DNA of 43,476 nucleotides, taken from NCBI RefSeq assembly GCF_951230165.1, contig NZ_CATNVB010000021.1:1-43476 (forward strand), in the 5' to 3' direction. Below are positions 1 to 43,476 of this stretch, piece by piece. A model generated the notes under the pieces. The model did no database searches, was not told the origin of the DNA, and was given only the letters and a program-made list of their open reading frames with translations. The stretch is from Lentilactobacillus sp. Marseille-Q4993. GTDB taxonomy: Bacteria; Bacillota; Bacilli; Lactobacillales; Lactobacillaceae. The translations under genes and the position numbers were made by a program. Every line of letters starts with the position of its first letter. Positions within the stretch are counted from its first letter, which is position 1.

Positions 1-361
1 CGGTCAGCTTTTCTAAACAAAGTTTTCGAGTAGCGTATGAAATAGTGCAGTTTTTTGGGACGATACTGGTTTGTGCTAAGAAGTAATGTGGTTTGTTAGC
101 ATCTTCTTTACAACAGAAATAACGGCGTTTCAAAATTAAAATCACTGTGTTACCAATAGCTCTTGGATACCTGATGGTCGTCGTCCGCCAACCATATTTT
201 GTTATTTGGCCTTCATTAATAATTCCACAGTGTTCACATGCCTTAGGAACATAATCAAGCGTAGCTTGGATTCTAGTAATACCATCATCGCCAACCGAAC
301 TATCAATCAAAGTTATATTTTCATCTTTAATACTTAGTAAATCTTTGCTAATATTATCCAT
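1..361 (-). CDS. ISL3-like transposase, N-terminal part (cut by window edge)
   Basis: The minus-strand frame opens with ATG at 361 and stays open to the window edge, giving 120 residues. The start reads MDNISKDLLSIKDENI, followed by a zinc-finger-like C-x2-C pair in KACEHCGIIN and a second Cys pair in RRYFCCKED. This order is typical of the N-terminus of ISL3-family (ISL3/IS1167-like) transposases, where a zinc finger precedes the helix-turn-helix and the DDE domain. The catalytic part lies outside the window, so intactness cannot be judged. The AAAGGACTCC stretch before the ATG can serve as ribosome binding site. I could not fix the terminal inverted repeat or a target duplication; the IS end should lie between about 370 and 530. 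Confidence 0.75.
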   Translation of the reverse strand, partial: MDNISKDLLSIKDENITLIDSSVGDDGITRIQATLDYVPKACEHCGIINEGQITKYGWRTTTIRYPRAIGNTVILILKRRYFCCKEDANKPHYFLAQTSIVPKNCTISYATRKLCLEKLT

Positions 362-452
362 GCGGAGTCCTTTCTTTGAACGCTTTTAGTCGGGTGATTT
401 TAAACGGAAGGTCTCCGTTTTTGTGTACCTTTAGAATATACAAAAAAATCTG

Positions 453-465
453 CTATCAGTGATAG
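453..465. promoter_or_regulatory. tetO-like palindrome CTATCAGTGATAG
   Basis: The 13-base near-perfect palindrome CTATCAGTGATAG matches the core of the classical TetR operator. A partly overlapping inverted repeat, GTGATAG (459-465) and CTATCAC (472-478), follows. It lies upstream of the transposase gene on one side and of the serine operon on the other. No TetR of the tetracycline type is visible nearby, so it may be chance or the operator of an unseen TetR-family protein. Confidence 0.25.
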
Positions 466-535
466 AAAAATCTATCACCAACAACAGATATTGTAGAACC
501 TTTTATTTTAAAATAATTAGTTATTTTCATTGCTT

Positions 536-541
536 TATAAT
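536..541 (+). promoter_or_regulatory. Probable -10 box of the serCA operon
   Basis: TATAAT lies about 50 bases upstream of the serine leader peptide. It would start transcription near 548, leaving a leader of about 230 bases before serC. I see no good -35 box at 16-18 bases, so activation or a weak promoter is possible. Confidence 0.5.
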
Positions 542-589
542 CTAATATTTGTTAAATTTTATGTATAGACGAAATAAGTGGAGGTCACT

Positions 590-652
590 ATGACGATTCA
601 AATCAATCAACTAAATAGCTCATCCTCCTGGTCTGCATTGATTTCTATGTAG
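590..652 (+). CDS. Serine-rich leader peptide of the serCA attenuator
   Basis: A 20-codon frame, MTIQINQLNSSSSWSALISM, starts with ATG at 590 and stops with TAG at 650-652. A strong GTGGAGG ribosome binding site (578-584) sits 5 bases upstream. Six of its 20 residues are serine, with four serine codons in a row (AGC TCA TCC TCC, 617-628) and further TCT codons at 632 and 644. It lies between the promoter and a terminator that directly precedes the serine-biosynthesis genes. This is the classical arrangement of a leader peptide whose translation senses the charged tRNA-Ser pool. The stop-codon region also pairs with a downstream attenuator segment, which links ribosome position to RNA folding. 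The peptide itself probably has no function after synthesis. Confidence 0.82.
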   Translation: MTIQINQLNSSSSWSALISM

Positions 653-738
653 GCCTACTTTCGCGTGAATTTACGAAAGGTCTTACATGGAACTATCTCT
701 GTAAGACCGCTAATTGTGCAACTTGGGCTCTTACAGAA
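647..738 (+). promoter_or_regulatory. Antiterminator and anti-antiterminator of the serine attenuator
   Basis: Four segments can pair in alternatives. Segment 0 (647-653, ATGTAGG, over the leader stop codon) pairs with segment 1 (682-688, CTTACAT), enclosing a CTTTCG/CGAAAG hairpin (658-663 with 674-679). Segment 1 (679-687, GGTCTTACA) pairs perfectly over 9 bp with segment 2 (700-708). Segment 2 (698-706, TCTGTAAGA) pairs over 9 bp with segment 3 (729-737), which is the left arm of the terminator. A ribosome waiting at the serine codons would leave segment 0 free, giving 0:1 and 2:3 and hence readthrough. A ribosome at the stop codon would cover segment 0, giving 1:2 and 3:4 and hence termination. 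The pairings are seen directly; the mechanism is inferred. Confidence 0.75.
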
Positions 739-760
739 CTAATTCTGTAGGAGCCTTTTT
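726..760 (+). terminator. Conditional intrinsic terminator before serC
   Basis: The arms 726-738 and 743-755 form a 13-bp stem with one G-U pair and a CTAA loop, followed by five T. It ends only about 8 bases before the serC ribosome binding site, so it must be regulated for serC and serA to be expressed. Confidence 0.9.
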
Positions 761-781
761 ATATTTTAAGGAGTGGAAAAA

Positions 782-1861
782 ATGACGGTTTATAATTTTT
801 CAGCAGGTCCAGCAGTGTTACCCAAACCCGTAATTCAGCAAATTCAGGCAGAACTACCATCTTTAAATGATTCTGGAATGAGTATTCTAGAGATTTCTCA
901 CCGCTCCCAAATGTTTGATGAAATCATCGATGAAGCTAAGGATAACTTAACGAAGCTGTTAAACATCCCTGCCGGTTATCAAGTCCTATTTTTTCAAGGC
1001 GGCGGAACTGGTCAGTTTGCCGCTGCTCCAATGAATATGGCTGGTGATCAAAGGAAAATCGCCGTATTAGACAGTGGCCATTGGGCTGACAGAGCATATC
1101 AAGAAGCTCTAAAAATCGGCTTCAAAGCCGACGTTCTAAAGTCCACTAAGAGCAAAAAGTACACTGAACTCCCTCGGCTAAATCAAGAAAACAACCTCTC
1201 AGGCTACGATTACCTTCACGTCACAATGAACAATACCATTGAAGGAACGGCTTACCATAAGAATGCTGGTAATCCAGGAATCCCTGTCGTGGCGGATATG
1301 TCATCTAACTTTTTAGCCGAACAGTACCAGGTTTCCGATTATGGCATGATTTTCGCGGGAGCTCAAAAAAACGTTGGCCCGGCGGGAGTTACCATTGTCA
1401 TCGTTAAGGAATCACTCATCAGTCAAGCTGAGTTTGTCCCAAGCATTCTTGACTACAATCTGATGATCAAAAAGAATTCGATGTTCAATACACCACCAGT
1501 ATTTTCAATCTACTCCGTTAATTTGGTCCTCAAATGGTTACTGAACGAAATCGGTGGGGTTGCCAACATGGAAAAAATCAATCAGGAAAAAGCCGGAATT
1601 TTGTACGAATTCCTTGATAACTCCAAACTATTCAGCAATAACATCAAGGTTTCCGATCGGTCACTCACCAATATTCCGTTCACAACCGGTAATGAGGACT
1701 TAGATGCCAAACTAGTTAGTGAAGCCACGGCAGCTGGACTGATGAACCTAAAAGGTCATCGAAGCGTTGGTGGTTTGCGAGCTAGTTTGTACAATGCCAT
1801 GCCACTCGAAGGGGCTAAGGCGCTCGTTGAATTTCTACATCAATTTGAAACTAACAATTAG
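782..1861 (+). CDS. serC: Phosphoserine aminotransferase
   Basis: This PLP enzyme converts 3-phosphohydroxypyruvate and glutamate to O-phosphoserine, the second step of serine synthesis. The 359-residue product has the usual family length. It opens with TVYNFSAGPAVLP, contains the glycine-rich FQGGGTGQFAA, and carries the Schiff-base lysine in AGAQKNVGPAG. The C-terminal segment GHRSVGGLRASLYNA is the conserved phosphate-binding region. I chose ATG at 782 because AAGGAG (768-773) is spaced 8 bases from it; an in-frame GTG at 773 overlaps that ribosome binding site. serA follows after 12 bases, so the two form one operon controlled by the serine attenuator. Phosphoserine phosphatase (serB) is not in the window. 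Confidence 0.95.
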   Translation: MTVYNFSAGPAVLPKPVIQQIQAELPSLNDSGMSILEISHRSQMFDEIIDEAKDNLTKLLNIPAGYQVLFFQGGGTGQFAAAPMNMAGDQRKIAVLDSGHWADRAYQEALKIGFKADVLKSTKSKKYTELPRLNQENNLSGYDYLHVTMNNTIEGTAYHKNAGNPGIPVVADMSSNFLAEQYQVSDYGMIFAGAQKNVGPAGVTIVIVKESLISQAEFVPSILDYNLMIKKNSMFNTPPVFSIYSVNLVLKWLLNEIGGVANMEKINQEKAGILYEFLDNSKLFSNNIKVSDRSLTNIPFTTGNEDLDAKLVSEATAAGLMNLKGHRSVGGLRASLYNAMPLEGAKALVEFLHQFETNN

Positions 1862-1873
1862 GGGGAAATAAAT

Positions 1874-3052
1874 ATGTATCAGATTAAAACTTTTAACGCT
1901 ATTGCCCAAGCAGGACTTGATAAATTTACCGATAAGTACCAAATCAACCAAGACGATAATGCGGATGGTTACCTAATTAGATCAGTTGACCTTCATAAAC
2001 ACGAATTTCCAGCTAATTTAAAGGTAATTGCCAGAGCAGGTGCCGGCTTCAACAACATCCCACTAGACCGTGCTACAGAGTCAGGAATTGCCGTTTTCAA
2101 CACCGCAGGAAGTAACGCTAACGCCGTTAAAGAGTTGGTAATCGCAATGTTAGTTGCCGCATCTAGAAACCTGTTTGCAGCTGCAGCATACTCCGCCCAA
2201 AATAGTGGTGCTGACATTTCGCTCCGGGCAGAAAAGGATAAGACCAAATTCAACGGGGAGGAATTGACTGGCAAAACTCTGGCAGTTATTGGAGTTGGTC
2301 ACGTTGGTTCTCTTGTTGCGAATGCTGCTAACGCCCTTGGAATGAAGGTTATTGGTTACGATCCATACCTTTCGTCAGATGCCGCATGGAGAATTTCAAC
2401 TTCTATCAAACGGGCTCAAAGTTTAGATGAAGCCCTTGAAAACGCTGATTTCGTGACAGTCCACGTTCCAAAAAACGAAGAAACCACTGGTATGATCGGT
2501 GATGACCAACTAGCTGTAATGAAAGATGATGCTGTTCTCCTCAACTTTGCTCGTGGTGGCATCGTTAATAATAAAGCAGCAGTTACTGCCTTAGATAATC
2601 ACCACTTAAAGAATTATATGACCGACTTCGGCGACGACATTTTGCTAAATCGAGATGATGTAGTAATCACTCCCCATATCGGTGGCTCAACGGAAGAAGC
2701 TGAAATCAACGGGGCAACTCAGGCAGCATCAAAGATCGTCCAGTACCTAGAAACTGGAAACATTGAAGGTTCAGTTAACTTACCAAACCTAACTGTCCCA
2801 ATGAACAGTCCATTTAGAATCACGATTATTCATAAAAACATTCCTAACATGGTTGGTCAAATCGCTACTTCACTTGCCAACATGGGAATCAACATCGAAA
2901 GTATGTCGAACGCAGCTAAAGAGAAAGTTGCTTACACAGTAATCGATGTTAACCACCTAAATGAGAATCAGGAAGATAAGTTAACAGATAATCTAGCCGG
3001 CATTGACTCAGTGTTCAAGGTCCGAGTAATCGGTAGCCCAGAACCAAAATAA
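1874..3052 (+). CDS. serA: D-3-phosphoglycerate dehydrogenase (ACT-domain type)
   Basis: This enzyme oxidises 3-phosphoglycerate to 3-phosphohydroxypyruvate with NAD, the first step of serine synthesis. The 392-residue protein has a substrate-binding part, a Rossmann segment with GVGHVGSLVANAA near residue 140, the catalytic Arg in FARGGIVN, the His in ITPHIGGST, and a C-terminal ACT domain from about residue 315 (FRITIIHKNIPNMVGQIA). ACT domains in SerA usually bind serine for feedback inhibition. It is the short type found in lactobacilli and streptococci. Where the family normally has the catalytic-relay Glu, the sequence reads TDFGDDILL, so an Asp may replace it. A strong GGGGGA ribosome binding site precedes the ATG. 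The gene is co-transcribed with serC. Confidence 0.93.
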   Translation: MYQIKTFNAIAQAGLDKFTDKYQINQDDNADGYLIRSVDLHKHEFPANLKVIARAGAGFNNIPLDRATESGIAVFNTAGSNANAVKELVIAMLVAASRNLFAAAAYSAQNSGADISLRAEKDKTKFNGEELTGKTLAVIGVGHVGSLVANAANALGMKVIGYDPYLSSDAAWRISTSIKRAQSLDEALENADFVTVHVPKNEETTGMIGDDQLAVMKDDAVLLNFARGGIVNNKAAVTALDNHHLKNYMTDFGDDILLNRDDVVITPHIGGSTEEAEINGATQAASKIVQYLETGNIEGSVNLPNLTVPMNSPFRITIIHKNIPNMVGQIATSLANMGINIESMSNAAKEKVAYTVIDVNHLNENQEDKLTDNLAGIDSVFKVRVIGSPEPK

Positions 3053-3055
3053 TAC

Positions 3056-3101
3056 AAAAAGTCCAATTGGAAACTAAATTGGTTTCCGATTGGACTTTTT
3101 T
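3056..3101. terminator. Bidirectional terminator between serA and flavin reductase
   Basis: A long stem (left arm from A-run 3056-3060 through GTCCAAT, right arm ATTGGAC plus T-run to 3101) separates two convergent genes. The inner right arm is GGTTTCCG (3081-3088), a copy of the over-represented word described in the findings; the left arm carries the near match GGAAAC. Confidence 0.9.
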
Positions 3102-3107
3102 ATATTT

Positions 3108-3701
3108 TTATCTATGAAATGGATTATCTTTTAAAACTTTAGTATAGAACTTAATATCGTTAAATGCGTCACCAAACCGCTTCTCAAAGTGAGAACTGTT
3201 TTCCGCACTCATCACCAACTCACCGTTATCACTAAAGTTGCGGTCAGCGTTCCAAACTAACACTGGTTCTGGTAGGACCATCATCTTTAACATTTGAAGA
3301 ATCTCAACAATTGACTCCGCTGCTAACATCCCACCATCACTAAAGTGCGAGTATGAAATCACTTGAACTGGCTTATGGTCAACTTCACCGCCAATATAAT
3401 CAAGGGCATTTTTAAGGGCTCCGGTAATTGCATGGTCATATTCTGGCGTTAGGATAATGTAGCCATCCTGAGCGGCAATATCATTAAGCCACTTTTTCTC
3501 AATCCCTTCCAGATTCTGGATTGGGTTTGAAAGTGGCGTTTCCTCATGGTCGTACAAGGGAAGTGGGTAATCTTTCAACCGTAACCAAGTAAATTCAAAC
3601 TCATCATTACTTTGAAACCGATTCTTTAAGTAACTAAGAATCTTGTCCCCAAGAGCAGCCGTTCGGGTTGTTCCGAGAATCACACCAATTTTATATGTCA
3701 T
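3108..3701 (-). CDS. NADPH-dependent FMN reductase family protein
   Basis: The 197-residue product is a flavodoxin-fold reductase. The N-terminus MTYKIGVILGTTRTAALGDKIL supplies the FMN phosphate loop. The middle part contains ILTPEYDHAITGALKNALDYI, the conserved [TS]PEYN-like motif of the NADPH-dependent FMN reductase (azoreductase/quinone reductase) family. Here the usual Asn is Asp, a common variant. It is a cytosolic enzyme that would pass electrons from NAD(P)H through flavin to quinones or azo compounds; the real substrate is unknown. The GGAGG site 7 bases upstream of the ATG supports the start. It stands alone between two terminators. Confidence 0.85.
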   Translation of the reverse strand: MTYKIGVILGTTRTAALGDKILSYLKNRFQSNDEFEFTWLRLKDYPLPLYDHEETPLSNPIQNLEGIEKKWLNDIAAQDGYIILTPEYDHAITGALKNALDYIGGEVDHKPVQVISYSHFSDGGMLAAESIVEILQMLKMMVLPEPVLVWNADRNFSDNGELVMSAENSSHFEKRFGDAFNDIKFYTKVLKDNPFHR

Positions 3702-3797
3702 TGTGGACCTCCAAAAGTTTTATTCAGCCTCATTATTACATATTTTTGGAATATTGTTAAATTAAATTTTATGATATTAATTTGAATTTCTATAAAC

Positions 3798-3833
3798 AAA
3801 AAACGAAAACCTGGCAGCAAACCAAGTTTTCGT
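3798..3833 (-). terminator. Terminator of the pyrBC transcript
   Basis: Read on the minus strand, arms of the form ACGAAAAC..GG and CC..GTTTTCGT (3822-3833 and 3803-3814) are followed by six T (complement of 3798-3803). It lies just after the pyrC stop codon. Confidence 0.85.
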
Positions 3834-3850
3834 TTCTTCTTTTTATTAAC

Positions 3851-5122
3851 CTATTTTTGATAAACTACGTTGCCGTCAACCATTGTCAGCAATGTATTTC
3901 CATACACGTTCTCGCCAACAAATGGACTGTTCTTTCCCTTTGAAGCAAAATCAGCTTTCTTGATCTCTTCACTGTTATCCAAGTCGAATACAGCAATATC
4001 AGCGGGACCACCAACTTTTAAAGTTCCAAGATCGCCCATATTAAATACAGAGCTTGGGTTACCAGCTAACCAATTAATTAATTGATCAAGAGAAAAAATC
4101 CCGGCTTTTACGTACTTAGTATATAGCATAGCAAACGCCGTTTCACTACCAGTAATTCCAAATGGGGCTTTAGTTACTGATTGGTCCTTCTCAGCAGCCG
4201 TGTGAGGAGCATGATCAGTCGCAATCATATCAATCGTTCCATCAAGCAAACCTGCAACTAATGCTTCTTGGTCTGATTTACTTCTCAATGGTGGGTTCAT
4301 TTTATAGAAGGAATTATCAGTTTGAATGTCATCCTCGGTAAGCAATAAGTGATGAGGAGTAACTTCACACGTCACATTAATTCCCGCTTTTTTAGCCTGT
4401 CTAACGGCCTCAACGGTGTGCTTTGAAGAAACGTGACAGATGTGATAGTGCGCCCCAGATTCTTGGGCAAGCACTAAATCACGGGCAACTTGCGCAGTTT
4501 CGCTAACCCATGAGATTGGCTTTACATTCAATCTTGCAGCGGCCTCTTCGGCAAGGACACCACCGGCTACTAAACTAATATCTTCAACGTGGGCAACAAT
4601 CGCCATGTTAACGCGCTTGGCTTCCTTCATAGCGTTAAACATTGTTTCGCTAGTTTGAATTCCACTACCATCATTTGAAAAGGCAAATGCGCCAGCTTGT
4701 TTCAAACCATCGAAGTCAACCAACTGATTGCCCTCTCGATTTTCAGTAATTGTGGCATACTGCTTGATACGAACAACACCCTTATTTTCATTTAACTTAC
4801 TTTGGGCCCTAAACCGGTCAACCGTATCTGGAGTTGGGTCAAGATTAGGCATCGCACACACCGTTGTAAATCCACCACGAGCTGCAGCCTTGCTTCCAGT
4901 TTCAATCGTTTCCTTATCTGTAAAGCCCGGTTCACGGTAATGAACATGAACATCAATCAGTCCCGGAGCAACGAACGCCCCTTTTGCATCAATTACCTTT
5001 TCAGCTTTATCCTCATCAATTCTACTATCTATAGAAGTAATTTTTTCATTTTCTACTAAAATATCTTTTGAAACTAGTTGGTTACCCTGGAGAATCTTGC
5101 CGTTTTTGATAATTGTTTTCAC
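3851..5122 (-). CDS. pyrC: Dihydroorotase
   Basis: This zinc enzyme closes carbamoyl-aspartate to dihydroorotate, the third step of UMP synthesis. The 423-residue length and motifs fit the type-I bacterial family: DVHVHYREPGF near residue 57 (metal-binding HxH), the MPNLDPTPD stretch, ICHVSS, and the metal Asp in ATDHAPHT. The start is GTG at 5122, with GAGGAG lying inside the last codons of pyrB, so translation is coupled. Only 5 bases separate it from pyrB. The rest of the pathway (pyrD, pyrE, pyrF) is not in the window, so the pyr genes are split here. Confidence 0.95.
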   Translation of the reverse strand: MKTIIKNGKILQGNQLVSKDILVENEKITSIDSRIDEDKAEKVIDAKGAFVAPGLIDVHVHYREPGFTDKETIETGSKAAARGGFTTVCAMPNLDPTPDTVDRFRAQSKLNENKGVVRIKQYATITENREGNQLVDFDGLKQAGAFAFSNDGSGIQTSETMFNAMKEAKRVNMAIVAHVEDISLVAGGVLAEEAAARLNVKPISWVSETAQVARDLVLAQESGAHYHICHVSSKHTVEAVRQAKKAGINVTCEVTPHHLLLTEDDIQTDNSFYKMNPPLRSKSDQEALVAGLLDGTIDMIATDHAPHTAAEKDQSVTKAPFGITGSETAFAMLYTKYVKAGIFSLDQLINWLAGNPSSVFNMGDLGTLKVGGPADIAVFDLDNSEEIKKADFASKGKNSPFVGENVYGNTLLTMVDGNVVYQK

Positions 5123-5127
5123 GTTAA

Positions 5128-6072
5128 CTACTCCTCGATTAGGTTTTTGAATCTTAGCATACTTGCGATAATTGCCATCCGAACGAAGACACCGTTCTTC
5201 ATTTGTTCAAAAATTCTTGAACGGTCACATTCAACTAACTCATCCGCAATTTCAACATCCCGATTAACTGGAGCTGGATGCATGATAATTGCATCGTCCT
5301 TCATTTGTCGTTCGCGGTCTTTAGTCAAACCGTATTGTTGGTGATACTTAACGTCTGAGAATGAGCCGTTCTCATCTGCGGCTAACCGTTCATGTTGGAC
5401 TCGGAGAAACATCATTACATCCATCTCTGGGACTAATTCATCAATTTCCCGCCATTCGCCATATTCAGCAAAGTCATCGGTAAACCATTTCTTTGGGCCG
5501 CCAAAGTATACCTTGGCACCTAATTTAGTAAGAACTTCCATGTTTGAACGAGCAACACGTGAGTGGGATAAGTCACCGACAATGGCAACTTTGAGTCCCT
5601 TAAAGTTACCAAATTCTTGGTAGATGGTCATCATATCAAGTAGTGATTGGGAAGGATGTTGACCCGAACCATCACCAGCATTAGCAATTGCCATGTGGAT
5701 ATTTGGATCTTCAACTAAATCCTTATAGTACTCGTTCTTGCGGTCACGGATAGCAACCATATCAACCCCAATTGCTTGGAGAGTCTTTAATGTGTCTCCT
5801 AAAGTTTCGCCCTTTTTCACTGAGCTAGCGGCAGGGTCAAAGTTAACAACGGTCATTCCCAACTTTCTTTCTGCCATTTCAAAACTAGTGTGAGTTCTCG
5901 TACTATTTTCAAAGAACAGGTTGGCAGCGTATGTAGGTCTAACCAGATCCACCTGTTTACCGTTCTTAAAATCATTAGCCTCTCTGATCAAACTCATTAC
6001 ATCGGCAACGCTTAAATCCTCCATGCTTACAACATTTTCCAAACTTAGTAATTGGGTTGTCATATCAATCAT
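5128..6072 (-). CDS. pyrB: Aspartate carbamoyltransferase catalytic subunit
   Basis: This enzyme joins carbamoyl phosphate and aspartate, the committed step of pyrimidine synthesis. The 314-residue product has the carbamoyl-phosphate signature [13 protein letters not shown] (Ser-Thr-Arg-Thr at 57-60), the HPSQSLLD motif and the MHPAPVNR loop near the C-terminus. I chose ATG at 6072 because AGGAGG (6083-6088) lies 10 bases upstream; an open frame continues upstream to 6183 but runs through the regulatory leader. It is the first gene of a pyrB-pyrC operon with a PyrR-type leader, and it is divergent from carAB, which supplies its carbamoyl phosphate. Confidence 0.95.
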
Positions 6073-6088
6073 GGTCAAAATTCCTCCT

Positions 6089-6304
6089 AAAAAAGACGCC
6101 TTGCCGTGTGTGCAAAGCGCCTTAATACAGAAATCCCGTTGTATTAATATTCGCGTTTTGCCCTCACGGGAGCAAATTAACAATCTAAATAAAAATCAGC
6201 CCCGATACCCAGTTTGGGTAAGGAGGCTGACCAGTTTCATCAATGGCTTACTGTTTAGAATCCTTACTAACCTCTCTGGGTTATCGTTAAAGGCTATTTA
6301 TTTG
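6089..6304 (-). promoter_or_regulatory. PyrR-type attenuator leader of pyrBC with two terminator hairpins
   Basis: On the minus strand the leader contains AACCCAGAGAGGTT (6269-6282) followed by an AAGGATT arm. This closely fits the PyrR-binding anti-antiterminator consensus. Downstream is a terminator hairpin (6196-6230) with five T. A second strong hairpin (6095-6104 with 6112-6121) followed by six T (6089-6094) ends directly at the pyrB ribosome binding site. Between the two terminators are a TTAATAC/GTATTAA hairpin and a CCCGTGAGGG hairpin. PyrR with UMP normally favours termination at one hairpin; the second is not explained by that model. Confidence 0.8.
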
Positions 6305-6310
6305 TCTGTA

Positions 6311-6340
6311 ATTATAAACCCCAATCTCAGCTAATGGCAA
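6311..6340 (-). promoter_or_regulatory. pyrBC promoter
   Basis: On the minus strand TTGCCA (6340-6335) and TATAAT (6316-6311) are separated by 18 bases. Transcription would start near 6304, just upstream of the PyrR site. Confidence 0.75.
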
Positions 6341-6446
6341 GTTATTTTTTTGGGTATTTATCCAATTTCATCACCATCAGTATTTTTTTAGGGGCGGTTA
6401 TAGGATGAGAATAATAAAAAACAGTTTAATCTGTCACTACATGCGA

Positions 6447-6459
6447 TGAATTTTATTCA
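6447..6459. promoter_or_regulatory. Possible ArgR-type box upstream of carA
   Basis: TGAATTTTATTCA resembles an ARG box (TGAAT and ATTCA arms), but the spacer is 3 rather than 4 bases. A further half-site-like TTTATTCA lies at about 6482-6489. If real, it would place carAB under arginine control, unlike the PyrR-controlled pyrBC. Confidence 0.3.
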
Positions 6460-6519
6460 ATAATTTTGGTATATAACTATTTTTATTCAGTTTTAGTCCA
6501 AAATATTGCATATTTACTC

Positions 6520-6548
6520 TTGACACTTTCCCAAAAAACTTTTATTCT
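6520..6548 (+). promoter_or_regulatory. carAB promoter
   Basis: TTGACA (6520-6525) and TATTCT (6543-6548) are spaced by 17 bases. The transcript leader is then only about 35 bases, too short for a PyrR attenuator, so carAB must be controlled at initiation or not at all. Confidence 0.75.
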
Positions 6549-6591
6549 TTAGAAAATTACTTTGCCATGTTATTAACCGGGAGGTTTGGAA

Positions 6592-7650
6592 ATGAAAAAA
6601 TATTTAACTTTGGAAAATGGAGAAACGTTTGTCGGAACCGCATTCGGTGACTTAGCAGCCGAAATTGACGGCGAAATCGTCTTCACCACCAGCATGACAG
6701 GTTACCAGGAGTCAATTACCGATCCTTCCTACCAGGGCCAAATCATTACGTTTACCTATCCACTGATTGGAAACTACGGTATCTCAATGGAAACCAGCCA
6801 ATCTAAGAACGCTCAAGCCAGTGCCGTAGTCGTTCACGAAGTAAGCGATAAGGTATTTCATTATCAAAGCGTGATTACCCTTGACTCATTCTTAAAGCAA
6901 GAGCGAGTACCTGGAATCGCAAACATTGATACTCGGAAACTTACTAAAATTATCAGAAACTTTGGAACCATGAAGGCAAGTCTTACTAATAAGCCTTTGC
7001 CAGCTAAGCAAACCGGAAACCCATCGCTGTCAGTTATCGAATCACAACAGATTTCTAATTCAGCCGATAAAAACAGTCACCACGTGGTATTAGTCGACTT
7101 TGGGGTTAAGGATAATATCGTATCCCAACTTAAGTATCAGGGAACTAATGTAACGGTTGTTACACCTGATGCAACGTTTGAAGATATCGAAAACCTGAAT
7201 CCGGATGGCATCCTATTATCTAACGGGCCTGGCGATCCAACAGATTACATGCATTTCCTACCAATTATCAGACAGCTCCAAGAAAAGTACCCAACGTTTG
7301 GAATCTGTCTTGGCCATCAATTACTAGCACTTGCTAATGGTGCTAAAACCTACAAGTTACCATTTGGTCACCGGGGAATTAATCACCCCGTCAAGAATCT
7401 CCTTACTGGTGAAATCTACATTACTTCTCAAAATCATGGTTACGCTGTGGACATTGATTCACTCGCTGATACTCCACTCGAACTAACAGCAGTAGAAGTT
7501 AACGACAAGACCTGTGAAGGATTACGCTACCCAGGTAAGCCAATCTTCTCAGTCCAATACCATCCCGAAGCAGCCCCTGGACCACATGAGGCTCGCAAAC
7601 TATTTAGCCAATTCATTGAAATGATTGAAGGAGGAGTAAAGAATGCCTAA
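6592..7650 (+). CDS. carA: Carbamoyl-phosphate synthase small (glutaminase) subunit
   Basis: This subunit hydrolyses glutamine and channels ammonia to CarB for carbamoyl phosphate, a precursor of pyrimidines and arginine. The 352-residue protein has the N-terminal CPSase small-chain domain ([13 protein letters not shown]) and a C-terminal class-I glutamine amidotransferase domain. The nucleophile Cys is in [12 protein letters not shown], and the His/Glu pair in [12 protein letters not shown] chose ATG at 6592, 7 bases after GGGAGG; an in-frame TTG at 6586 is inside the spacer. It overlaps carB by 8 bases. No arginine-synthesis gene is present in the window, and the divergent pyrBC operon suggests a pyrimidine role, though the two may be regulated separately. 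Confidence 0.95.
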
Positions 7651-10600
7651 ACGTAAAGACATTAACAAAATCGTCATCATTGGTTCTGGCCCAATCGTTA
7701 TTGGCCAAGCTGCCGAGTTTGATTACTCAGGAAGCCAAGCGTGCCTGAGCCTTCGTGAAGAAGGTTATGAAGTGGTTCTTGTTAACTCAAACCCCGCTAC
7801 TATCATGACTGACGATGAAATTGCGGATAAGGTATACCTTGATCCCCTCACCGTTCCTAGCCTAAAGAAAATTCTCAAAGATGAAAAACCAGATGCAATC
7901 CTACCAACCCTTGGTGGTCAGACTGGTTTGAACCTTGCCGTTGAATTGAGCAAGGATGGAATTCTTGATGAACTAGATATCGAACTTCTCGGAACTAGTT
8001 TACACACTATCAACCAAGCCGAAGACCGGGAAGAGTTCAAATCATTGATGAAAGAACTCGGCGAACCAATCCCCGCATCTAAAACTGTCTTTGACCTGCA
8101 AACTGGTTTAGACTTTGCGGCTTCAATCGGCTACCCAGTAATCATCAGACCAGCCTACACCCTTGGCGGAACCGGTGGTGGTATCGCCAAAGATGAAGCC
8201 GAAATGAAAAAGATTCTTAGTCGCGGTTTGACAATGTCACCAAGCACAGAGTGTTTGATCGAACAAAGTATCGCTGGCTATAAAGAAATTGAATTTGAAG
8301 TTATGCGAGACCACAACGGTAACTCAATTATCGTTACGGGAATGGAGAACTTTGATCCAGTCGGAATTCACACCGGTGACTCAATCGTGTTTGCCCCAAC
8401 GCAAACCTTGACCGATAAAGAATACCAACGCCTGCGTGACGCATCTCTTGAAATCGTCAACGCCCTTAAAATCGAAGGTGGCTGTAACGTCCAACTCGCC
8501 CAAGATCCAGACAGCGAAGCATACTACGTCATCGAAGTTAACCCGCGGGTTAGTCGGTCATCTGCCCTTGCATCAAAGGCAACTGGTTACCCAATCGCAA
8601 AGATTGCGGCTAAAATCGCCGTTGGTTTGAATCTTGATGAAATTATCAACCCAATCACCAAGACAACCTACGCAATGTTTGAACCAGCTTTAGACTACGT
8701 GGTTGCCAAGATTCCTCGTTTCCCATTCGATAAGTTTACCCACGCCGACAATACTCTCGGAACCCAAATGAAGGCTACTGGTGAGGTAATGGCTATTGGA
8801 ACAACGATTGAGGAATCACTCCTTAAGGCTGTTTCTTCACTCGAGTTAAATGACAAACTGCAAACTGAACTAATTTCAGAACAGGATGCAAGCCACTCAG
8901 TTGACACCCTGTTAGAAGACATCAAGACCCCAACCGACGTTCGAATCTTCCAATTATTCACTGCAATTGGTAAGGGAATCTCATTGGACACTATCTACGA
9001 TGCCACCAAAATTGACAAGTTTTTCTTGTCCAAGCTTGAAAACATTATCAATCTACAACGCAAACTTGCATCTACCCAGTTAACAGCTGATTTATTGCAA
9101 CAAGCCCGTAAATTCGGATTTACCAACAACATAATCATGGCTGTCAACTCAATTTCAGAATCAGAAATTGCTAAGTTAGAAACGCAAACTGACCAAAAAC
9201 TGGTTTACAAAATGGTTGATACTTGTGCTGCCGAATTTGAAAGTTCAACCCCATACTTCTACAGTACAGTGGGAACTGAAAACGAAAGTGAACCACTTGG
9301 TAACAGTGTTCTAGTTATCGGTGCCGGTCCAATCAGAATCGGTCAAGGTGTCGAATTTGACTACGCAACCGTTCACTGTGTACAAGCTATTCAGGCTGCT
9401 GGCTACAACGCCATTATCATCAACAATAACCCCGAGACAGTTTCAACTGACTTCTCAATCTCTGACAAGCTATACTTTGAACCACTTACGATTGACAGCG
9501 TTATGAACGTTATTAATCTTGAAAAACCAATCGGAGTTATCGTTGAGTTTGGTGGTCAAACCGCAATCAACTTGACTGAAGATCTCACCAAGCATGGCGT
9601 TAAGATTCTCGGTACTTCGATGGACGGAATTGAACAAACTGAAAACCGTCACGACTTTGAATCATTGCTGATCAAGCACGATATTGCCCATCCACAAGGC
9701 GCTACAGCTATGAACGCCGAAGAAGCTAAGGAAATTGCAAATAACCTCGGTTACCCAGTTCTTGTTCGCCCTAGTTTCGTTTTAGGTGGTCGGGGAATGG
9801 CCGTTGTTGAAAAGAAAATTGACCTCCAACTTTACATCGAGCCAGCCTTGAAGGCTAGCCCTGGTCAACCAATCTTAATTGACAAGTACGTTCGCGGAAT
9901 TGAATGTGAAGTCGACATTTTAAGTGATGGTAAGGATGTCTTCATCCCTGGTATCATGGAGCATTTGGAAGGCTCTGGTGTCCATTCAGGAGATTCTATC
10001 GCTATGTACCCACCACAGCACCTAACTGCCGACCAGAAAGAAAAGATCGTCAACATTGCTACTATGATTGGTAAGGAAGTTCATGCCATCGGAATGATGA
10101 ACATTCAGTTTATCGTTGCTGACGACGTTTACGTTATCGAAGTTAACCCACGAGCATCACGGACCGTACCTTTCATGAGTAAGATCACTAAACTTCACTT
10201 AGCTCAATTGGCTACTCAACTGATTCTTGGTAAATCATTAGCTGAAGTTGGCTTGGAAGTTGGTTTGCACTCAGAACCAGATAATGTGTACGTCAAAGCC
10301 CCTGTGTTCTCGTTTGCTAAACTCCCTGATGCTCCAACTGCATTGAGTCCAGAAATGAAATCAACCGGTGAAGATATCGGTGAAGGGGCAACCCTCCAAG
10401 AGGCCCTTCATAACGCTCTCTTTGACTCATATCACTACGTCACTAATTCCACCGCTAAGAACGTTATCCTGTCTGATACGGACAGCCACGACCAAGCGCT
10501 TGGTAAGGAACTACAAGATGATGGTTTCACCATTATCAACTATGCAAAGGGAATGGATTGGCCTGAAGATGTTGCATTCGTTGTGGCAACTGACGACCAA

Positions 10601-10711
10601 AAAACAATTGACCGAAGCTTAGTTCTCGAAACCCTTAATCACCAAATCCCACTGTTTACAGCCAAGGATACGGTATTGAGCGTTGGAAAAGAACGCGTAA
10701 CGGTTGGGTAA
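7643..10711 (+). CDS. carB: Carbamoyl-phosphate synthase large subunit
   Basis: This subunit makes carbamoyl phosphate from bicarbonate, ammonia and two ATP. The 1022-residue product has the duplicated architecture: the first half begins [22 protein letters not shown] and the second half repeats it as [20 protein letters not shown] near residue 555. Each half has an ATP-grasp domain (YTLGGTGGG and FVLGGRGMA) and an EVNPR motif. The C-terminal MGS-like regulatory domain (about 930-1022) is shorter and more divergent than in E. coli, consistent with the roughly 1020-1060 residues usual in lactobacilli. It is translationally coupled to carA by overlapping ends. Confidence 0.96.
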
Positions 10712-10750
10712 TAATTGGCCAACCAAATCATTTAATAGACTCAGACATAC

Positions 10751-10778
10751 CTTAATACCTCTAAAAAACGGTATTAAG
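10751..10778 (+). terminator. Hairpin after carB
   Basis: CTTAATACC (10751-10759) and GGTATTAAG (10770-10778) form a 9-bp hairpin. It lacks a clean T-run and may assist the stronger hairpin directly downstream. Confidence 0.45.
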
Positions 10779-10783
10779 TTGAA

Positions 10784-10827
10784 GCACCCCATAAAAGTTA
10801 GATATAAATCTAACATTTATGGGGTGC
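10784..10827. terminator. Bidirectional terminator after carB
   Basis: The arms GCACCCCATAAA..GTTAGAT and ATCTAAC..TTTATGGGGTGC make a stem of about 19 bp between convergent genes. The T-rich tail (ATTATTT) is weak. Confidence 0.6.
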
Positions 10828-10892
10828 ATTATTTAAACGCCATATTTTTTATCTAAAATGGGACAATATCCATCAACTACACATCATTTACT

Positions 10893-11510
10893 TTATCTCT
10901 CAGCTTTTTTTCTATATTTGACCGCTACTTTCAACATGATCAAAGCAGCAGCGGTTCCCGTAAAATATCCAGACAATCGATCAACACCAAAAACAAAGTA
11001 AGAACCGATCGAAATTAACACAGTTGCCAAAATCAAATACCACAGCCATTTACCAGATAAAAAGGCTATTAGTTTCGGAAACCGATCTCTTCCAGTTAAT
11101 TCTAATTCAAAATCATTAAACCTATTTAAAGGATATAACGTGAATAGTAGCACAGTTAACATAACTAACATTGCTACGCCACGCACCTTAATAATATCAA
11201 AAACATTCAGCGTCATTATTAATACTAATAATAAGTCCAACGCAATTAATGCCCGACCAATCGGCTTGATCCTTTTCAAGACCATCTGCTTTTCCAAGTA
11301 TTCTTTCATACCAGTATCCTCCTTAAGAAGGACATCTAGTGAAATTTGATATTTATTACTTAGTTCAATCAGACTATTAATATCGGGGTAACTCTTCTCA
11401 TTCTCCCAACTTGAAATCGTCTGTCGAGACACGTTAAGCTCATCGGCAACTTCCTGTTGCGTCAACCCCTTATTAATTCGGCCTTGCTTAATTCTGTTAC
11501 CAAATTCCAC
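10893..11510 (-). CDS. XRE-family regulator fused to a membrane domain
   Basis: An N-terminal Cro/C1-type helix-turn-helix (residues about 2-60, FGNRIKQGRINKGLTQQEVAD and VSRQTISSWENEKSYP) is followed by a C-terminal part with about four predicted membrane segments (IGRALIALDLLLVLIMTL, GVAMLVMLTVLLFTLY, WLWYLILATVLISIGSYF, FTGTAAALIMLKV). Such membrane-tethered HTH proteins are frequent in Firmicutes; targets are generally unknown. I chose GTG at 11510 because GAAGGGA is correctly placed 5' of it, while the upstream ATG at 11528 has no ribosome binding site. The 205-residue protein stands alone, with no partner gene to suggest a signal. Confidence 0.8.
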   Translation of the reverse strand: MEFGNRIKQGRINKGLTQQEVADELNVSRQTISSWENEKSYPDINSLIELSNKYQISLDVLLKEDTGMKEYLEKQMVLKRIKPIGRALIALDLLLVLIMTLNVFDIIKVRGVAMLVMLTVLLFTLYPLNRFNDFELELTGRDRFPKLIAFLSGKWLWYLILATVLISIGSYFVFGVDRLSGYFTGTAAALIMLKVAVKYRKKAER

Positions 11511-11796
11511 GTTTATCCCTTCTTTCATTTTAAGAATACTGGCATTTTACAGCCATTACTAGCAAAGAATCTTTGCATTCAGTGATATCAGCGGATTCGT
11601 AAAAAATATTGATTTCAAAGTGTTCGCCTTCACCTAACAAACCCAAATTTCCGGAAACCTTAATGCCGAAACGGGTGAATTGCAGCTGTTAAATCATGAT
11701 GGGTTTTGAATAAAATGTAATGTGGAGTTGATTGACCGACATAAAAATACTTGATACGATTTATGATAATAAGCACAGTATCTTCAGGAGGACACC
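11511..11796. other. Intergenic stretch upstream of two divergent genes
   Basis: No coding frame is convincing here. It holds one CGGAAACC copy (11652-11659), one of the few outside genes and terminators, and AT-rich sequence before the small membrane protein gene. Confidence 0.5.
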
Positions 11797-12075
11797 TTGT
11801 TCGATTTTATCTCTGATATTATCATGTCTCTTTTCGCAGATTCACTCACATCATTTTGGAAGGATAGTAGCAAACCAAAGTGGATCAGATTCATCACCTT
11901 ATTACCATCCTATATTATGCTTTTGGTATTTTTCTGGTTATTAACCACGGCATTCCCAGCGAGAAACTGGTTACTAATCATAATCTCAATTGGGTTTGCG
12001 ATTCTGTTTTTGTGGATTGCGATTAAGTTTACAAAAATAATCTTTAATGACAAAAAAGGCAATCAGAAACCCTGA
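11797..12075 (+). CDS. Small membrane protein, unknown function
   Basis: A 92-residue product starts at TTG, 5 bases after a perfect AGGAGG (11786-11791). Two hydrophobic segments are clear (ITLLPSYIMLLVFFWLLTTAF and NWLLIIISIGFAILFLWIAI), separated by a short basic loop, and the C-terminus is polar and basic (FNDKKGNQKP). I recognise no family. A terminator follows directly (12058-12086) and overlaps the last codons. The good ribosome binding site and terminator make it a likely real gene. Confidence 0.6.
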   Translation: MFDFISDIIMSLFADSLTSFWKDSSKPKWIRFITLLPSYIMLLVFFWLLTTAFPARNWLLIIISIGFAILFLWIAIKFTKIIFNDKKGNQKP

Positions 12076-12086
12076 TTGCCTCTTTT
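12058..12086. terminator. Terminator between convergent small membrane gene and PfoR-like gene
   Basis: GGCAATCAG (12058-12066) pairs with CTGATTGCC (12072-12080), followed by TCTTTT. The A-run on the other side lets it serve both directions. Confidence 0.85.
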
Positions 12087-12126
12087 ACTATGTGTTTTTA
12101 AAATTTCTTACTATGTCAAATTAAAT

Positions 12127-13215
12127 CTAAACGATTTCCAAATGCAACTGTTGGTTTGTAACCCAGTGAAGTGCCAACAACAACCTATATACAACGATTG
12201 AGATGATAGCTGGAACTACGATACCCATTACGATATACGCAACCAGCATATTCAAATCAGTTGAAGCCAATGTAATTGGGGCAATTAATGAGTTCAATCC
12301 AAGCCCACCAAGCGTGTAACTAACCTTGAAGTTAAAGAATAGGGTGGCGATTGGGGCTGCAATTGCAGCAGCAGTGAAGGTTGGAATAGCTAACCGTGGA
12401 TTGGCCAACAAGTTAGGGAATTGAACCTTAGGAGTAATGATTCCTTGAGCAATGTTTGCACCAAGATCATTTTGTCTCCATGAAATGATTGTAAATCCAA
12501 CAAACTGAGCAGTAGTTCCAATCAATGCAGCACCTGATGATAATGGATCAAGCATAATCGCAACCGCAAGAGCCGCCGATGATGCGGGCGTCATTAGGAA
12601 TAATGACCATGCAAGTGAGATTACAACTGAACCAATCAATGGATTAACTTGCATTGATTGGGCAATGAAAGCACTCAACCAGTTCAAAGCTGGAGTGGTA
12701 ACACTAGCTAACCCTAATCCAACGATTGAACCCACAAGAGTAGCTGCCAAAGGTACTAACATCATATCAAGTGGTGTTTTACCCGTAAGGTACTTACCAA
12801 CCAAAGCAGCAACTAATCCAGCAGCAACCGCACTGATTGGTTGTCCTGTGGTGAAAATTCCAGACGAAGCGGCCTCAGCCATTTGGTTTCCGGTTGCAGT
12901 ATTTGCGTGGACAGCTGATTGAGTGAAGTAAACCGCGTTTGCACCCACTGTTGCGGAAATCATTGATGAGAATAATACCAAAGTATTTGTTTTCAACTGT
13001 GATGCGACGGCTGCTCCGAAAGCTGGCGCCAATAACCATTGAGCGATTGCACCCACTTGATGTAATTGAGGCCAATGCACGAAATTAGCAATAGCTTGAG
13101 TTAACAAACCAATTCCTAACATGACTAACACGGCGTTTGACACCCCTGCAGATACTAAATAGACATATTCCTTAACTGTGTGTTTTTCTTCTGGTTCACT
13201 AACAGCATTACTCAT
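12127..13215 (-). CDS. PfoR/PTS_EIIC_2-like membrane protein
   Basis: The 362-residue, very hydrophobic protein has about ten membrane segments and conserved stretches such as GLLTQAIANFVHWPQLHQVGA, TTGQPISAVAAGLVAALVGKYLTGKTPLDMMLVP and GLGLNSLIAPI. These resemble the PfoR family (COG3641, PTS_EIIC_2 domain), membrane proteins related to PTS sugar permease subunits. Substrates are not established, and no EIIA or EIIB gene lies nearby, so transport by phosphotransfer is uncertain. I chose ATG at 13215 because GAGG is spaced 8 bases from it; the ATG at 13221 would sit too close to that site. It has its own promoter and is divergent from the DegV gene. Confidence 0.75.
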   Translation of the reverse strand: MSNAVSEPEEKHTVKEYVYLVSAGVSNAVLVMLGIGLLTQAIANFVHWPQLHQVGAIAQWLLAPAFGAAVASQLKTNTLVLFSSMISATVGANAVYFTQSAVHANTATGNQMAEAASSGIFTTGQPISAVAAGLVAALVGKYLTGKTPLDMMLVPLAATLVGSIVGLGLASVTTPALNWLSAFIAQSMQVNPLIGSVVISLAWSLFLMTPASSAALAVAIMLDPLSSGAALIGTTAQFVGFTIISWRQNDLGANIAQGIITPKVQFPNLLANPRLAIPTFTAAAIAAPIATLFFNFKVSYTLGGLGLNSLIAPITLASTDLNMLVAYIVMGIVVPAIISIVVYRLLLALHWVTNQQLHLEIV

Positions 13216-13273
13216 ACGCATTACCTCGATTCGAATAAAATTAAAATAGCATTAAAATTATGAGATTGTTGCA

Positions 13274-13302
13274 ATTAAACCATCATAATAATCGAATGTC
13301 AA
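13274..13302 (-). promoter_or_regulatory. Promoter of the PfoR-like gene
   Basis: On the minus strand TTGACA (13302-13297) and TTTAAT (13279-13274) are spaced by 17 bases. Confidence 0.7.
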
Positions 13303-13389
13303 TATAAAAATGAAAATTTTTCCAAAAAAATGTCGCGCTTTTCATAATCTTTTCATAAGAAATCGTCAACGACCTGTTCCTTAATGTGT

Positions 13390-13395
13390 TATACT
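13390..13395 (+). promoter_or_regulatory. Probable -10 box of the degV gene
   Basis: TATACT lies 33 bases upstream of the DegV start codon. The -35 region is poor (TCAACG at 18 bases). Confidence 0.45.
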
Positions 13396-13427
13396 TTCCT
13401 TGATATTATGCGAAGAAGGACGGTTTT

Positions 13428-14300
13428 ATGGAAAAAATTGCAATTGTCACCGATAGCACAGCCGGCCTAACTGATCAACAGGTGACCGAAATGGATAACG
13501 TTTACGTAGTCCCAATTTCCGTTACCATTAACGGCCACAGCTATCAGGAAGGCATTGACATCACCAACGAGGATTTTTACAGTCAACTATCCCACCTAAG
13601 CAAATTGCCAACAACGGCCCCACCAACTCCACAGCAAATGATTCTAAAGTACGACGAATTGGTTGCCAAGGGCTACACCAAAATCATCAGTATCCATTTA
13701 ACCGCAGGAATTACCGGTTTTGTGAACAATCTGAAGATGGCCACTGATAATTATGATAAAGCTGAAGTGACTGTCTATGATTCTTACATTACAGTCGAAC
13801 CAATGGGCTATTTAGTTAGATATGCATCCCTTCTTGCTAACCAAGGCAAATCAGTCGCAACTATCACTGATAAGGTTTCCGAAATCAGATCATCCTTTGA
13901 CGAATACTTTGTTGTCGATGATTTGAAAAATTTGGTCCATGGTGGCCGACTTACAAATGCTGCTGCGTTTGCAGGCGGGATTCTTAAGATCAAACCGGTT
14001 TTGTCACTAAACGAAAACCATCAGATTGTGGCTGTAGATAAGATTCGGACCATGAAAAAGGCAAAGAAAGATATCGAGTCTAAATTTGCAGCTGCTTATC
14101 AAGCATCCGAGTTTCCGTTACATGTTATGGTTACTGGTACCAACAATCTAGCTGCCGTTGAGGAATGGCAATCAGATTTAGCTAATAAATATCCAAATGC
14201 GAGTTACCAGATTGGTCAAATTGGCCCGGTTGTCGGAACTCATTTGGGCTCTAATGCATTCGTCCTGTTTTGGGGAAAGCAGGTTTCACAGCTTAACTAA
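13428..14300 (+). CDS. DegV family fatty-acid-binding protein
   Basis: The 290-residue protein opens with IAIVTDSTAGLTDQQ, contains the TTAPPTPQQM segment, and carries ISIHLTAGITGF and the late GPVVGTHLGSNAFVLFW motif. These are hallmarks of the DegV fold. Members bind a fatty acid and act as FakB-type partners of the fatty-acid kinase FakA in Firmicutes. FakB delivers exogenous fatty acids for phosphorylation and incorporation into phospholipid; which fatty acid this copy prefers cannot be read from the sequence. The FakA gene is not in the window. The ATG at 13428 follows a GAAGGA site. The next gene starts 38 bases after the stop, so they may share a transcript. Confidence 0.9.
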   Translation: MEKIAIVTDSTAGLTDQQVTEMDNVYVVPISVTINGHSYQEGIDITNEDFYSQLSHLSKLPTTAPPTPQQMILKYDELVAKGYTKIISIHLTAGITGFVNNLKMATDNYDKAEVTVYDSYITVEPMGYLVRYASLLANQGKSVATITDKVSEIRSSFDEYFVVDDLKNLVHGGRLTNAAAFAGGILKIKPVLSLNENHQIVAVDKIRTMKKAKKDIESKFAAAYQASEFPLHVMVTGTNNLAAVEEWQSDLANKYPNASYQIGQIGPVVGTHLGSNAFVLFWGKQVSQLN

Positions 14301-14338
14301 CTATTGTATTCAATTTATTCAATCAAAGGAGTTTATAA

Positions 14339-16180
14339 ATGCTACTATATTTTGCTCTAATTGCGCTCGTTAAATTATCTGGGTTACTAATTCCATACTT
14401 ATGGTTCTTATTTATTTCTGACCGCAAGGGTCGAGCCATCAGCACCGCAATCGTTGTCCTTCTGTTCATCGTTAGCTATATCAATACCTACTTCAACCTA
14501 CCTGACCTTGCTTACCCATCACTGATCGACGGGTGGCTGTTCTGGTTCATTGGTGGAATGATTGCGGTTTGGGCTCTCAAACGACTACTCTATACAACCA
14601 CCGTTAAAGAGAGTAGCTCCAAACGAACTGGGGTTTTAGGGCAGTTATTTAACCAACTTACTGATACCATTGGGATCACCGGTAAAGTGGCTGCAGTCGC
14701 TGTTATTGCGGTGGTTATCATGTTCCTTCTTTCAGGAGTCACCGGCCTAATTACCCAATTGAACCCACTACCATCAGTGAATTCAATCAAAACTGACCTT
14801 AACAATGATACTAAGTCAGCCCCAATGCCAGTTATCAAGGGAGGCGATGAGAGTCCAGTTGTTAACGCCCCTCAAACCGTTTCAACTGATATGAACAACT
14901 CATTAAACAGTTTCAAAAACTCAAACGTGTATGATCTCAACCACATGCGGGTTCAAATGTACAAGAACAAGATGGTTTATGTGGCTCCCGTTGAATTTTC
15001 GGGTGGTTTTTGGCGGTACATCCACTACCAAAAGGTTCCCGGTTACTTTATGACTAACGCAACCGACAAGAATGCAGATCCTAAGTTCATTAGCAAACCA
15101 ATGAAGTACACGCCTAGTGCGTATTTCAATAATGATGCTGATAGGCGGATCAGCGCTCACACCCTTGGTTACTCAATGGTCGGCAATACTTCTCAGCTTG
15201 AAGTCGACGATAAGGGAACTCCATACTACGTTAGAACGCTTGTCAAACCAATCTCTTACTTTAACCGGAACTATGACTACCGCAACTATAAGGTTGCCGT
15301 TTTGAACACAATTACGGGTAAGGTTTCCGTTTATTCACCAACCAAGGTACCAAAGTTCGTGGATATCTCAGTTTCACCAGACTTCGTAGCTAAGGAAGTT
15401 TCTGCGTTCGGTAAGTACCGTCACGGATTCTGGAACGCCACAAGTTTTGGTGGTCATAGCGATGTTATGAAACCGACTGAAGCTGGAACTGAAGGTGGCG
15501 ACACCCTCACCCCATATGCCTATAAAGGACGGGTTTACTACTTCACTGGAATGACCAGTATTAATTCCCACCAGAGTTCAATTCTTGGTTACACCTTCGT
15601 TGATGCCAGAACGAACACCCTTCACTATTACAAGGAGCACGGGAACGTTATGACTCCTGAACGGGCAATTTCATACGCCCAACAGGATATCAATCCTCAA
15701 AACTACAAGGGAACGTTACCTCTTCTCTACCGGATCAATAATGATCCAACCTGGGTCGTTTCAATGCTTGATCGGGATAATAACTCATTCATGAAGTTTG
15801 TTTACTTGAAAGCTGACGGCAACAACCAATCAGGAACCTATGCGGTTGGTGATGATGCCAAGGCAACCCTTGCACTCTTCAACCAGAGAGTAAATGGCAA
15901 GGCACCGGAAACCATCAATACCAAGTCTGAAAAATCGGTTAAGGGTGAAGTATACAGAGTGGTTCGGACTAGCGAAAACCAAATTCTGTTCATTCTAAAA
16001 AATGATCCTCAAGTTTACAAGATTGATACTAAGAGTGATGACTTCAAACCAATGTTCTCATTTATAAACGAGGGTGATAAAGTCAGCTTTAAGGCTAACC
16101 CAATCACGGAAAACACATTGGCAACATCATCAGTAGAATTAAAGACCTTTAAGGATTCATCGTTAAGCGAAGCAAAATAA
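14339..16180 (+). CDS. Large membrane-anchored extracellular protein, unknown function
   Basis: The 613-residue protein has four predicted membrane segments in its first 140 residues (about 3-25, 34-52, 63-82 and 112-136). A single hydrophilic domain of about 470 residues, probably outside the cell, follows. That domain is rich in aromatic residues, with strings such as GGFWRYIHYQKVPGYFM, HTLGYSMVG and FSGGF-like turns, suggesting a beta-rich fold. The final 60 residues (VKGEVYRVVRTSENQILFILKND to VSFKANP) look like a small beta-barrel module. I do not recognise the family with certainty. AAAGGAG precedes the ATG, and a bidirectional terminator follows. It contains two copies of the CGGAAACC word, in different frames. 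Confidence 0.8.
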   Translation: MLLYFALIALVKLSGLLIPYLWFLFISDRKGRAISTAIVVLLFIVSYINTYFNLPDLAYPSLIDGWLFWFIGGMIAVWALKRLLYTTTVKESSSKRTGVLGQLFNQLTDTIGITGKVAAVAVIAVVIMFLLSGVTGLITQLNPLPSVNSIKTDLNNDTKSAPMPVIKGGDESPVVNAPQTVSTDMNNSLNSFKNSNVYDLNHMRVQMYKNKMVYVAPVEFSGGFWRYIHYQKVPGYFMTNATDKNADPKFISKPMKYTPSAYFNNDADRRISAHTLGYSMVGNTSQLEVDDKGTPYYVRTLVKPISYFNRNYDYRNYKVAVLNTITGKVSVYSPTKVPKFVDISVSPDFVAKEVSAFGKYRHGFWNATSFGGHSDVMKPTEAGTEGGDTLTPYAYKGRVYYFTGMTSINSHQSSILGYTFVDARTNTLHYYKEHGNVMTPERAISYAQQDINPQNYKGTLPLLYRINNDPTWVVSMLDRDNNSFMKFVYLKADGNNQSGTYAVGDDAKATLALFNQRVNGKAPETINTKSEKSVKGEVYRVVRTSENQILFILKNDPQVYKIDTKSDDFKPMFSFINEGDKVSFKANPITENTLATSSVELKTFKDSSLSEAK

Positions 16181-16204
16181 GGATAGATAATATAACTATT
16201 CATC

Positions 16205-16253
16205 AAAAAAAGCCGTAACAACTTCATTTTCTTGAAATTGTCGCGGCTTTTTT
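16205..16253. terminator. Bidirectional terminator
   Basis: A long imperfect stem beginning AAAAAAAGCCG and ending CGGCTTTTTT separates convergent genes. Its tip, TTCATTTTCTTGAA, is identical to the tip of the terminator at 38266-38316. Confidence 0.9.
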
Positions 16254-16316
16254 ACTTTATTCAAATGGATAGCATAATGTTAAGTTCGCTATTGTTTTAA
16301 AACTATCATCGCTAGC

Positions 16317-16598
16317 TTAAGCTATGAATTCACTAAGGACGAAGAAAGCAACTAACAATAAAACTAGCTGGACTAAGGCTAAAATTGCTTTAACCTTGGG
16401 GTACTCTGGTTTGTCTATAAACCTGGCATTCACTAAGTACTCATTACCAAAAGAGGTTACTAAATTCCAAAGAATAAAAATTAAAACTTCTCGGTAGTGT
16501 TGATAACCTGTAATCATACTCATAACCGCTAAACCGGTGAAGATTATCGTTATACTATACCTGTTAATGAACTTATACCTATTGATAACTTTGTCCAT
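16317..16598 (-). CDS. Small three-segment membrane protein, unknown
   Basis: The 93-residue product begins MDKVINRYKFINRYS and has three hydrophobic segments (ITIIFTGLAVMSMITGY, VLIFILWNLVTSFG, AILALVQLVLLLVAFFVL). I chose the ATG at 16598 because AGGAG is spaced 8 bases upstream; the open frame begins earlier at a TTG that overlaps the ribosome binding site. I recognise no family. The gene is monocistronic, ending near the shared terminator. Confidence 0.6.
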   Translation of the reverse strand: MDKVINRYKFINRYSITIIFTGLAVMSMITGYQHYREVLIFILWNLVTSFGNEYLVNARFIDKPEYPKVKAILALVQLVLLLVAFFVLSEFIA

Positions 16599-16835
16599 TT
16601 TCACCACTCCTAACAAGGTTTAATACCAATTTTGAATTAGAGGTGTCATTAGAAAACACCTAAATTACCATAGTTATAACACAATAACATTTATCTGTAT
16701 AGATTTGCTTAAACTAAGACTAAAAAAACCACAAACCTTTTGATTTGCAGTTTCCATCTTACAGTTAGCTTGTAGCTGAAATTAAGGATACATTTTTTTG
16801 CTGTGCCAATCTATTGTTCTAATTTTCAAACTGTG
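16599..16835. other. AT-rich intergenic region
   Basis: The stretch between the small membrane gene and the exporter stop codon holds no convincing frame. The imperfect hairpin around 16728-16755 (CCACAAACC..GATTTGCAG) could terminate the exporter transcript weakly. Confidence 0.35.
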
Positions 16836-18336
16836 AAACTTTATTCCTAATCGATTCCCCTGCTTGCTTTTTCATCTTAATTTTTTCAAGTTGTTGAGCG
16901 TAGATATTGATTCCCAGCGCGATTACCATTAGTGCTAGTGCAACTAGCATAATGTTATGCAAACCGTTGTGTAAGATTGTTCTCATTTGGGGTAACAAGT
17001 TAGCCGGTAGATTACCAGAAGAGGAGGCATCCGACAACTTGTTCATCATCTTCATTGTAATTTTGCCAGCTGAATCAGCAACCCCATTTGCCAAACTATT
17101 ATTCAAAATAATTCCAAAAATCGATGCCATGAACGTCTGGCTAAGCATCCGAATTAAGAAACTAAACGAAGTTGCCACGGGAACGTCTTCACTCGCAGCG
17201 TCCTGCTGAACCTTAACTTGAAGTTCATTAAAACAAACCCCATTACCAAAGCCTTCAAATGCTGCTGCAACTAGAATCACCCAGTAAGGGGCTTGTTTCC
17301 CGGCAACGACCATTACCACAAACGAGATAACCAACGTCCAGATACCAATATTGATGACTTTCTGAGGCGTAATAAACCGTCTCATCGAGGCAACCGAACC
17401 CGCCCCAATAAAATCCGTGACTGATCCAGGAATTTGCGTAGCTCCACCAATCAATGCTGTCGTCCCCAGTAATCCCTGAGCCCACATTGGACTGTAGATA
17501 AGGAAACCAAGAAATGCTCCCCAGATTAAACTAAATAAGAGAAAATCAATAACTAATGGCCGATTCTTAAATAGCCGGTTGGGGATAATCGGATCATCGA
17601 CTTGAGATTCTACCTTTATCATTGCGACAATCAGTGCCACGGCAATTATTAATACTAGTCCTACCAAAATGATATTAACGGTTCCAATCATCTCAATTCC
17701 GGATAGTAGGAAAATCAACCCCAGAGTCATCAGAATCGCGCCCTTATAATCAACCGGGGTGGTCTTTTTAACCAGTTTGCTAGCCTTATAATAAATCTGA
17801 ACAAATATAACAGAAACTAGCCCAACCGGAACGCTAATATAAAATACCCAGTGCCAGCTAAAAGTGTCGACCAGATAGCCTCCAACTAGCGGGCCAATAA
17901 TCGTTGCCATACTATAACTAGCAGAGACAAAACCGAGAACCTTCATCCGTTTTCGAGGATTAGGGTAAATTTTTGAATAGATAATGTAAGGAATTGAGAC
18001 CATTCCCCCATTACCAATCCCCATCAGTGCTCTGGCCGCAATCAAAAAAATCATATTGGGAGCGAATCCAGATAAAAACGAACCAATAACGAACAAAAGG
18101 GCCGATAATTGATAACTTCGTTTATTACCGGCGTACTCACCAAACTTACTCCATAATGGTGTACTAATTGCCGTTCCCAATAGAAAGACGGCGACAATCC
18201 AACCAATATATTCAATCCCATGGAGATCTGAAATAATGGCGGGAAGAGCTGTGTTAATAATCGTATTATCCAGCCCTCCCATTGCGTTAGACAGCAACAA
18301 TGCTGCCGTAACGATGACAATCTGTTTCTTTGTCAT
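16819..18336 (-). CDS. MFS exporter of the DHA2 (14-segment) drug:H+ antiporter family
   Basis: The 505-residue protein has about 14 membrane segments. It shows the motif A region (STPLWSKFGEYAGNKRSY), the motif D region GGLDNTIINTALPAI near the N-terminus, and the antiporter motif C (YSMATIIGPLVGG) in the fifth segment. This set defines the EmrB/QacA-type DHA2 family, which expels lipophilic cations, bile salts or antibiotics using the proton gradient. The substrate cannot be read from sequence. I prefer ATG at 18336 after AAGGAGG; the TTG at 18348 is too close to that site. No regulator is adjacent in the same orientation. The C-terminal 20 residues are basic and cytoplasmic. Confidence 0.88.
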   Translation of the reverse strand: MTKKQIVIVTAALLLSNAMGGLDNTIINTALPAIISDLHGIEYIGWIVAVFLLGTAISTPLWSKFGEYAGNKRSYQLSALLFVIGSFLSGFAPNMIFLIAARALMGIGNGGMVSIPYIIYSKIYPNPRKRMKVLGFVSASYSMATIIGPLVGGYLVDTFSWHWVFYISVPVGLVSVIFVQIYYKASKLVKKTTPVDYKGAILMTLGLIFLLSGIEMIGTVNIILVGLVLIIAVALIVAMIKVESQVDDPIIPNRLFKNRPLVIDFLLFSLIWGAFLGFLIYSPMWAQGLLGTTALIGGATQIPGSVTDFIGAGSVASMRRFITPQKVINIGIWTLVISFVVMVVAGKQAPYWVILVAAAFEGFGNGVCFNELQVKVQQDAASEDVPVATSFSFLIRMLSQTFMASIFGIILNNSLANGVADSAGKITMKMMNKLSDASSSGNLPANLLPQMRTILHNGLHNIMLVALALMVIALGINIYAQQLEKIKMKKQAGESIRNKVSQFEN

Positions 18337-18533
18337 GGCGTTAACCAAACCTCCTTAAAAAAGCTTACCTAACTATATTACAACAATTATTAATGAATAA
18401 AAGACAGTTTATGAAAAAACGGCTAATCCCTTTCACGCCAACATTTCTTATCATTGTATTTTAATCTAAGAACCCTTAAAAATCGCTATGTAAACCGTTG
18501 GTTGCTTTTCAGAAAGTCACTTTCGTGATAATT

Positions 18534-18539
18534 TATAAT
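18534..18539 (+). promoter_or_regulatory. Possible -10 box of the small membrane gene
   Basis: TATAAT lies 30 bases before the ATG at 18569. The region just upstream contains GAAAGTCACTTTC, an imperfect palindrome that could be an operator. Confidence 0.4.
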
Positions 18540-18568
18540 TAAAATGACATAAGGAGTAAAGGATAGAT

Positions 18569-18793
18569 ATGACAGCAAATAACCCCCAAAATTCAATTTT
18601 AACTATATTTAGAGTAATGAAAATAGTCGCAGTCCTACTCGTATTATCAACTTTTGTTATCGGAATTCATTTCTCAACTAGGACCCTATTAATCGACTGT
18701 ATGGTTAATTTTGCGTTCGCTGGCTTCTATTATTCGTTAATTTATGTCCTTTTCCACAAAAAACAGGCTCAACGTTCACAAAACATTCACTAA
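18569..18793 (+). CDS. Small two-segment membrane protein, unknown
   Basis: A 74-residue product with two hydrophobic segments (MKIVAVLLVLSTFVIGIHF and LLIDCMVNFAFAGFYYSLIYVLF) and a basic tail. AAAGGA lies 6 bases before the ATG. I recognise no family. It lies 100 bases upstream of a small XRE gene in the same direction; the two could be a regulator-plus-membrane-protein pair, but nothing proves it. Confidence 0.55.
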   Translation: MTANNPQNSILTIFRVMKIVAVLLVLSTFVIGIHFSTRTLLIDCMVNFAFAGFYYSLIYVLFHKKQAQRSQNIH

Positions 18794-18892
18794 AAATTTC
18801 ATAATTGGGCAAGATTTCTTCACTCCTTGGCGGTTTAATAGTATGTAAGCTAAAACAAAGTTACACGGATTAGGTCAAAGGAGTGACTACCT

Positions 18893-19120
18893 ACGAAAAA
18901 CTTAGCAGAAAAATTAAGATCCGCCAGAATTCACTCAGGCTTTTCACAAGAGCAAGTTGCTCATAAATTATCAATTTCCCGGCAGTCTGTATCACGGTGG
19001 GAAAATAACCGGGCAAAGCCAGAGATTGGCAACCTGATTGAGTTGAGCCGCATTTACGGCACTTCAATTGATGACTTGCTGGATAAAAACGGCTGGACAT
19101 ACTTGGAATCAGTTAAATAA
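18893..19120 (+). CDS. Small XRE-family regulator with an apparent ACG start
   Basis: The frame encodes a 75-residue Cro/C1-type repressor: NLAEKLRSARIHSGFSQEQ, then ISRQSVSRWENNRAKPE and YGTSIDDLLDK, the complete helix-turn-helix of the family. No ATG, GTG or TTG lies at the right place: an in-frame TGA closes the frame 9 bases upstream (18884-18886). The natural start site holds ACG (18893-18895), 9 bases after a perfect AAAGGAG (18877-18883). Reading ACG as start gives MKNLAEKL, the usual N-terminus of this family. Either ACG is used at low efficiency, or an ATG-to-ACG change has silenced a formerly active gene. The body is otherwise intact. Confidence 0.65.
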   Translation, partial: TKNLAEKLRSARIHSGFSQEQVAHKLSISRQSVSRWENNRAKPEIGNLIELSRIYGTSIDDLLDKNGWTYLESVK

Positions 19121-19133
19121 TAATCGCAAACTG

Positions 19134-19167
19134 AAAGAGGCTCCTTCTATCGAAGGAACCTCTTTTT
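19134..19167. terminator. Bidirectional terminator
   Basis: AAAGAGG.TCCTTC pairs with GAAGGA.CCTCTTTTT around a TATC tip, between the convergent XRE and ABC permease genes. Confidence 0.88.
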
Positions 19168-19181
19168 ACTTTTAAGTCAGT

Positions 19182-20810
19182 TTAGTCAGTCTGAAAATCC
19201 CGTTTTCGATAACCAATCCAACCGATGATCATTAGCCCAACAAATAATACTAGCATCCATGTAAAGACTGACCAATCAATATTTTTTACGGGGACCTTGT
19301 TGACCCAGCCAAACGGAATAACGTTCTTCGTCCAGTCAGGTAGTTTTAACAAACCACCCATATACATAATTACAAATCCAGCAGCCGTGTATAGCCAGAC
19401 AAAAGAGGCGAACCTAGGAAGCCAGCCAATAATAAGCATTGCAATTGCCATCATTACTAAGATTGCGGGAATATAAGTCCAAATTGTGGCCAATATTTTG
19501 GCGCCATCAATTTGTTGACTTGATTTCAAAGTGGAATTACCCACTAAAAATAACGTGCCAATGCCAACTAACCAAGTTATGATTCCAGTGACCATTGCAA
19601 CTGCAGAGTAACTGCAAACCATTTTAATTCGCGATACTGGTTTAGAATTAATTAATTCAAGCCATCCCTTTGACTCATCTGATTTTAATTTGAGCATGAT
19701 TTGAATCGCTGGTATAGTTGCTACTACAGCGATAACAATTGCAATTGTCGCCGAAAAGTTAAGCACTAATCCCTGGTTCGCAGAATCCACTGCCGCCTTG
19801 CCAAATACTTGTTGCATTGTAGGATTAGTTTTCAAAATATCACCAATTGAATTGTAGATTGACCCATATGATGCTCCAAGCATCAAACTACCAAGAATCC
19901 AAGCGATAATAGTTGTCCGCTCAAGTCGCATCAAGAGAGTTACAGGACCCATCAAGGTAGCAGATGCTCGTTGGCGACCTGGTCGCGAACTAATAATCCC
20001 ACTACCCAAATCTCGATGCAAATTAAGATAAAAGGTCAACCCCAATAAGATTATTGTTAGGACAATCATCCATACTACTGGCAACCAGTTATTACCATGA
20101 TACGGTGATGTCTTTTCAAGCCAGCCAATTGGTGACCACCATGTATAATCAGGGTTAGTAACATCCGTGGCCATTCGAACTACGTAGGCAATCGCAAACC
20201 CAAAGTAACTAAGAATCATAGCATTATTTGAATGATCTGCAATCTGGGCCATAAGAAGACCGAAAACTCCAAACATAATTCCAACGGCTGCCATTGATAA
20301 TCCCAACAACCAGTCGCCATTCGTGTCTGATTCCGCCATATTTGCAGCTTGGATTCCGGCACCATACAGAACTCCCAAAATAAGATTAATTATAATGATC
20401 TCAATTGCTGATGCAGCTAGTGGCGCTATCTTGCCGACCATTTTTGCCCTAATCATCTCAATGACACCATTATCTTCTTGCCCACGACTACCAGAAACCG
20501 CTAACCCAAAGTTCATAATGACAGTAATAATTGCCATGAAAATAACCATTTCCTGGGCAAACACATTAGCAGTTTGAATATGCAGGCTAGCAGGATATCC
20601 AAGCGTTCCAAATAGGGACACCATCGACTTTGAGCGCAGAGTTGGCATGATTGCTTGAATCTGCTTTTGGGAACCATAAAGATCACCAAATTTGTAGGCA
20701 ATTGATACCATCAACATCAACAACACTACCGCCCAAATTATCAGTTTATTCCTATCCTTCTTAAAGTAAAATCGGGCCAGAAAACCCGTTTTTGCAAATA
20801 AGTTAGTCAT
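19182..20810 (-). CDS. ABC exporter permease, 12-segment TnrB3-like
   Basis: The 542-residue protein carries about 12 membrane segments in two related halves, and belongs to the ABC-2 type exporters sometimes annotated as polyketide-antibiotic exporters (COG3559, TnrB3-like). Characteristic parts are the N-terminal FLARFYFKKDRNKLIIWAVV, the central MGPVTLLMRLERTTIIAW and the final FTWMLVLFVGLMIIGWIGYRKRD. It overlaps the ATPase gene by 8 bases, so the two are co-translated and form one transporter at the membrane. The TetR gene across the divergent promoter region is probably its regulator. The transported compound is unknown; toxic lipophilic agents are typical. Confidence 0.85.
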   Translation of the reverse strand: MTNLFAKTGFLARFYFKKDRNKLIIWAVVLLMLMVSIAYKFGDLYGSQKQIQAIMPTLRSKSMVSLFGTLGYPASLHIQTANVFAQEMVIFMAIITVIMNFGLAVSGSRGQEDNGVIEMIRAKMVGKIAPLAASAIEIIIINLILGVLYGAGIQAANMAESDTNGDWLLGLSMAAVGIMFGVFGLLMAQIADHSNNAMILSYFGFAIAYVVRMATDVTNPDYTWWSPIGWLEKTSPYHGNNWLPVVWMIVLTIILLGLTFYLNLHRDLGSGIISSRPGRQRASATLMGPVTLLMRLERTTIIAWILGSLMLGASYGSIYNSIGDILKTNPTMQQVFGKAAVDSANQGLVLNFSATIAIVIAVVATIPAIQIMLKLKSDESKGWLELINSKPVSRIKMVCSYSAVAMVTGIITWLVGIGTLFLVGNSTLKSSQQIDGAKILATIWTYIPAILVMMAIAMLIIGWLPRFASFVWLYTAAGFVIMYMGGLLKLPDWTKNVIPFGWVNKVPVKNIDWSVFTWMLVLFVGLMIIGWIGYRKRDFQTD

Positions 20811-21732
20811 GGCTACCCACTTCCTTTACTTGCTTACCATTTGCGTTGTAATAGCGCATAAACAAATCCTCAAGGGTTGGTGGTGTGCTTTGCAAAGCGG
20901 TTATTCCCTTACCAGCTAGATACTTCATTACGTTATCCAGATACTCCGAATCAACTGAAAACGTAACTTCATTGGTTTTCGTTCCTGATTCCACTCCATG
21001 AACACCAGGTTGATTATGCAATTCAGATAATTGTTCTGAGGTAGTTACTCTAATCACTGTTCTAGTTAAATGTCTCATTTCGTCAAGCGAGCCAGTTTCA
21101 ATAATTTGGCCCTCACGAATTATGCCAATCCGATCACACATTTTTTCAACTTCTGAAAGGATATGACTTGAAAGTAAGACCGATTTACCTTCTTGCTTTA
21201 GTTTCAAAACGTTTTGCTGGAATATTTCCTCGTTAAGTGGATCAAGACCAGATGTGGGCTCATCAAAAATGTAGAAGTCTGAATCGGTAGAAAAAGCAGC
21301 AATCAAGGCAACCTTTTGCCGGTTTCCCTTTGAATAAGCCCTAGCCTTCTTAGTTGGGTCTAGTTTGAACTGTTTAATCAGCTCATCAGTTCTAGCAGAA
21401 TGCTTAGCACCACCTAACTTGAGGAGTAGATCAATAATTTCTCCTCCACTCAAATTAGGCCATAAATAAACATCACCAGGTACATAGGCCAGGCGTTTAT
21501 GAATCGATACACTATCTTTCCAAACATCTTGCCCAAAAACAGTTGCTGTGCCACCGCTTGCTTTTAAAATTCCTAGCAAAATTCGAATCGTCGTGGATTT
21601 ACCAGCTCCATTTGGACCTATGAACCCGAAAACTTCACCCTTATTAACGTCAAATGAGACGTCCTTTAAAGCCTCAAATTTCCCGAATTTTTTGCTTAAA
21701 TGATCAATTGATAATACGACATCTTTTTTCAT
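20803..21732 (-). CDS. ABC exporter ATP-binding protein
   Basis: The 309-residue ATPase has Walker A GPNGAGKST, the signature region YSKGNRQKVALIAAF (a divergent LSGGQ), Walker B FYIFDEPTSGLDPL and the switch His in LLSSHILSE. A C-terminal extension of about 90 residues (from TRTVIRVTTSEQ) ends in LEDLFMRYY, which is typical of drug-exporter ATPases. I chose ATG at 21732, 8 bases after GGGGAGG; the open frame extends upstream without a better start. It works with the permease encoded immediately downstream. Confidence 0.9.
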   Translation of the reverse strand: MKKDVVLSIDHLSKKFGKFEALKDVSFDVNKGEVFGFIGPNGAGKSTTIRILLGILKASGGTATVFGQDVWKDSVSIHKRLAYVPGDVYLWPNLSGGEIIDLLLKLGGAKHSARTDELIKQFKLDPTKKARAYSKGNRQKVALIAAFSTDSDFYIFDEPTSGLDPLNEEIFQQNVLKLKQEGKSVLLSSHILSEVEKMCDRIGIIREGQIIETGSLDEMRHLTRTVIRVTTSEQLSELHNQPGVHGVESGTKTNEVTFSVDSEYLDNVMKYLAGKGITALQSTPPTLEDLFMRYYNANGKQVKEVGSHD

Positions 21733-21803
21733 AATAATTACCTCCCCACCCCGATATTTCGCCTTAATATTAATTCGGAATTTGTAGAAAGTCAAACAAA
21801 AAG

Positions 21804-21828
21804 TGAAATATTTTTAAATTATATTTCA
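21804..21828. promoter_or_regulatory. Probable TetR operator 1
   Basis: TGAAATAT (21804-21811) and ATATTTCA (21821-21828) are perfect inverted arms with a 9-base spacer, lying between the ABC operon and its divergent TetR gene. A second imperfect copy lies at 21875-21901. Confidence 0.5.
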
Positions 21829-21874
21829 GTTGCTTAAGTCGCTATTTTAAGAGCATTTGTTAAAAAAATGAAAT

Positions 21875-21901
21875 TATTTAGTGTTATAATTTCAGTGAAT
21901 A
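21875..21901. promoter_or_regulatory. TetR gene -10 box inside a second imperfect operator
   Basis: TATAAT (21885-21890) is the -10 box of the TetR gene. It sits at the centre of an imperfect palindrome of about 27 bases whose arms read TATTtAgTG and CAgTGAATA. This placement suggests autorepression. Confidence 0.45.
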
Positions 21902-21910
21902 AAGTTGGGG

Positions 21911-22525
21911 GTGATTCCAATCAAAGATAGCAAGGCAACCAAAATTAAACGGGCTGCAACCAAACTTTTCTTGAAGCAAGGTTATAAGCAAACCAGCGTC
22001 GCCGATTTGGCCAAGGCAGCTGATTCCTCTCAAGTGACTATATATAAGTATTTTGGCAGCAAGCAAAACTTAGCTCACCAAGTAGTTCTCGATTTAGTTA
22101 CCGATGGATACGATAAATTCCAGAAGTTTGTTGATGATGATAGCTTATCATTCCCAGAATTAGCCAAAAAAATGATTTTTGAAAGCCATTCGGAAACCGA
22201 AAACATGAATCTGGACTTTGCTGATTTTTTAATGAAAGACTTGCAAGGACAGTTCGGTAGTGATGAAGCCATGCAAGTTTACCAGCATGGGAAGGTGAAA
22301 TTCTGGGAAGGCGTAATTACTCGCGGGCGCAGAGATGGCTTCATTAAACCCGAAATTTCCAATCAGGCGGTAATGACATATCTTGATATGTTTATTCAGT
22401 ATTATTCAAATGCCAAGGCAAATGGTAACCCAGGGCCGACCGCAAATGGTTACTTACCAATTTCTGAAGAAATGACCCAGTTGTTCTTTTATGGCTTAAT
22501 GGGAAAACAGCCTAAAAACAGTTAA
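21911..22525 (+). CDS. TetR/AcrR-family regulator, probable controller of the ABC exporter
   Basis: The N-terminal helix-turn-helix is clear: KIKRAATKLFLKQGYKQTSVADLAKAADSSQVTIYKYFGSKQNLA. The C-terminal ligand-binding part of about 150 residues is not similar to a named subfamily. It is divergent from the ABC exporter, with palindromes between them, which is the classic repressor-pump arrangement; the ligand is unknown. The start is uncertain: GTG at 21911 is the nearest standard codon, but it lies inside the purine-rich GGGGGTGAT that would itself be the ribosome binding site. TTG at 21905 has no site. No ATG is available near the family's usual N-terminus. The mRNA leader would be about 15 bases. 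Confidence 0.85.
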   Translation: MIPIKDSKATKIKRAATKLFLKQGYKQTSVADLAKAADSSQVTIYKYFGSKQNLAHQVVLDLVTDGYDKFQKFVDDDSLSFPELAKKMIFESHSETENMNLDFADFLMKDLQGQFGSDEAMQVYQHGKVKFWEGVITRGRRDGFIKPEISNQAVMTYLDMFIQYYSNAKANGNPGPTANGYLPISEEMTQLFFYGLMGKQPKNS

Positions 22526-22596
22526 ATAAAACGGTCCTCTAGCAACTTAAATTTTATGTTAAGTAGTAAAATTAAAGAAAATAAGGGGGGATTCCC

Positions 22597-23616
22597 ATGA
22601 AGATTACAAAACTCGCTTTAATCATTGGAACTACGTTGAGCTTAGGGGCAGTGATTATTAGCTCACCTCAACCAGCAAGTGCAAAGGATGCCAAAACTAC
22701 TAGGTTAACATTTGGTAAAATAACCAATAATAACCTTCACCGGTTGGGGACAATCCGCCAACTAACAAGATCTCAAATTGCAACAACTCACAAACTAACA
22801 GGTAAACAAGTCCAAGCGCTGGCCAGTTTACCACTGCCTAGGCATCTAACTGCCACTAATTTTTCGATTAGTGATAAGGCGCTAACAATGCATTTAACCA
22901 AGAATAAGTTTAAAATCAAACGGGTCTCAATTCCCCTAAGTAAGCTAAAAGGGGTCATCCTCAATCGTTATATGCCAAAACAGTATAAGTTCAAAACAAT
23001 CAAAACCCCTAAAAAGGTTGTTGCTTTAACATTTGATGATGGGCCAAGTCCAACCCTGACACCAAAATTACTAAAAACGCTTAAAAAATACAACGTACCT
23101 GCAACGTTCTTTGAAGTTGGCAGTAGTGTAATACGCTACCCAAAGGTTTCCCGGATGGTTGTGAAATCCGGAAACCAAATCGGAAACCATTCTTGGAACC
23201 ATCCGCAACTAACTTCGTTGACTAGCACTAAGGCATTGCACCAAATTGCATTAACGGACGCTGCAATCTATAAGGCAACAGGTATCATTCCTCAGTATGT
23301 AAGAGCTCCTTATGGGGCAGTAAACAGTCGTATCGGTAGTTTGTTCGATCGACCATTAATTCAATGGAACGTTGATTCAAGGGACTGGGCATATCTAAAC
23401 ACAGCAAAAACCGCCCGCCACGTTCTGGCGACAACCCACAATGGGTCAATTATTTTAATGCATGATATTCACGCAACCTCCGTTGCAGCTGTTCCAACTA
23501 TTATCAAAACCCTTAAAAAAAGGGGCTATCATTTTGTCACTCTTGAACAATTAAATCAAAAGCCATTATTAGCTGATCTTCAGTACTTTGGCCGTAATGA
23601 TTATCGCAACCCATAA
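22597..23616 (+). CDS. Exported polysaccharide deacetylase
   Basis: A 339-residue protein with an N-terminal signal peptide (MKITKLALIIGTTLSLGAVIISS, cleavage near ASAK). A linker of about 110 residues precedes a C-terminal NodB domain (about 140-330). The catalytic motifs are complete: ALTFDDGPSP (metal Asp), HSWNHP (metal His pair), RAPYGA, DSRDW and ILMHDIH. Such enzymes remove acetyl groups from cell-wall N-acetylglucosamine or N-acetylmuramic acid, giving lysozyme resistance (PgdA-like), or from another polysaccharide. The protein lacks a membrane anchor beyond the signal peptide. AAGGGGGG precedes the ATG. It contains three copies of the GGAAACC core, two of them 4 bases apart. Confidence 0.9.
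   Translation: MKITKLALIIGTTLSLGAVIISSPQPASAKDAKTTRLTFGKITNNNLHRLGTIRQLTRSQIATTHKLTGKQVQALASLPLPRHLTATNFSISDKALTMHLTKNKFKIKRVSIPLSKLKGVILNRYMPKQYKFKTIKTPKKVVALTFDDGPSPTLTPKLLKTLKKYNVPATFFEVGSSVIRYPKVSRMVVKSGNQIGNHSWNHPQLTSLTSTKALHQIALTDAAIYKATGIIPQYVRAPYGAVNSRIGSLFDRPLIQWNVDSRDWAYLNTAKTARHVLATTHNGSIILMHDIHATSVAAVPTIIKTLKKRGYHFVTLEQLNQKPLLADLQYFGRNDYRNP
23169..23188 (+). repeat. Two CGGAAACC words 4 bases apart
   Basis: CGGAAACC occurs at 23169-23176 and 23181-23188, within codons for GN-Q-I-GN of the deacetylase. A third core copy, in the opposite orientation, is at 23145-23151. These are members of the window-wide family. Confidence 0.85.
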
Positions 23617-23617
23617 T

Positions 23618-23658
23618 AAAAAGGAATTCGGAAACCAAGGTTTCCGAATTCCTTTTTT
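23618..23658. terminator. Bidirectional terminator built from paired CGGAAACC/GGTTTCCG
   Basis: A perfect stem of about 19 bp (A-run, GGAATTCGGAAACC and its complement, T-run) ends both the deacetylase and the opposing ABC-importer operon. The upper stem is exactly one CGGAAACC (23629-23636) facing one GGTTTCCG (23639-23646), as in uptake-signal terminators of Neisseria and Haemophilus. Confidence 0.93.
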
Positions 23659-23663
23659 GGTTT

Positions 23664-24515
23664 TTATTTAATTGGTAAAATAATATCCGATGGTTTAACA
23701 TCCTTACCGAAGTATGGTTTCAAAGTAGAATTATAATCTTTTTCGAAGAAGCCATCCTTAGTCAACTTACTAATTTCCTTATTTGTCCACTTAAGAAGTG
23801 ACTTATTACCCTTCTTAACTGCTGGAGAAATGTATGACTTAGGCCCGATGCTCTTAATCCCAACTGTGTACTTAGGATTATTCTTTGACCATGCGTACAG
23901 GTATGAGTTATCGTCAGCAAGCGCAACCCCACGACCATTCTTCAAGGCGTTAAACTGTTGAGTCTTGGAATCAAACTTCAATAGGTCCACACCTTTTTGC
24001 TTTTGAGTGAAGTAGGTTTCAGCTGTTGTACCCTTGGTAACAATTAAGTTCTTACCCTTTAATTGACTTGTCTTAGTGATTGGTTTGTTCCGTGGTGAAA
24101 CAACCCCAACGGAAACCTTCATGTATGGTTTAGCGAAATCAATAACCTGCTTTCTTTCAGGAGTAACCGTGAAGTTGGCGAGAACTAAGTCCACCTTGTT
24201 TGAATTTAACGCATCAACTCGGTTGTTGGCATTAACTTGAACGAATTTTACCTTGACCCCTAAGTCCTTAGCGACTTTTCTAGCTAAAGTAACATCGTAT
24301 CCGACTCGCTTACCTTCCTTGTTTACCCAACCATATGGTGGTAAATCACCAAATACGGCAATTCTGATGGTTCCGTTTTTCTTAATTTGTTGAACTGAAC
24401 TTGGATTATTACTATCGCTAGACTTTTTACTTGAACCGCATCCTGCAAGTACCAGTAATAAGGTTGCTAAGACACCAACAACGGCAATAATTTTTTTCAA
24501 ACTAGTTTTATTCAT
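23664..24515 (-). CDS. Amino-acid ABC importer, lipoprotein binding protein (probably cystine)
   Basis: The 283-residue protein has a lipoprotein signal with lipobox LAGC (Cys26) and a SBP_bac_3 domain: GTIRIAVFGDLPPYGW, GYDVTLARKVAKDLGVKVKFVQV, DLVLANFTVTPERKQVIDF and the late LLKWTNKEISKL. These are the features of polar amino-acid binding proteins anchored outside the membrane. It is the last gene of a four-gene operon with an ATPase and two permeases. The substrate is inferred as cysteine or cystine only from the T-box at the operon head; the protein sequence alone would also fit glutamine, histidine or arginine. Confidence 0.88.
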   Translation of the reverse strand: MNKTSLKKIIAVVGVLATLLLVLAGCGSSKKSSDSNNPSSVQQIKKNGTIRIAVFGDLPPYGWVNKEGKRVGYDVTLARKVAKDLGVKVKFVQVNANNRVDALNSNKVDLVLANFTVTPERKQVIDFAKPYMKVSVGVVSPRNKPITKTSQLKGKNLIVTKGTTAETYFTQKQKGVDLLKFDSKTQQFNALKNGRGVALADDNSYLYAWSKNNPKYTVGIKSIGPKSYISPAVKKGNKSLLKWTNKEISKLTKDGFFEKDYNSTLKPYFGKDVKPSDIILPIK

Positions 24516-24531
24516 TGTTTTCCTCCTAATG

Positions 24532-25272
24532 TTAGAAATCCATACTGTCTAAAAATTCTTTAGCTCGGTCTGTTTGCGGATCTGTAAAAAATTGATCAGC
24601 AGGGGTCTGTTCAAGAATGTTCCCATCCTCAAGGAACAGAACCCGGTCTGCAATCTGCTGGGCAAAGTTCATTTCATGAGTAACTACAATCATTGTCATA
24701 TTATCGTTCTTGGCTAGGTTTTCGATTATTTCGAGAACCCCGCGAACCATCTCCGGATCAAGTGAAGCCGTCACTTCATCAAACAACATAAACTCTGGAT
24801 GAAGTGCTAACGCTCTAACTATGGCAACTCGCTGCTTTTGCCCACCAGACAGTTGCCTTGGGTAAGCATTCGCAAACTCTTCAAGCCCCACTTGGGCGAG
24901 TAGTTGGTGAGCTTCTGATTCTACTTCCTCTTTATTTCTTCCCTGAACCTTGGTTGGACCAAGCAGAATATTATCGATAACCTTTAAATTTGGAAACAAA
25001 TCATAGCTCTGGAATACCATGCCAATCTTTTGGCGTAATTGCTGCCAGTGCTTTTCGTCGGGATTTATTTTTGTCCCTTGAAAAAAGATTGCCCCTTCTT
25101 GATAATCTTCGAGCCCATTCAAAGTCCTGATTAGAGTACTCTTTCCAGAACCAGAAGGTCCTAGTAACGTAACAACTTCGCCTTCGGAAACCGAAAAGTT
25201 GATGTCGTGAAGAACGTGTTTCTTTCCGTAGTACTTATGCATGTTTTCAACTTTAAGAATCTCTTCAGCCAT
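24532..25272 (-). CDS. Amino-acid ABC importer ATP-binding protein
   Basis: A 246-residue ATPase of the polar amino-acid class (GlnQ/TcyC-like): Walker A GPSGSGKSTLIR, Q-loop VFQSYDLFPN, signature LSGGQKQRVAIVRAL, Walker B EFMLFDEVTASLDPE, switch His in VVTHEMNFA. The Glu after DE-V is replaced as usual in this class (DEVTASLD). It overlaps the upstream permease gene by 8 bases and is 16 bases from the binding protein, so all four are one operon. Confidence 0.93.
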   Translation of the reverse strand: MAEEILKVENMHKYYGKKHVLHDINFSVSEGEVVTLLGPSGSGKSTLIRTLNGLEDYQEGAIFFQGTKINPDEKHWQQLRQKIGMVFQSYDLFPNLKVIDNILLGPTKVQGRNKEEVESEAHQLLAQVGLEEFANAYPRQLSGGQKQRVAIVRALALHPEFMLFDEVTASLDPEMVRGVLEIIENLAKNDNMTMIVVTHEMNFAQQIADRVLFLEDGNILEQTPADQFFTDPQTDRAKEFLDSMDF

Positions 25273-25954
25273 TTTCTCTCTCCAATCCTTTTTTCTCTAA
25301 TCTTCTCGCCCACCATGAAAGCGGGTAGTCGATCAGAAAGTAAAACAAAAAAATAATTCCGTAAACCCAGAACACTCCGTTTGGATACGTATGGTTATTT
25401 GCTTCAATTACTTGTTGCCCAATATTGATAACATCCATCACTGAAATCAGCATCAAAATCGAGGTCGTTTTAATAACCCGAGTTGCTAGGTTGATCGTAG
25501 CTGGTAATTCCAAACTGAAGGCTTGGGGAATCAAAACATAACGGTAAAGTTGCCAGCGACTAAGGCCAATTGCCTTTCCTGACTCCTGTTGGTGTTTAGG
25601 AACCGAAATCAACGCTCCCCGAACAATGTCACTCATCTCAGCGGCAACCCAAAGGGCAAATACAAAGGTTGCCAACTCGTTTGCTGGTAAATTGAAGTTA
25701 AGTTGGCGTGGCAGGATGTAGTAAAAAAGGAATAGTAACACCACAGTGGGAACAACCCGAAAGAACTCGAGATAGATACGTAAAACAAATCTCAACAGCC
25801 TGTTTTTGAATGTTCTTAGGACTCCGAGGAGGACCCCAAGCACTAAACCAAACGCTAGTGACGTAAACGCAATCTTGATTGTCACCCAGAGGCCACCAAG
25901 CAATCGGATAAAGTTGTCACCCTCTAATAAAACATTAATTCCCGAATGTGCCAT
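25265..25954 (-). CDS. Amino-acid ABC importer permease
   Basis: A 229-residue HisM/GlnP-type permease with about five membrane segments and the EAA loop near residues 120-140 (SGKAIGLSRWQLYRYVLIPQAF). The N-terminus WVTIKIAFTSLAFGLVLGVLLG is typical. It overlaps the neighbouring permease by 20 bases and the ATPase by 8, consistent with coupled translation. It should pair with the other permease as a heterodimeric membrane channel. Confidence 0.92.
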   Translation of the reverse strand: MAHSGINVLLEGDNFIRLLGGLWVTIKIAFTSLAFGLVLGVLLGVLRTFKNRLLRFVLRIYLEFFRVVPTVVLLFLFYYILPRQLNFNLPANELATFVFALWVAAEMSDIVRGALISVPKHQQESGKAIGLSRWQLYRYVLIPQAFSLELPATINLATRVIKTTSILMLISVMDVINIGQQVIEANNHTYPNGVFWVYGIIFLFYFLIDYPLSWWARRLEKKGLERENG

Positions 25955-26597
25955 AGCGAACCCTCTTTTCTAAATAAGTCAGAATAACGGACAACGGAAT
26001 CAAGATGATTGCATAGGCGACCACTAAGACAAACAGATACTCATTCGAACGGTAATACATCCCAATTAAATCCAAAGCTGTATTAGTAAGTTCAGGAATC
26101 GCAATGACCGTGAAGATCGATGTTTCCTTAATCAAGAAGATAATATTGGCAGCTAATGCCGGGACACTTTTCGAGAACCCCTGAGGAAAAATCACAAACC
26201 TTGCCAATTGGAATCGACTAAGGCCAATTGCCTTGCCCGACTCAACCTGACTTTTAGGGACACCGTTAAAGCCACCCGAAAATCCCTCAGCCATGTAACT
26301 ACCTCCGAGAAAAATCAAGCCAATAATTCCGCTTAGCTCTGCGCCAAGCTTAATACCGATAACTGGAAACGCGTAGTACAAGAAAAATAGCTGAATCAGC
26401 AGGGGCGTGTTTCTAGAGACCTCAACGTAAATACTTGCAAGCTGATGGAGAACTGGAATCTTGAATAATCTCACCATACTGACAACGATCCCAACGATTA
26501 TTGAACCAAGGATTCCAATAAACGATAACCACAAGGTCAACTCGAAACCCTTGGCAAACATTGGTAGACTTTGCTGGATAATTGGCCAGCTCATCAA
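25935..26597 (-). CDS. Amino-acid ABC importer permease, first gene of operon
   Basis: A 220-residue permease, related to the next one, with the EAA loop SGKAIGLSRFQLARFVIFPQGF and about five membrane segments. The start ATG-ATG is followed by SWPIIQQSLPMFAKGFE. GGGAGATGG lies about 5-8 bases upstream. This first gene follows the T-box terminator at 26635-26666 by about 40 bases, so the whole operon depends on antitermination. Confidence 0.92.
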   Translation of the reverse strand: MMSWPIIQQSLPMFAKGFELTLWLSFIGILGSIIVGIVVSMVRLFKIPVLHQLASIYVEVSRNTPLLIQLFFLYYAFPVIGIKLGAELSGIIGLIFLGGSYMAEGFSGGFNGVPKSQVESGKAIGLSRFQLARFVIFPQGFSKSVPALAANIIFLIKETSIFTVIAIPELTNTALDLIGMYYRSNEYLFVLVVAYAIILIPLSVILTYLEKRVRYGTFGN

Positions 26598-26634
26598 TTA
26601 CCATCTCCCTTTCATTAAATTTCAAAAAGTAACT

Positions 26635-26850
26635 AAAAAAGTCCCCATTGCATAAGCAACAGGGACGAATAAATCGTGGTTCCACCCAATTTCGCGACAA
26701 ATACCAGTCGCCTCAAATTGATAAATATTAACTTAGTTGGACTCGGAGCGCACTTTCAATCAGCTGAAATCTGTCTTCCCACCAGCGACAGTCTCTGAAT
26801 ACTTCAAACTGATTTACTCTTCTCCTCAACATCTCTTCATAACTTCTTGA
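26635..26850 (-). promoter_or_regulatory. T-box riboswitch, best read as cysteine-specific
   Basis: On the minus strand the T-box sequence GGGTGGAACCACGA (26687-26674) is followed by a terminator hairpin (26666-26641) and six T (26640-26635). Upstream lies stem I with an AGAGTAAA motif and the distal GCTGGTGGGAAGACAG region. In the specifier loop, GAAAG-TGC-GCTCCGAG places TGC (Cys) at 26752-26750 where spacing to the GAG motif fits. The bulge TGGA would pair with discriminator U73, which tRNA-Cys has. GTG and AGT are alternative readings one or two bases away. It controls the four-gene ABC importer. Confidence 0.85.
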
Positions 26851-26859
26851 TTACGTATT

Positions 26860-26888
26860 AATTTAATATGAGAAAGCCAAAATGTCAA
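26860..26888 (-). promoter_or_regulatory. Promoter of the T-box/ABC importer operon
   Basis: On the minus strand TTGACA (26888-26883) is followed after 17 bases by TAAATT (26865-26860). Confidence 0.6.
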
Positions 26889-26920
26889 CTGATTTATATT
26901 AAAGAATTCTAATAATAGCT

Positions 26921-27673
26921 CTAGTCAACAATAAACCCCTGCTTAGAAATCATTTGAATCAACTCAGATCTCAACGTACGGTCCCGAGCTAATTCGGAAA
27001 CTATGTGAGAAGTGAATGTTTCCGTTCTTTGATTACTATTCCGACTTTGGTAATAGCTGCCAAGCTGTGAATTATATTCGTTTAAATTATGCTCAAACTC
27101 TTTACCTAATTGATACTGATTATCAAAGTGTTGCATTGGATGTGGCATTCTTGGTTTTAAATCAGGTCGACTAGCTGGTACTCCAACCGCAATCCCCAAA
27201 AGCGGAAACGTCAATTCAGGCAACCCTAGCAAATCAATCATCTGCTGGCTATCATTAAGAATACTTCCTAGTACGGTACCACCAAGACCCATACTTTCAG
27301 CCGCCAGCATAATATTCTCGGTCGCAATTCCAACATCAAATGTACCAGCCAAGAACTTATCAAAGGTTCTTAAGATATATGGATCCTGGTTTTCAGTTTT
27401 AGCGAGCTGAAGGTTCCGATACTGATCAACCACCATCACGAAAAAGTGACCACTTTTTAATATCCACTGTTTATTACCAGTTAATTTAGCAATCGCTTCC
27501 AATTTATCCCTATCAGTAACACTAATGATTGAATACTGTTGGGAAAAAGTGGACGTTGATGCATGAGTCGCAGCATCAATTAAGGTATCAACTTGGTCTT
27601 TAGTTAATAATTCACCCGTAAATTTGCGGACGCTTCGATGGTCATTGATCACATTTAAAGTACTATTCTCCAT
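26921..27673 (-). CDS. NfsA-like nitroreductase
   Basis: The 250-residue flavoenzyme begins MENSTLNVINDHRSVRKFTG, a typical nitroreductase start with the FMN-binding Arg-Ser-Arg-like motif. It contains IDAATHASTSTFSQQYSIISV and GIATENIMLAAESMGLGGTVLGSI, and the C-terminal half matches the larger NfsA/FRP group. It uses NADPH to reduce nitro compounds, quinones or flavin; the physiological substrate is unknown. I chose ATG at 27673 because the promoter's -10 box (27706-27711) lies upstream of it; the longer frame to 27733 would begin inside the promoter. Confidence 0.9.
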   Translation of the reverse strand: MENSTLNVINDHRSVRKFTGELLTKDQVDTLIDAATHASTSTFSQQYSIISVTDRDKLEAIAKLTGNKQWILKSGHFFVMVVDQYRNLQLAKTENQDPYILRTFDKFLAGTFDVGIATENIMLAAESMGLGGTVLGSILNDSQQMIDLLGLPELTFPLLGIAVGVPASRPDLKPRMPHPMQHFDNQYQLGKEFEHNLNEYNSQLGSYYQSRNSNQRTETFTSHIVSELARDRTLRSELIQMISKQGFIVD

Positions 27674-27705
27674 TTTTTTCACCCATTCTTTTAAACTATC
27701 CGTTA

Positions 27706-27733
27706 ATGATACGCCAAATAAACTGATTTGCAA
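27706..27733 (-). promoter_or_regulatory. Nitroreductase promoter
   Basis: On the minus strand TTGCAA (27733-27728) and TATCAT (27711-27706) are spaced by 16 bases. Confidence 0.6.
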
Positions 27734-27802
27734 TAATCAGGTAATCGGGTATAATAAGAGTCGCTAGATAATAATTATTCTAAACTAGAAAGGAAATTAG
27801 TT

Positions 27803-28486
27803 ATGCCAAAAAAGAAAACCTTAGCCCAAAGAATTAACGTCATGCGGGCCGCGGTAATGGGGGCAAACGATGGCATTTTATCAGTGGCCGGAATCGTTGT
27901 GGGCGTTGCCGGGGCAACTTCAGATACTTACGCTATCTTTATTTCCGGAATGTCGGGCATGTTAGCCGGGACGGTTTCAATGGCAATGGGAGAATGGGTA
28001 TCAGTTAACACCCAGAAAGATTCCCAACAAAATGCCATTAGAACCCAGAAAAGGGCACTTAAAAACTCATACGACGATGAATTTAATTATGTAAAGGAAC
28101 AGCTGATCAGTGATGATATTAACCCAGAGCTAGCTAATCAAGCCACAAAGGAAATGATGGCTAAAGACGCCTTGGGCACCACAGTTCGTCAACGATATGG
28201 CTTTAACATGGGTGAATTTACCAACCCATTTTCTGCCGCAATTGCATCAATGATATCATTCCCACTAGGTTCAATTTTACCAATGGTTGCTATTACCTGC
28301 TTTGCCACCGCTATCCGAGTGCAGGCCACAATTTTATCAGTAATCGTTGCTCTTTCAGTTACCGGTTTTACCGCTGCTCATTTAGGCAATTCAAATAAAA
28401 CTCGCGGTGTAATCAGAAACGTGGTTTCCGGTTTGCTAACCATGATAGTTACATATACGATTGGCCGTTTGATTGGAGGAAGATAA
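27803..28486 (+). CDS. VIT/CCC1-family transporter, copy 1
   Basis: A 227-residue membrane protein of the vacuolar iron transporter family: RAAVMGANDGILSVAGIVVGVAGA opens the first segment, followed by SGMSGMLAGTVSMAMGEWVSVNTQKDS, the highly conserved second segment. A cytoplasmic helical hairpin of about 70 residues precedes three further membrane segments. Family members in yeast and plants move Fe2+ or Mn2+ into vacuoles. In bacteria a metal efflux role is likely but not shown here. Start ATG follows AAAGGAAA. It is followed after 3 bases by a second homologue. Confidence 0.9.
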   Translation: MPKKKTLAQRINVMRAAVMGANDGILSVAGIVVGVAGATSDTYAIFISGMSGMLAGTVSMAMGEWVSVNTQKDSQQNAIRTQKRALKNSYDDEFNYVKEQLISDDINPELANQATKEMMAKDALGTTVRQRYGFNMGEFTNPFSAAIASMISFPLGSILPMVAITCFATAIRVQATILSVIVALSVTGFTAAHLGNSNKTRGVIRNVVSGLLTMIVTYTIGRLIGGR

Positions 28487-28489
28487 CCA

Positions 28490-29188
28490 ATGGACGCAAG
28501 TAAGCAAGAGAAACGGGATAAATCCCAAACGCTCGAGGAAAAATTAAACACTCTGAGAGCAGGAGTCTTAGGGTCAAATGATGGTATTCTTACCGTTGTC
28601 GGCGTATTGTTCAGTGTTGCTGTAGCCACAACAAATAACTTTACCATTTTTATTGCTGGTTTATCTGACCTGTTAGCCTGTGCCTTTTCAATGGCTTCCG
28701 GCGAATACGCATCAGTAAGTACCCAGAAAGACACTGAAAAATCCGTAGTTAGTACTGAAAAGCAATTATTAGAAACTCATTTTGATCAACAAGTTCAAAC
28801 CGTTGCCGATTATTACATGGACCAAGGAGTCACTAAAGAAACCTCTTTGAAGATTGCAAAAGATTTAATGGCAAAAGCACCACTAAAAACAATTATTGAT
28901 GTGAAGTACAACCTTAAAATTGGGCATTACATGAATCCTTGGAACGCAGCTTTCTCATCATTATTTTCAGCAGCTGCCGGTGGTTTATTCCCACTAGTAG
29001 CAATGACCTTATCTCCAGAATTAATTAAGTGGCCAGCCACCATTCTGGCAGTTTGTCTGTCAGTTGCAATTACTGGGTTCCTAAGTGCCAAGCTTGGAAA
29101 TGGTCTTGTGAAGACTGCAATGATCAGAAACGTTATCGTTGGAATTATCACGATGATCATTCACTATAGCATTGGAATTTTACTTTAA
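28490..29188 (+). CDS. VIT/CCC1-family transporter, copy 2
   Basis: A 232-residue homologue of the upstream gene with the same plan: RAGVLGSNDGILTVVGVLFSVAVA, then LSDLLACAFSMASGEYASVSTQKDTEKS and three C-terminal segments. The spacing of 3 bases and GGAGGAAG at the end of copy 1 indicate translational coupling. The two copies differ in most of the hydrophilic hairpin and share the membrane motifs, so this is an old duplication. VIT proteins work as dimers, so a heterodimer is possible. A terminator follows at 29220-29259. Confidence 0.9.
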   Translation: MDASKQEKRDKSQTLEEKLNTLRAGVLGSNDGILTVVGVLFSVAVATTNNFTIFIAGLSDLLACAFSMASGEYASVSTQKDTEKSVVSTEKQLLETHFDQQVQTVADYYMDQGVTKETSLKIAKDLMAKAPLKTIIDVKYNLKIGHYMNPWNAAFSSLFSAAAGGLFPLVAMTLSPELIKWPATILAVCLSVAITGFLSAKLGNGLVKTAMIRNVIVGIITMIIHYSIGILL

Positions 29189-29219
29189 TTAAGTGGAAAA
29201 ATTCAAACAGTTTTAAGTT

Positions 29220-29259
29220 GCCATCTTACCGCCTATCTTTGGTGTTAAGATGGCTTTTT
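29220..29259 (+). terminator. Terminator after the VIT genes
   Basis: GCCATCTTA pairs with TAAGATGGC across a 16-base loop, followed by TTTTTA. Confidence 0.85.
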
Positions 29260-29284
29260 ATTTTCACATTGTTTTATTCGCAAA

Positions 29285-30646
29285 CTAAGCTGCTTGGTTT
29301 GCAGTGCTAGTTGTTGATGAAGTTGTGGCAGTAGTAGAAGTAGTTGAAGATGCTTGGTTAGATTCTGAAGAAGTTGACTGACTTTGACTATCAGTCTTGG
29401 TTGTTGAAGATTGATCTGAATTACTACTATTGGCAATATTCTGGTTGATACGATCTTCAGGATTCAAAACAACCGTACTTGGAGTATCTTGTGCGTCGTT
29501 AGTAGTTGAAGGTTGGTTCTCATGTTCAACTGGTTGCTCTGTGTTCGATGAACCACCATTGTTAGTACTTGATGGTTTGCTGGTAGCTGGTTTCTTAGGA
29601 GTATTTGTAGTGCTAGTTGGTTTGTTAGTAGTTGCCTTTTTTGGAGCTTGAGTTTGCTTATTAGATGTAGCTCGTTTTGAAGAACTGGCTTTAACATACC
29701 CATTAGAGCTGGTCTTTCGAGTTGAGCTGTTTTGGTAATTAGGTTGGTTATAAGAACCATTACTTGAAGTTGACTGACTAGCTGGTTGTTGGTAGTAACC
29801 ATTATTAGTTGCTGGGGCACTGTAATTACCAGTTGTCTGGGCTACTTGGTTGTTTGTTGTTGTGCTTGCTGAATTACTTGATGCAGTTCCTGCTGTCACC
29901 GTTGAACTACTTGAAACTGCTGATTCGTTGTCGTTAAAGAATTGCTTGGTAGGTGTCGTGGTGTAAACGCCACTCTCAGAATCATAAGTTGTTACAACGC
30001 CTTTAGAGTCTTTTGAATCTGCGGATTCTTTTTGATCATCCTTATTAGAATCCCTTTTATTATCGGACTTTTTATCCTTGTTATCCTTCTTCTTATCGCT
30101 ATTCTTTGAATCATCATCGCTTAACTTTTCATTCTTAAAATTAGCTGATTTGATGATATTATTCTCAATTTTAATAGTTTGTTTTTCGAAGTTAGCTTCT
30201 ATCTTGCTCTTCTTGCCAACGCGCTTGGTAGGAATGGCGAAGGCTTGGCTATACTTACCTGAATCAACATCCTTGGTAAAGACAAGATCCAATTCGTGGT
30301 TATTTTTCTTATGGTACTTGAAAGGTAGGTTCTTTTCGATGCTGGCTTTCATATTCTTAAGGTCAACGTTCTTAGTGCTAAATTTGTAAACTAATTTATC
30401 GTTTTTCTTGAAACTGTCCTGCTTAGTTGGCTTTACACTAACCTTAAGCACCGGAACTTTTTCAGAATAAACGATTTCAGATTTTACAACTTTATTCACG
30501 TTGGTCTTACTTTCAGCCTTTTTAGTTTGTACTGAATCTGGGGCATCAGCGGCTGCTACCACTGGACTGCTGGCGATTGGCGCAAAGAAAACAAACGCCG
30601 ACATCGTCGCAATAATTTGCCTAAATAACTTATTTTTTGAAGCCAT
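29285..30646 (-). CDS. Secreted Ser/Thr/Asn-rich protein without a visible cell-wall anchor
   Basis: The 453-residue product has a signal peptide (residues 1-33, LFRQIIATMSAFVFFAPIASSPVVAAA). A folded-looking domain of about 120 residues (40-160, rich in Lys and Val, VLKVSVKPTKQDSFKKNDKLVYKFSTKN) is followed by a strongly charged stretch (DDDSKNSDKKKDNKDKKSD) and then about 230 residues of low-complexity Ser/Thr/Asn/Gln. It ends in TTSSTTSTANQAA without an LPxTG motif, GW or LysM repeats, or a membrane tail. The Ser/Thr region could be glycosylated. Function is unknown; a cell-surface or matrix role is a guess. GGAGG spaced 7 bases from ATG at 30646 supports the start. Confidence 0.8.
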   Translation of the reverse strand: MASKNKLFRQIIATMSAFVFFAPIASSPVVAAADAPDSVQTKKAESKTNVNKVVKSEIVYSEKVPVLKVSVKPTKQDSFKKNDKLVYKFSTKNVDLKNMKASIEKNLPFKYHKKNNHELDLVFTKDVDSGKYSQAFAIPTKRVGKKSKIEANFEKQTIKIENNIIKSANFKNEKLSDDDSKNSDKKKDNKDKKSDNKRDSNKDDQKESADSKDSKGVVTTYDSESGVYTTTPTKQFFNDNESAVSSSSTVTAGTASSNSASTTTNNQVAQTTGNYSAPATNNGYYQQPASQSTSSNGSYNQPNYQNSSTRKTSSNGYVKASSSKRATSNKQTQAPKKATTNKPTSTTNTPKKPATSKPSSTNNGGSSNTEQPVEHENQPSTTNDAQDTPSTVVLNPEDRINQNIANSSNSDQSSTTKTDSQSQSTSSESNQASSTTSTTATTSSTTSTANQAA

Positions 30647-30753
30647 TGAGCATCCTCCTACCAAGTTAAAATACGCATAGTGCGTACAATCCTAGCATTA
30701 AGGTTATCACTTTCTGCATGAAAACGCCATAGGATAAGTAAAAAATGTAAATA

Positions 30754-30780
30754 TTAGCACTCTATGAACGAGAGTGCTAA
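30754..30780. promoter_or_regulatory. CIRCE operator (HrcA binding site)
   Basis: TTAGCACTC (30754-30762), nine bases, and GAGTGCTAA (30772-30780) form a perfect CIRCE element. TATAAT at 30781-30786 directly follows as a -10 box. HrcA represses heat-shock genes through this site; here it controls the hsp20 gene. Confidence 0.95.
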
Positions 30781-30852
30781 TATAATAATTGAAAGGTTGA
30801 TAAAGGGCCTTTCAATTAAGATAAATCAAGATACAAAGGAGATCGATAGATT

Positions 30853-31284
30853 ATGGCTAACGCATTAATGAATCGGTTTGATATGGATCCATTCTTTGAC
30901 AAACTATCAAGAAGGTTCTTCAGCCCTAATGACGTCGACAATAGCTTTTTCGACCAAGACAACTTAAAGACTGATATCAAGGAAACTGATAACGACTATC
31001 AAGTTAAGGTAGACATCCCCGGTGTTGATAAGAAGGATATTAACGTTGCTTATAAAAATGATGTTTTATCCCTAAGTATCAACCATAGTTCTGAAAAAAC
31101 AACCAAAGATGATGATGGTCGCATAATTGCAAGTGAAAGATCACATGGTATGCTATCAAGAAGCTATCAACTACCAAACGTTGATTACAAGAAGGTTACT
31201 GCGAAGTACAGCAATGGCGTTCTCGCCATTACGTTGCCAAAGCAAGAAGGAACCACAGATAGCAACCACATCGAGATTGAATAA
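30853..31284 (+). CDS. Small heat-shock protein (Hsp20/alpha-crystallin family)
   Basis: The 143-residue chaperone has the alpha-crystallin domain at about 38-130: DIKETDNDYQVKVDIPGVDKKDINVAYKNDVLSLSI, then ASERSHGMLSRSYQLPNVDYKKVTAKYSNGVLAITLPKQ. The conserved GVL motif and the C-terminal I-x-I/V-like HIEIE tail are present. It holds unfolding proteins in an ATP-independent way. The CIRCE element upstream places it in the HrcA regulon. AAAGGAGAT lies 8-9 bases upstream of ATG. In lactobacilli such genes are known for heat, ethanol and acid tolerance. Confidence 0.95.
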   Translation: MANALMNRFDMDPFFDKLSRRFFSPNDVDNSFFDQDNLKTDIKETDNDYQVKVDIPGVDKKDINVAYKNDVLSLSINHSSEKTTKDDDGRIIASERSHGMLSRSYQLPNVDYKKVTAKYSNGVLAITLPKQEGTTDSNHIEIE

Positions 31285-31324
31285 CTGTAATAACCGTTAA
31301 TAATAGAATCCCCCATCAAAAAGA

Positions 31325-31356
31325 GCCTCAGCAGATTTTCCCGCTGAGGCCTTTTT
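31325..31356. terminator. Terminator after hsp20
   Basis: GCCTCAGC pairs with GCTGAGGC, followed by CTTTTT, between convergent hsp20 and ABC genes. Confidence 0.88.
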
Positions 31357-31380
31357 ATATATGATTATTTCATATTACAA

Positions 31381-33177
31381 CTAACTGTTTTCATGTGCTG
31401 TGTTTTGGAGTTTGATCATGTCGTAATAGTACCCCTGCTTTTCAAGCAGAGTATCATTATCACCCTGTTCAACGATTCGGCCCTTCTCCAAAACGATAAT
31501 CTTGTCCGCATTTTGAATCGTGGACAGTCTGTGAGCAATCGCCACAGTGGTCCGGTTCTTAGAAATATTTTCCAGGCCCTTCTGAATCAACTGTTCAGTT
31601 TCCGTATCAATGTTCGCAGTCGCTTCATCAAGAATCAACACTTTTGGATCAGTCACAACTGTTCTGGCAAACGATATCAGCTGCTTTTGTCCACTTGAGT
31701 AACTAGCTCCCCGTTCGATCACCTTAGAGTCATAACCATCCTCAAGTGAAGAAATGAACTGGTCTGCGTGAACAAATTCACCAGCAGCTTTAACTTGTTC
31801 ATCAGTAATCTTTTCATTAAACATTCTGATATTTGAAGCCACCGTTCCATAAAACATGAACGGTTCTTGAAGCACCAATCCGAATTTACGTCTCAGCTCC
31901 GCGAGTGGGTATGTTCGAATATCCCGATCATCAATCAGAATTTCTCCACTTTGAAATTCATAGAATCGCATCAAAATGTTGATAATTGATGATTTTCCGG
32001 ATCCAGTTTCACCAACCAATGCTAGTGTCTGGCCCGGATTGACTACGAATGAAATATCATTAAGGATTGGGTTCTTACCATCATAAGCAAACGTTACGTG
32101 CTTGAATTCAATCTTACCAAACTCAACCTTAGCGTTCTCATCAGCATTTTGAGTTGGCGCATATGTTTTATCGTCCATGATTCTTAACACCCGTGAGCCG
32201 GCCACGATTCCATCTTGGAAGAAACTCAGGTTTTCCATCATCCTACTCATTGGGTTGTAGAAGTTATCAATATAAGTAACGAAAGCATAAATCAATCCAG
32301 CGGGAACTACGCTATCAAGTCCTCTAACTCCAAACATCGTCAAAGCTAATATCACACCCAGCGAGTATAGCAAGTCAATGATGGGGCTCAGTAACAACGA
32401 ATTAATCCGAATCATTGCCTTTCGGGTTTTAAAGTACTGATCATTAGTTTCGTCAAACTCACTATCGATCCGCTTTTCCTGACGTAGCTGTTGAATAACT
32501 GAAATGCCCGTAATCGCCTCAGCCAGTTTGGCATTAAGTTCACTCAACTTCTCTCTCATTCCCCGATAAACTCGCGAACTGTAACGCTGGTAATACCAGA
32601 TCACTAACATTAAGAACGGCATGAACACTAACAGTGCCAACGCAATTTGCCTATCAGCCATATACATAGCAACAAATGAGGTTCCCACTGAAAATACGGT
32701 AATCATCAAGTTACCAAACAACTCCCAGAAACTTTGAAACGCCATGGTATCGTTAGTCAACCGTGACAAAATCGAACCACTTGGGACTTGATCAAAATAG
32801 CGCATCCCTAAAGTGTGAAGCTTTTTAAATAACCGTTTTCTCGTATCCTCAAGCATGTACTCAGAACCCATTTCATACAGGTATGTTTGGGAGAACTGAA
32901 CGATTGTCTTAACCAGCATGCCGAAGAAATACAGCCCGGCAAAGAACCACATTATCCGCATATCTTTGTCGCCAACTCGCAAGTGATCATCCATAAACAC
33001 CTGAATAATTTTAGGCAAAACGATATTAACAACACTTAATCCAGCCGCAAAGATAATCGAGCTGAAGAAGTACCACTTAAAGGGTTTGGCATATGCAAAC
33101 AATCTCCAAATAATCCGCATTTGTTCATGGACAGGGATACTTTTCGACCATGCTGATTGATGCTTTGAATTGTCCAT
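31381..33177 (-). CDS. Heterodimeric ABC multidrug exporter, subunit 2
   Basis: The 598-residue half-transporter has six membrane segments (to about 320) and a C-terminal ATPase domain with Walker A GETGSGKSS, signature SYSSGQKQLISFART (imperfect LSGGQ), Walker B VLILDEATANIDTETE and switch His in AIAHRLSTIQ. Its Glu after Walker B is present. It overlaps the upstream gene by the TAATG junction (33177), so the two are co-translated. Together they resemble the LmrCD/YheHI exporters, where one subunit has a degenerate ATP site. Confidence 0.9.
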   Translation of the reverse strand: MDNSKHQSAWSKSIPVHEQMRIIWRLFAYAKPFKWYFFSSIIFAAGLSVVNIVLPKIIQVFMDDHLRVGDKDMRIMWFFAGLYFFGMLVKTIVQFSQTYLYEMGSEYMLEDTRKRLFKKLHTLGMRYFDQVPSGSILSRLTNDTMAFQSFWELFGNLMITVFSVGTSFVAMYMADRQIALALLVFMPFLMLVIWYYQRYSSRVYRGMREKLSELNAKLAEAITGISVIQQLRQEKRIDSEFDETNDQYFKTRKAMIRINSLLLSPIIDLLYSLGVILALTMFGVRGLDSVVPAGLIYAFVTYIDNFYNPMSRMMENLSFFQDGIVAGSRVLRIMDDKTYAPTQNADENAKVEFGKIEFKHVTFAYDGKNPILNDISFVVNPGQTLALVGETGSGKSSIINILMRFYEFQSGEILIDDRDIRTYPLAELRRKFGLVLQEPFMFYGTVASNIRMFNEKITDEQVKAAGEFVHADQFISSLEDGYDSKVIERGASYSSGQKQLISFARTVVTDPKVLILDEATANIDTETEQLIQKGLENISKNRTTVAIAHRLSTIQNADKIIVLEKGRIVEQGDNDTLLEKQGYYYDMIKLQNTAHENS

Positions 33178-34925
33178 TACTCTGCCCCCTTCACTGAAGT
33201 ATCTAATTGTTGATCATCAAACATTTCTTTATACCAACCGTTTTGATTCATTAACTCTTCATGGGTTCCCCGCTCAACAATCCGACCCTCATTCATAACC
33301 AATATTTCATCTGCATCCATAACTGAACTTAACCGATGAGCAGAAATAAGCGTCGTCTTGCCACGGCGTTCCTCACGGAGATTACCAAGAATCTCACTTT
33401 CCGTTTCAGCATCAACCGCTGATAGTGCATCATCCAATATCAACAACTCCGGATCAATAATCAATGCTCTGGCAATGGCAATTCGCTGTCGCTGACCACC
33501 AGATAGCGAGATACCTTCCTCACCAACTTGAGTATCATATCCATCCGGTAAGTTCTGAATCTGGTTAAATAAATCACTTTTTTTAGCAGCGATATCAACT
33601 TCATTCTTAGTAGCATCCGGTTTAGCAAACCGAATATTTTCCCGAATCGTATCAGAAAATAGGAACGTATCTTGCGGAACGTACCCAATCGCCGGAATTA
33701 ACGCATCCATCTTGTAGTGGCGAATATCTGTGCCACCAAATTTAATCTGGCCATCATAGTTATCAAACTCTCGAAGAATTAGTCGAGCAATCGACGACTT
33801 TCCAGAGCCGACCTTTCCAACTAACCCCACCGTCGAACCAGCTTTGATTGTAAAATCAACATCCTGAAGCACCGGCTTATCATCGTCTGGGTAGGTAAAA
33901 CTCTTAATTTGATAATCAATTTCCCCGTTTGGTCGCTGACTGACTCCTTGAGGATCATCGATTACAGCACTCTTCTCAGCCAACAAGTCCATAACCCGGT
34001 CATAAGACGCGTTACCTCTTTCAAGGGTATTAAACAACATCCCAAGGGCAAACATTGGCCAAATCATCATTGCCAAGTAAGAAACAAAGGAAACCAATTC
34101 ACCAATCGTAATTTGACTTGTAGATACCAAATAACCGCCATAAACGATTGTAGCGACATACGAGATGGAAATAATCATTGTTGTAACGGGATCAAATAAA
34201 GAATCAAGAAAGTTAACCCGTCGGTTGATTTTAATCGTGTCATCAACTTGAGAATCAAAGTCGGTGGTATCTTCACTTTCCTGACCAAGCGATTTGATTA
34301 CCTTAACGCCAGAAATACTCTCTTGAGCTTTGTTGTTCAGTCGAGAAAATGCTGCCTGCGACTTCCTAAACGCAACATGGATTCTTGAACCAAGAAACCG
34401 AGCCATAACAGCAAGTAACGGAAAGGGGATAATCGCAATCAACGTTAACCGCCAATCAATCATGGTCGACATTGCAATTAACACTGAGCCCCCGGTAATC
34501 ACGGAATCTGCTGCTTGAAGAATTCCACCACCGGCAACCCGCTGAATTGCTGACAGGTCATTGGTAGCGTGCGCCATTAAATCACCGGTCCGATACTTTT
34601 GGAAGAAAACCGTATCCATTTGAAGATAGTGCCAAAAAAGGCGTCCACGAAGAATCATTTCTAGTTTGGCAGCTCCACCCCAAATAGCTGTCCGCCAAAG
34701 GTAACGACTAAAGTACTGGCCGAAAGAAACGACCAATAAAATAATCAGTAACGTCATTAGCTGGCTAGTTGATAGTGTCCGACCATGAATTCCATCAACT
34801 AATAACCCAATAATTCGCGGTGGGATAATTGTCAGTGCCGCTACAAATAGCAGTCCTAGTAACCCAACTAAATAAGTTTTCCTTTCTTGTTTAAAATACC
34901 ATCCCAATTTCTTGAAGATATTCAT
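33177..34925 (-). CDS. Heterodimeric ABC multidrug exporter, subunit 1
   Basis: The 582-residue half-transporter has six membrane segments and an ATPase domain with Walker A GKVGSGKSS, canonical signature LSGGQRQRIAIARALI, and Walker B LLILDDALSAVDAETE, in which the catalytic Glu is replaced by Asp. This Asp substitution is the expected degenerate site of LmrC-type subunits. The N-terminal segments begin LGWYFKQERKTYLVGLLGLLF. Its mate is encoded directly downstream. The pair exports lipophilic compounds; the substrate cannot be predicted. Confidence 0.9.
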   Translation of the reverse strand: MNIFKKLGWYFKQERKTYLVGLLGLLFVAALTIIPPRIIGLLVDGIHGRTLSTSQLMTLLIILLVVSFGQYFSRYLWRTAIWGGAAKLEMILRGRLFWHYLQMDTVFFQKYRTGDLMAHATNDLSAIQRVAGGGILQAADSVITGGSVLIAMSTMIDWRLTLIAIIPFPLLAVMARFLGSRIHVAFRKSQAAFSRLNNKAQESISGVKVIKSLGQESEDTTDFDSQVDDTIKINRRVNFLDSLFDPVTTMIISISYVATIVYGGYLVSTSQITIGELVSFVSYLAMMIWPMFALGMLFNTLERGNASYDRVMDLLAEKSAVIDDPQGVSQRPNGEIDYQIKSFTYPDDDKPVLQDVDFTIKAGSTVGLVGKVGSGKSSIARLILREFDNYDGQIKFGGTDIRHYKMDALIPAIGYVPQDTFLFSDTIRENIRFAKPDATKNEVDIAAKKSDLFNQIQNLPDGYDTQVGEEGISLSGGQRQRIAIARALIIDPELLILDDALSAVDAETESEILGNLREERRGKTTLISAHRLSSVMDADEILVMNEGRIVERGTHEELMNQNGWYKEMFDDQQLDTSVKGAE

Positions 34926-35023
34926 TTTCTCACCTCGCAGTTAGTCTTTTAAACCCAAATACAATAGCATAAAATTAGTAAATAATGGCAAATCGGGCCT
35001 TGCTAAATATTTCATTTGCCATT

Positions 35024-35047
35024 AATTAATGTATAATAATTAATGTA
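35024..35047 (+). promoter_or_regulatory. -10 box flanked by direct repeats, promoter of the HTH gene
   Basis: TATAAT (35032-35037) lies between two copies of AATTAATGTA (35024-35033 and 35038-35047), the first overlapping it. The arrangement suggests a regulator contacting both sides of the -10 box, possibly the HTH protein itself. Confidence 0.4.
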
Positions 35048-35072
35048 ATCCTTTAGATTGGTGGTGAATAAT

Positions 35073-35885
35073 TTGCCTGAAAATTCTCAGTTCGGTTGGA
35101 CCATGAAAGAAATCGCCGATGAACTTGGCGTAAATAAGATGCGTGTCTACAGAACCATTACCCGTAACGCAATCTCTGAAACGGGCAAAAAGGGCCAGAC
35201 CCTTTACTATAACGATGCTGCGAAAGAAAAGATCGTCAGCATTATTCAAAGTGATGAACCTGATCAAGAAGAACCAAAGGCTAAAAAAGCGTCACGGCCA
35301 AAGGCTACTGCCCCAAGTACTCAGACGGCAAATATCAATTCATCAATCTTCAGCTCATTGAACGAACAAATCAGTAGCCAGCAGGAACAAATTGAAACCC
35401 TGACCAGATTGCTTGATCAGTCGCAGAAGCTACAAATGATTGCTGAAAAGCAGAGTCATGCTTCTGAGCGAAAGGTGGCTGAGCTGGAATCTAAGATCAA
35501 GATGATTGAAGTTGCCAAACCAATTGAAATTGCTCACGAAAGTGAATCAGCTTCAAAACCGGAAACTAAGAAGCAGTCTACTCAACAGGTTTCCGATTCT
35601 CAATCATCACCAACAGCAGTGGCTCTTAAGAGTAACAATGATGGTACTAATGAAGAAAAATCGGAATCAGAAGTAGAACCAACACTTACATCTCACTATG
35701 CCATTAAACAACTGCCAAACGTGGTAACCGTTGTTGCTAATTCAGTCGCCAACTTTGATCAGTCAGCAACCACGATTTACTTACCAAACCCTAACTTTAG
35801 AGTTGAACAAAGCTTGAATTCGAAAAGCAAATCAAAAGATAAAGATGGTTTCTTCAAGCATTTCTGGCAAAAACCACTTATGTAA
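35073..35885 (+). CDS. HTH/coiled-coil protein resembling DUF536-type plasmid proteins
   Basis: An N-terminal helix-turn-helix (FGWTMKEIADELGVNKMRVYRTITRN, about 6-35) is followed by a low-complexity Lys/Pro/Ala linker and a coiled coil (NEQISSQQEQIETLTRLLDQSQKLQMIAEKQ). The latter resembles the DUF536 proteins common on lactobacillus plasmids and on chromosomes. The last 100 residues are unlike that family and end in KHFWQKPLM. The start is uncertain: TTG at 35073 follows GGTGGTG with a spacing of 5-6, giving 270 residues; TTG at 35058 is the frame limit. Role unknown; DNA binding is likely from the HTH. A terminator follows at 35915-35950. Confidence 0.7.
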   Translation: MPENSQFGWTMKEIADELGVNKMRVYRTITRNAISETGKKGQTLYYNDAAKEKIVSIIQSDEPDQEEPKAKKASRPKATAPSTQTANINSSIFSSLNEQISSQQEQIETLTRLLDQSQKLQMIAEKQSHASERKVAELESKIKMIEVAKPIEIAHESESASKPETKKQSTQQVSDSQSSPTAVALKSNNDGTNEEKSESEVEPTLTSHYAIKQLPNVVTVVANSVANFDQSATTIYLPNPNFRVEQSLNSKSKSKDKDGFFKHFWQKPLM

Positions 35886-35914
35886 ATCAATATCACGACC
35901 ACCTTCAATTGGTG

Positions 35915-35950
35915 CGGTGCCAACCAGATTTGGCCCCCACCGATTTTTTT
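35915..35950 (+). terminator. Terminator after the HTH gene
   Basis: CGGTG-CCAA pairs with TTGG-CCACCG through an internal loop, followed by seven T. Confidence 0.75.
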
Positions 35951-35996
35951 ATCACTTTCTTCGATAAAGTAATAACAGACAAAAAGGGATAATTAA

Positions 35997-36025
35997 TTGA
36001 AGGCTTCCTAAATCCGTGATACCAT
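35997..36025 (+). promoter_or_regulatory. Possible promoter of the amidotransferase-like gene
   Basis: TTGAAG (35997-36002) and TACCAT (36020-36025) are spaced by 17 bases, giving a leader of about 80 bases before the GTG start. Confidence 0.4.
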
Positions 36026-36111
36026 GGGTTAAATTATTATCATCAAATTTTAATTTTACTACTTATTTTATAACATTCATACCTTATTTTAATAATTCGG
36101 AGGAAAAAACA

Positions 36112-36858
36112 GTGCGTCCAAGAATAGCCATGCCAGCAGATACATTAACGGAAGCAACAAATATTATCAACGAACGAAACGCTGCGTTTGCACCACGCCA
36201 AGCAATCGAAGCAATCGTGAAATCCGGTGGAGTTCCTGTAATCTTACCAAGCGTTGATCCCGAAGACGTTCGCGATTATATCACGATGTTTGATGGGGTC
36301 TGCTTTCTTGGCGGAGCAGATGTCGACCCAACCTTTTACGGTGAAGAACCATTCCAAAAATTAGGAATGACTTACCGCAAACGAGACTTATTTGAAATTG
36401 AGCTCCTTAAACAATCAGTCACCGCTGGAAAAGCAATCTTTGGAATTTGCCGCGGAATGCAGCTGATTAACGTTGGTCTTGGTGGGACCTTGTACCAAGA
36501 CCTCTCACAAGATCTGCATGCCACATTAAAGCACAGTCAAGATGCGCCTGGAAACCTGCCATCCCACCACATCACCGTTGACCCTAATAGTCGGCTACAC
36601 GATATTATTGGTGAGCGGCCATACGTCAACTCTCGTCACCATCAAGCAATCAAGGACATTGCCCCTTACTTAAAGGTTACCGCCAGAGCAGATGACCAAG
36701 TAATTGAAGGGGTTGAATCTATTGATAGTGACCAAATTCTTGGCGTTCAATGGCATCCTGAGAATATTTATAAACACTATGAGGACTCCAAAAAACTATT
36801 TAGAGATTTTGTTAACCGAGCAGAAAAGGTTGCCGAAAAAAGGACTAGTTCTAACTAA
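36112..36858 (+). CDS. Gamma-glutamyl-type hydrolase (peptidase C26)
   Basis: The 248-residue class-I glutamine-amidotransferase-like enzyme has the nucleophile Cys in AIFGICRGMQLINV and the His/Glu pair in VQWHPENIY. The N-terminal GVCFLGGADVDPTFYGE and HSQDAPGNLPSHHI are typical of the PuuD/YvdE-like group, which splits gamma-glutamyl bonds such as gamma-glutamyl-GABA. The real substrate is not determined. I chose GTG at 36112 because GGAGG (36099-36103) lies 8 bases upstream; the longer frame to 36016 has no site. It stands alone between terminators. Confidence 0.85.
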   Translation: MRPRIAMPADTLTEATNIINERNAAFAPRQAIEAIVKSGGVPVILPSVDPEDVRDYITMFDGVCFLGGADVDPTFYGEEPFQKLGMTYRKRDLFEIELLKQSVTAGKAIFGICRGMQLINVGLGGTLYQDLSQDLHATLKHSQDAPGNLPSHHITVDPNSRLHDIIGERPYVNSRHHQAIKDIAPYLKVTARADDQVIEGVESIDSDQILGVQWHPENIYKHYEDSKKLFRDFVNRAEKVAEKRTSSN

Positions 36859-36874
36859 TCCTTTGGCTTAACAA

Positions 36875-36910
36875 ACGTCATCAAGACTTTACGTCTCGAT
36901 GGCGTTTTTT
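36875..36910 (+). terminator. Terminator
   Basis: ACGtCATCaAGAC pairs with GTCTcGATGgCGT, followed by six T. Confidence 0.85.
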
Positions 36911-37058
36911 ACTATTATGACAAATTAAGTTTACGTTCAAATGACATTTTTAAGTTTTTATTATCTAAAGCTTATCCAGCGTAAACCCTATTCAGATAAT
37001 GGAAATAATGTGTTACCATTCGGTTGAAACATGCGGAAAAACTTTAGGAGATGTTTTT

Positions 37059-38192
37059 ATGAAACAAACAATGTTTACAAAGTTAGGGGTTACTCTGATT
37101 GCTTCCGCTGGGGTGTTTTTAGCTTCAACTGGTGTTCATGCTTCACTAACACCATCAAGTAGCAATCCACTGACCGACATGGTAGATCTTTCAAGTTGGC
37201 AGTCAAACTTATCAGCAAGTGATTATCAAACTTTAGCTGATAACGGGGTAAAAGCCGTTACAATTAAGGCTTCTGAGGGAACTGGATACATAAATCCATA
37301 CCTATCACAACAAGTTAAGTATGCTCAGCAAGCTGGTTTAAGTATCAACTTTTACCATTTCGCTCGGTTCACTAGTACCGGTGCAGCTCAACAAGAGGCC
37401 CAGAACATGATCAACGCAGTTCAACAAGTCACCGATAGTAAGAATGTTGTCATGGTCGTTGACTTCGAAGCTTCAGAACTTGGGTCATTATCAAAAGCTG
37501 CGAATAACGCAAACCTTGCCGCGTTTGACCAGGTTATCAACAACGCTGGTTATAACAAGACCGACCTTTACACAATGTCCAGTTGGGTAGGTACCAAGAT
37601 TGATTTAAACGATCAAAACAAAGGATGGATCGCAAACTGGCCATCAACCCCAACTGGAAACAAGTATCCAGATGCAAATGCATGGCAATGGGCAAGTGAT
37701 TATCGGTTCCCTGGTGAAAGTTCAGATTTAGATGTTAGTCAATTAAACAATGACTTCTATCTAAACTCATCAACTGGTTCTTCCAACCACACAGCAACTA
37801 CGCCTAGTGATAACAGTGATAGTAGTTCAACTGCCAACAATGGTAATTCTGGTGACGGTACGGCCGTTATCATTCCAGGTCCAAAACCGGAAACCAACCA
37901 ATATTCAGCTTCGCGGTCACAATCCGTTAAGTTAATTTGGCGAAAATCAATGGGCCGATACGCATTCCACACAACAAAGGGAGCTAGGTACTCAAAGCAC
38001 TTAGGAATTCGGTACGACTACAACAAATACTTACCAAACGCAACTTGGTATACTGATGGTCACGAAAAACTTTATAAGAAAACTACCGGTAGATACAACA
38101 TTTACTACCACGTTCGCAGTCACGATAATAAACATGGCGGCTGGATCTGGAGAGGTTACCTGACAAGAGGGGTCAACCCAAATCAGAATTAG
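37059..38192 (+). CDS. Secreted GH25 lysozyme with a C-terminal wall-binding-like module
   Basis: The 377-residue protein has a signal peptide (FTKLGVTLIASAGVFLASTGVHA) and a GH25 domain at about 40-230. The catalytic acids are in DMVDLSSWQ and VVDFEA, with conserved INFYHFARF and WQWASDY. A Ser/Thr/Asn-rich linker leads to a C-terminal module of about 90 residues. That module is basic and aromatic (LIWRKSMGRYAFHTTKGARYSKH, KLYKKTTGRYNIYYHVRSHD, WIWRGYLTRG), a type found on lactobacillus surface hydrolases and probably wall-binding. It would cut muramic acid linkages in peptidoglycan. I chose ATG at 37059 after TTAGGAG; the earlier ATG gives no signal peptide. It is not next to a holin, so a prophage origin is unlikely. 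Confidence 0.88.
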   Translation: MKQTMFTKLGVTLIASAGVFLASTGVHASLTPSSSNPLTDMVDLSSWQSNLSASDYQTLADNGVKAVTIKASEGTGYINPYLSQQVKYAQQAGLSINFYHFARFTSTGAAQQEAQNMINAVQQVTDSKNVVMVVDFEASELGSLSKAANNANLAAFDQVINNAGYNKTDLYTMSSWVGTKIDLNDQNKGWIANWPSTPTGNKYPDANAWQWASDYRFPGESSDLDVSQLNNDFYLNSSTGSSNHTATTPSDNSDSSSTANNGNSGDGTAVIIPGPKPETNQYSASRSQSVKLIWRKSMGRYAFHTTKGARYSKHLGIRYDYNKYLPNATWYTDGHEKLYKKTTGRYNIYYHVRSHDNKHGGWIWRGYLTRGVNPNQN

Positions 38193-38265
38193 CTTAAAGT
38201 GAAGTTACTTCCTCTCTAAACTAATTTTATCAACCCAAGTGGTTGGGACATAACTAGGTAAACCG

Positions 38266-38316
38266 AAAAAAAGTAGCGATAAATTTCATTTTCTTGAAAT
38301 TTATCGTTACTTTTTT
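38266..38316 (+). terminator. Terminator sharing its tip with 16205-16253
   Basis: An AAAAAAAGTA..TACTTTTTT stem of about 22 bp has the tip TTCATTTTCTTGAA, identical to the earlier terminator although the lower stems differ. Confidence 0.9.
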
Positions 38317-38340
38317 GCTTTTATCCAAATTGTTGCTACA

Positions 38341-38448
38341 CGCAGTAACCATCAGGACTGAGGACCATTATTCATGGCCCTCAGTTACTGTTGGTTGTGC
38401 GGGGGTGGGACGACGAAAGCATCTTCGTATGCTTTCTGTCCCACTCCC
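38341..38448. repeat. Two adjacent long hairpins, possible mobile or dispersed element
   Basis: A 61-base imperfect inverted repeat (38341-38401: CGCA, AACCA, CTGAGG-CCAT, ATGG-CCTCAG, TTGGTT, TGCG arms) adjoins a second hairpin. In that one GGGGGTGGGACGACGAAAGC (38401-38420) faces GCTTTCTGTCCCACTCCC (38431-38448). GTGGGACAGAAAG-type hairpins occur between genes in several lactobacilli and staphylococci. It lies between the lysozyme terminator and the brnQ stop codon and may terminate brnQ. Confidence 0.6.
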
Positions 38449-38473
38449 TATATTTCTATACTTATAGAAGAAA

Positions 38474-39874
38474 CTAATTCTTTTCTGATTCAGATACAGC
38501 CTTCTGACCCGCAAATACCGGCTTTAAGAAATGATATCCTAAACCAAGAACAGCCCCAACAACTGCGGGAACTACCCAATCCATTCCTAGGTTTGCGAAT
38601 GGCAAGACAGCATGCTGGAAGTTAGTCAGTGCTTGGCCAAATGCGCTTTGGCTAACAACTGGAGGGAATGCAGCAACCATATCTAACAATGCAGGTACTG
38701 TTGTAAATCCAACAACGAGTCCATAAACAACTGGATCGCGGCCAAATAATGGTGAAAATACTGATAACAAAATCAATACCATTGCGAATGGATAAAGGAA
38801 CATCAGCATTGGAGTAGACCAAGCGATGATAGTGTCCAATCCAAAGTTTGCAGTTAAGAATGAAGCTGCACACATCATTCCAAGCCAAGCCCGATAGCTA
38901 ACCTTTGGAAAATGATTATGAAAGTCCTGTGCAAAGGCGGCAACTAAACCAACCGCAGTTGTCAAACAAGTAACTGTTAATAATGTTGCCAATAGTGCGT
39001 GACCAAAGCCACCAAGATAAAAACCAACTAACTGGTTGAAAGCTACCCCACCATCAGCTGAAACTTTAAACTTAGTAAGCGTAGTTGCCCCAAGCCAAAC
39101 GAGAACCACGTAGATCAAACCAATTGCGGCGGTTGCGAAAACCCCAGCTTTAGCAGTCACCGCTGCGTTTTCCTTTGGCTCAGTTTTTCCTAACTGTTTA
39201 ACAGCTGTGACAACGGTGACTCCAAAGGCTAAACCAGCTAGGGCATCCATTGTGTTGTATCCTTGAAGAAAACCATTAAAGAATGAAGCGTGTTGGTAAG
39301 CAGCGGTTGCTTTTTGGGCAGCTGCACTTCCCATTGGATTCCAGAATCCTAATAGAAAAACAGAAAACAGCATTACCAAGAATACTGGGTTCAATACTTT
39401 ACCAACTGATGTAAGAACGTTTGACTCCTTATAGGAAACCAAAAACGCTAACCCAAAGAATACTGCAGAAAATAATAGCAAACCAACGTGACTCATTGAT
39501 TGGGGAAGCAAGGGTTGAACACCAACAGAAAATGGAACAGTTGCTGTTCTTGGCGTTCCAAACAAAGGACCAATCGTTGCGTGAATTAAAACCATGAATG
39601 TTAATGCAAACCAGGGTCCTAATGGTTTACCAACATCGTAAACCCCTTCTGACTTAGTGACACTGATAGCTAGAACTGATAACAAGGGTAGTAGCACTGC
39701 GGTAACCAAAAATCCGACCGTTGCCATCACCCAATGTGATCCTGCTAATTGACCAAGATGAATTGGGAAGATTAGGTTGCCGGCTCCAAAAAATAATCCA
39801 AAGAGCATTGAACTCACGACAAAATATTGTTTCTTCGTTAACGGCTTATTATTTAAGTCTGGTAATTTTTCCAT
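38474..39874 (-). CDS. brnQ: Branched-chain amino acid permease
   Basis: The 466-residue protein has about 12 membrane segments and belongs to the LIVCS family (BrnQ). Typical are KKQYFVVSSMLFGLFFGAGNLIFPIHLGQLAG at the N-terminus and TATVPFSVGVQPLLP in the third or fourth segment. It takes up leucine, isoleucine and valine with Na+ or H+. The gene is preceded by a T-box whose specifier region reads as isoleucine, which agrees with the family. ATG at 39874 follows AGGAGAGTG. It forms a single-gene unit. Confidence 0.94.
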   Translation of the reverse strand: MEKLPDLNNKPLTKKQYFVVSSMLFGLFFGAGNLIFPIHLGQLAGSHWVMATVGFLVTAVLLPLLSVLAISVTKSEGVYDVGKPLGPWFALTFMVLIHATIGPLFGTPRTATVPFSVGVQPLLPQSMSHVGLLLFSAVFFGLAFLVSYKESNVLTSVGKVLNPVFLVMLFSVFLLGFWNPMGSAAAQKATAAYQHASFFNGFLQGYNTMDALAGLAFGVTVVTAVKQLGKTEPKENAAVTAKAGVFATAAIGLIYVVLVWLGATTLTKFKVSADGGVAFNQLVGFYLGGFGHALLATLLTVTCLTTAVGLVAAFAQDFHNHFPKVSYRAWLGMMCAASFLTANFGLDTIIAWSTPMLMFLYPFAMVLILLSVFSPLFGRDPVVYGLVVGFTTVPALLDMVAAFPPVVSQSAFGQALTNFQHAVLPFANLGMDWVVPAVVGAVLGLGYHFLKPVFAGQKAVSESEKN

Positions 39875-39968
39875 AATGACACTCTCCTATTTTTTAAACT
39901 CTGATGTAAAACCATAATCTGACTAATATCAATCTGGGATTCCATTAAACCATCTCCTTTGCTGAAAC

Positions 39969-40235
39969 AAAAAAAGCACCCCTAATCCACTTGGACTAAG
40001 GGTGCTAGTAGCACGGTACCACCTTACATTATGATCCTATTGCTAGAATCAACTCTCGCGTACGGTCTTACGACGATACGCCAACACAATAATGGGTGTC
40101 ACCAATGCACGTTACTTTTTGTTTCGATGCATCGCTCAAAAGGGATTTTCCAATTTCCAGTTGTGCTTCCTTTCACCTAACGAAGCTCGCTAATCAACAA
40201 AGAAAAAGTACTCAGCTTTCTCACAGCGTTTATTA
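39969..40235 (-). promoter_or_regulatory. T-box riboswitch of brnQ, best read as isoleucine-specific
   Basis: On the minus strand GGTGGTACCGTGC (40023-40011) is followed by a terminator hairpin (40005-39976) and seven T (39975-39969). Stem I contains a GAGTAC motif and the AGCGAGC..GGTGAAAGG distal part. In the specifier loop GAAA-ATC-CC puts ATC (Ile) at 40146-40144. The bulge TGGT would pair with discriminator A73 of tRNA-Ile. A neighbouring ATT or TCC reading is possible, but ATC fits the gene best. Confidence 0.88.
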
Positions 40236-40249
40236 ATAATTGCCATTAT

Positions 40250-40276
40250 ATTATAACTAAGAATTTTGAATGTCAA
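40250..40276 (-). promoter_or_regulatory. brnQ T-box promoter
   Basis: On the minus strand TTGACA (40276-40271) is followed by TATAAT (40255-40250, spacer 15) and an overlapping TAATAT at spacer 17. Confidence 0.65.
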
Positions 40277-40330
40277 CTTTAAATTACTTAATTAAAAAAG
40301 GTAACCGCTTTCTAAAGCCTCCAAAACTAT

Positions 40331-40336
40331 TATAAT
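40331..40336 (+). promoter_or_regulatory. -10 box of the hydroxyacid dehydrogenase gene
   Basis: TATAAT lies 38 bases before the ATG at 40375. The -35 region is not clear. Confidence 0.5.
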
Positions 40337-40374
40337 TAAAGGTGGAACAACAACTTTTAAGGAGTGATTTTTTT

Positions 40375-41340
40375 ATGGCTAAGGTTTTAATCGCTGGAAG
40401 AATTCCAGAAAGTGCAATATCCATTCTCAAAGATGGGGGCCTAGAGATTGAAGTGTTTGATGATAGTAAGGCACTAATTACCAAGGACGAACTCAAAGGT
40501 AAAGTTACCGATAAGGACTTCTTGATTACTCCCCTTTCAACCAAAGTAGATAAGGATATTATCGATGCCGCTCCAAATCTCAAACTGATTGCAAACTACG
40601 GAGCTGGTTTTAACAATATCGATACCGAATACGCAAAGAGCAAGGGAATCCCCGTAACAAATACACCTAAAGTTTCGACAACATCAACTGCTGAAGTTAC
40701 CTGTGGGCTCATTGTTTCAATTGCTCACAGAATAGTTGAAGGTGATCAATTAATGCGGACCACTGGTTTTTCTGGTTGGGCACCACTCTTCTTCCTTGGA
40801 ACTGAATTAGCTAACAAGACCCTAGGGATCATCGGCATGGGGCAAATTGGTCAGGCAGTTGCTCGGCGAATGAAAGCCTTTGATATGAATATCATCTATA
40901 GTGGCCGGCATCCATTAGATTCGGAAACCGAACGCGAACTGGGAGCAAAGTTTGTTTCCTTTGATGAATTAATCAAAACTGCAGACGTGGTTAGTCCCCA
41001 TATTCCAGCCACACCAGATACTCACCATATGATTGGGGCTGAACAATTTAAACAAATGAAACCAACGGCCTTCTTAATAAACGCAGCCAGAGGTCCAGTA
41101 ATCGACGAAACAGCACTCTTAGATGCACTTAAAAATCACGAAATTGCTGGAGCAGGTCTTGATGTTTACGAAAAAGAACCTGAAGTTGCCGATGGTTTCA
41201 AGTCTCTAAAGAATGTAATTCTGACTCCCCACATTGGTAATGCCACCGTCGAAGCCAGAGATGCAATGGCAGAAATCGTTGCTAAGAATACTGTGATTGC
41301 AAGTAAGGGTGGCGAACCAAATTATATTGTAAATAAATAG
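40375..41340 (+). CDS. D-2-hydroxyacid dehydrogenase
   Basis: The 321-residue NAD-dependent enzyme has the Rossmann motif GIIGMGQIGQAVARRM (about 145-160) and the three catalytic residues: Arg in NAARGPVIDE, Glu in LDVYEKEPEV and His in LTPHIGNATVEARD. The overall order and the GAGFNNID segment resemble glyoxylate/hydroxypyruvate reductases (GhrB/GyaR-like) more than D-lactate dehydrogenase. The exact substrate, such as glyoxylate, hydroxypyruvate or 2-oxoisocaproate, is open. I chose ATG at 40375, about 8 bases after AAGGAGTG. It is convergent with pyruvate oxidase across a shared terminator. Confidence 0.9.
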   Translation: MAKVLIAGRIPESAISILKDGGLEIEVFDDSKALITKDELKGKVTDKDFLITPLSTKVDKDIIDAAPNLKLIANYGAGFNNIDTEYAKSKGIPVTNTPKVSTTSTAEVTCGLIVSIAHRIVEGDQLMRTTGFSGWAPLFFLGTELANKTLGIIGMGQIGQAVARRMKAFDMNIIYSGRHPLDSETERELGAKFVSFDELIKTADVVSPHIPATPDTHHMIGAEQFKQMKPTAFLINAARGPVIDETALLDALKNHEIAGAGLDVYEKEPEVADGFKSLKNVILTPHIGNATVEARDAMAEIVAKNTVIASKGGEPNYIVNK

Positions 41341-41356
41341 CAACTCAGAACTATGC

Positions 41357-41394
41357 AAAAGCGGAAACCAAATTCATTTGGTTTCCGCTTTTTT
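41357..41394. terminator. Bidirectional terminator built from paired CGGAAACC/GGTTTCCG
   Basis: A perfect 17-bp stem (AAAAGCGGAAACCAAAT facing its complement) is followed by T in both directions. It contains CGGAAACC (41362-41369) and GGTTTCCG (41380-41387) as facing arms, between the convergent dehydrogenase and pyruvate oxidase genes. Confidence 0.93.
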
Positions 41395-41416
41395 AGTTTG
41401 TGGTTTTCGTTAATTG

Positions 41417-43177
41417 TTAATCATTGTCGCCCTTTGCACGAAGAATCTCACCCAATGATGGTTGCTTCTCAGTATCAATTCCGTACTTAGCAGCGTATTC
41501 CTTAACTGTATCCTCACCATAGAGTTTTGGATCTAATGGCATGAATGCAGTTGTGACTGGATCGTCTTGTTTGATCAACGCATTGATTAGAATTGGTTTC
41601 TTATTGCCACCTTTTTGTAAGTCGGCAACCTTAGCAAAGACATCATTTGCTTCTTGCTTGTTGTGAATTGTAAATCCAATTCCGCCAAGGCCTTCAGCAA
41701 CCTTTGCCCAATCAGCATCAGTCAAATCAACCCCATAAAGGTGTTGTTTAGTTTCCAATTGCTCATTGTAAATGAAACCAAACCGTTGGTTAGAGAACAC
41801 AACGTTGATAACTGGTAGGCCATAGCGAGCTTCAGTAATGATATCAGGAACTACCATGGCAATTCCACCATCACCAGAAAGTGACCAAGCTTGACCTTCT
41901 GGAACACTGAGGGCACCTGCTAATCCACCGGGAAGACCAAAGCCCATAGTTGCAAATAATCCAGAAATCGCAAACCGTTGATTCTTGTTCATTGGAACAC
42001 CACGAACTCCCCATTCAGATACGTTACCAGTATCAATGGCAAAAGTATCATTAGGACCGGCCATTTCAGCAACGTGTTTCGTGATCGTTTCAGGGTTAAG
42101 TCCCTTACTATCATCTTCAGCTAATTCATCTAGCCAGTTATCCCAGTTCTTCTTATTTTCTTGGTTAGCTTCAAGCCAAGCATCCTTTGGTCTTGACTCA
42201 CCGGTATCGATCAGGGCCTGTAAGTATGCCTTAGCATCGGAAATTACTGGGTAGTCAATATCAACTGTCTTACCAATATCAAACGGATTGTTGTTGACTT
42301 GAATAATCTTGATATTCTTTGGCCAGAAGTTTGCGAATGGGAATTCTGAAGCCAAGAACAAGATTAAATCAGTGTGCTGAAGGGCTTCAAAACCAGACTT
42401 ACTTCCAAGCCGGCCAAAAGTACCGATTGCGTTAGGATGGTCAGTTGCAATTACTCCAGTTGCTGGAACGGTGTTCATGACTGGAATGTTGAATTGCTCT
42501 GAGAACTTAGTCAGCACATCTCGAGCTCCAAGCAAACCGCGACCAGCGTAAATCAATGGGTGTTTAGCTTCCTTGATCATTGCTAACGTATCCTTCACTG
42601 CTTTGTCATCGACAACTTGAGTGAAGTTGTTTTCAGCTACCTTAGGTGTCTTTGTTGGTTCGTAGTCAATTTCAGTGGAAGTAAGATCTTCTGGCAAAGT
42701 AACCACTGCTACTCCCTTTTGTCTGTAAGCTTCCTTAATTGCTTGATTAACAACGTACGGAATTTGGTCAGCAGTAGTAACCGTCCGGTTAAACACCGAA
42801 ACGTCAGCGAACATTTGTGATTCATCCATTTCCTGGAAGAAGTTAGTGTTCATTACTGGTTGACCAACTTGACCAACTAATGCCAACACTGGAACATGAT
42901 CCATCTTGGCATCGTACAAACCATTAAACAAGTGAGTTGCACCAGGACCAGCTGAACCAAATGCTACCCCAATTTTGCCAGTAAACTTAGCATCGGCAGA
43001 AGCTGCAATTGCCCCAACCTCTTCGTGACGAACCTGAATGTACTTCACGTTTTCCTTTTGAAGGTACAGTCCCTCAACGGTATGGTTGATCGAGCCTCCA
43101 GGAATTCCGTAGACGTGGTCTACTCCCCAGTCAGCTAAAACTTTAACTAAAGCTTCTCCAGCAATCATCTTTGTCAT
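41417..43177 (-). CDS. pox: Pyruvate oxidase
   Basis: This TPP/FAD enzyme oxidises pyruvate with O2 and phosphate to acetyl phosphate, CO2 and H2O2. The 586-residue protein has the three-domain plan of the family: an N-terminal domain with WGVDHVYGIPGGSINH and the catalytic Glu region RHEEVGAIAASADAK, an FAD-binding middle part, and the C-terminal TPP motif SLSGDGGIAMVV to NVVFSNQRFGFIYNEQ. I chose ATG at 43177, 8 bases after AAGGGGA; the TTG at 43183 overlaps that site. The cre site over the promoter suggests CcpA repression by glucose, as known for lactobacillus pox genes. It probably supports aerobic ATP formation in stationary phase. Confidence 0.93.
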   Translation of the reverse strand: MTKMIAGEALVKVLADWGVDHVYGIPGGSINHTVEGLYLQKENVKYIQVRHEEVGAIAASADAKFTGKIGVAFGSAGPGATHLFNGLYDAKMDHVPVLALVGQVGQPVMNTNFFQEMDESQMFADVSVFNRTVTTADQIPYVVNQAIKEAYRQKGVAVVTLPEDLTSTEIDYEPTKTPKVAENNFTQVVDDKAVKDTLAMIKEAKHPLIYAGRGLLGARDVLTKFSEQFNIPVMNTVPATGVIATDHPNAIGTFGRLGSKSGFEALQHTDLILFLASEFPFANFWPKNIKIIQVNNNPFDIGKTVDIDYPVISDAKAYLQALIDTGESRPKDAWLEANQENKKNWDNWLDELAEDDSKGLNPETITKHVAEMAGPNDTFAIDTGNVSEWGVRGVPMNKNQRFAISGLFATMGFGLPGGLAGALSVPEGQAWSLSGDGGIAMVVPDIITEARYGLPVINVVFSNQRFGFIYNEQLETKQHLYGVDLTDADWAKVAEGLGGIGFTIHNKQEANDVFAKVADLQKGGNKKPILINALIKQDDPVTTAFMPLDPKLYGEDTVKEYAAKYGIDTEKQPSLGEILRAKGDND

Positions 43178-43225
43178 AATCAAGATCCCCTTTTCAATGA
43201 AGTAATCATTTTTAAATACAAATCC

Positions 43226-43253
43226 ATTCTATCGCTATTGTAATCGATTTCAA
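43226..43253 (-). promoter_or_regulatory. pox promoter overlapped by a cre site
   Basis: On the minus strand TTGAAA (43253-43248) and TAGAAT (43231-43226) are spaced by 16 bases. TGTAATCGATTTCA (43239-43252) matches the cre consensus TGWAANCGNTNWCA exactly and covers the -35 box, so CcpA binding should block RNA polymerase. Confidence 0.8.
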
Positions 43254-43330
43254 GAAAAACGACTTACTTTTTGTAAGTTATTTATTTCACAAATTTTAAG
43301 TCCTTAACAAACAAAAACTTACTAAGATAA

Positions 43331-43376
43331 ATGGTGAATCCAAAACTCGACGGAGCTAGGATTCACCATTTTTTTG
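43331..43376. terminator. Hairpin with T-run, orphan on the plus strand
   Basis: ATGGTGAATCC (43331-43341) pairs with GGATTCACCAT (43359-43369), followed by seven T (43370-43376) on the plus strand. No plus-strand gene precedes it. On the minus strand it overlaps the stop codon of the frame at 43356. Confidence 0.55.
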
Positions 43377-43476
43377 ATAAAGTGGTAGCGAAGCAAAGCC
43401 GAGGTTCTTTTTGGCACTTGATGCCGTAACAAAAAATGGCTGCTTCGTCGTTAATCTCTTAGGTTGATCTAAGTAA
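43356..43476 (-). CDS. Possible 3' end of an unidentified gene (cut by window edge)
   Basis: A minus-strand frame enters at the right edge and stops with TAG at 43358-43356. Its last residues include TTKQPFFVTASSAKKNLGF and end in LYQKNGES. I do not recognise it; the composition would fit the end of a transposase or hypothetical gene. Length is too short for any firm call. Confidence 0.3.
   Translation of the reverse strand, partial: YLDQPKRLTTKQPFFVTASSAKKNLGFASLPLYQKNGES

Follow-up and report, generated by a model that had tools for sequence, protein, structure and literature searches.

A degenerate motif clustered around the replication origin of some Lentilactobacillus chromosomes

In several Lentilactobacillus species, copies of the degenerate motif AAnCGVRAACY probably mark a domain of approximately 400 kb around the replication origin, where a putative DNA-binding protein would recognize them. 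Centering on the origin was observed in two relatives (G001 and G006) whose chromosomes were split by the position of dnaA, as were an excess of sites beyond that expected from codon usage, a dependence on chromosome position, and the small number of sites shared between species. The density of the word around the origin suggests a putative protein that recognizes this region; we infer that it binds the motif and has the role proposed below.

The word and its parent motif in the window

The window, that is, the whole 43,476-nt stretch of DNA analyzed, contains 23 copies of CGGAAACC on its two strands versus 0.91 expected (standard deviation, 0.94; maximum, 3 in 100 dinucleotide shuffles), in agreement with the first-pass annotation, which had counted 23 copies with less than one expected. 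The order-3 Markov expectation was 1.4, and under this model CGGAAACC was the most overrepresented 8-mer of the window (words with at least six copies); the overrepresentation is thus real. The core GGAAACC was found 30 times versus 5.9 expected and CCAAAGG 11 times versus 7.2 expected, the latter having been put at about eight. All positions previously listed for CGGAAACC hold except 15321, which should read 15322. Additional cores beyond the 23 copies do exist, but a core total of 30 leaves seven of them rather than the six claimed, as 17502 had been missed and 39435 should read 39434.

CGGAAACC is regional in the genome and belongs to a degenerate motif. The consensus, approximately 5'-AAnCGVRAACY-3' (V = A/C/G; R = A/G; Y = C/T), is 11 bp and nonpalindromic. 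An A is favored at position -2 in G000, G001, and G006 (68, 65, and 53%, respectively) and at position -3 in two of the three (58, 51, and 36%). The sites of the window are listed in Table 1, including three stretches that fold with the word as hairpin arms between convergent genes, as had been proposed. Of the 29 window open reading frames (ORFs) matched in G001, 27 were located at -96 to -48 kb from dnaA, with one at -215 kb and one at +41 kb; 16 of the 17 matched in G006 were located at -259 to -175 kb, with the other at +163 kb.

Table 1. Motif sites and hairpins in the window
Feature	Position	Strand	Context
CGGAAACC site (AATCGGAAACC)	1330..1337	-	in serC
CGGAAACC site	1648..1655	-	in serC
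CGCAAACC site	1772..1779	-	in serC
Hairpin, convergent genes	3060..3110	.	full arm CGGAAACC 3081-3088 plus degenerate arm; -23.3 kcal/mol, z -7.8
CGGAAACC site	7014..7021	+	in carA
CGCAAACC site	8400..8407	+	in carB
CGGGAACC site	10953..10960	-	in XRE-type HTH gene
CGGAAACC site	11076..11083	+	in XRE-type HTH gene
CGGAAACC site	11652..11659	+	intergenic
CGCAAACC site	11993..12000	-	intergenic
CGGAAACC site	12885..12892	-	in PTS_EIIC_2 gene
CGGAAACC site	13874..13881	-	in degV-type gene
CGGGAACC site	15034..15041	-	in 613-aa ORF
CGGAAACC site	15322..15329	-	in 613-aa ORF
CGGAAACC site	15906..15913	+	in 613-aa ORF
CGCAAACC site	20193..20200	+	in ABC2-type ORF
CGGAAACC site	22191..22198	+	in TetR-type gene
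Two CGGAAACC sites, direct repeat, 12 bp apart	23169..23188	+	in polysaccharide deacetylase gene
Inverted pair CGGAAACC/GGTTTCCG, hairpin, convergent genes	23629..23646	.	fold of 23610-23665: -27.3 kcal/mol, z -6.3
CGGAAACC site	24110..24117	+	in amino-acid-binding protein gene
CGCGAACC site	24741..24748	+	in glnQ-like gene
CGGAAACC site	25185..25192	+	in glnQ-like gene
CGGAAACC site	28423..28430	-	in VIT-family gene
CGGAAACC site	35588..35595	-	in ORF with weak HTH_23 match
CGCAAACC site	37508..37515	+	in ORF 36999-38192
CGGAAACC site	37888..37895	+	in ORF 36999-38192
CGCAAACC site	38590..38597	-	in branched-chain amino acid transport gene
CGGAAACC site	40922..40929	+	in ORF 40342-41340
Inverted pair CGGAAACC/GGTTTCCG, hairpin, convergent genes	41362..41387	.	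fold of 41345-41405: -26.6 kcal/mol, z -6.6
CGCAAACC site	41969..41976	+	in ORF 41417-43183
Whole window, part of origin domain	1..43476	.	ORF matches in G001 and G006

Clustering around dnaA

The genome G000 (Lentilactobacillus-like, 2.28 Mb) harbors 118 copies of CGGAAACC versus 75 of the reversed word, clustered in some contigs, and its dnaA gene is on a word-rich contig (C17). ORFs from word-rich stretches of G000 that were matched in G001 were almost all within 220 kb of dnaA (137/143), versus 24/116 for those from word-poor stretches; the G001 sample comprised 800 kb, of which 420 kb was within 220 kb of dnaA. The corresponding fractions in G006 were 63/98 and 40/110, a weaker contrast because the gene order of G006 differs.

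Using the position of dnaA alone to split the chromosome, AANCGVRAACY was found 94 times in 420 kb near the origin versus 6 times in 300 kb far from it in G001 (11-fold; binomial P = 7e-16) and 48 times in 435 kb versus 7 times in 300 kb in G006 (4.7-fold; P = 6e-6). Stretches at 225 to 300 kb from dnaA (four of G001 and three of G006) were placed outside both sets. The counts for G000 were 120 in 262 kb versus 15 in 521 kb (P = 6e-41), but here the rich set was chosen by the word itself, so that the near/far, shuffle, and orthologue counts of this genome are partly circular and the independent tests are those of its relatives G001 and G006. A border stretch (L135, C12:1-20000, with three CGSRAACC and no WWnCGSRAACC) and an all-N stretch (L139) were outside both G000 sets. 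When 8-mers with at least 10 copies were ranked by near-origin enrichment (24,556 words in G000, 22,990 in G001, and 24,728 in G006), the first ten, seven, and four, respectively, were pieces of the motif. This clustering around dnaA supports the fallback reading of the first-pass annotation, a chromosome-organizing word. A terminus domain, suggested at first by where the sites lie in the middle of contigs of G001 and G006, was ruled out as dnaA is located there.

A weak signal was found in G017, of the same genus, with six WWnCGSRAACC in 120 kb near dnaA versus none in 80 kb far from it, and the dnaA contig of G019 carries 1 of 56 listed sites. No origin cluster of the motif was found in nine genomes from nine other genera; eight of these were scanned together, and seven of the eight had few sites. 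Among 397 genomes of the family, a sample of a larger group, none approached the CGGAAACC density of the window, the densest having approximately 66 copies per Mb versus 529 per Mb (from rounded sizes). In a comparison of 24 genomes, AANCGVRAACY most clearly outnumbered its reversed pattern in G000 (214 versus 118), G011 (216 versus 135), and G001 (131 versus 89). The whole genome of G006 showed no excess (106 versus 144), and 49 of its 100 listed sites (106 in total) sit in 18% of the chromosome. Whole-genome copy number is an insensitive test across the genus; it is the position along the chromosome that shows the domain.

Noc and other chromosome-marking systems

A narrower form of the origin-domain reading, which we regard as unlikely, is that the motif and its putative protein stand in for Noc, marking the origin-proximal nucleoid and excluding the division ring in a genus that lacks Noc. 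One ParB-family match each was identified in G000, G001, G006, G017, and G011, in the order rsmG-parA-parB-ychF, while G121 has the order rsmG-(second ParB-family gene)-parA-parB-ychF, the second gene passing the Noc cutoff. The single matches in G000, G017, G007, G022, and G021 were far below this cutoff by E value, and no Noc protein was found in the Lentilactobacillus genomes examined, the lone ParB-family match being parB by locus order. The Noc site is the palindrome TATTTCCCGGGAAATA; allowing up to two mismatches, it was absent from the scanned Lentilactobacillus stretches and present four times in G121, in each case near dnaA. Noc sites are few, palindromic, and spread over half of the chromosome or more, whereas the motif is nonpalindromic and found in Lentilactobacillus genomes without Noc.

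Noc sites are origin-proximal in Bacillus subtilis and Staphylococcus aureus (PMC5540599), and the motif is similarly enriched near the origin and at neutral expectation far from it. However, Noc sites span half to two-thirds of a chromosome, with 41 loci in S. aureus (PMC5540599), whereas the motif domain covers about one-fifth. A single ParB-family match per sampled genome was also found in several other genera (e.g., g5, g33, g35, g40, g43, and g46), and Noc loss as the sole cause was rejected on these grounds. Furthermore, G026, G128, and G156 have no match above the Noc cutoff and yet no origin cluster of the motif.

Other known systems share single features with the motif. Like the ram sites of RacA in B. 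subtilis, approximately 25 GC-rich inverted repeats, motif sites are dense around the origin; RacA, however, works in sporulation, ram sites are also spread over the remaining chromosome, and the motif differs from them in sequence and density. ParB-parS is also near the origin, and parS-like sites (up to two mismatches) occur near dnaA in these genomes, but parS is a 16-bp palindrome (TGTTTCACGTGAAACA) with few copies, whereas the motif is 11 bp, nonpalindromic, and present in 48 to 120 copies in the sampled near-origin DNA. As with MatP-matS in the Ter macrodomain of Escherichia coli, a short motif is confined to one chromosomal domain; matS sites, however, are sparse palindromes at the terminus with a known protein, while the motif is dense, nonpalindromic, and centered on dnaA. 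Open-license literature yielded no description of the motif as CGGAAACC, CGCAAACC, GGTTTCCG, or GGTTTGCG, the matches having human or animal subjects by title. No account of it was found among the open-license matches listed for origin motifs of lactobacilli or Firmicutes, nor among those for Noc or uptake sequences in lactobacilli.

Coding sites, strand balance, and the proposed role of the motif

A bias in mutation or base composition over the origin region could make the word with no binding protein involved, which we consider improbable. Replication timing and gene dosage change with distance from the origin, and the small number of sites common to species would also fit a neutral process: in near/near orthologues, coincident sites were 11/70 (G000-G001), 1/36 (G000-G006), and 1/27 (G001-G006), and conservation of the site octamers did not exceed that of other codons (0.68 versus 0.71, 0.64 versus 0.68, and 0.58 versus 0.68, respectively). 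The excess is, however, specific, as almost every 8-mer at the head of the near/far ranking belongs to this single motif, and it persists after synonymous shuffling. Near the origin, coding sites numbered 115, 114, and 101 in G000, G001, and G006 versus means of 22.1, 28.3, and 43.1 in 100 synonymous shuffles, a 2- to 5-fold excess that codon usage fails to explain, as previously argued; far from it there was none (22 versus 24.8, 13 versus 14.3, and 29 versus 26.7). Intergenic sites per 10 kb, near versus far, were 6.85 versus 0.38 in G000, 1.92 versus 0.22 in G001, and 2.17 versus 1.02 in G006, the near density in G000 being at least as high as in coding DNA. In 37 orthologue pairs near dnaA in G001 and more than 225 kb away in G006, there were 19 sites versus 2, and in 13 pairs close to dnaA in G006 alone there were 6 in G006 versus 0. 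With G000 replacing G001, the counts were 21 versus 1 (31 pairs) and 8 versus 2 (28 pairs). Chromosome position matters and individual sites do not.

The main reading of the first-pass annotation, that the word serves as a DNA uptake signal, here in a competent lactobacillus, is now very improbable. The word is short, overrepresented, and found on both strands, with inverted pairs as hairpins between convergent genes, and in this it resembles the dense, unoriented, hairpin-forming uptake sequences of Neisseriaceae and Pasteurellaceae. Those sequences are spread genome-wide, as an uptake word should be, whereas CGGAAACC is regional, and the reading is therefore unsupported: the word is at neutral expectation away from the approximately 400 kb around dnaA, genes whose orthologues in another species lie beyond the domain lack it there, and none of the 397 genomes comes near the window in density. 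Close pairs are likewise regional; head-to-head pairs within 30 bp, near versus far, numbered 13 versus 0 (G000), 14 versus 0 (G001), and 5 versus 0 (G006), and tail-to-tail pairs 6 versus 1, 3 versus 0, and 5 versus 1, so that G006, with five near pairs of each kind, has no head-to-head preference.

We give as little credence to a polar word of the Chi or KOPS kind, the former having been the alternative first offered. The C-rich strand does carry more of the near-origin sites (225/391; P = 0.003 versus one-half), but the share on the G-rich strand (166/391, or 0.425) is as strand composition predicts (0.425, 0.428, and 0.468 in G000, G001, and G006), leaving no polarity or orientation bias beyond composition, and the word is at chance across most of the sampled G001 chromosome. 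Leading and lagging sites numbered 65:80, 49:79, and 52:66, respectively. Least credible of all is foreign DNA, in the form of contaminant contigs or one large arc imported from a species with the word everywhere: copies in G000 are limited to a subset of contigs, but poor-to-rich transitions fall inside contigs C3 and C12, contamination is estimated at 0.52%, a matching domain exists in G001 and, weaker, in G006, most sites are not common to species, and no genome of similar word density was found among the 397 of the family.

For the preferred reading, an origin domain marked by the motif, we propose that a putative sequence-specific DNA-binding protein would recognize the sites, which are dense, unoriented, and apparently arranged like ram or Noc sites, and would coat the origin region. 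It would probably serve to position newly replicated origins, to tether or compact them, or to shield them from the division machinery, with selection probably acting on the number of sites across the domain and not on individual sites. Among 18 basic proteins of less than 330 amino acids encoded in the rich stretches of G000 and matched in G001, none stands out as the binder. More tentatively, this may be a previously undescribed origin macrodomain system, in which a putative protein of a new type would bind AAnCGVRAACY over approximately 400 kb around oriC, the two species with the strongest signal having a site every 2 to 5 kb. In a Noc-less lineage with parAB far from the origin, such a system might have taken on the marking or tethering of origins or nucleoid occlusion.

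How the origin domain is defined in most Bacillota is little settled, and ram, Noc sites, and parS do not describe the motif found here. A word resembling an uptake sequence can be the mark of a chromosome domain, which its position reveals and its copy number may not, as in G006. So dense a motif offers a direct handle on the putative protein by means of a labeled oligonucleotide.

Abundance of the word in the window and in genome G000

CGGAAACC had been described in the first-pass annotation as strongly over-represented in the window and read as a DNA uptake signal, with a chromosome-organizing word as the alternative. Its abundance was upheld, as 23 copies were found against 0.91 expected from dinucleotide shuffles, and the word was at the top of the 8-mer excess list under an order-3 Markov model. 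The copies reported earlier were confirmed, with two coordinates displaced by 1 base and one core overlooked. The window also holds eight copies of AGTCACCG (0.96 expected, order-3 model). Two of its open reading frames (ORFs), of 613 aa (14339-16180, plus strand) and 459 aa (29285-30664, minus strand), had no Pfam match, and an NCBIfam scan of the former returned no match.

The source genome, G000 (2.28 Mb in 75 contigs, completeness 99.57%, contamination 0.52%), carries 118 copies of CGGAAACC and 75 of the reversed word. Among the matches listed, copies clustered in contigs C16, C17, C19, C21 (the window), C25, C27, and C28, in C3 from approximately 132 kb onward, and in C12 past approximately 20 kb, with none in C2, C8, and C9. 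As the transitions from poor to rich sequence fall within C3 and C12, contaminant contigs are disfavored as an explanation. Ten sampled rich stretches, each 18 to 20 kb long, had between 3 and 11 copies of WWnCGSRAACC apiece; C28 had 12, the window (43 kb) 26, and the poor stretches 0 to 2. Across the rich stretches (241.6 kb), CGGAAACC, CGCAAACC, and CGCGAACC were found 63, 47, and 14 times (7.6, 7.4, and 2.0 expected), and in ten poor stretches (200 kb) two, five, and one times, respectively. Words of the CCAGAACCAG type were strongly over-represented in poor stretches L041 to L050, probably owing to one repetitive gene.

Position of the motif relative to dnaA

In G000, dnaA is carried by C17. 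Its coordinates in the two comparison genomes are 854.8 kb for G001, which is a single 2.10-Mb contig, and 1,247.7 kb for G006. In both G001 and G006, GC skew turns from negative to positive at dnaA, as expected of an origin. A terminus-domain reading of the motif region was set aside once dnaA was located there. The ORFs of 12 rich G000 stretches were matched in G001, with the main places tabulated below and further matches scattered.

Main places of ORF matches from rich G000 stretches, relative to dnaA of G001
G000 contig	Position (kb from dnaA)	Basis
C3 end	-214 to -177	ORF matches
C19	-177 to -146	ORF matches
C28	-123 to -118	ORF matches
C21 (window)	-96 to -48	ORF matches
C16	-37 to -9	ORF matches
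C17	0 to +52	ORF matches
C25	+57 to +65	ORF matches
C12 end	+155 to +160	ORF matches
C27	not placed	2 ORF matches only

Within 220 kb of G001 dnaA, a zone supplying 420 of the 800 kb fetched from that genome, fell 137 of 143 matches from rich stretches and 24 of 116 from 28 poor stretches. The same measure in G006, where gene order differs, gave 63 of 98 and 40 of 110. Poor stretches matching near G001 dnaA were the C12 start (+144 to +147 kb), C29 (4 of 4 matches), C13 (4 of 5), and the C3 start (4 of 6).

In G001, CGSRAACC reached 14 copies per 20 kb from approximately -216 to +160 kb, unevenly and with a minimum of 1, and ranged from 0 to 4 beyond. It was sparse right at dnaA (three copies in 40 kb, 840001-880000), which may not be general since the 20-kb G000 stretch adjoining dnaA (L034) has seven. 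AANCGVRAACY was found near and far from dnaA, respectively, 94 times in 420 kb and 6 times in 300 kb in G001, and 48 times in 435 kb and 7 times in 300 kb in G006; in G000 there were 120 copies in 261.6 kb and 15 in 521.2 kb. The G001 and G006 splits follow distance from dnaA, but that of G000 rests on richness in the word itself, so this comparison is circular, and the other near/far counts for this genome are partly so. Of 100 matches listed in G006 (106 in total), 49 lay within 225 kb of dnaA, equivalent to 18% of the chromosome.

Variants with near-over-far enrichment gave the consensus CGVRAACY (V = A/C/G). Adenine was favored at positions -2 and -3 of this octamer (68% and 58% in G000, 65% and 51% in G001, 53% and 36% in G006), with a mild preference for A directly 3'. 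The palindrome TTCAATTGAA occurred 6, 2, and 1 times near and 0, 1, and 3 times far in G000, G001, and G006, respectively.

Codon usage, gene content, and hairpins

Codons were shuffled among synonymous positions inside each gene for 100 rounds. Near the origin, coding sites numbered 115 compared with 22.1 (SD, 4.5) in shuffles for G000, 114 with 28.3 (5.1) for G001, and 101 with 43.1 (5.8) for G006; far from it they numbered 22 compared with 24.8, 13 with 14.3, and 29 with 26.7. Intergenic densities per 10 kb, near and far, were 6.85 and 0.38, 1.92 and 0.22, and 2.17 and 1.02, respectively. Near coding sites were sense and antisense at 70 and 45, 65 and 49, and 50 and 51, and strand bias of the motif was no greater than composition predicts.

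Site number is set by chromosome position and not by the genes. In 37 orthologue pairs near dnaA in G001 and far or midway in G006, the G001 members held 19 sites and the G006 members 2 (P = 1e-4); 13 pairs near in G006 and not in G001 had 6 and 0. Likewise, 31 pairs near in G000 and not in G006 held 21 and 1 (P = 5e-6), and 28 pairs near in G006 and not in G000 held 8 and 2 (P = 0.055). Two small groups showed the opposite trend: two orthologue pairs located near dnaA in G000 but far from it in G001, with 1 and 2 sites, and six located far from it in G000 and midway in G006, with 3 and 0. Among 127 pairs near in both G000 and G001, with 70 and 58 sites, 11 of the 70 coincided; for near/near orthologues of G000-G006 and G001-G006, coincidence was 1 of 36 and 1 of 27. 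Site octamers were identical at 0.68 (G000-G001), 0.64 (G000-G006), and 0.58 (G001-G006), compared with 0.71, 0.68, and 0.68 over aligned codons.

Head-to-head pairs within 30 bp numbered 13, 14, and 5 near and none far in G000, G001, and G006, and tail-to-tail pairs 6, 3, and 5 near. Judged by eye, 8 of the 13 head-to-head pairs in G000 form a hairpin with a T-run. In the window, convergent genes are separated by three hairpins with a strong predicted fold, of which one has a degenerate arm. The motif seems to have been borrowed for terminator stems, as uptake words are.

Spread among genomes and putative binding proteins

CarB of the window shares 75 to 78% identity with Lentilactobacillus proteins and 74 to 75% with those of Secundilactobacillus, and genus group g1 of the compared genomes appears to be Lentilactobacillus. 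The signal was weak in G017 (WWnCGSRAACC, 6 in 120 kb near and 0 in 80 kb far), and G121, from another genus, had no near enrichment (22 copies of CGSRAACC in the 140 kb close to dnaA, 9 in the 60 kb distant from it). AANCGSAAACC was below its reversed control in seven of eight genomes from eight further genera, at counts too small to make the comparison a strong one (3 to 13 copies); G094 had 44 compared with 33, scattered along the chromosome. At least 21 of 69 sites in G011 were on one contig, C112, not placed relative to dnaA, and 9 of 35 in G022 were on C1, whose start carries dnaA. In G019, C125 accounted for 10 of the 56 matches listed and the dnaA contig (its C112) for 1; on the latter contig the dnaA match is split into two overlapping fragments, which may reflect an assembly error.

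One ParB-family match each was found in G000, G001, G006, G017, and G011, in the order rsmG-parA-parB-ychF without a Noc-type gene. Its distance from dnaA is approximately 557 kb in G001, 631 kb in G006, and 321 kb in G017. In G121, a second, Noc-type ParB-family gene sits between rsmG and parA, with parAB approximately 110 kb from dnaA. The Noc cutoff was passed in 55 of 121 family genomes; as several other genera also have a single match, Noc absence is not peculiar to Lentilactobacillus. Sites resembling parS are present near dnaA.

The two closest comparisons for the motif are ram sites (PMC6593407) and Noc sites (PMC5540599). The window encodes a 211-aa protein (10893-11528, minus strand) with an N-terminal XRE-type HTH and, as read from the sequence, a hydrophobic C-terminal stretch, sharing 85% identity with its counterpart in G001 and 40% in G006; it is conceivable as a membrane-linked DNA-binding protein, a lead to be treated as a candidate. 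Sites that are dense, unoriented, and rarely shared, and whose excess depends on chromosome position, fit the pattern that a protein with an architectural or tethering role would be expected to show, and a protein of this kind is proposed. The putative motif-binding protein might position origins, compact them, or block division there.
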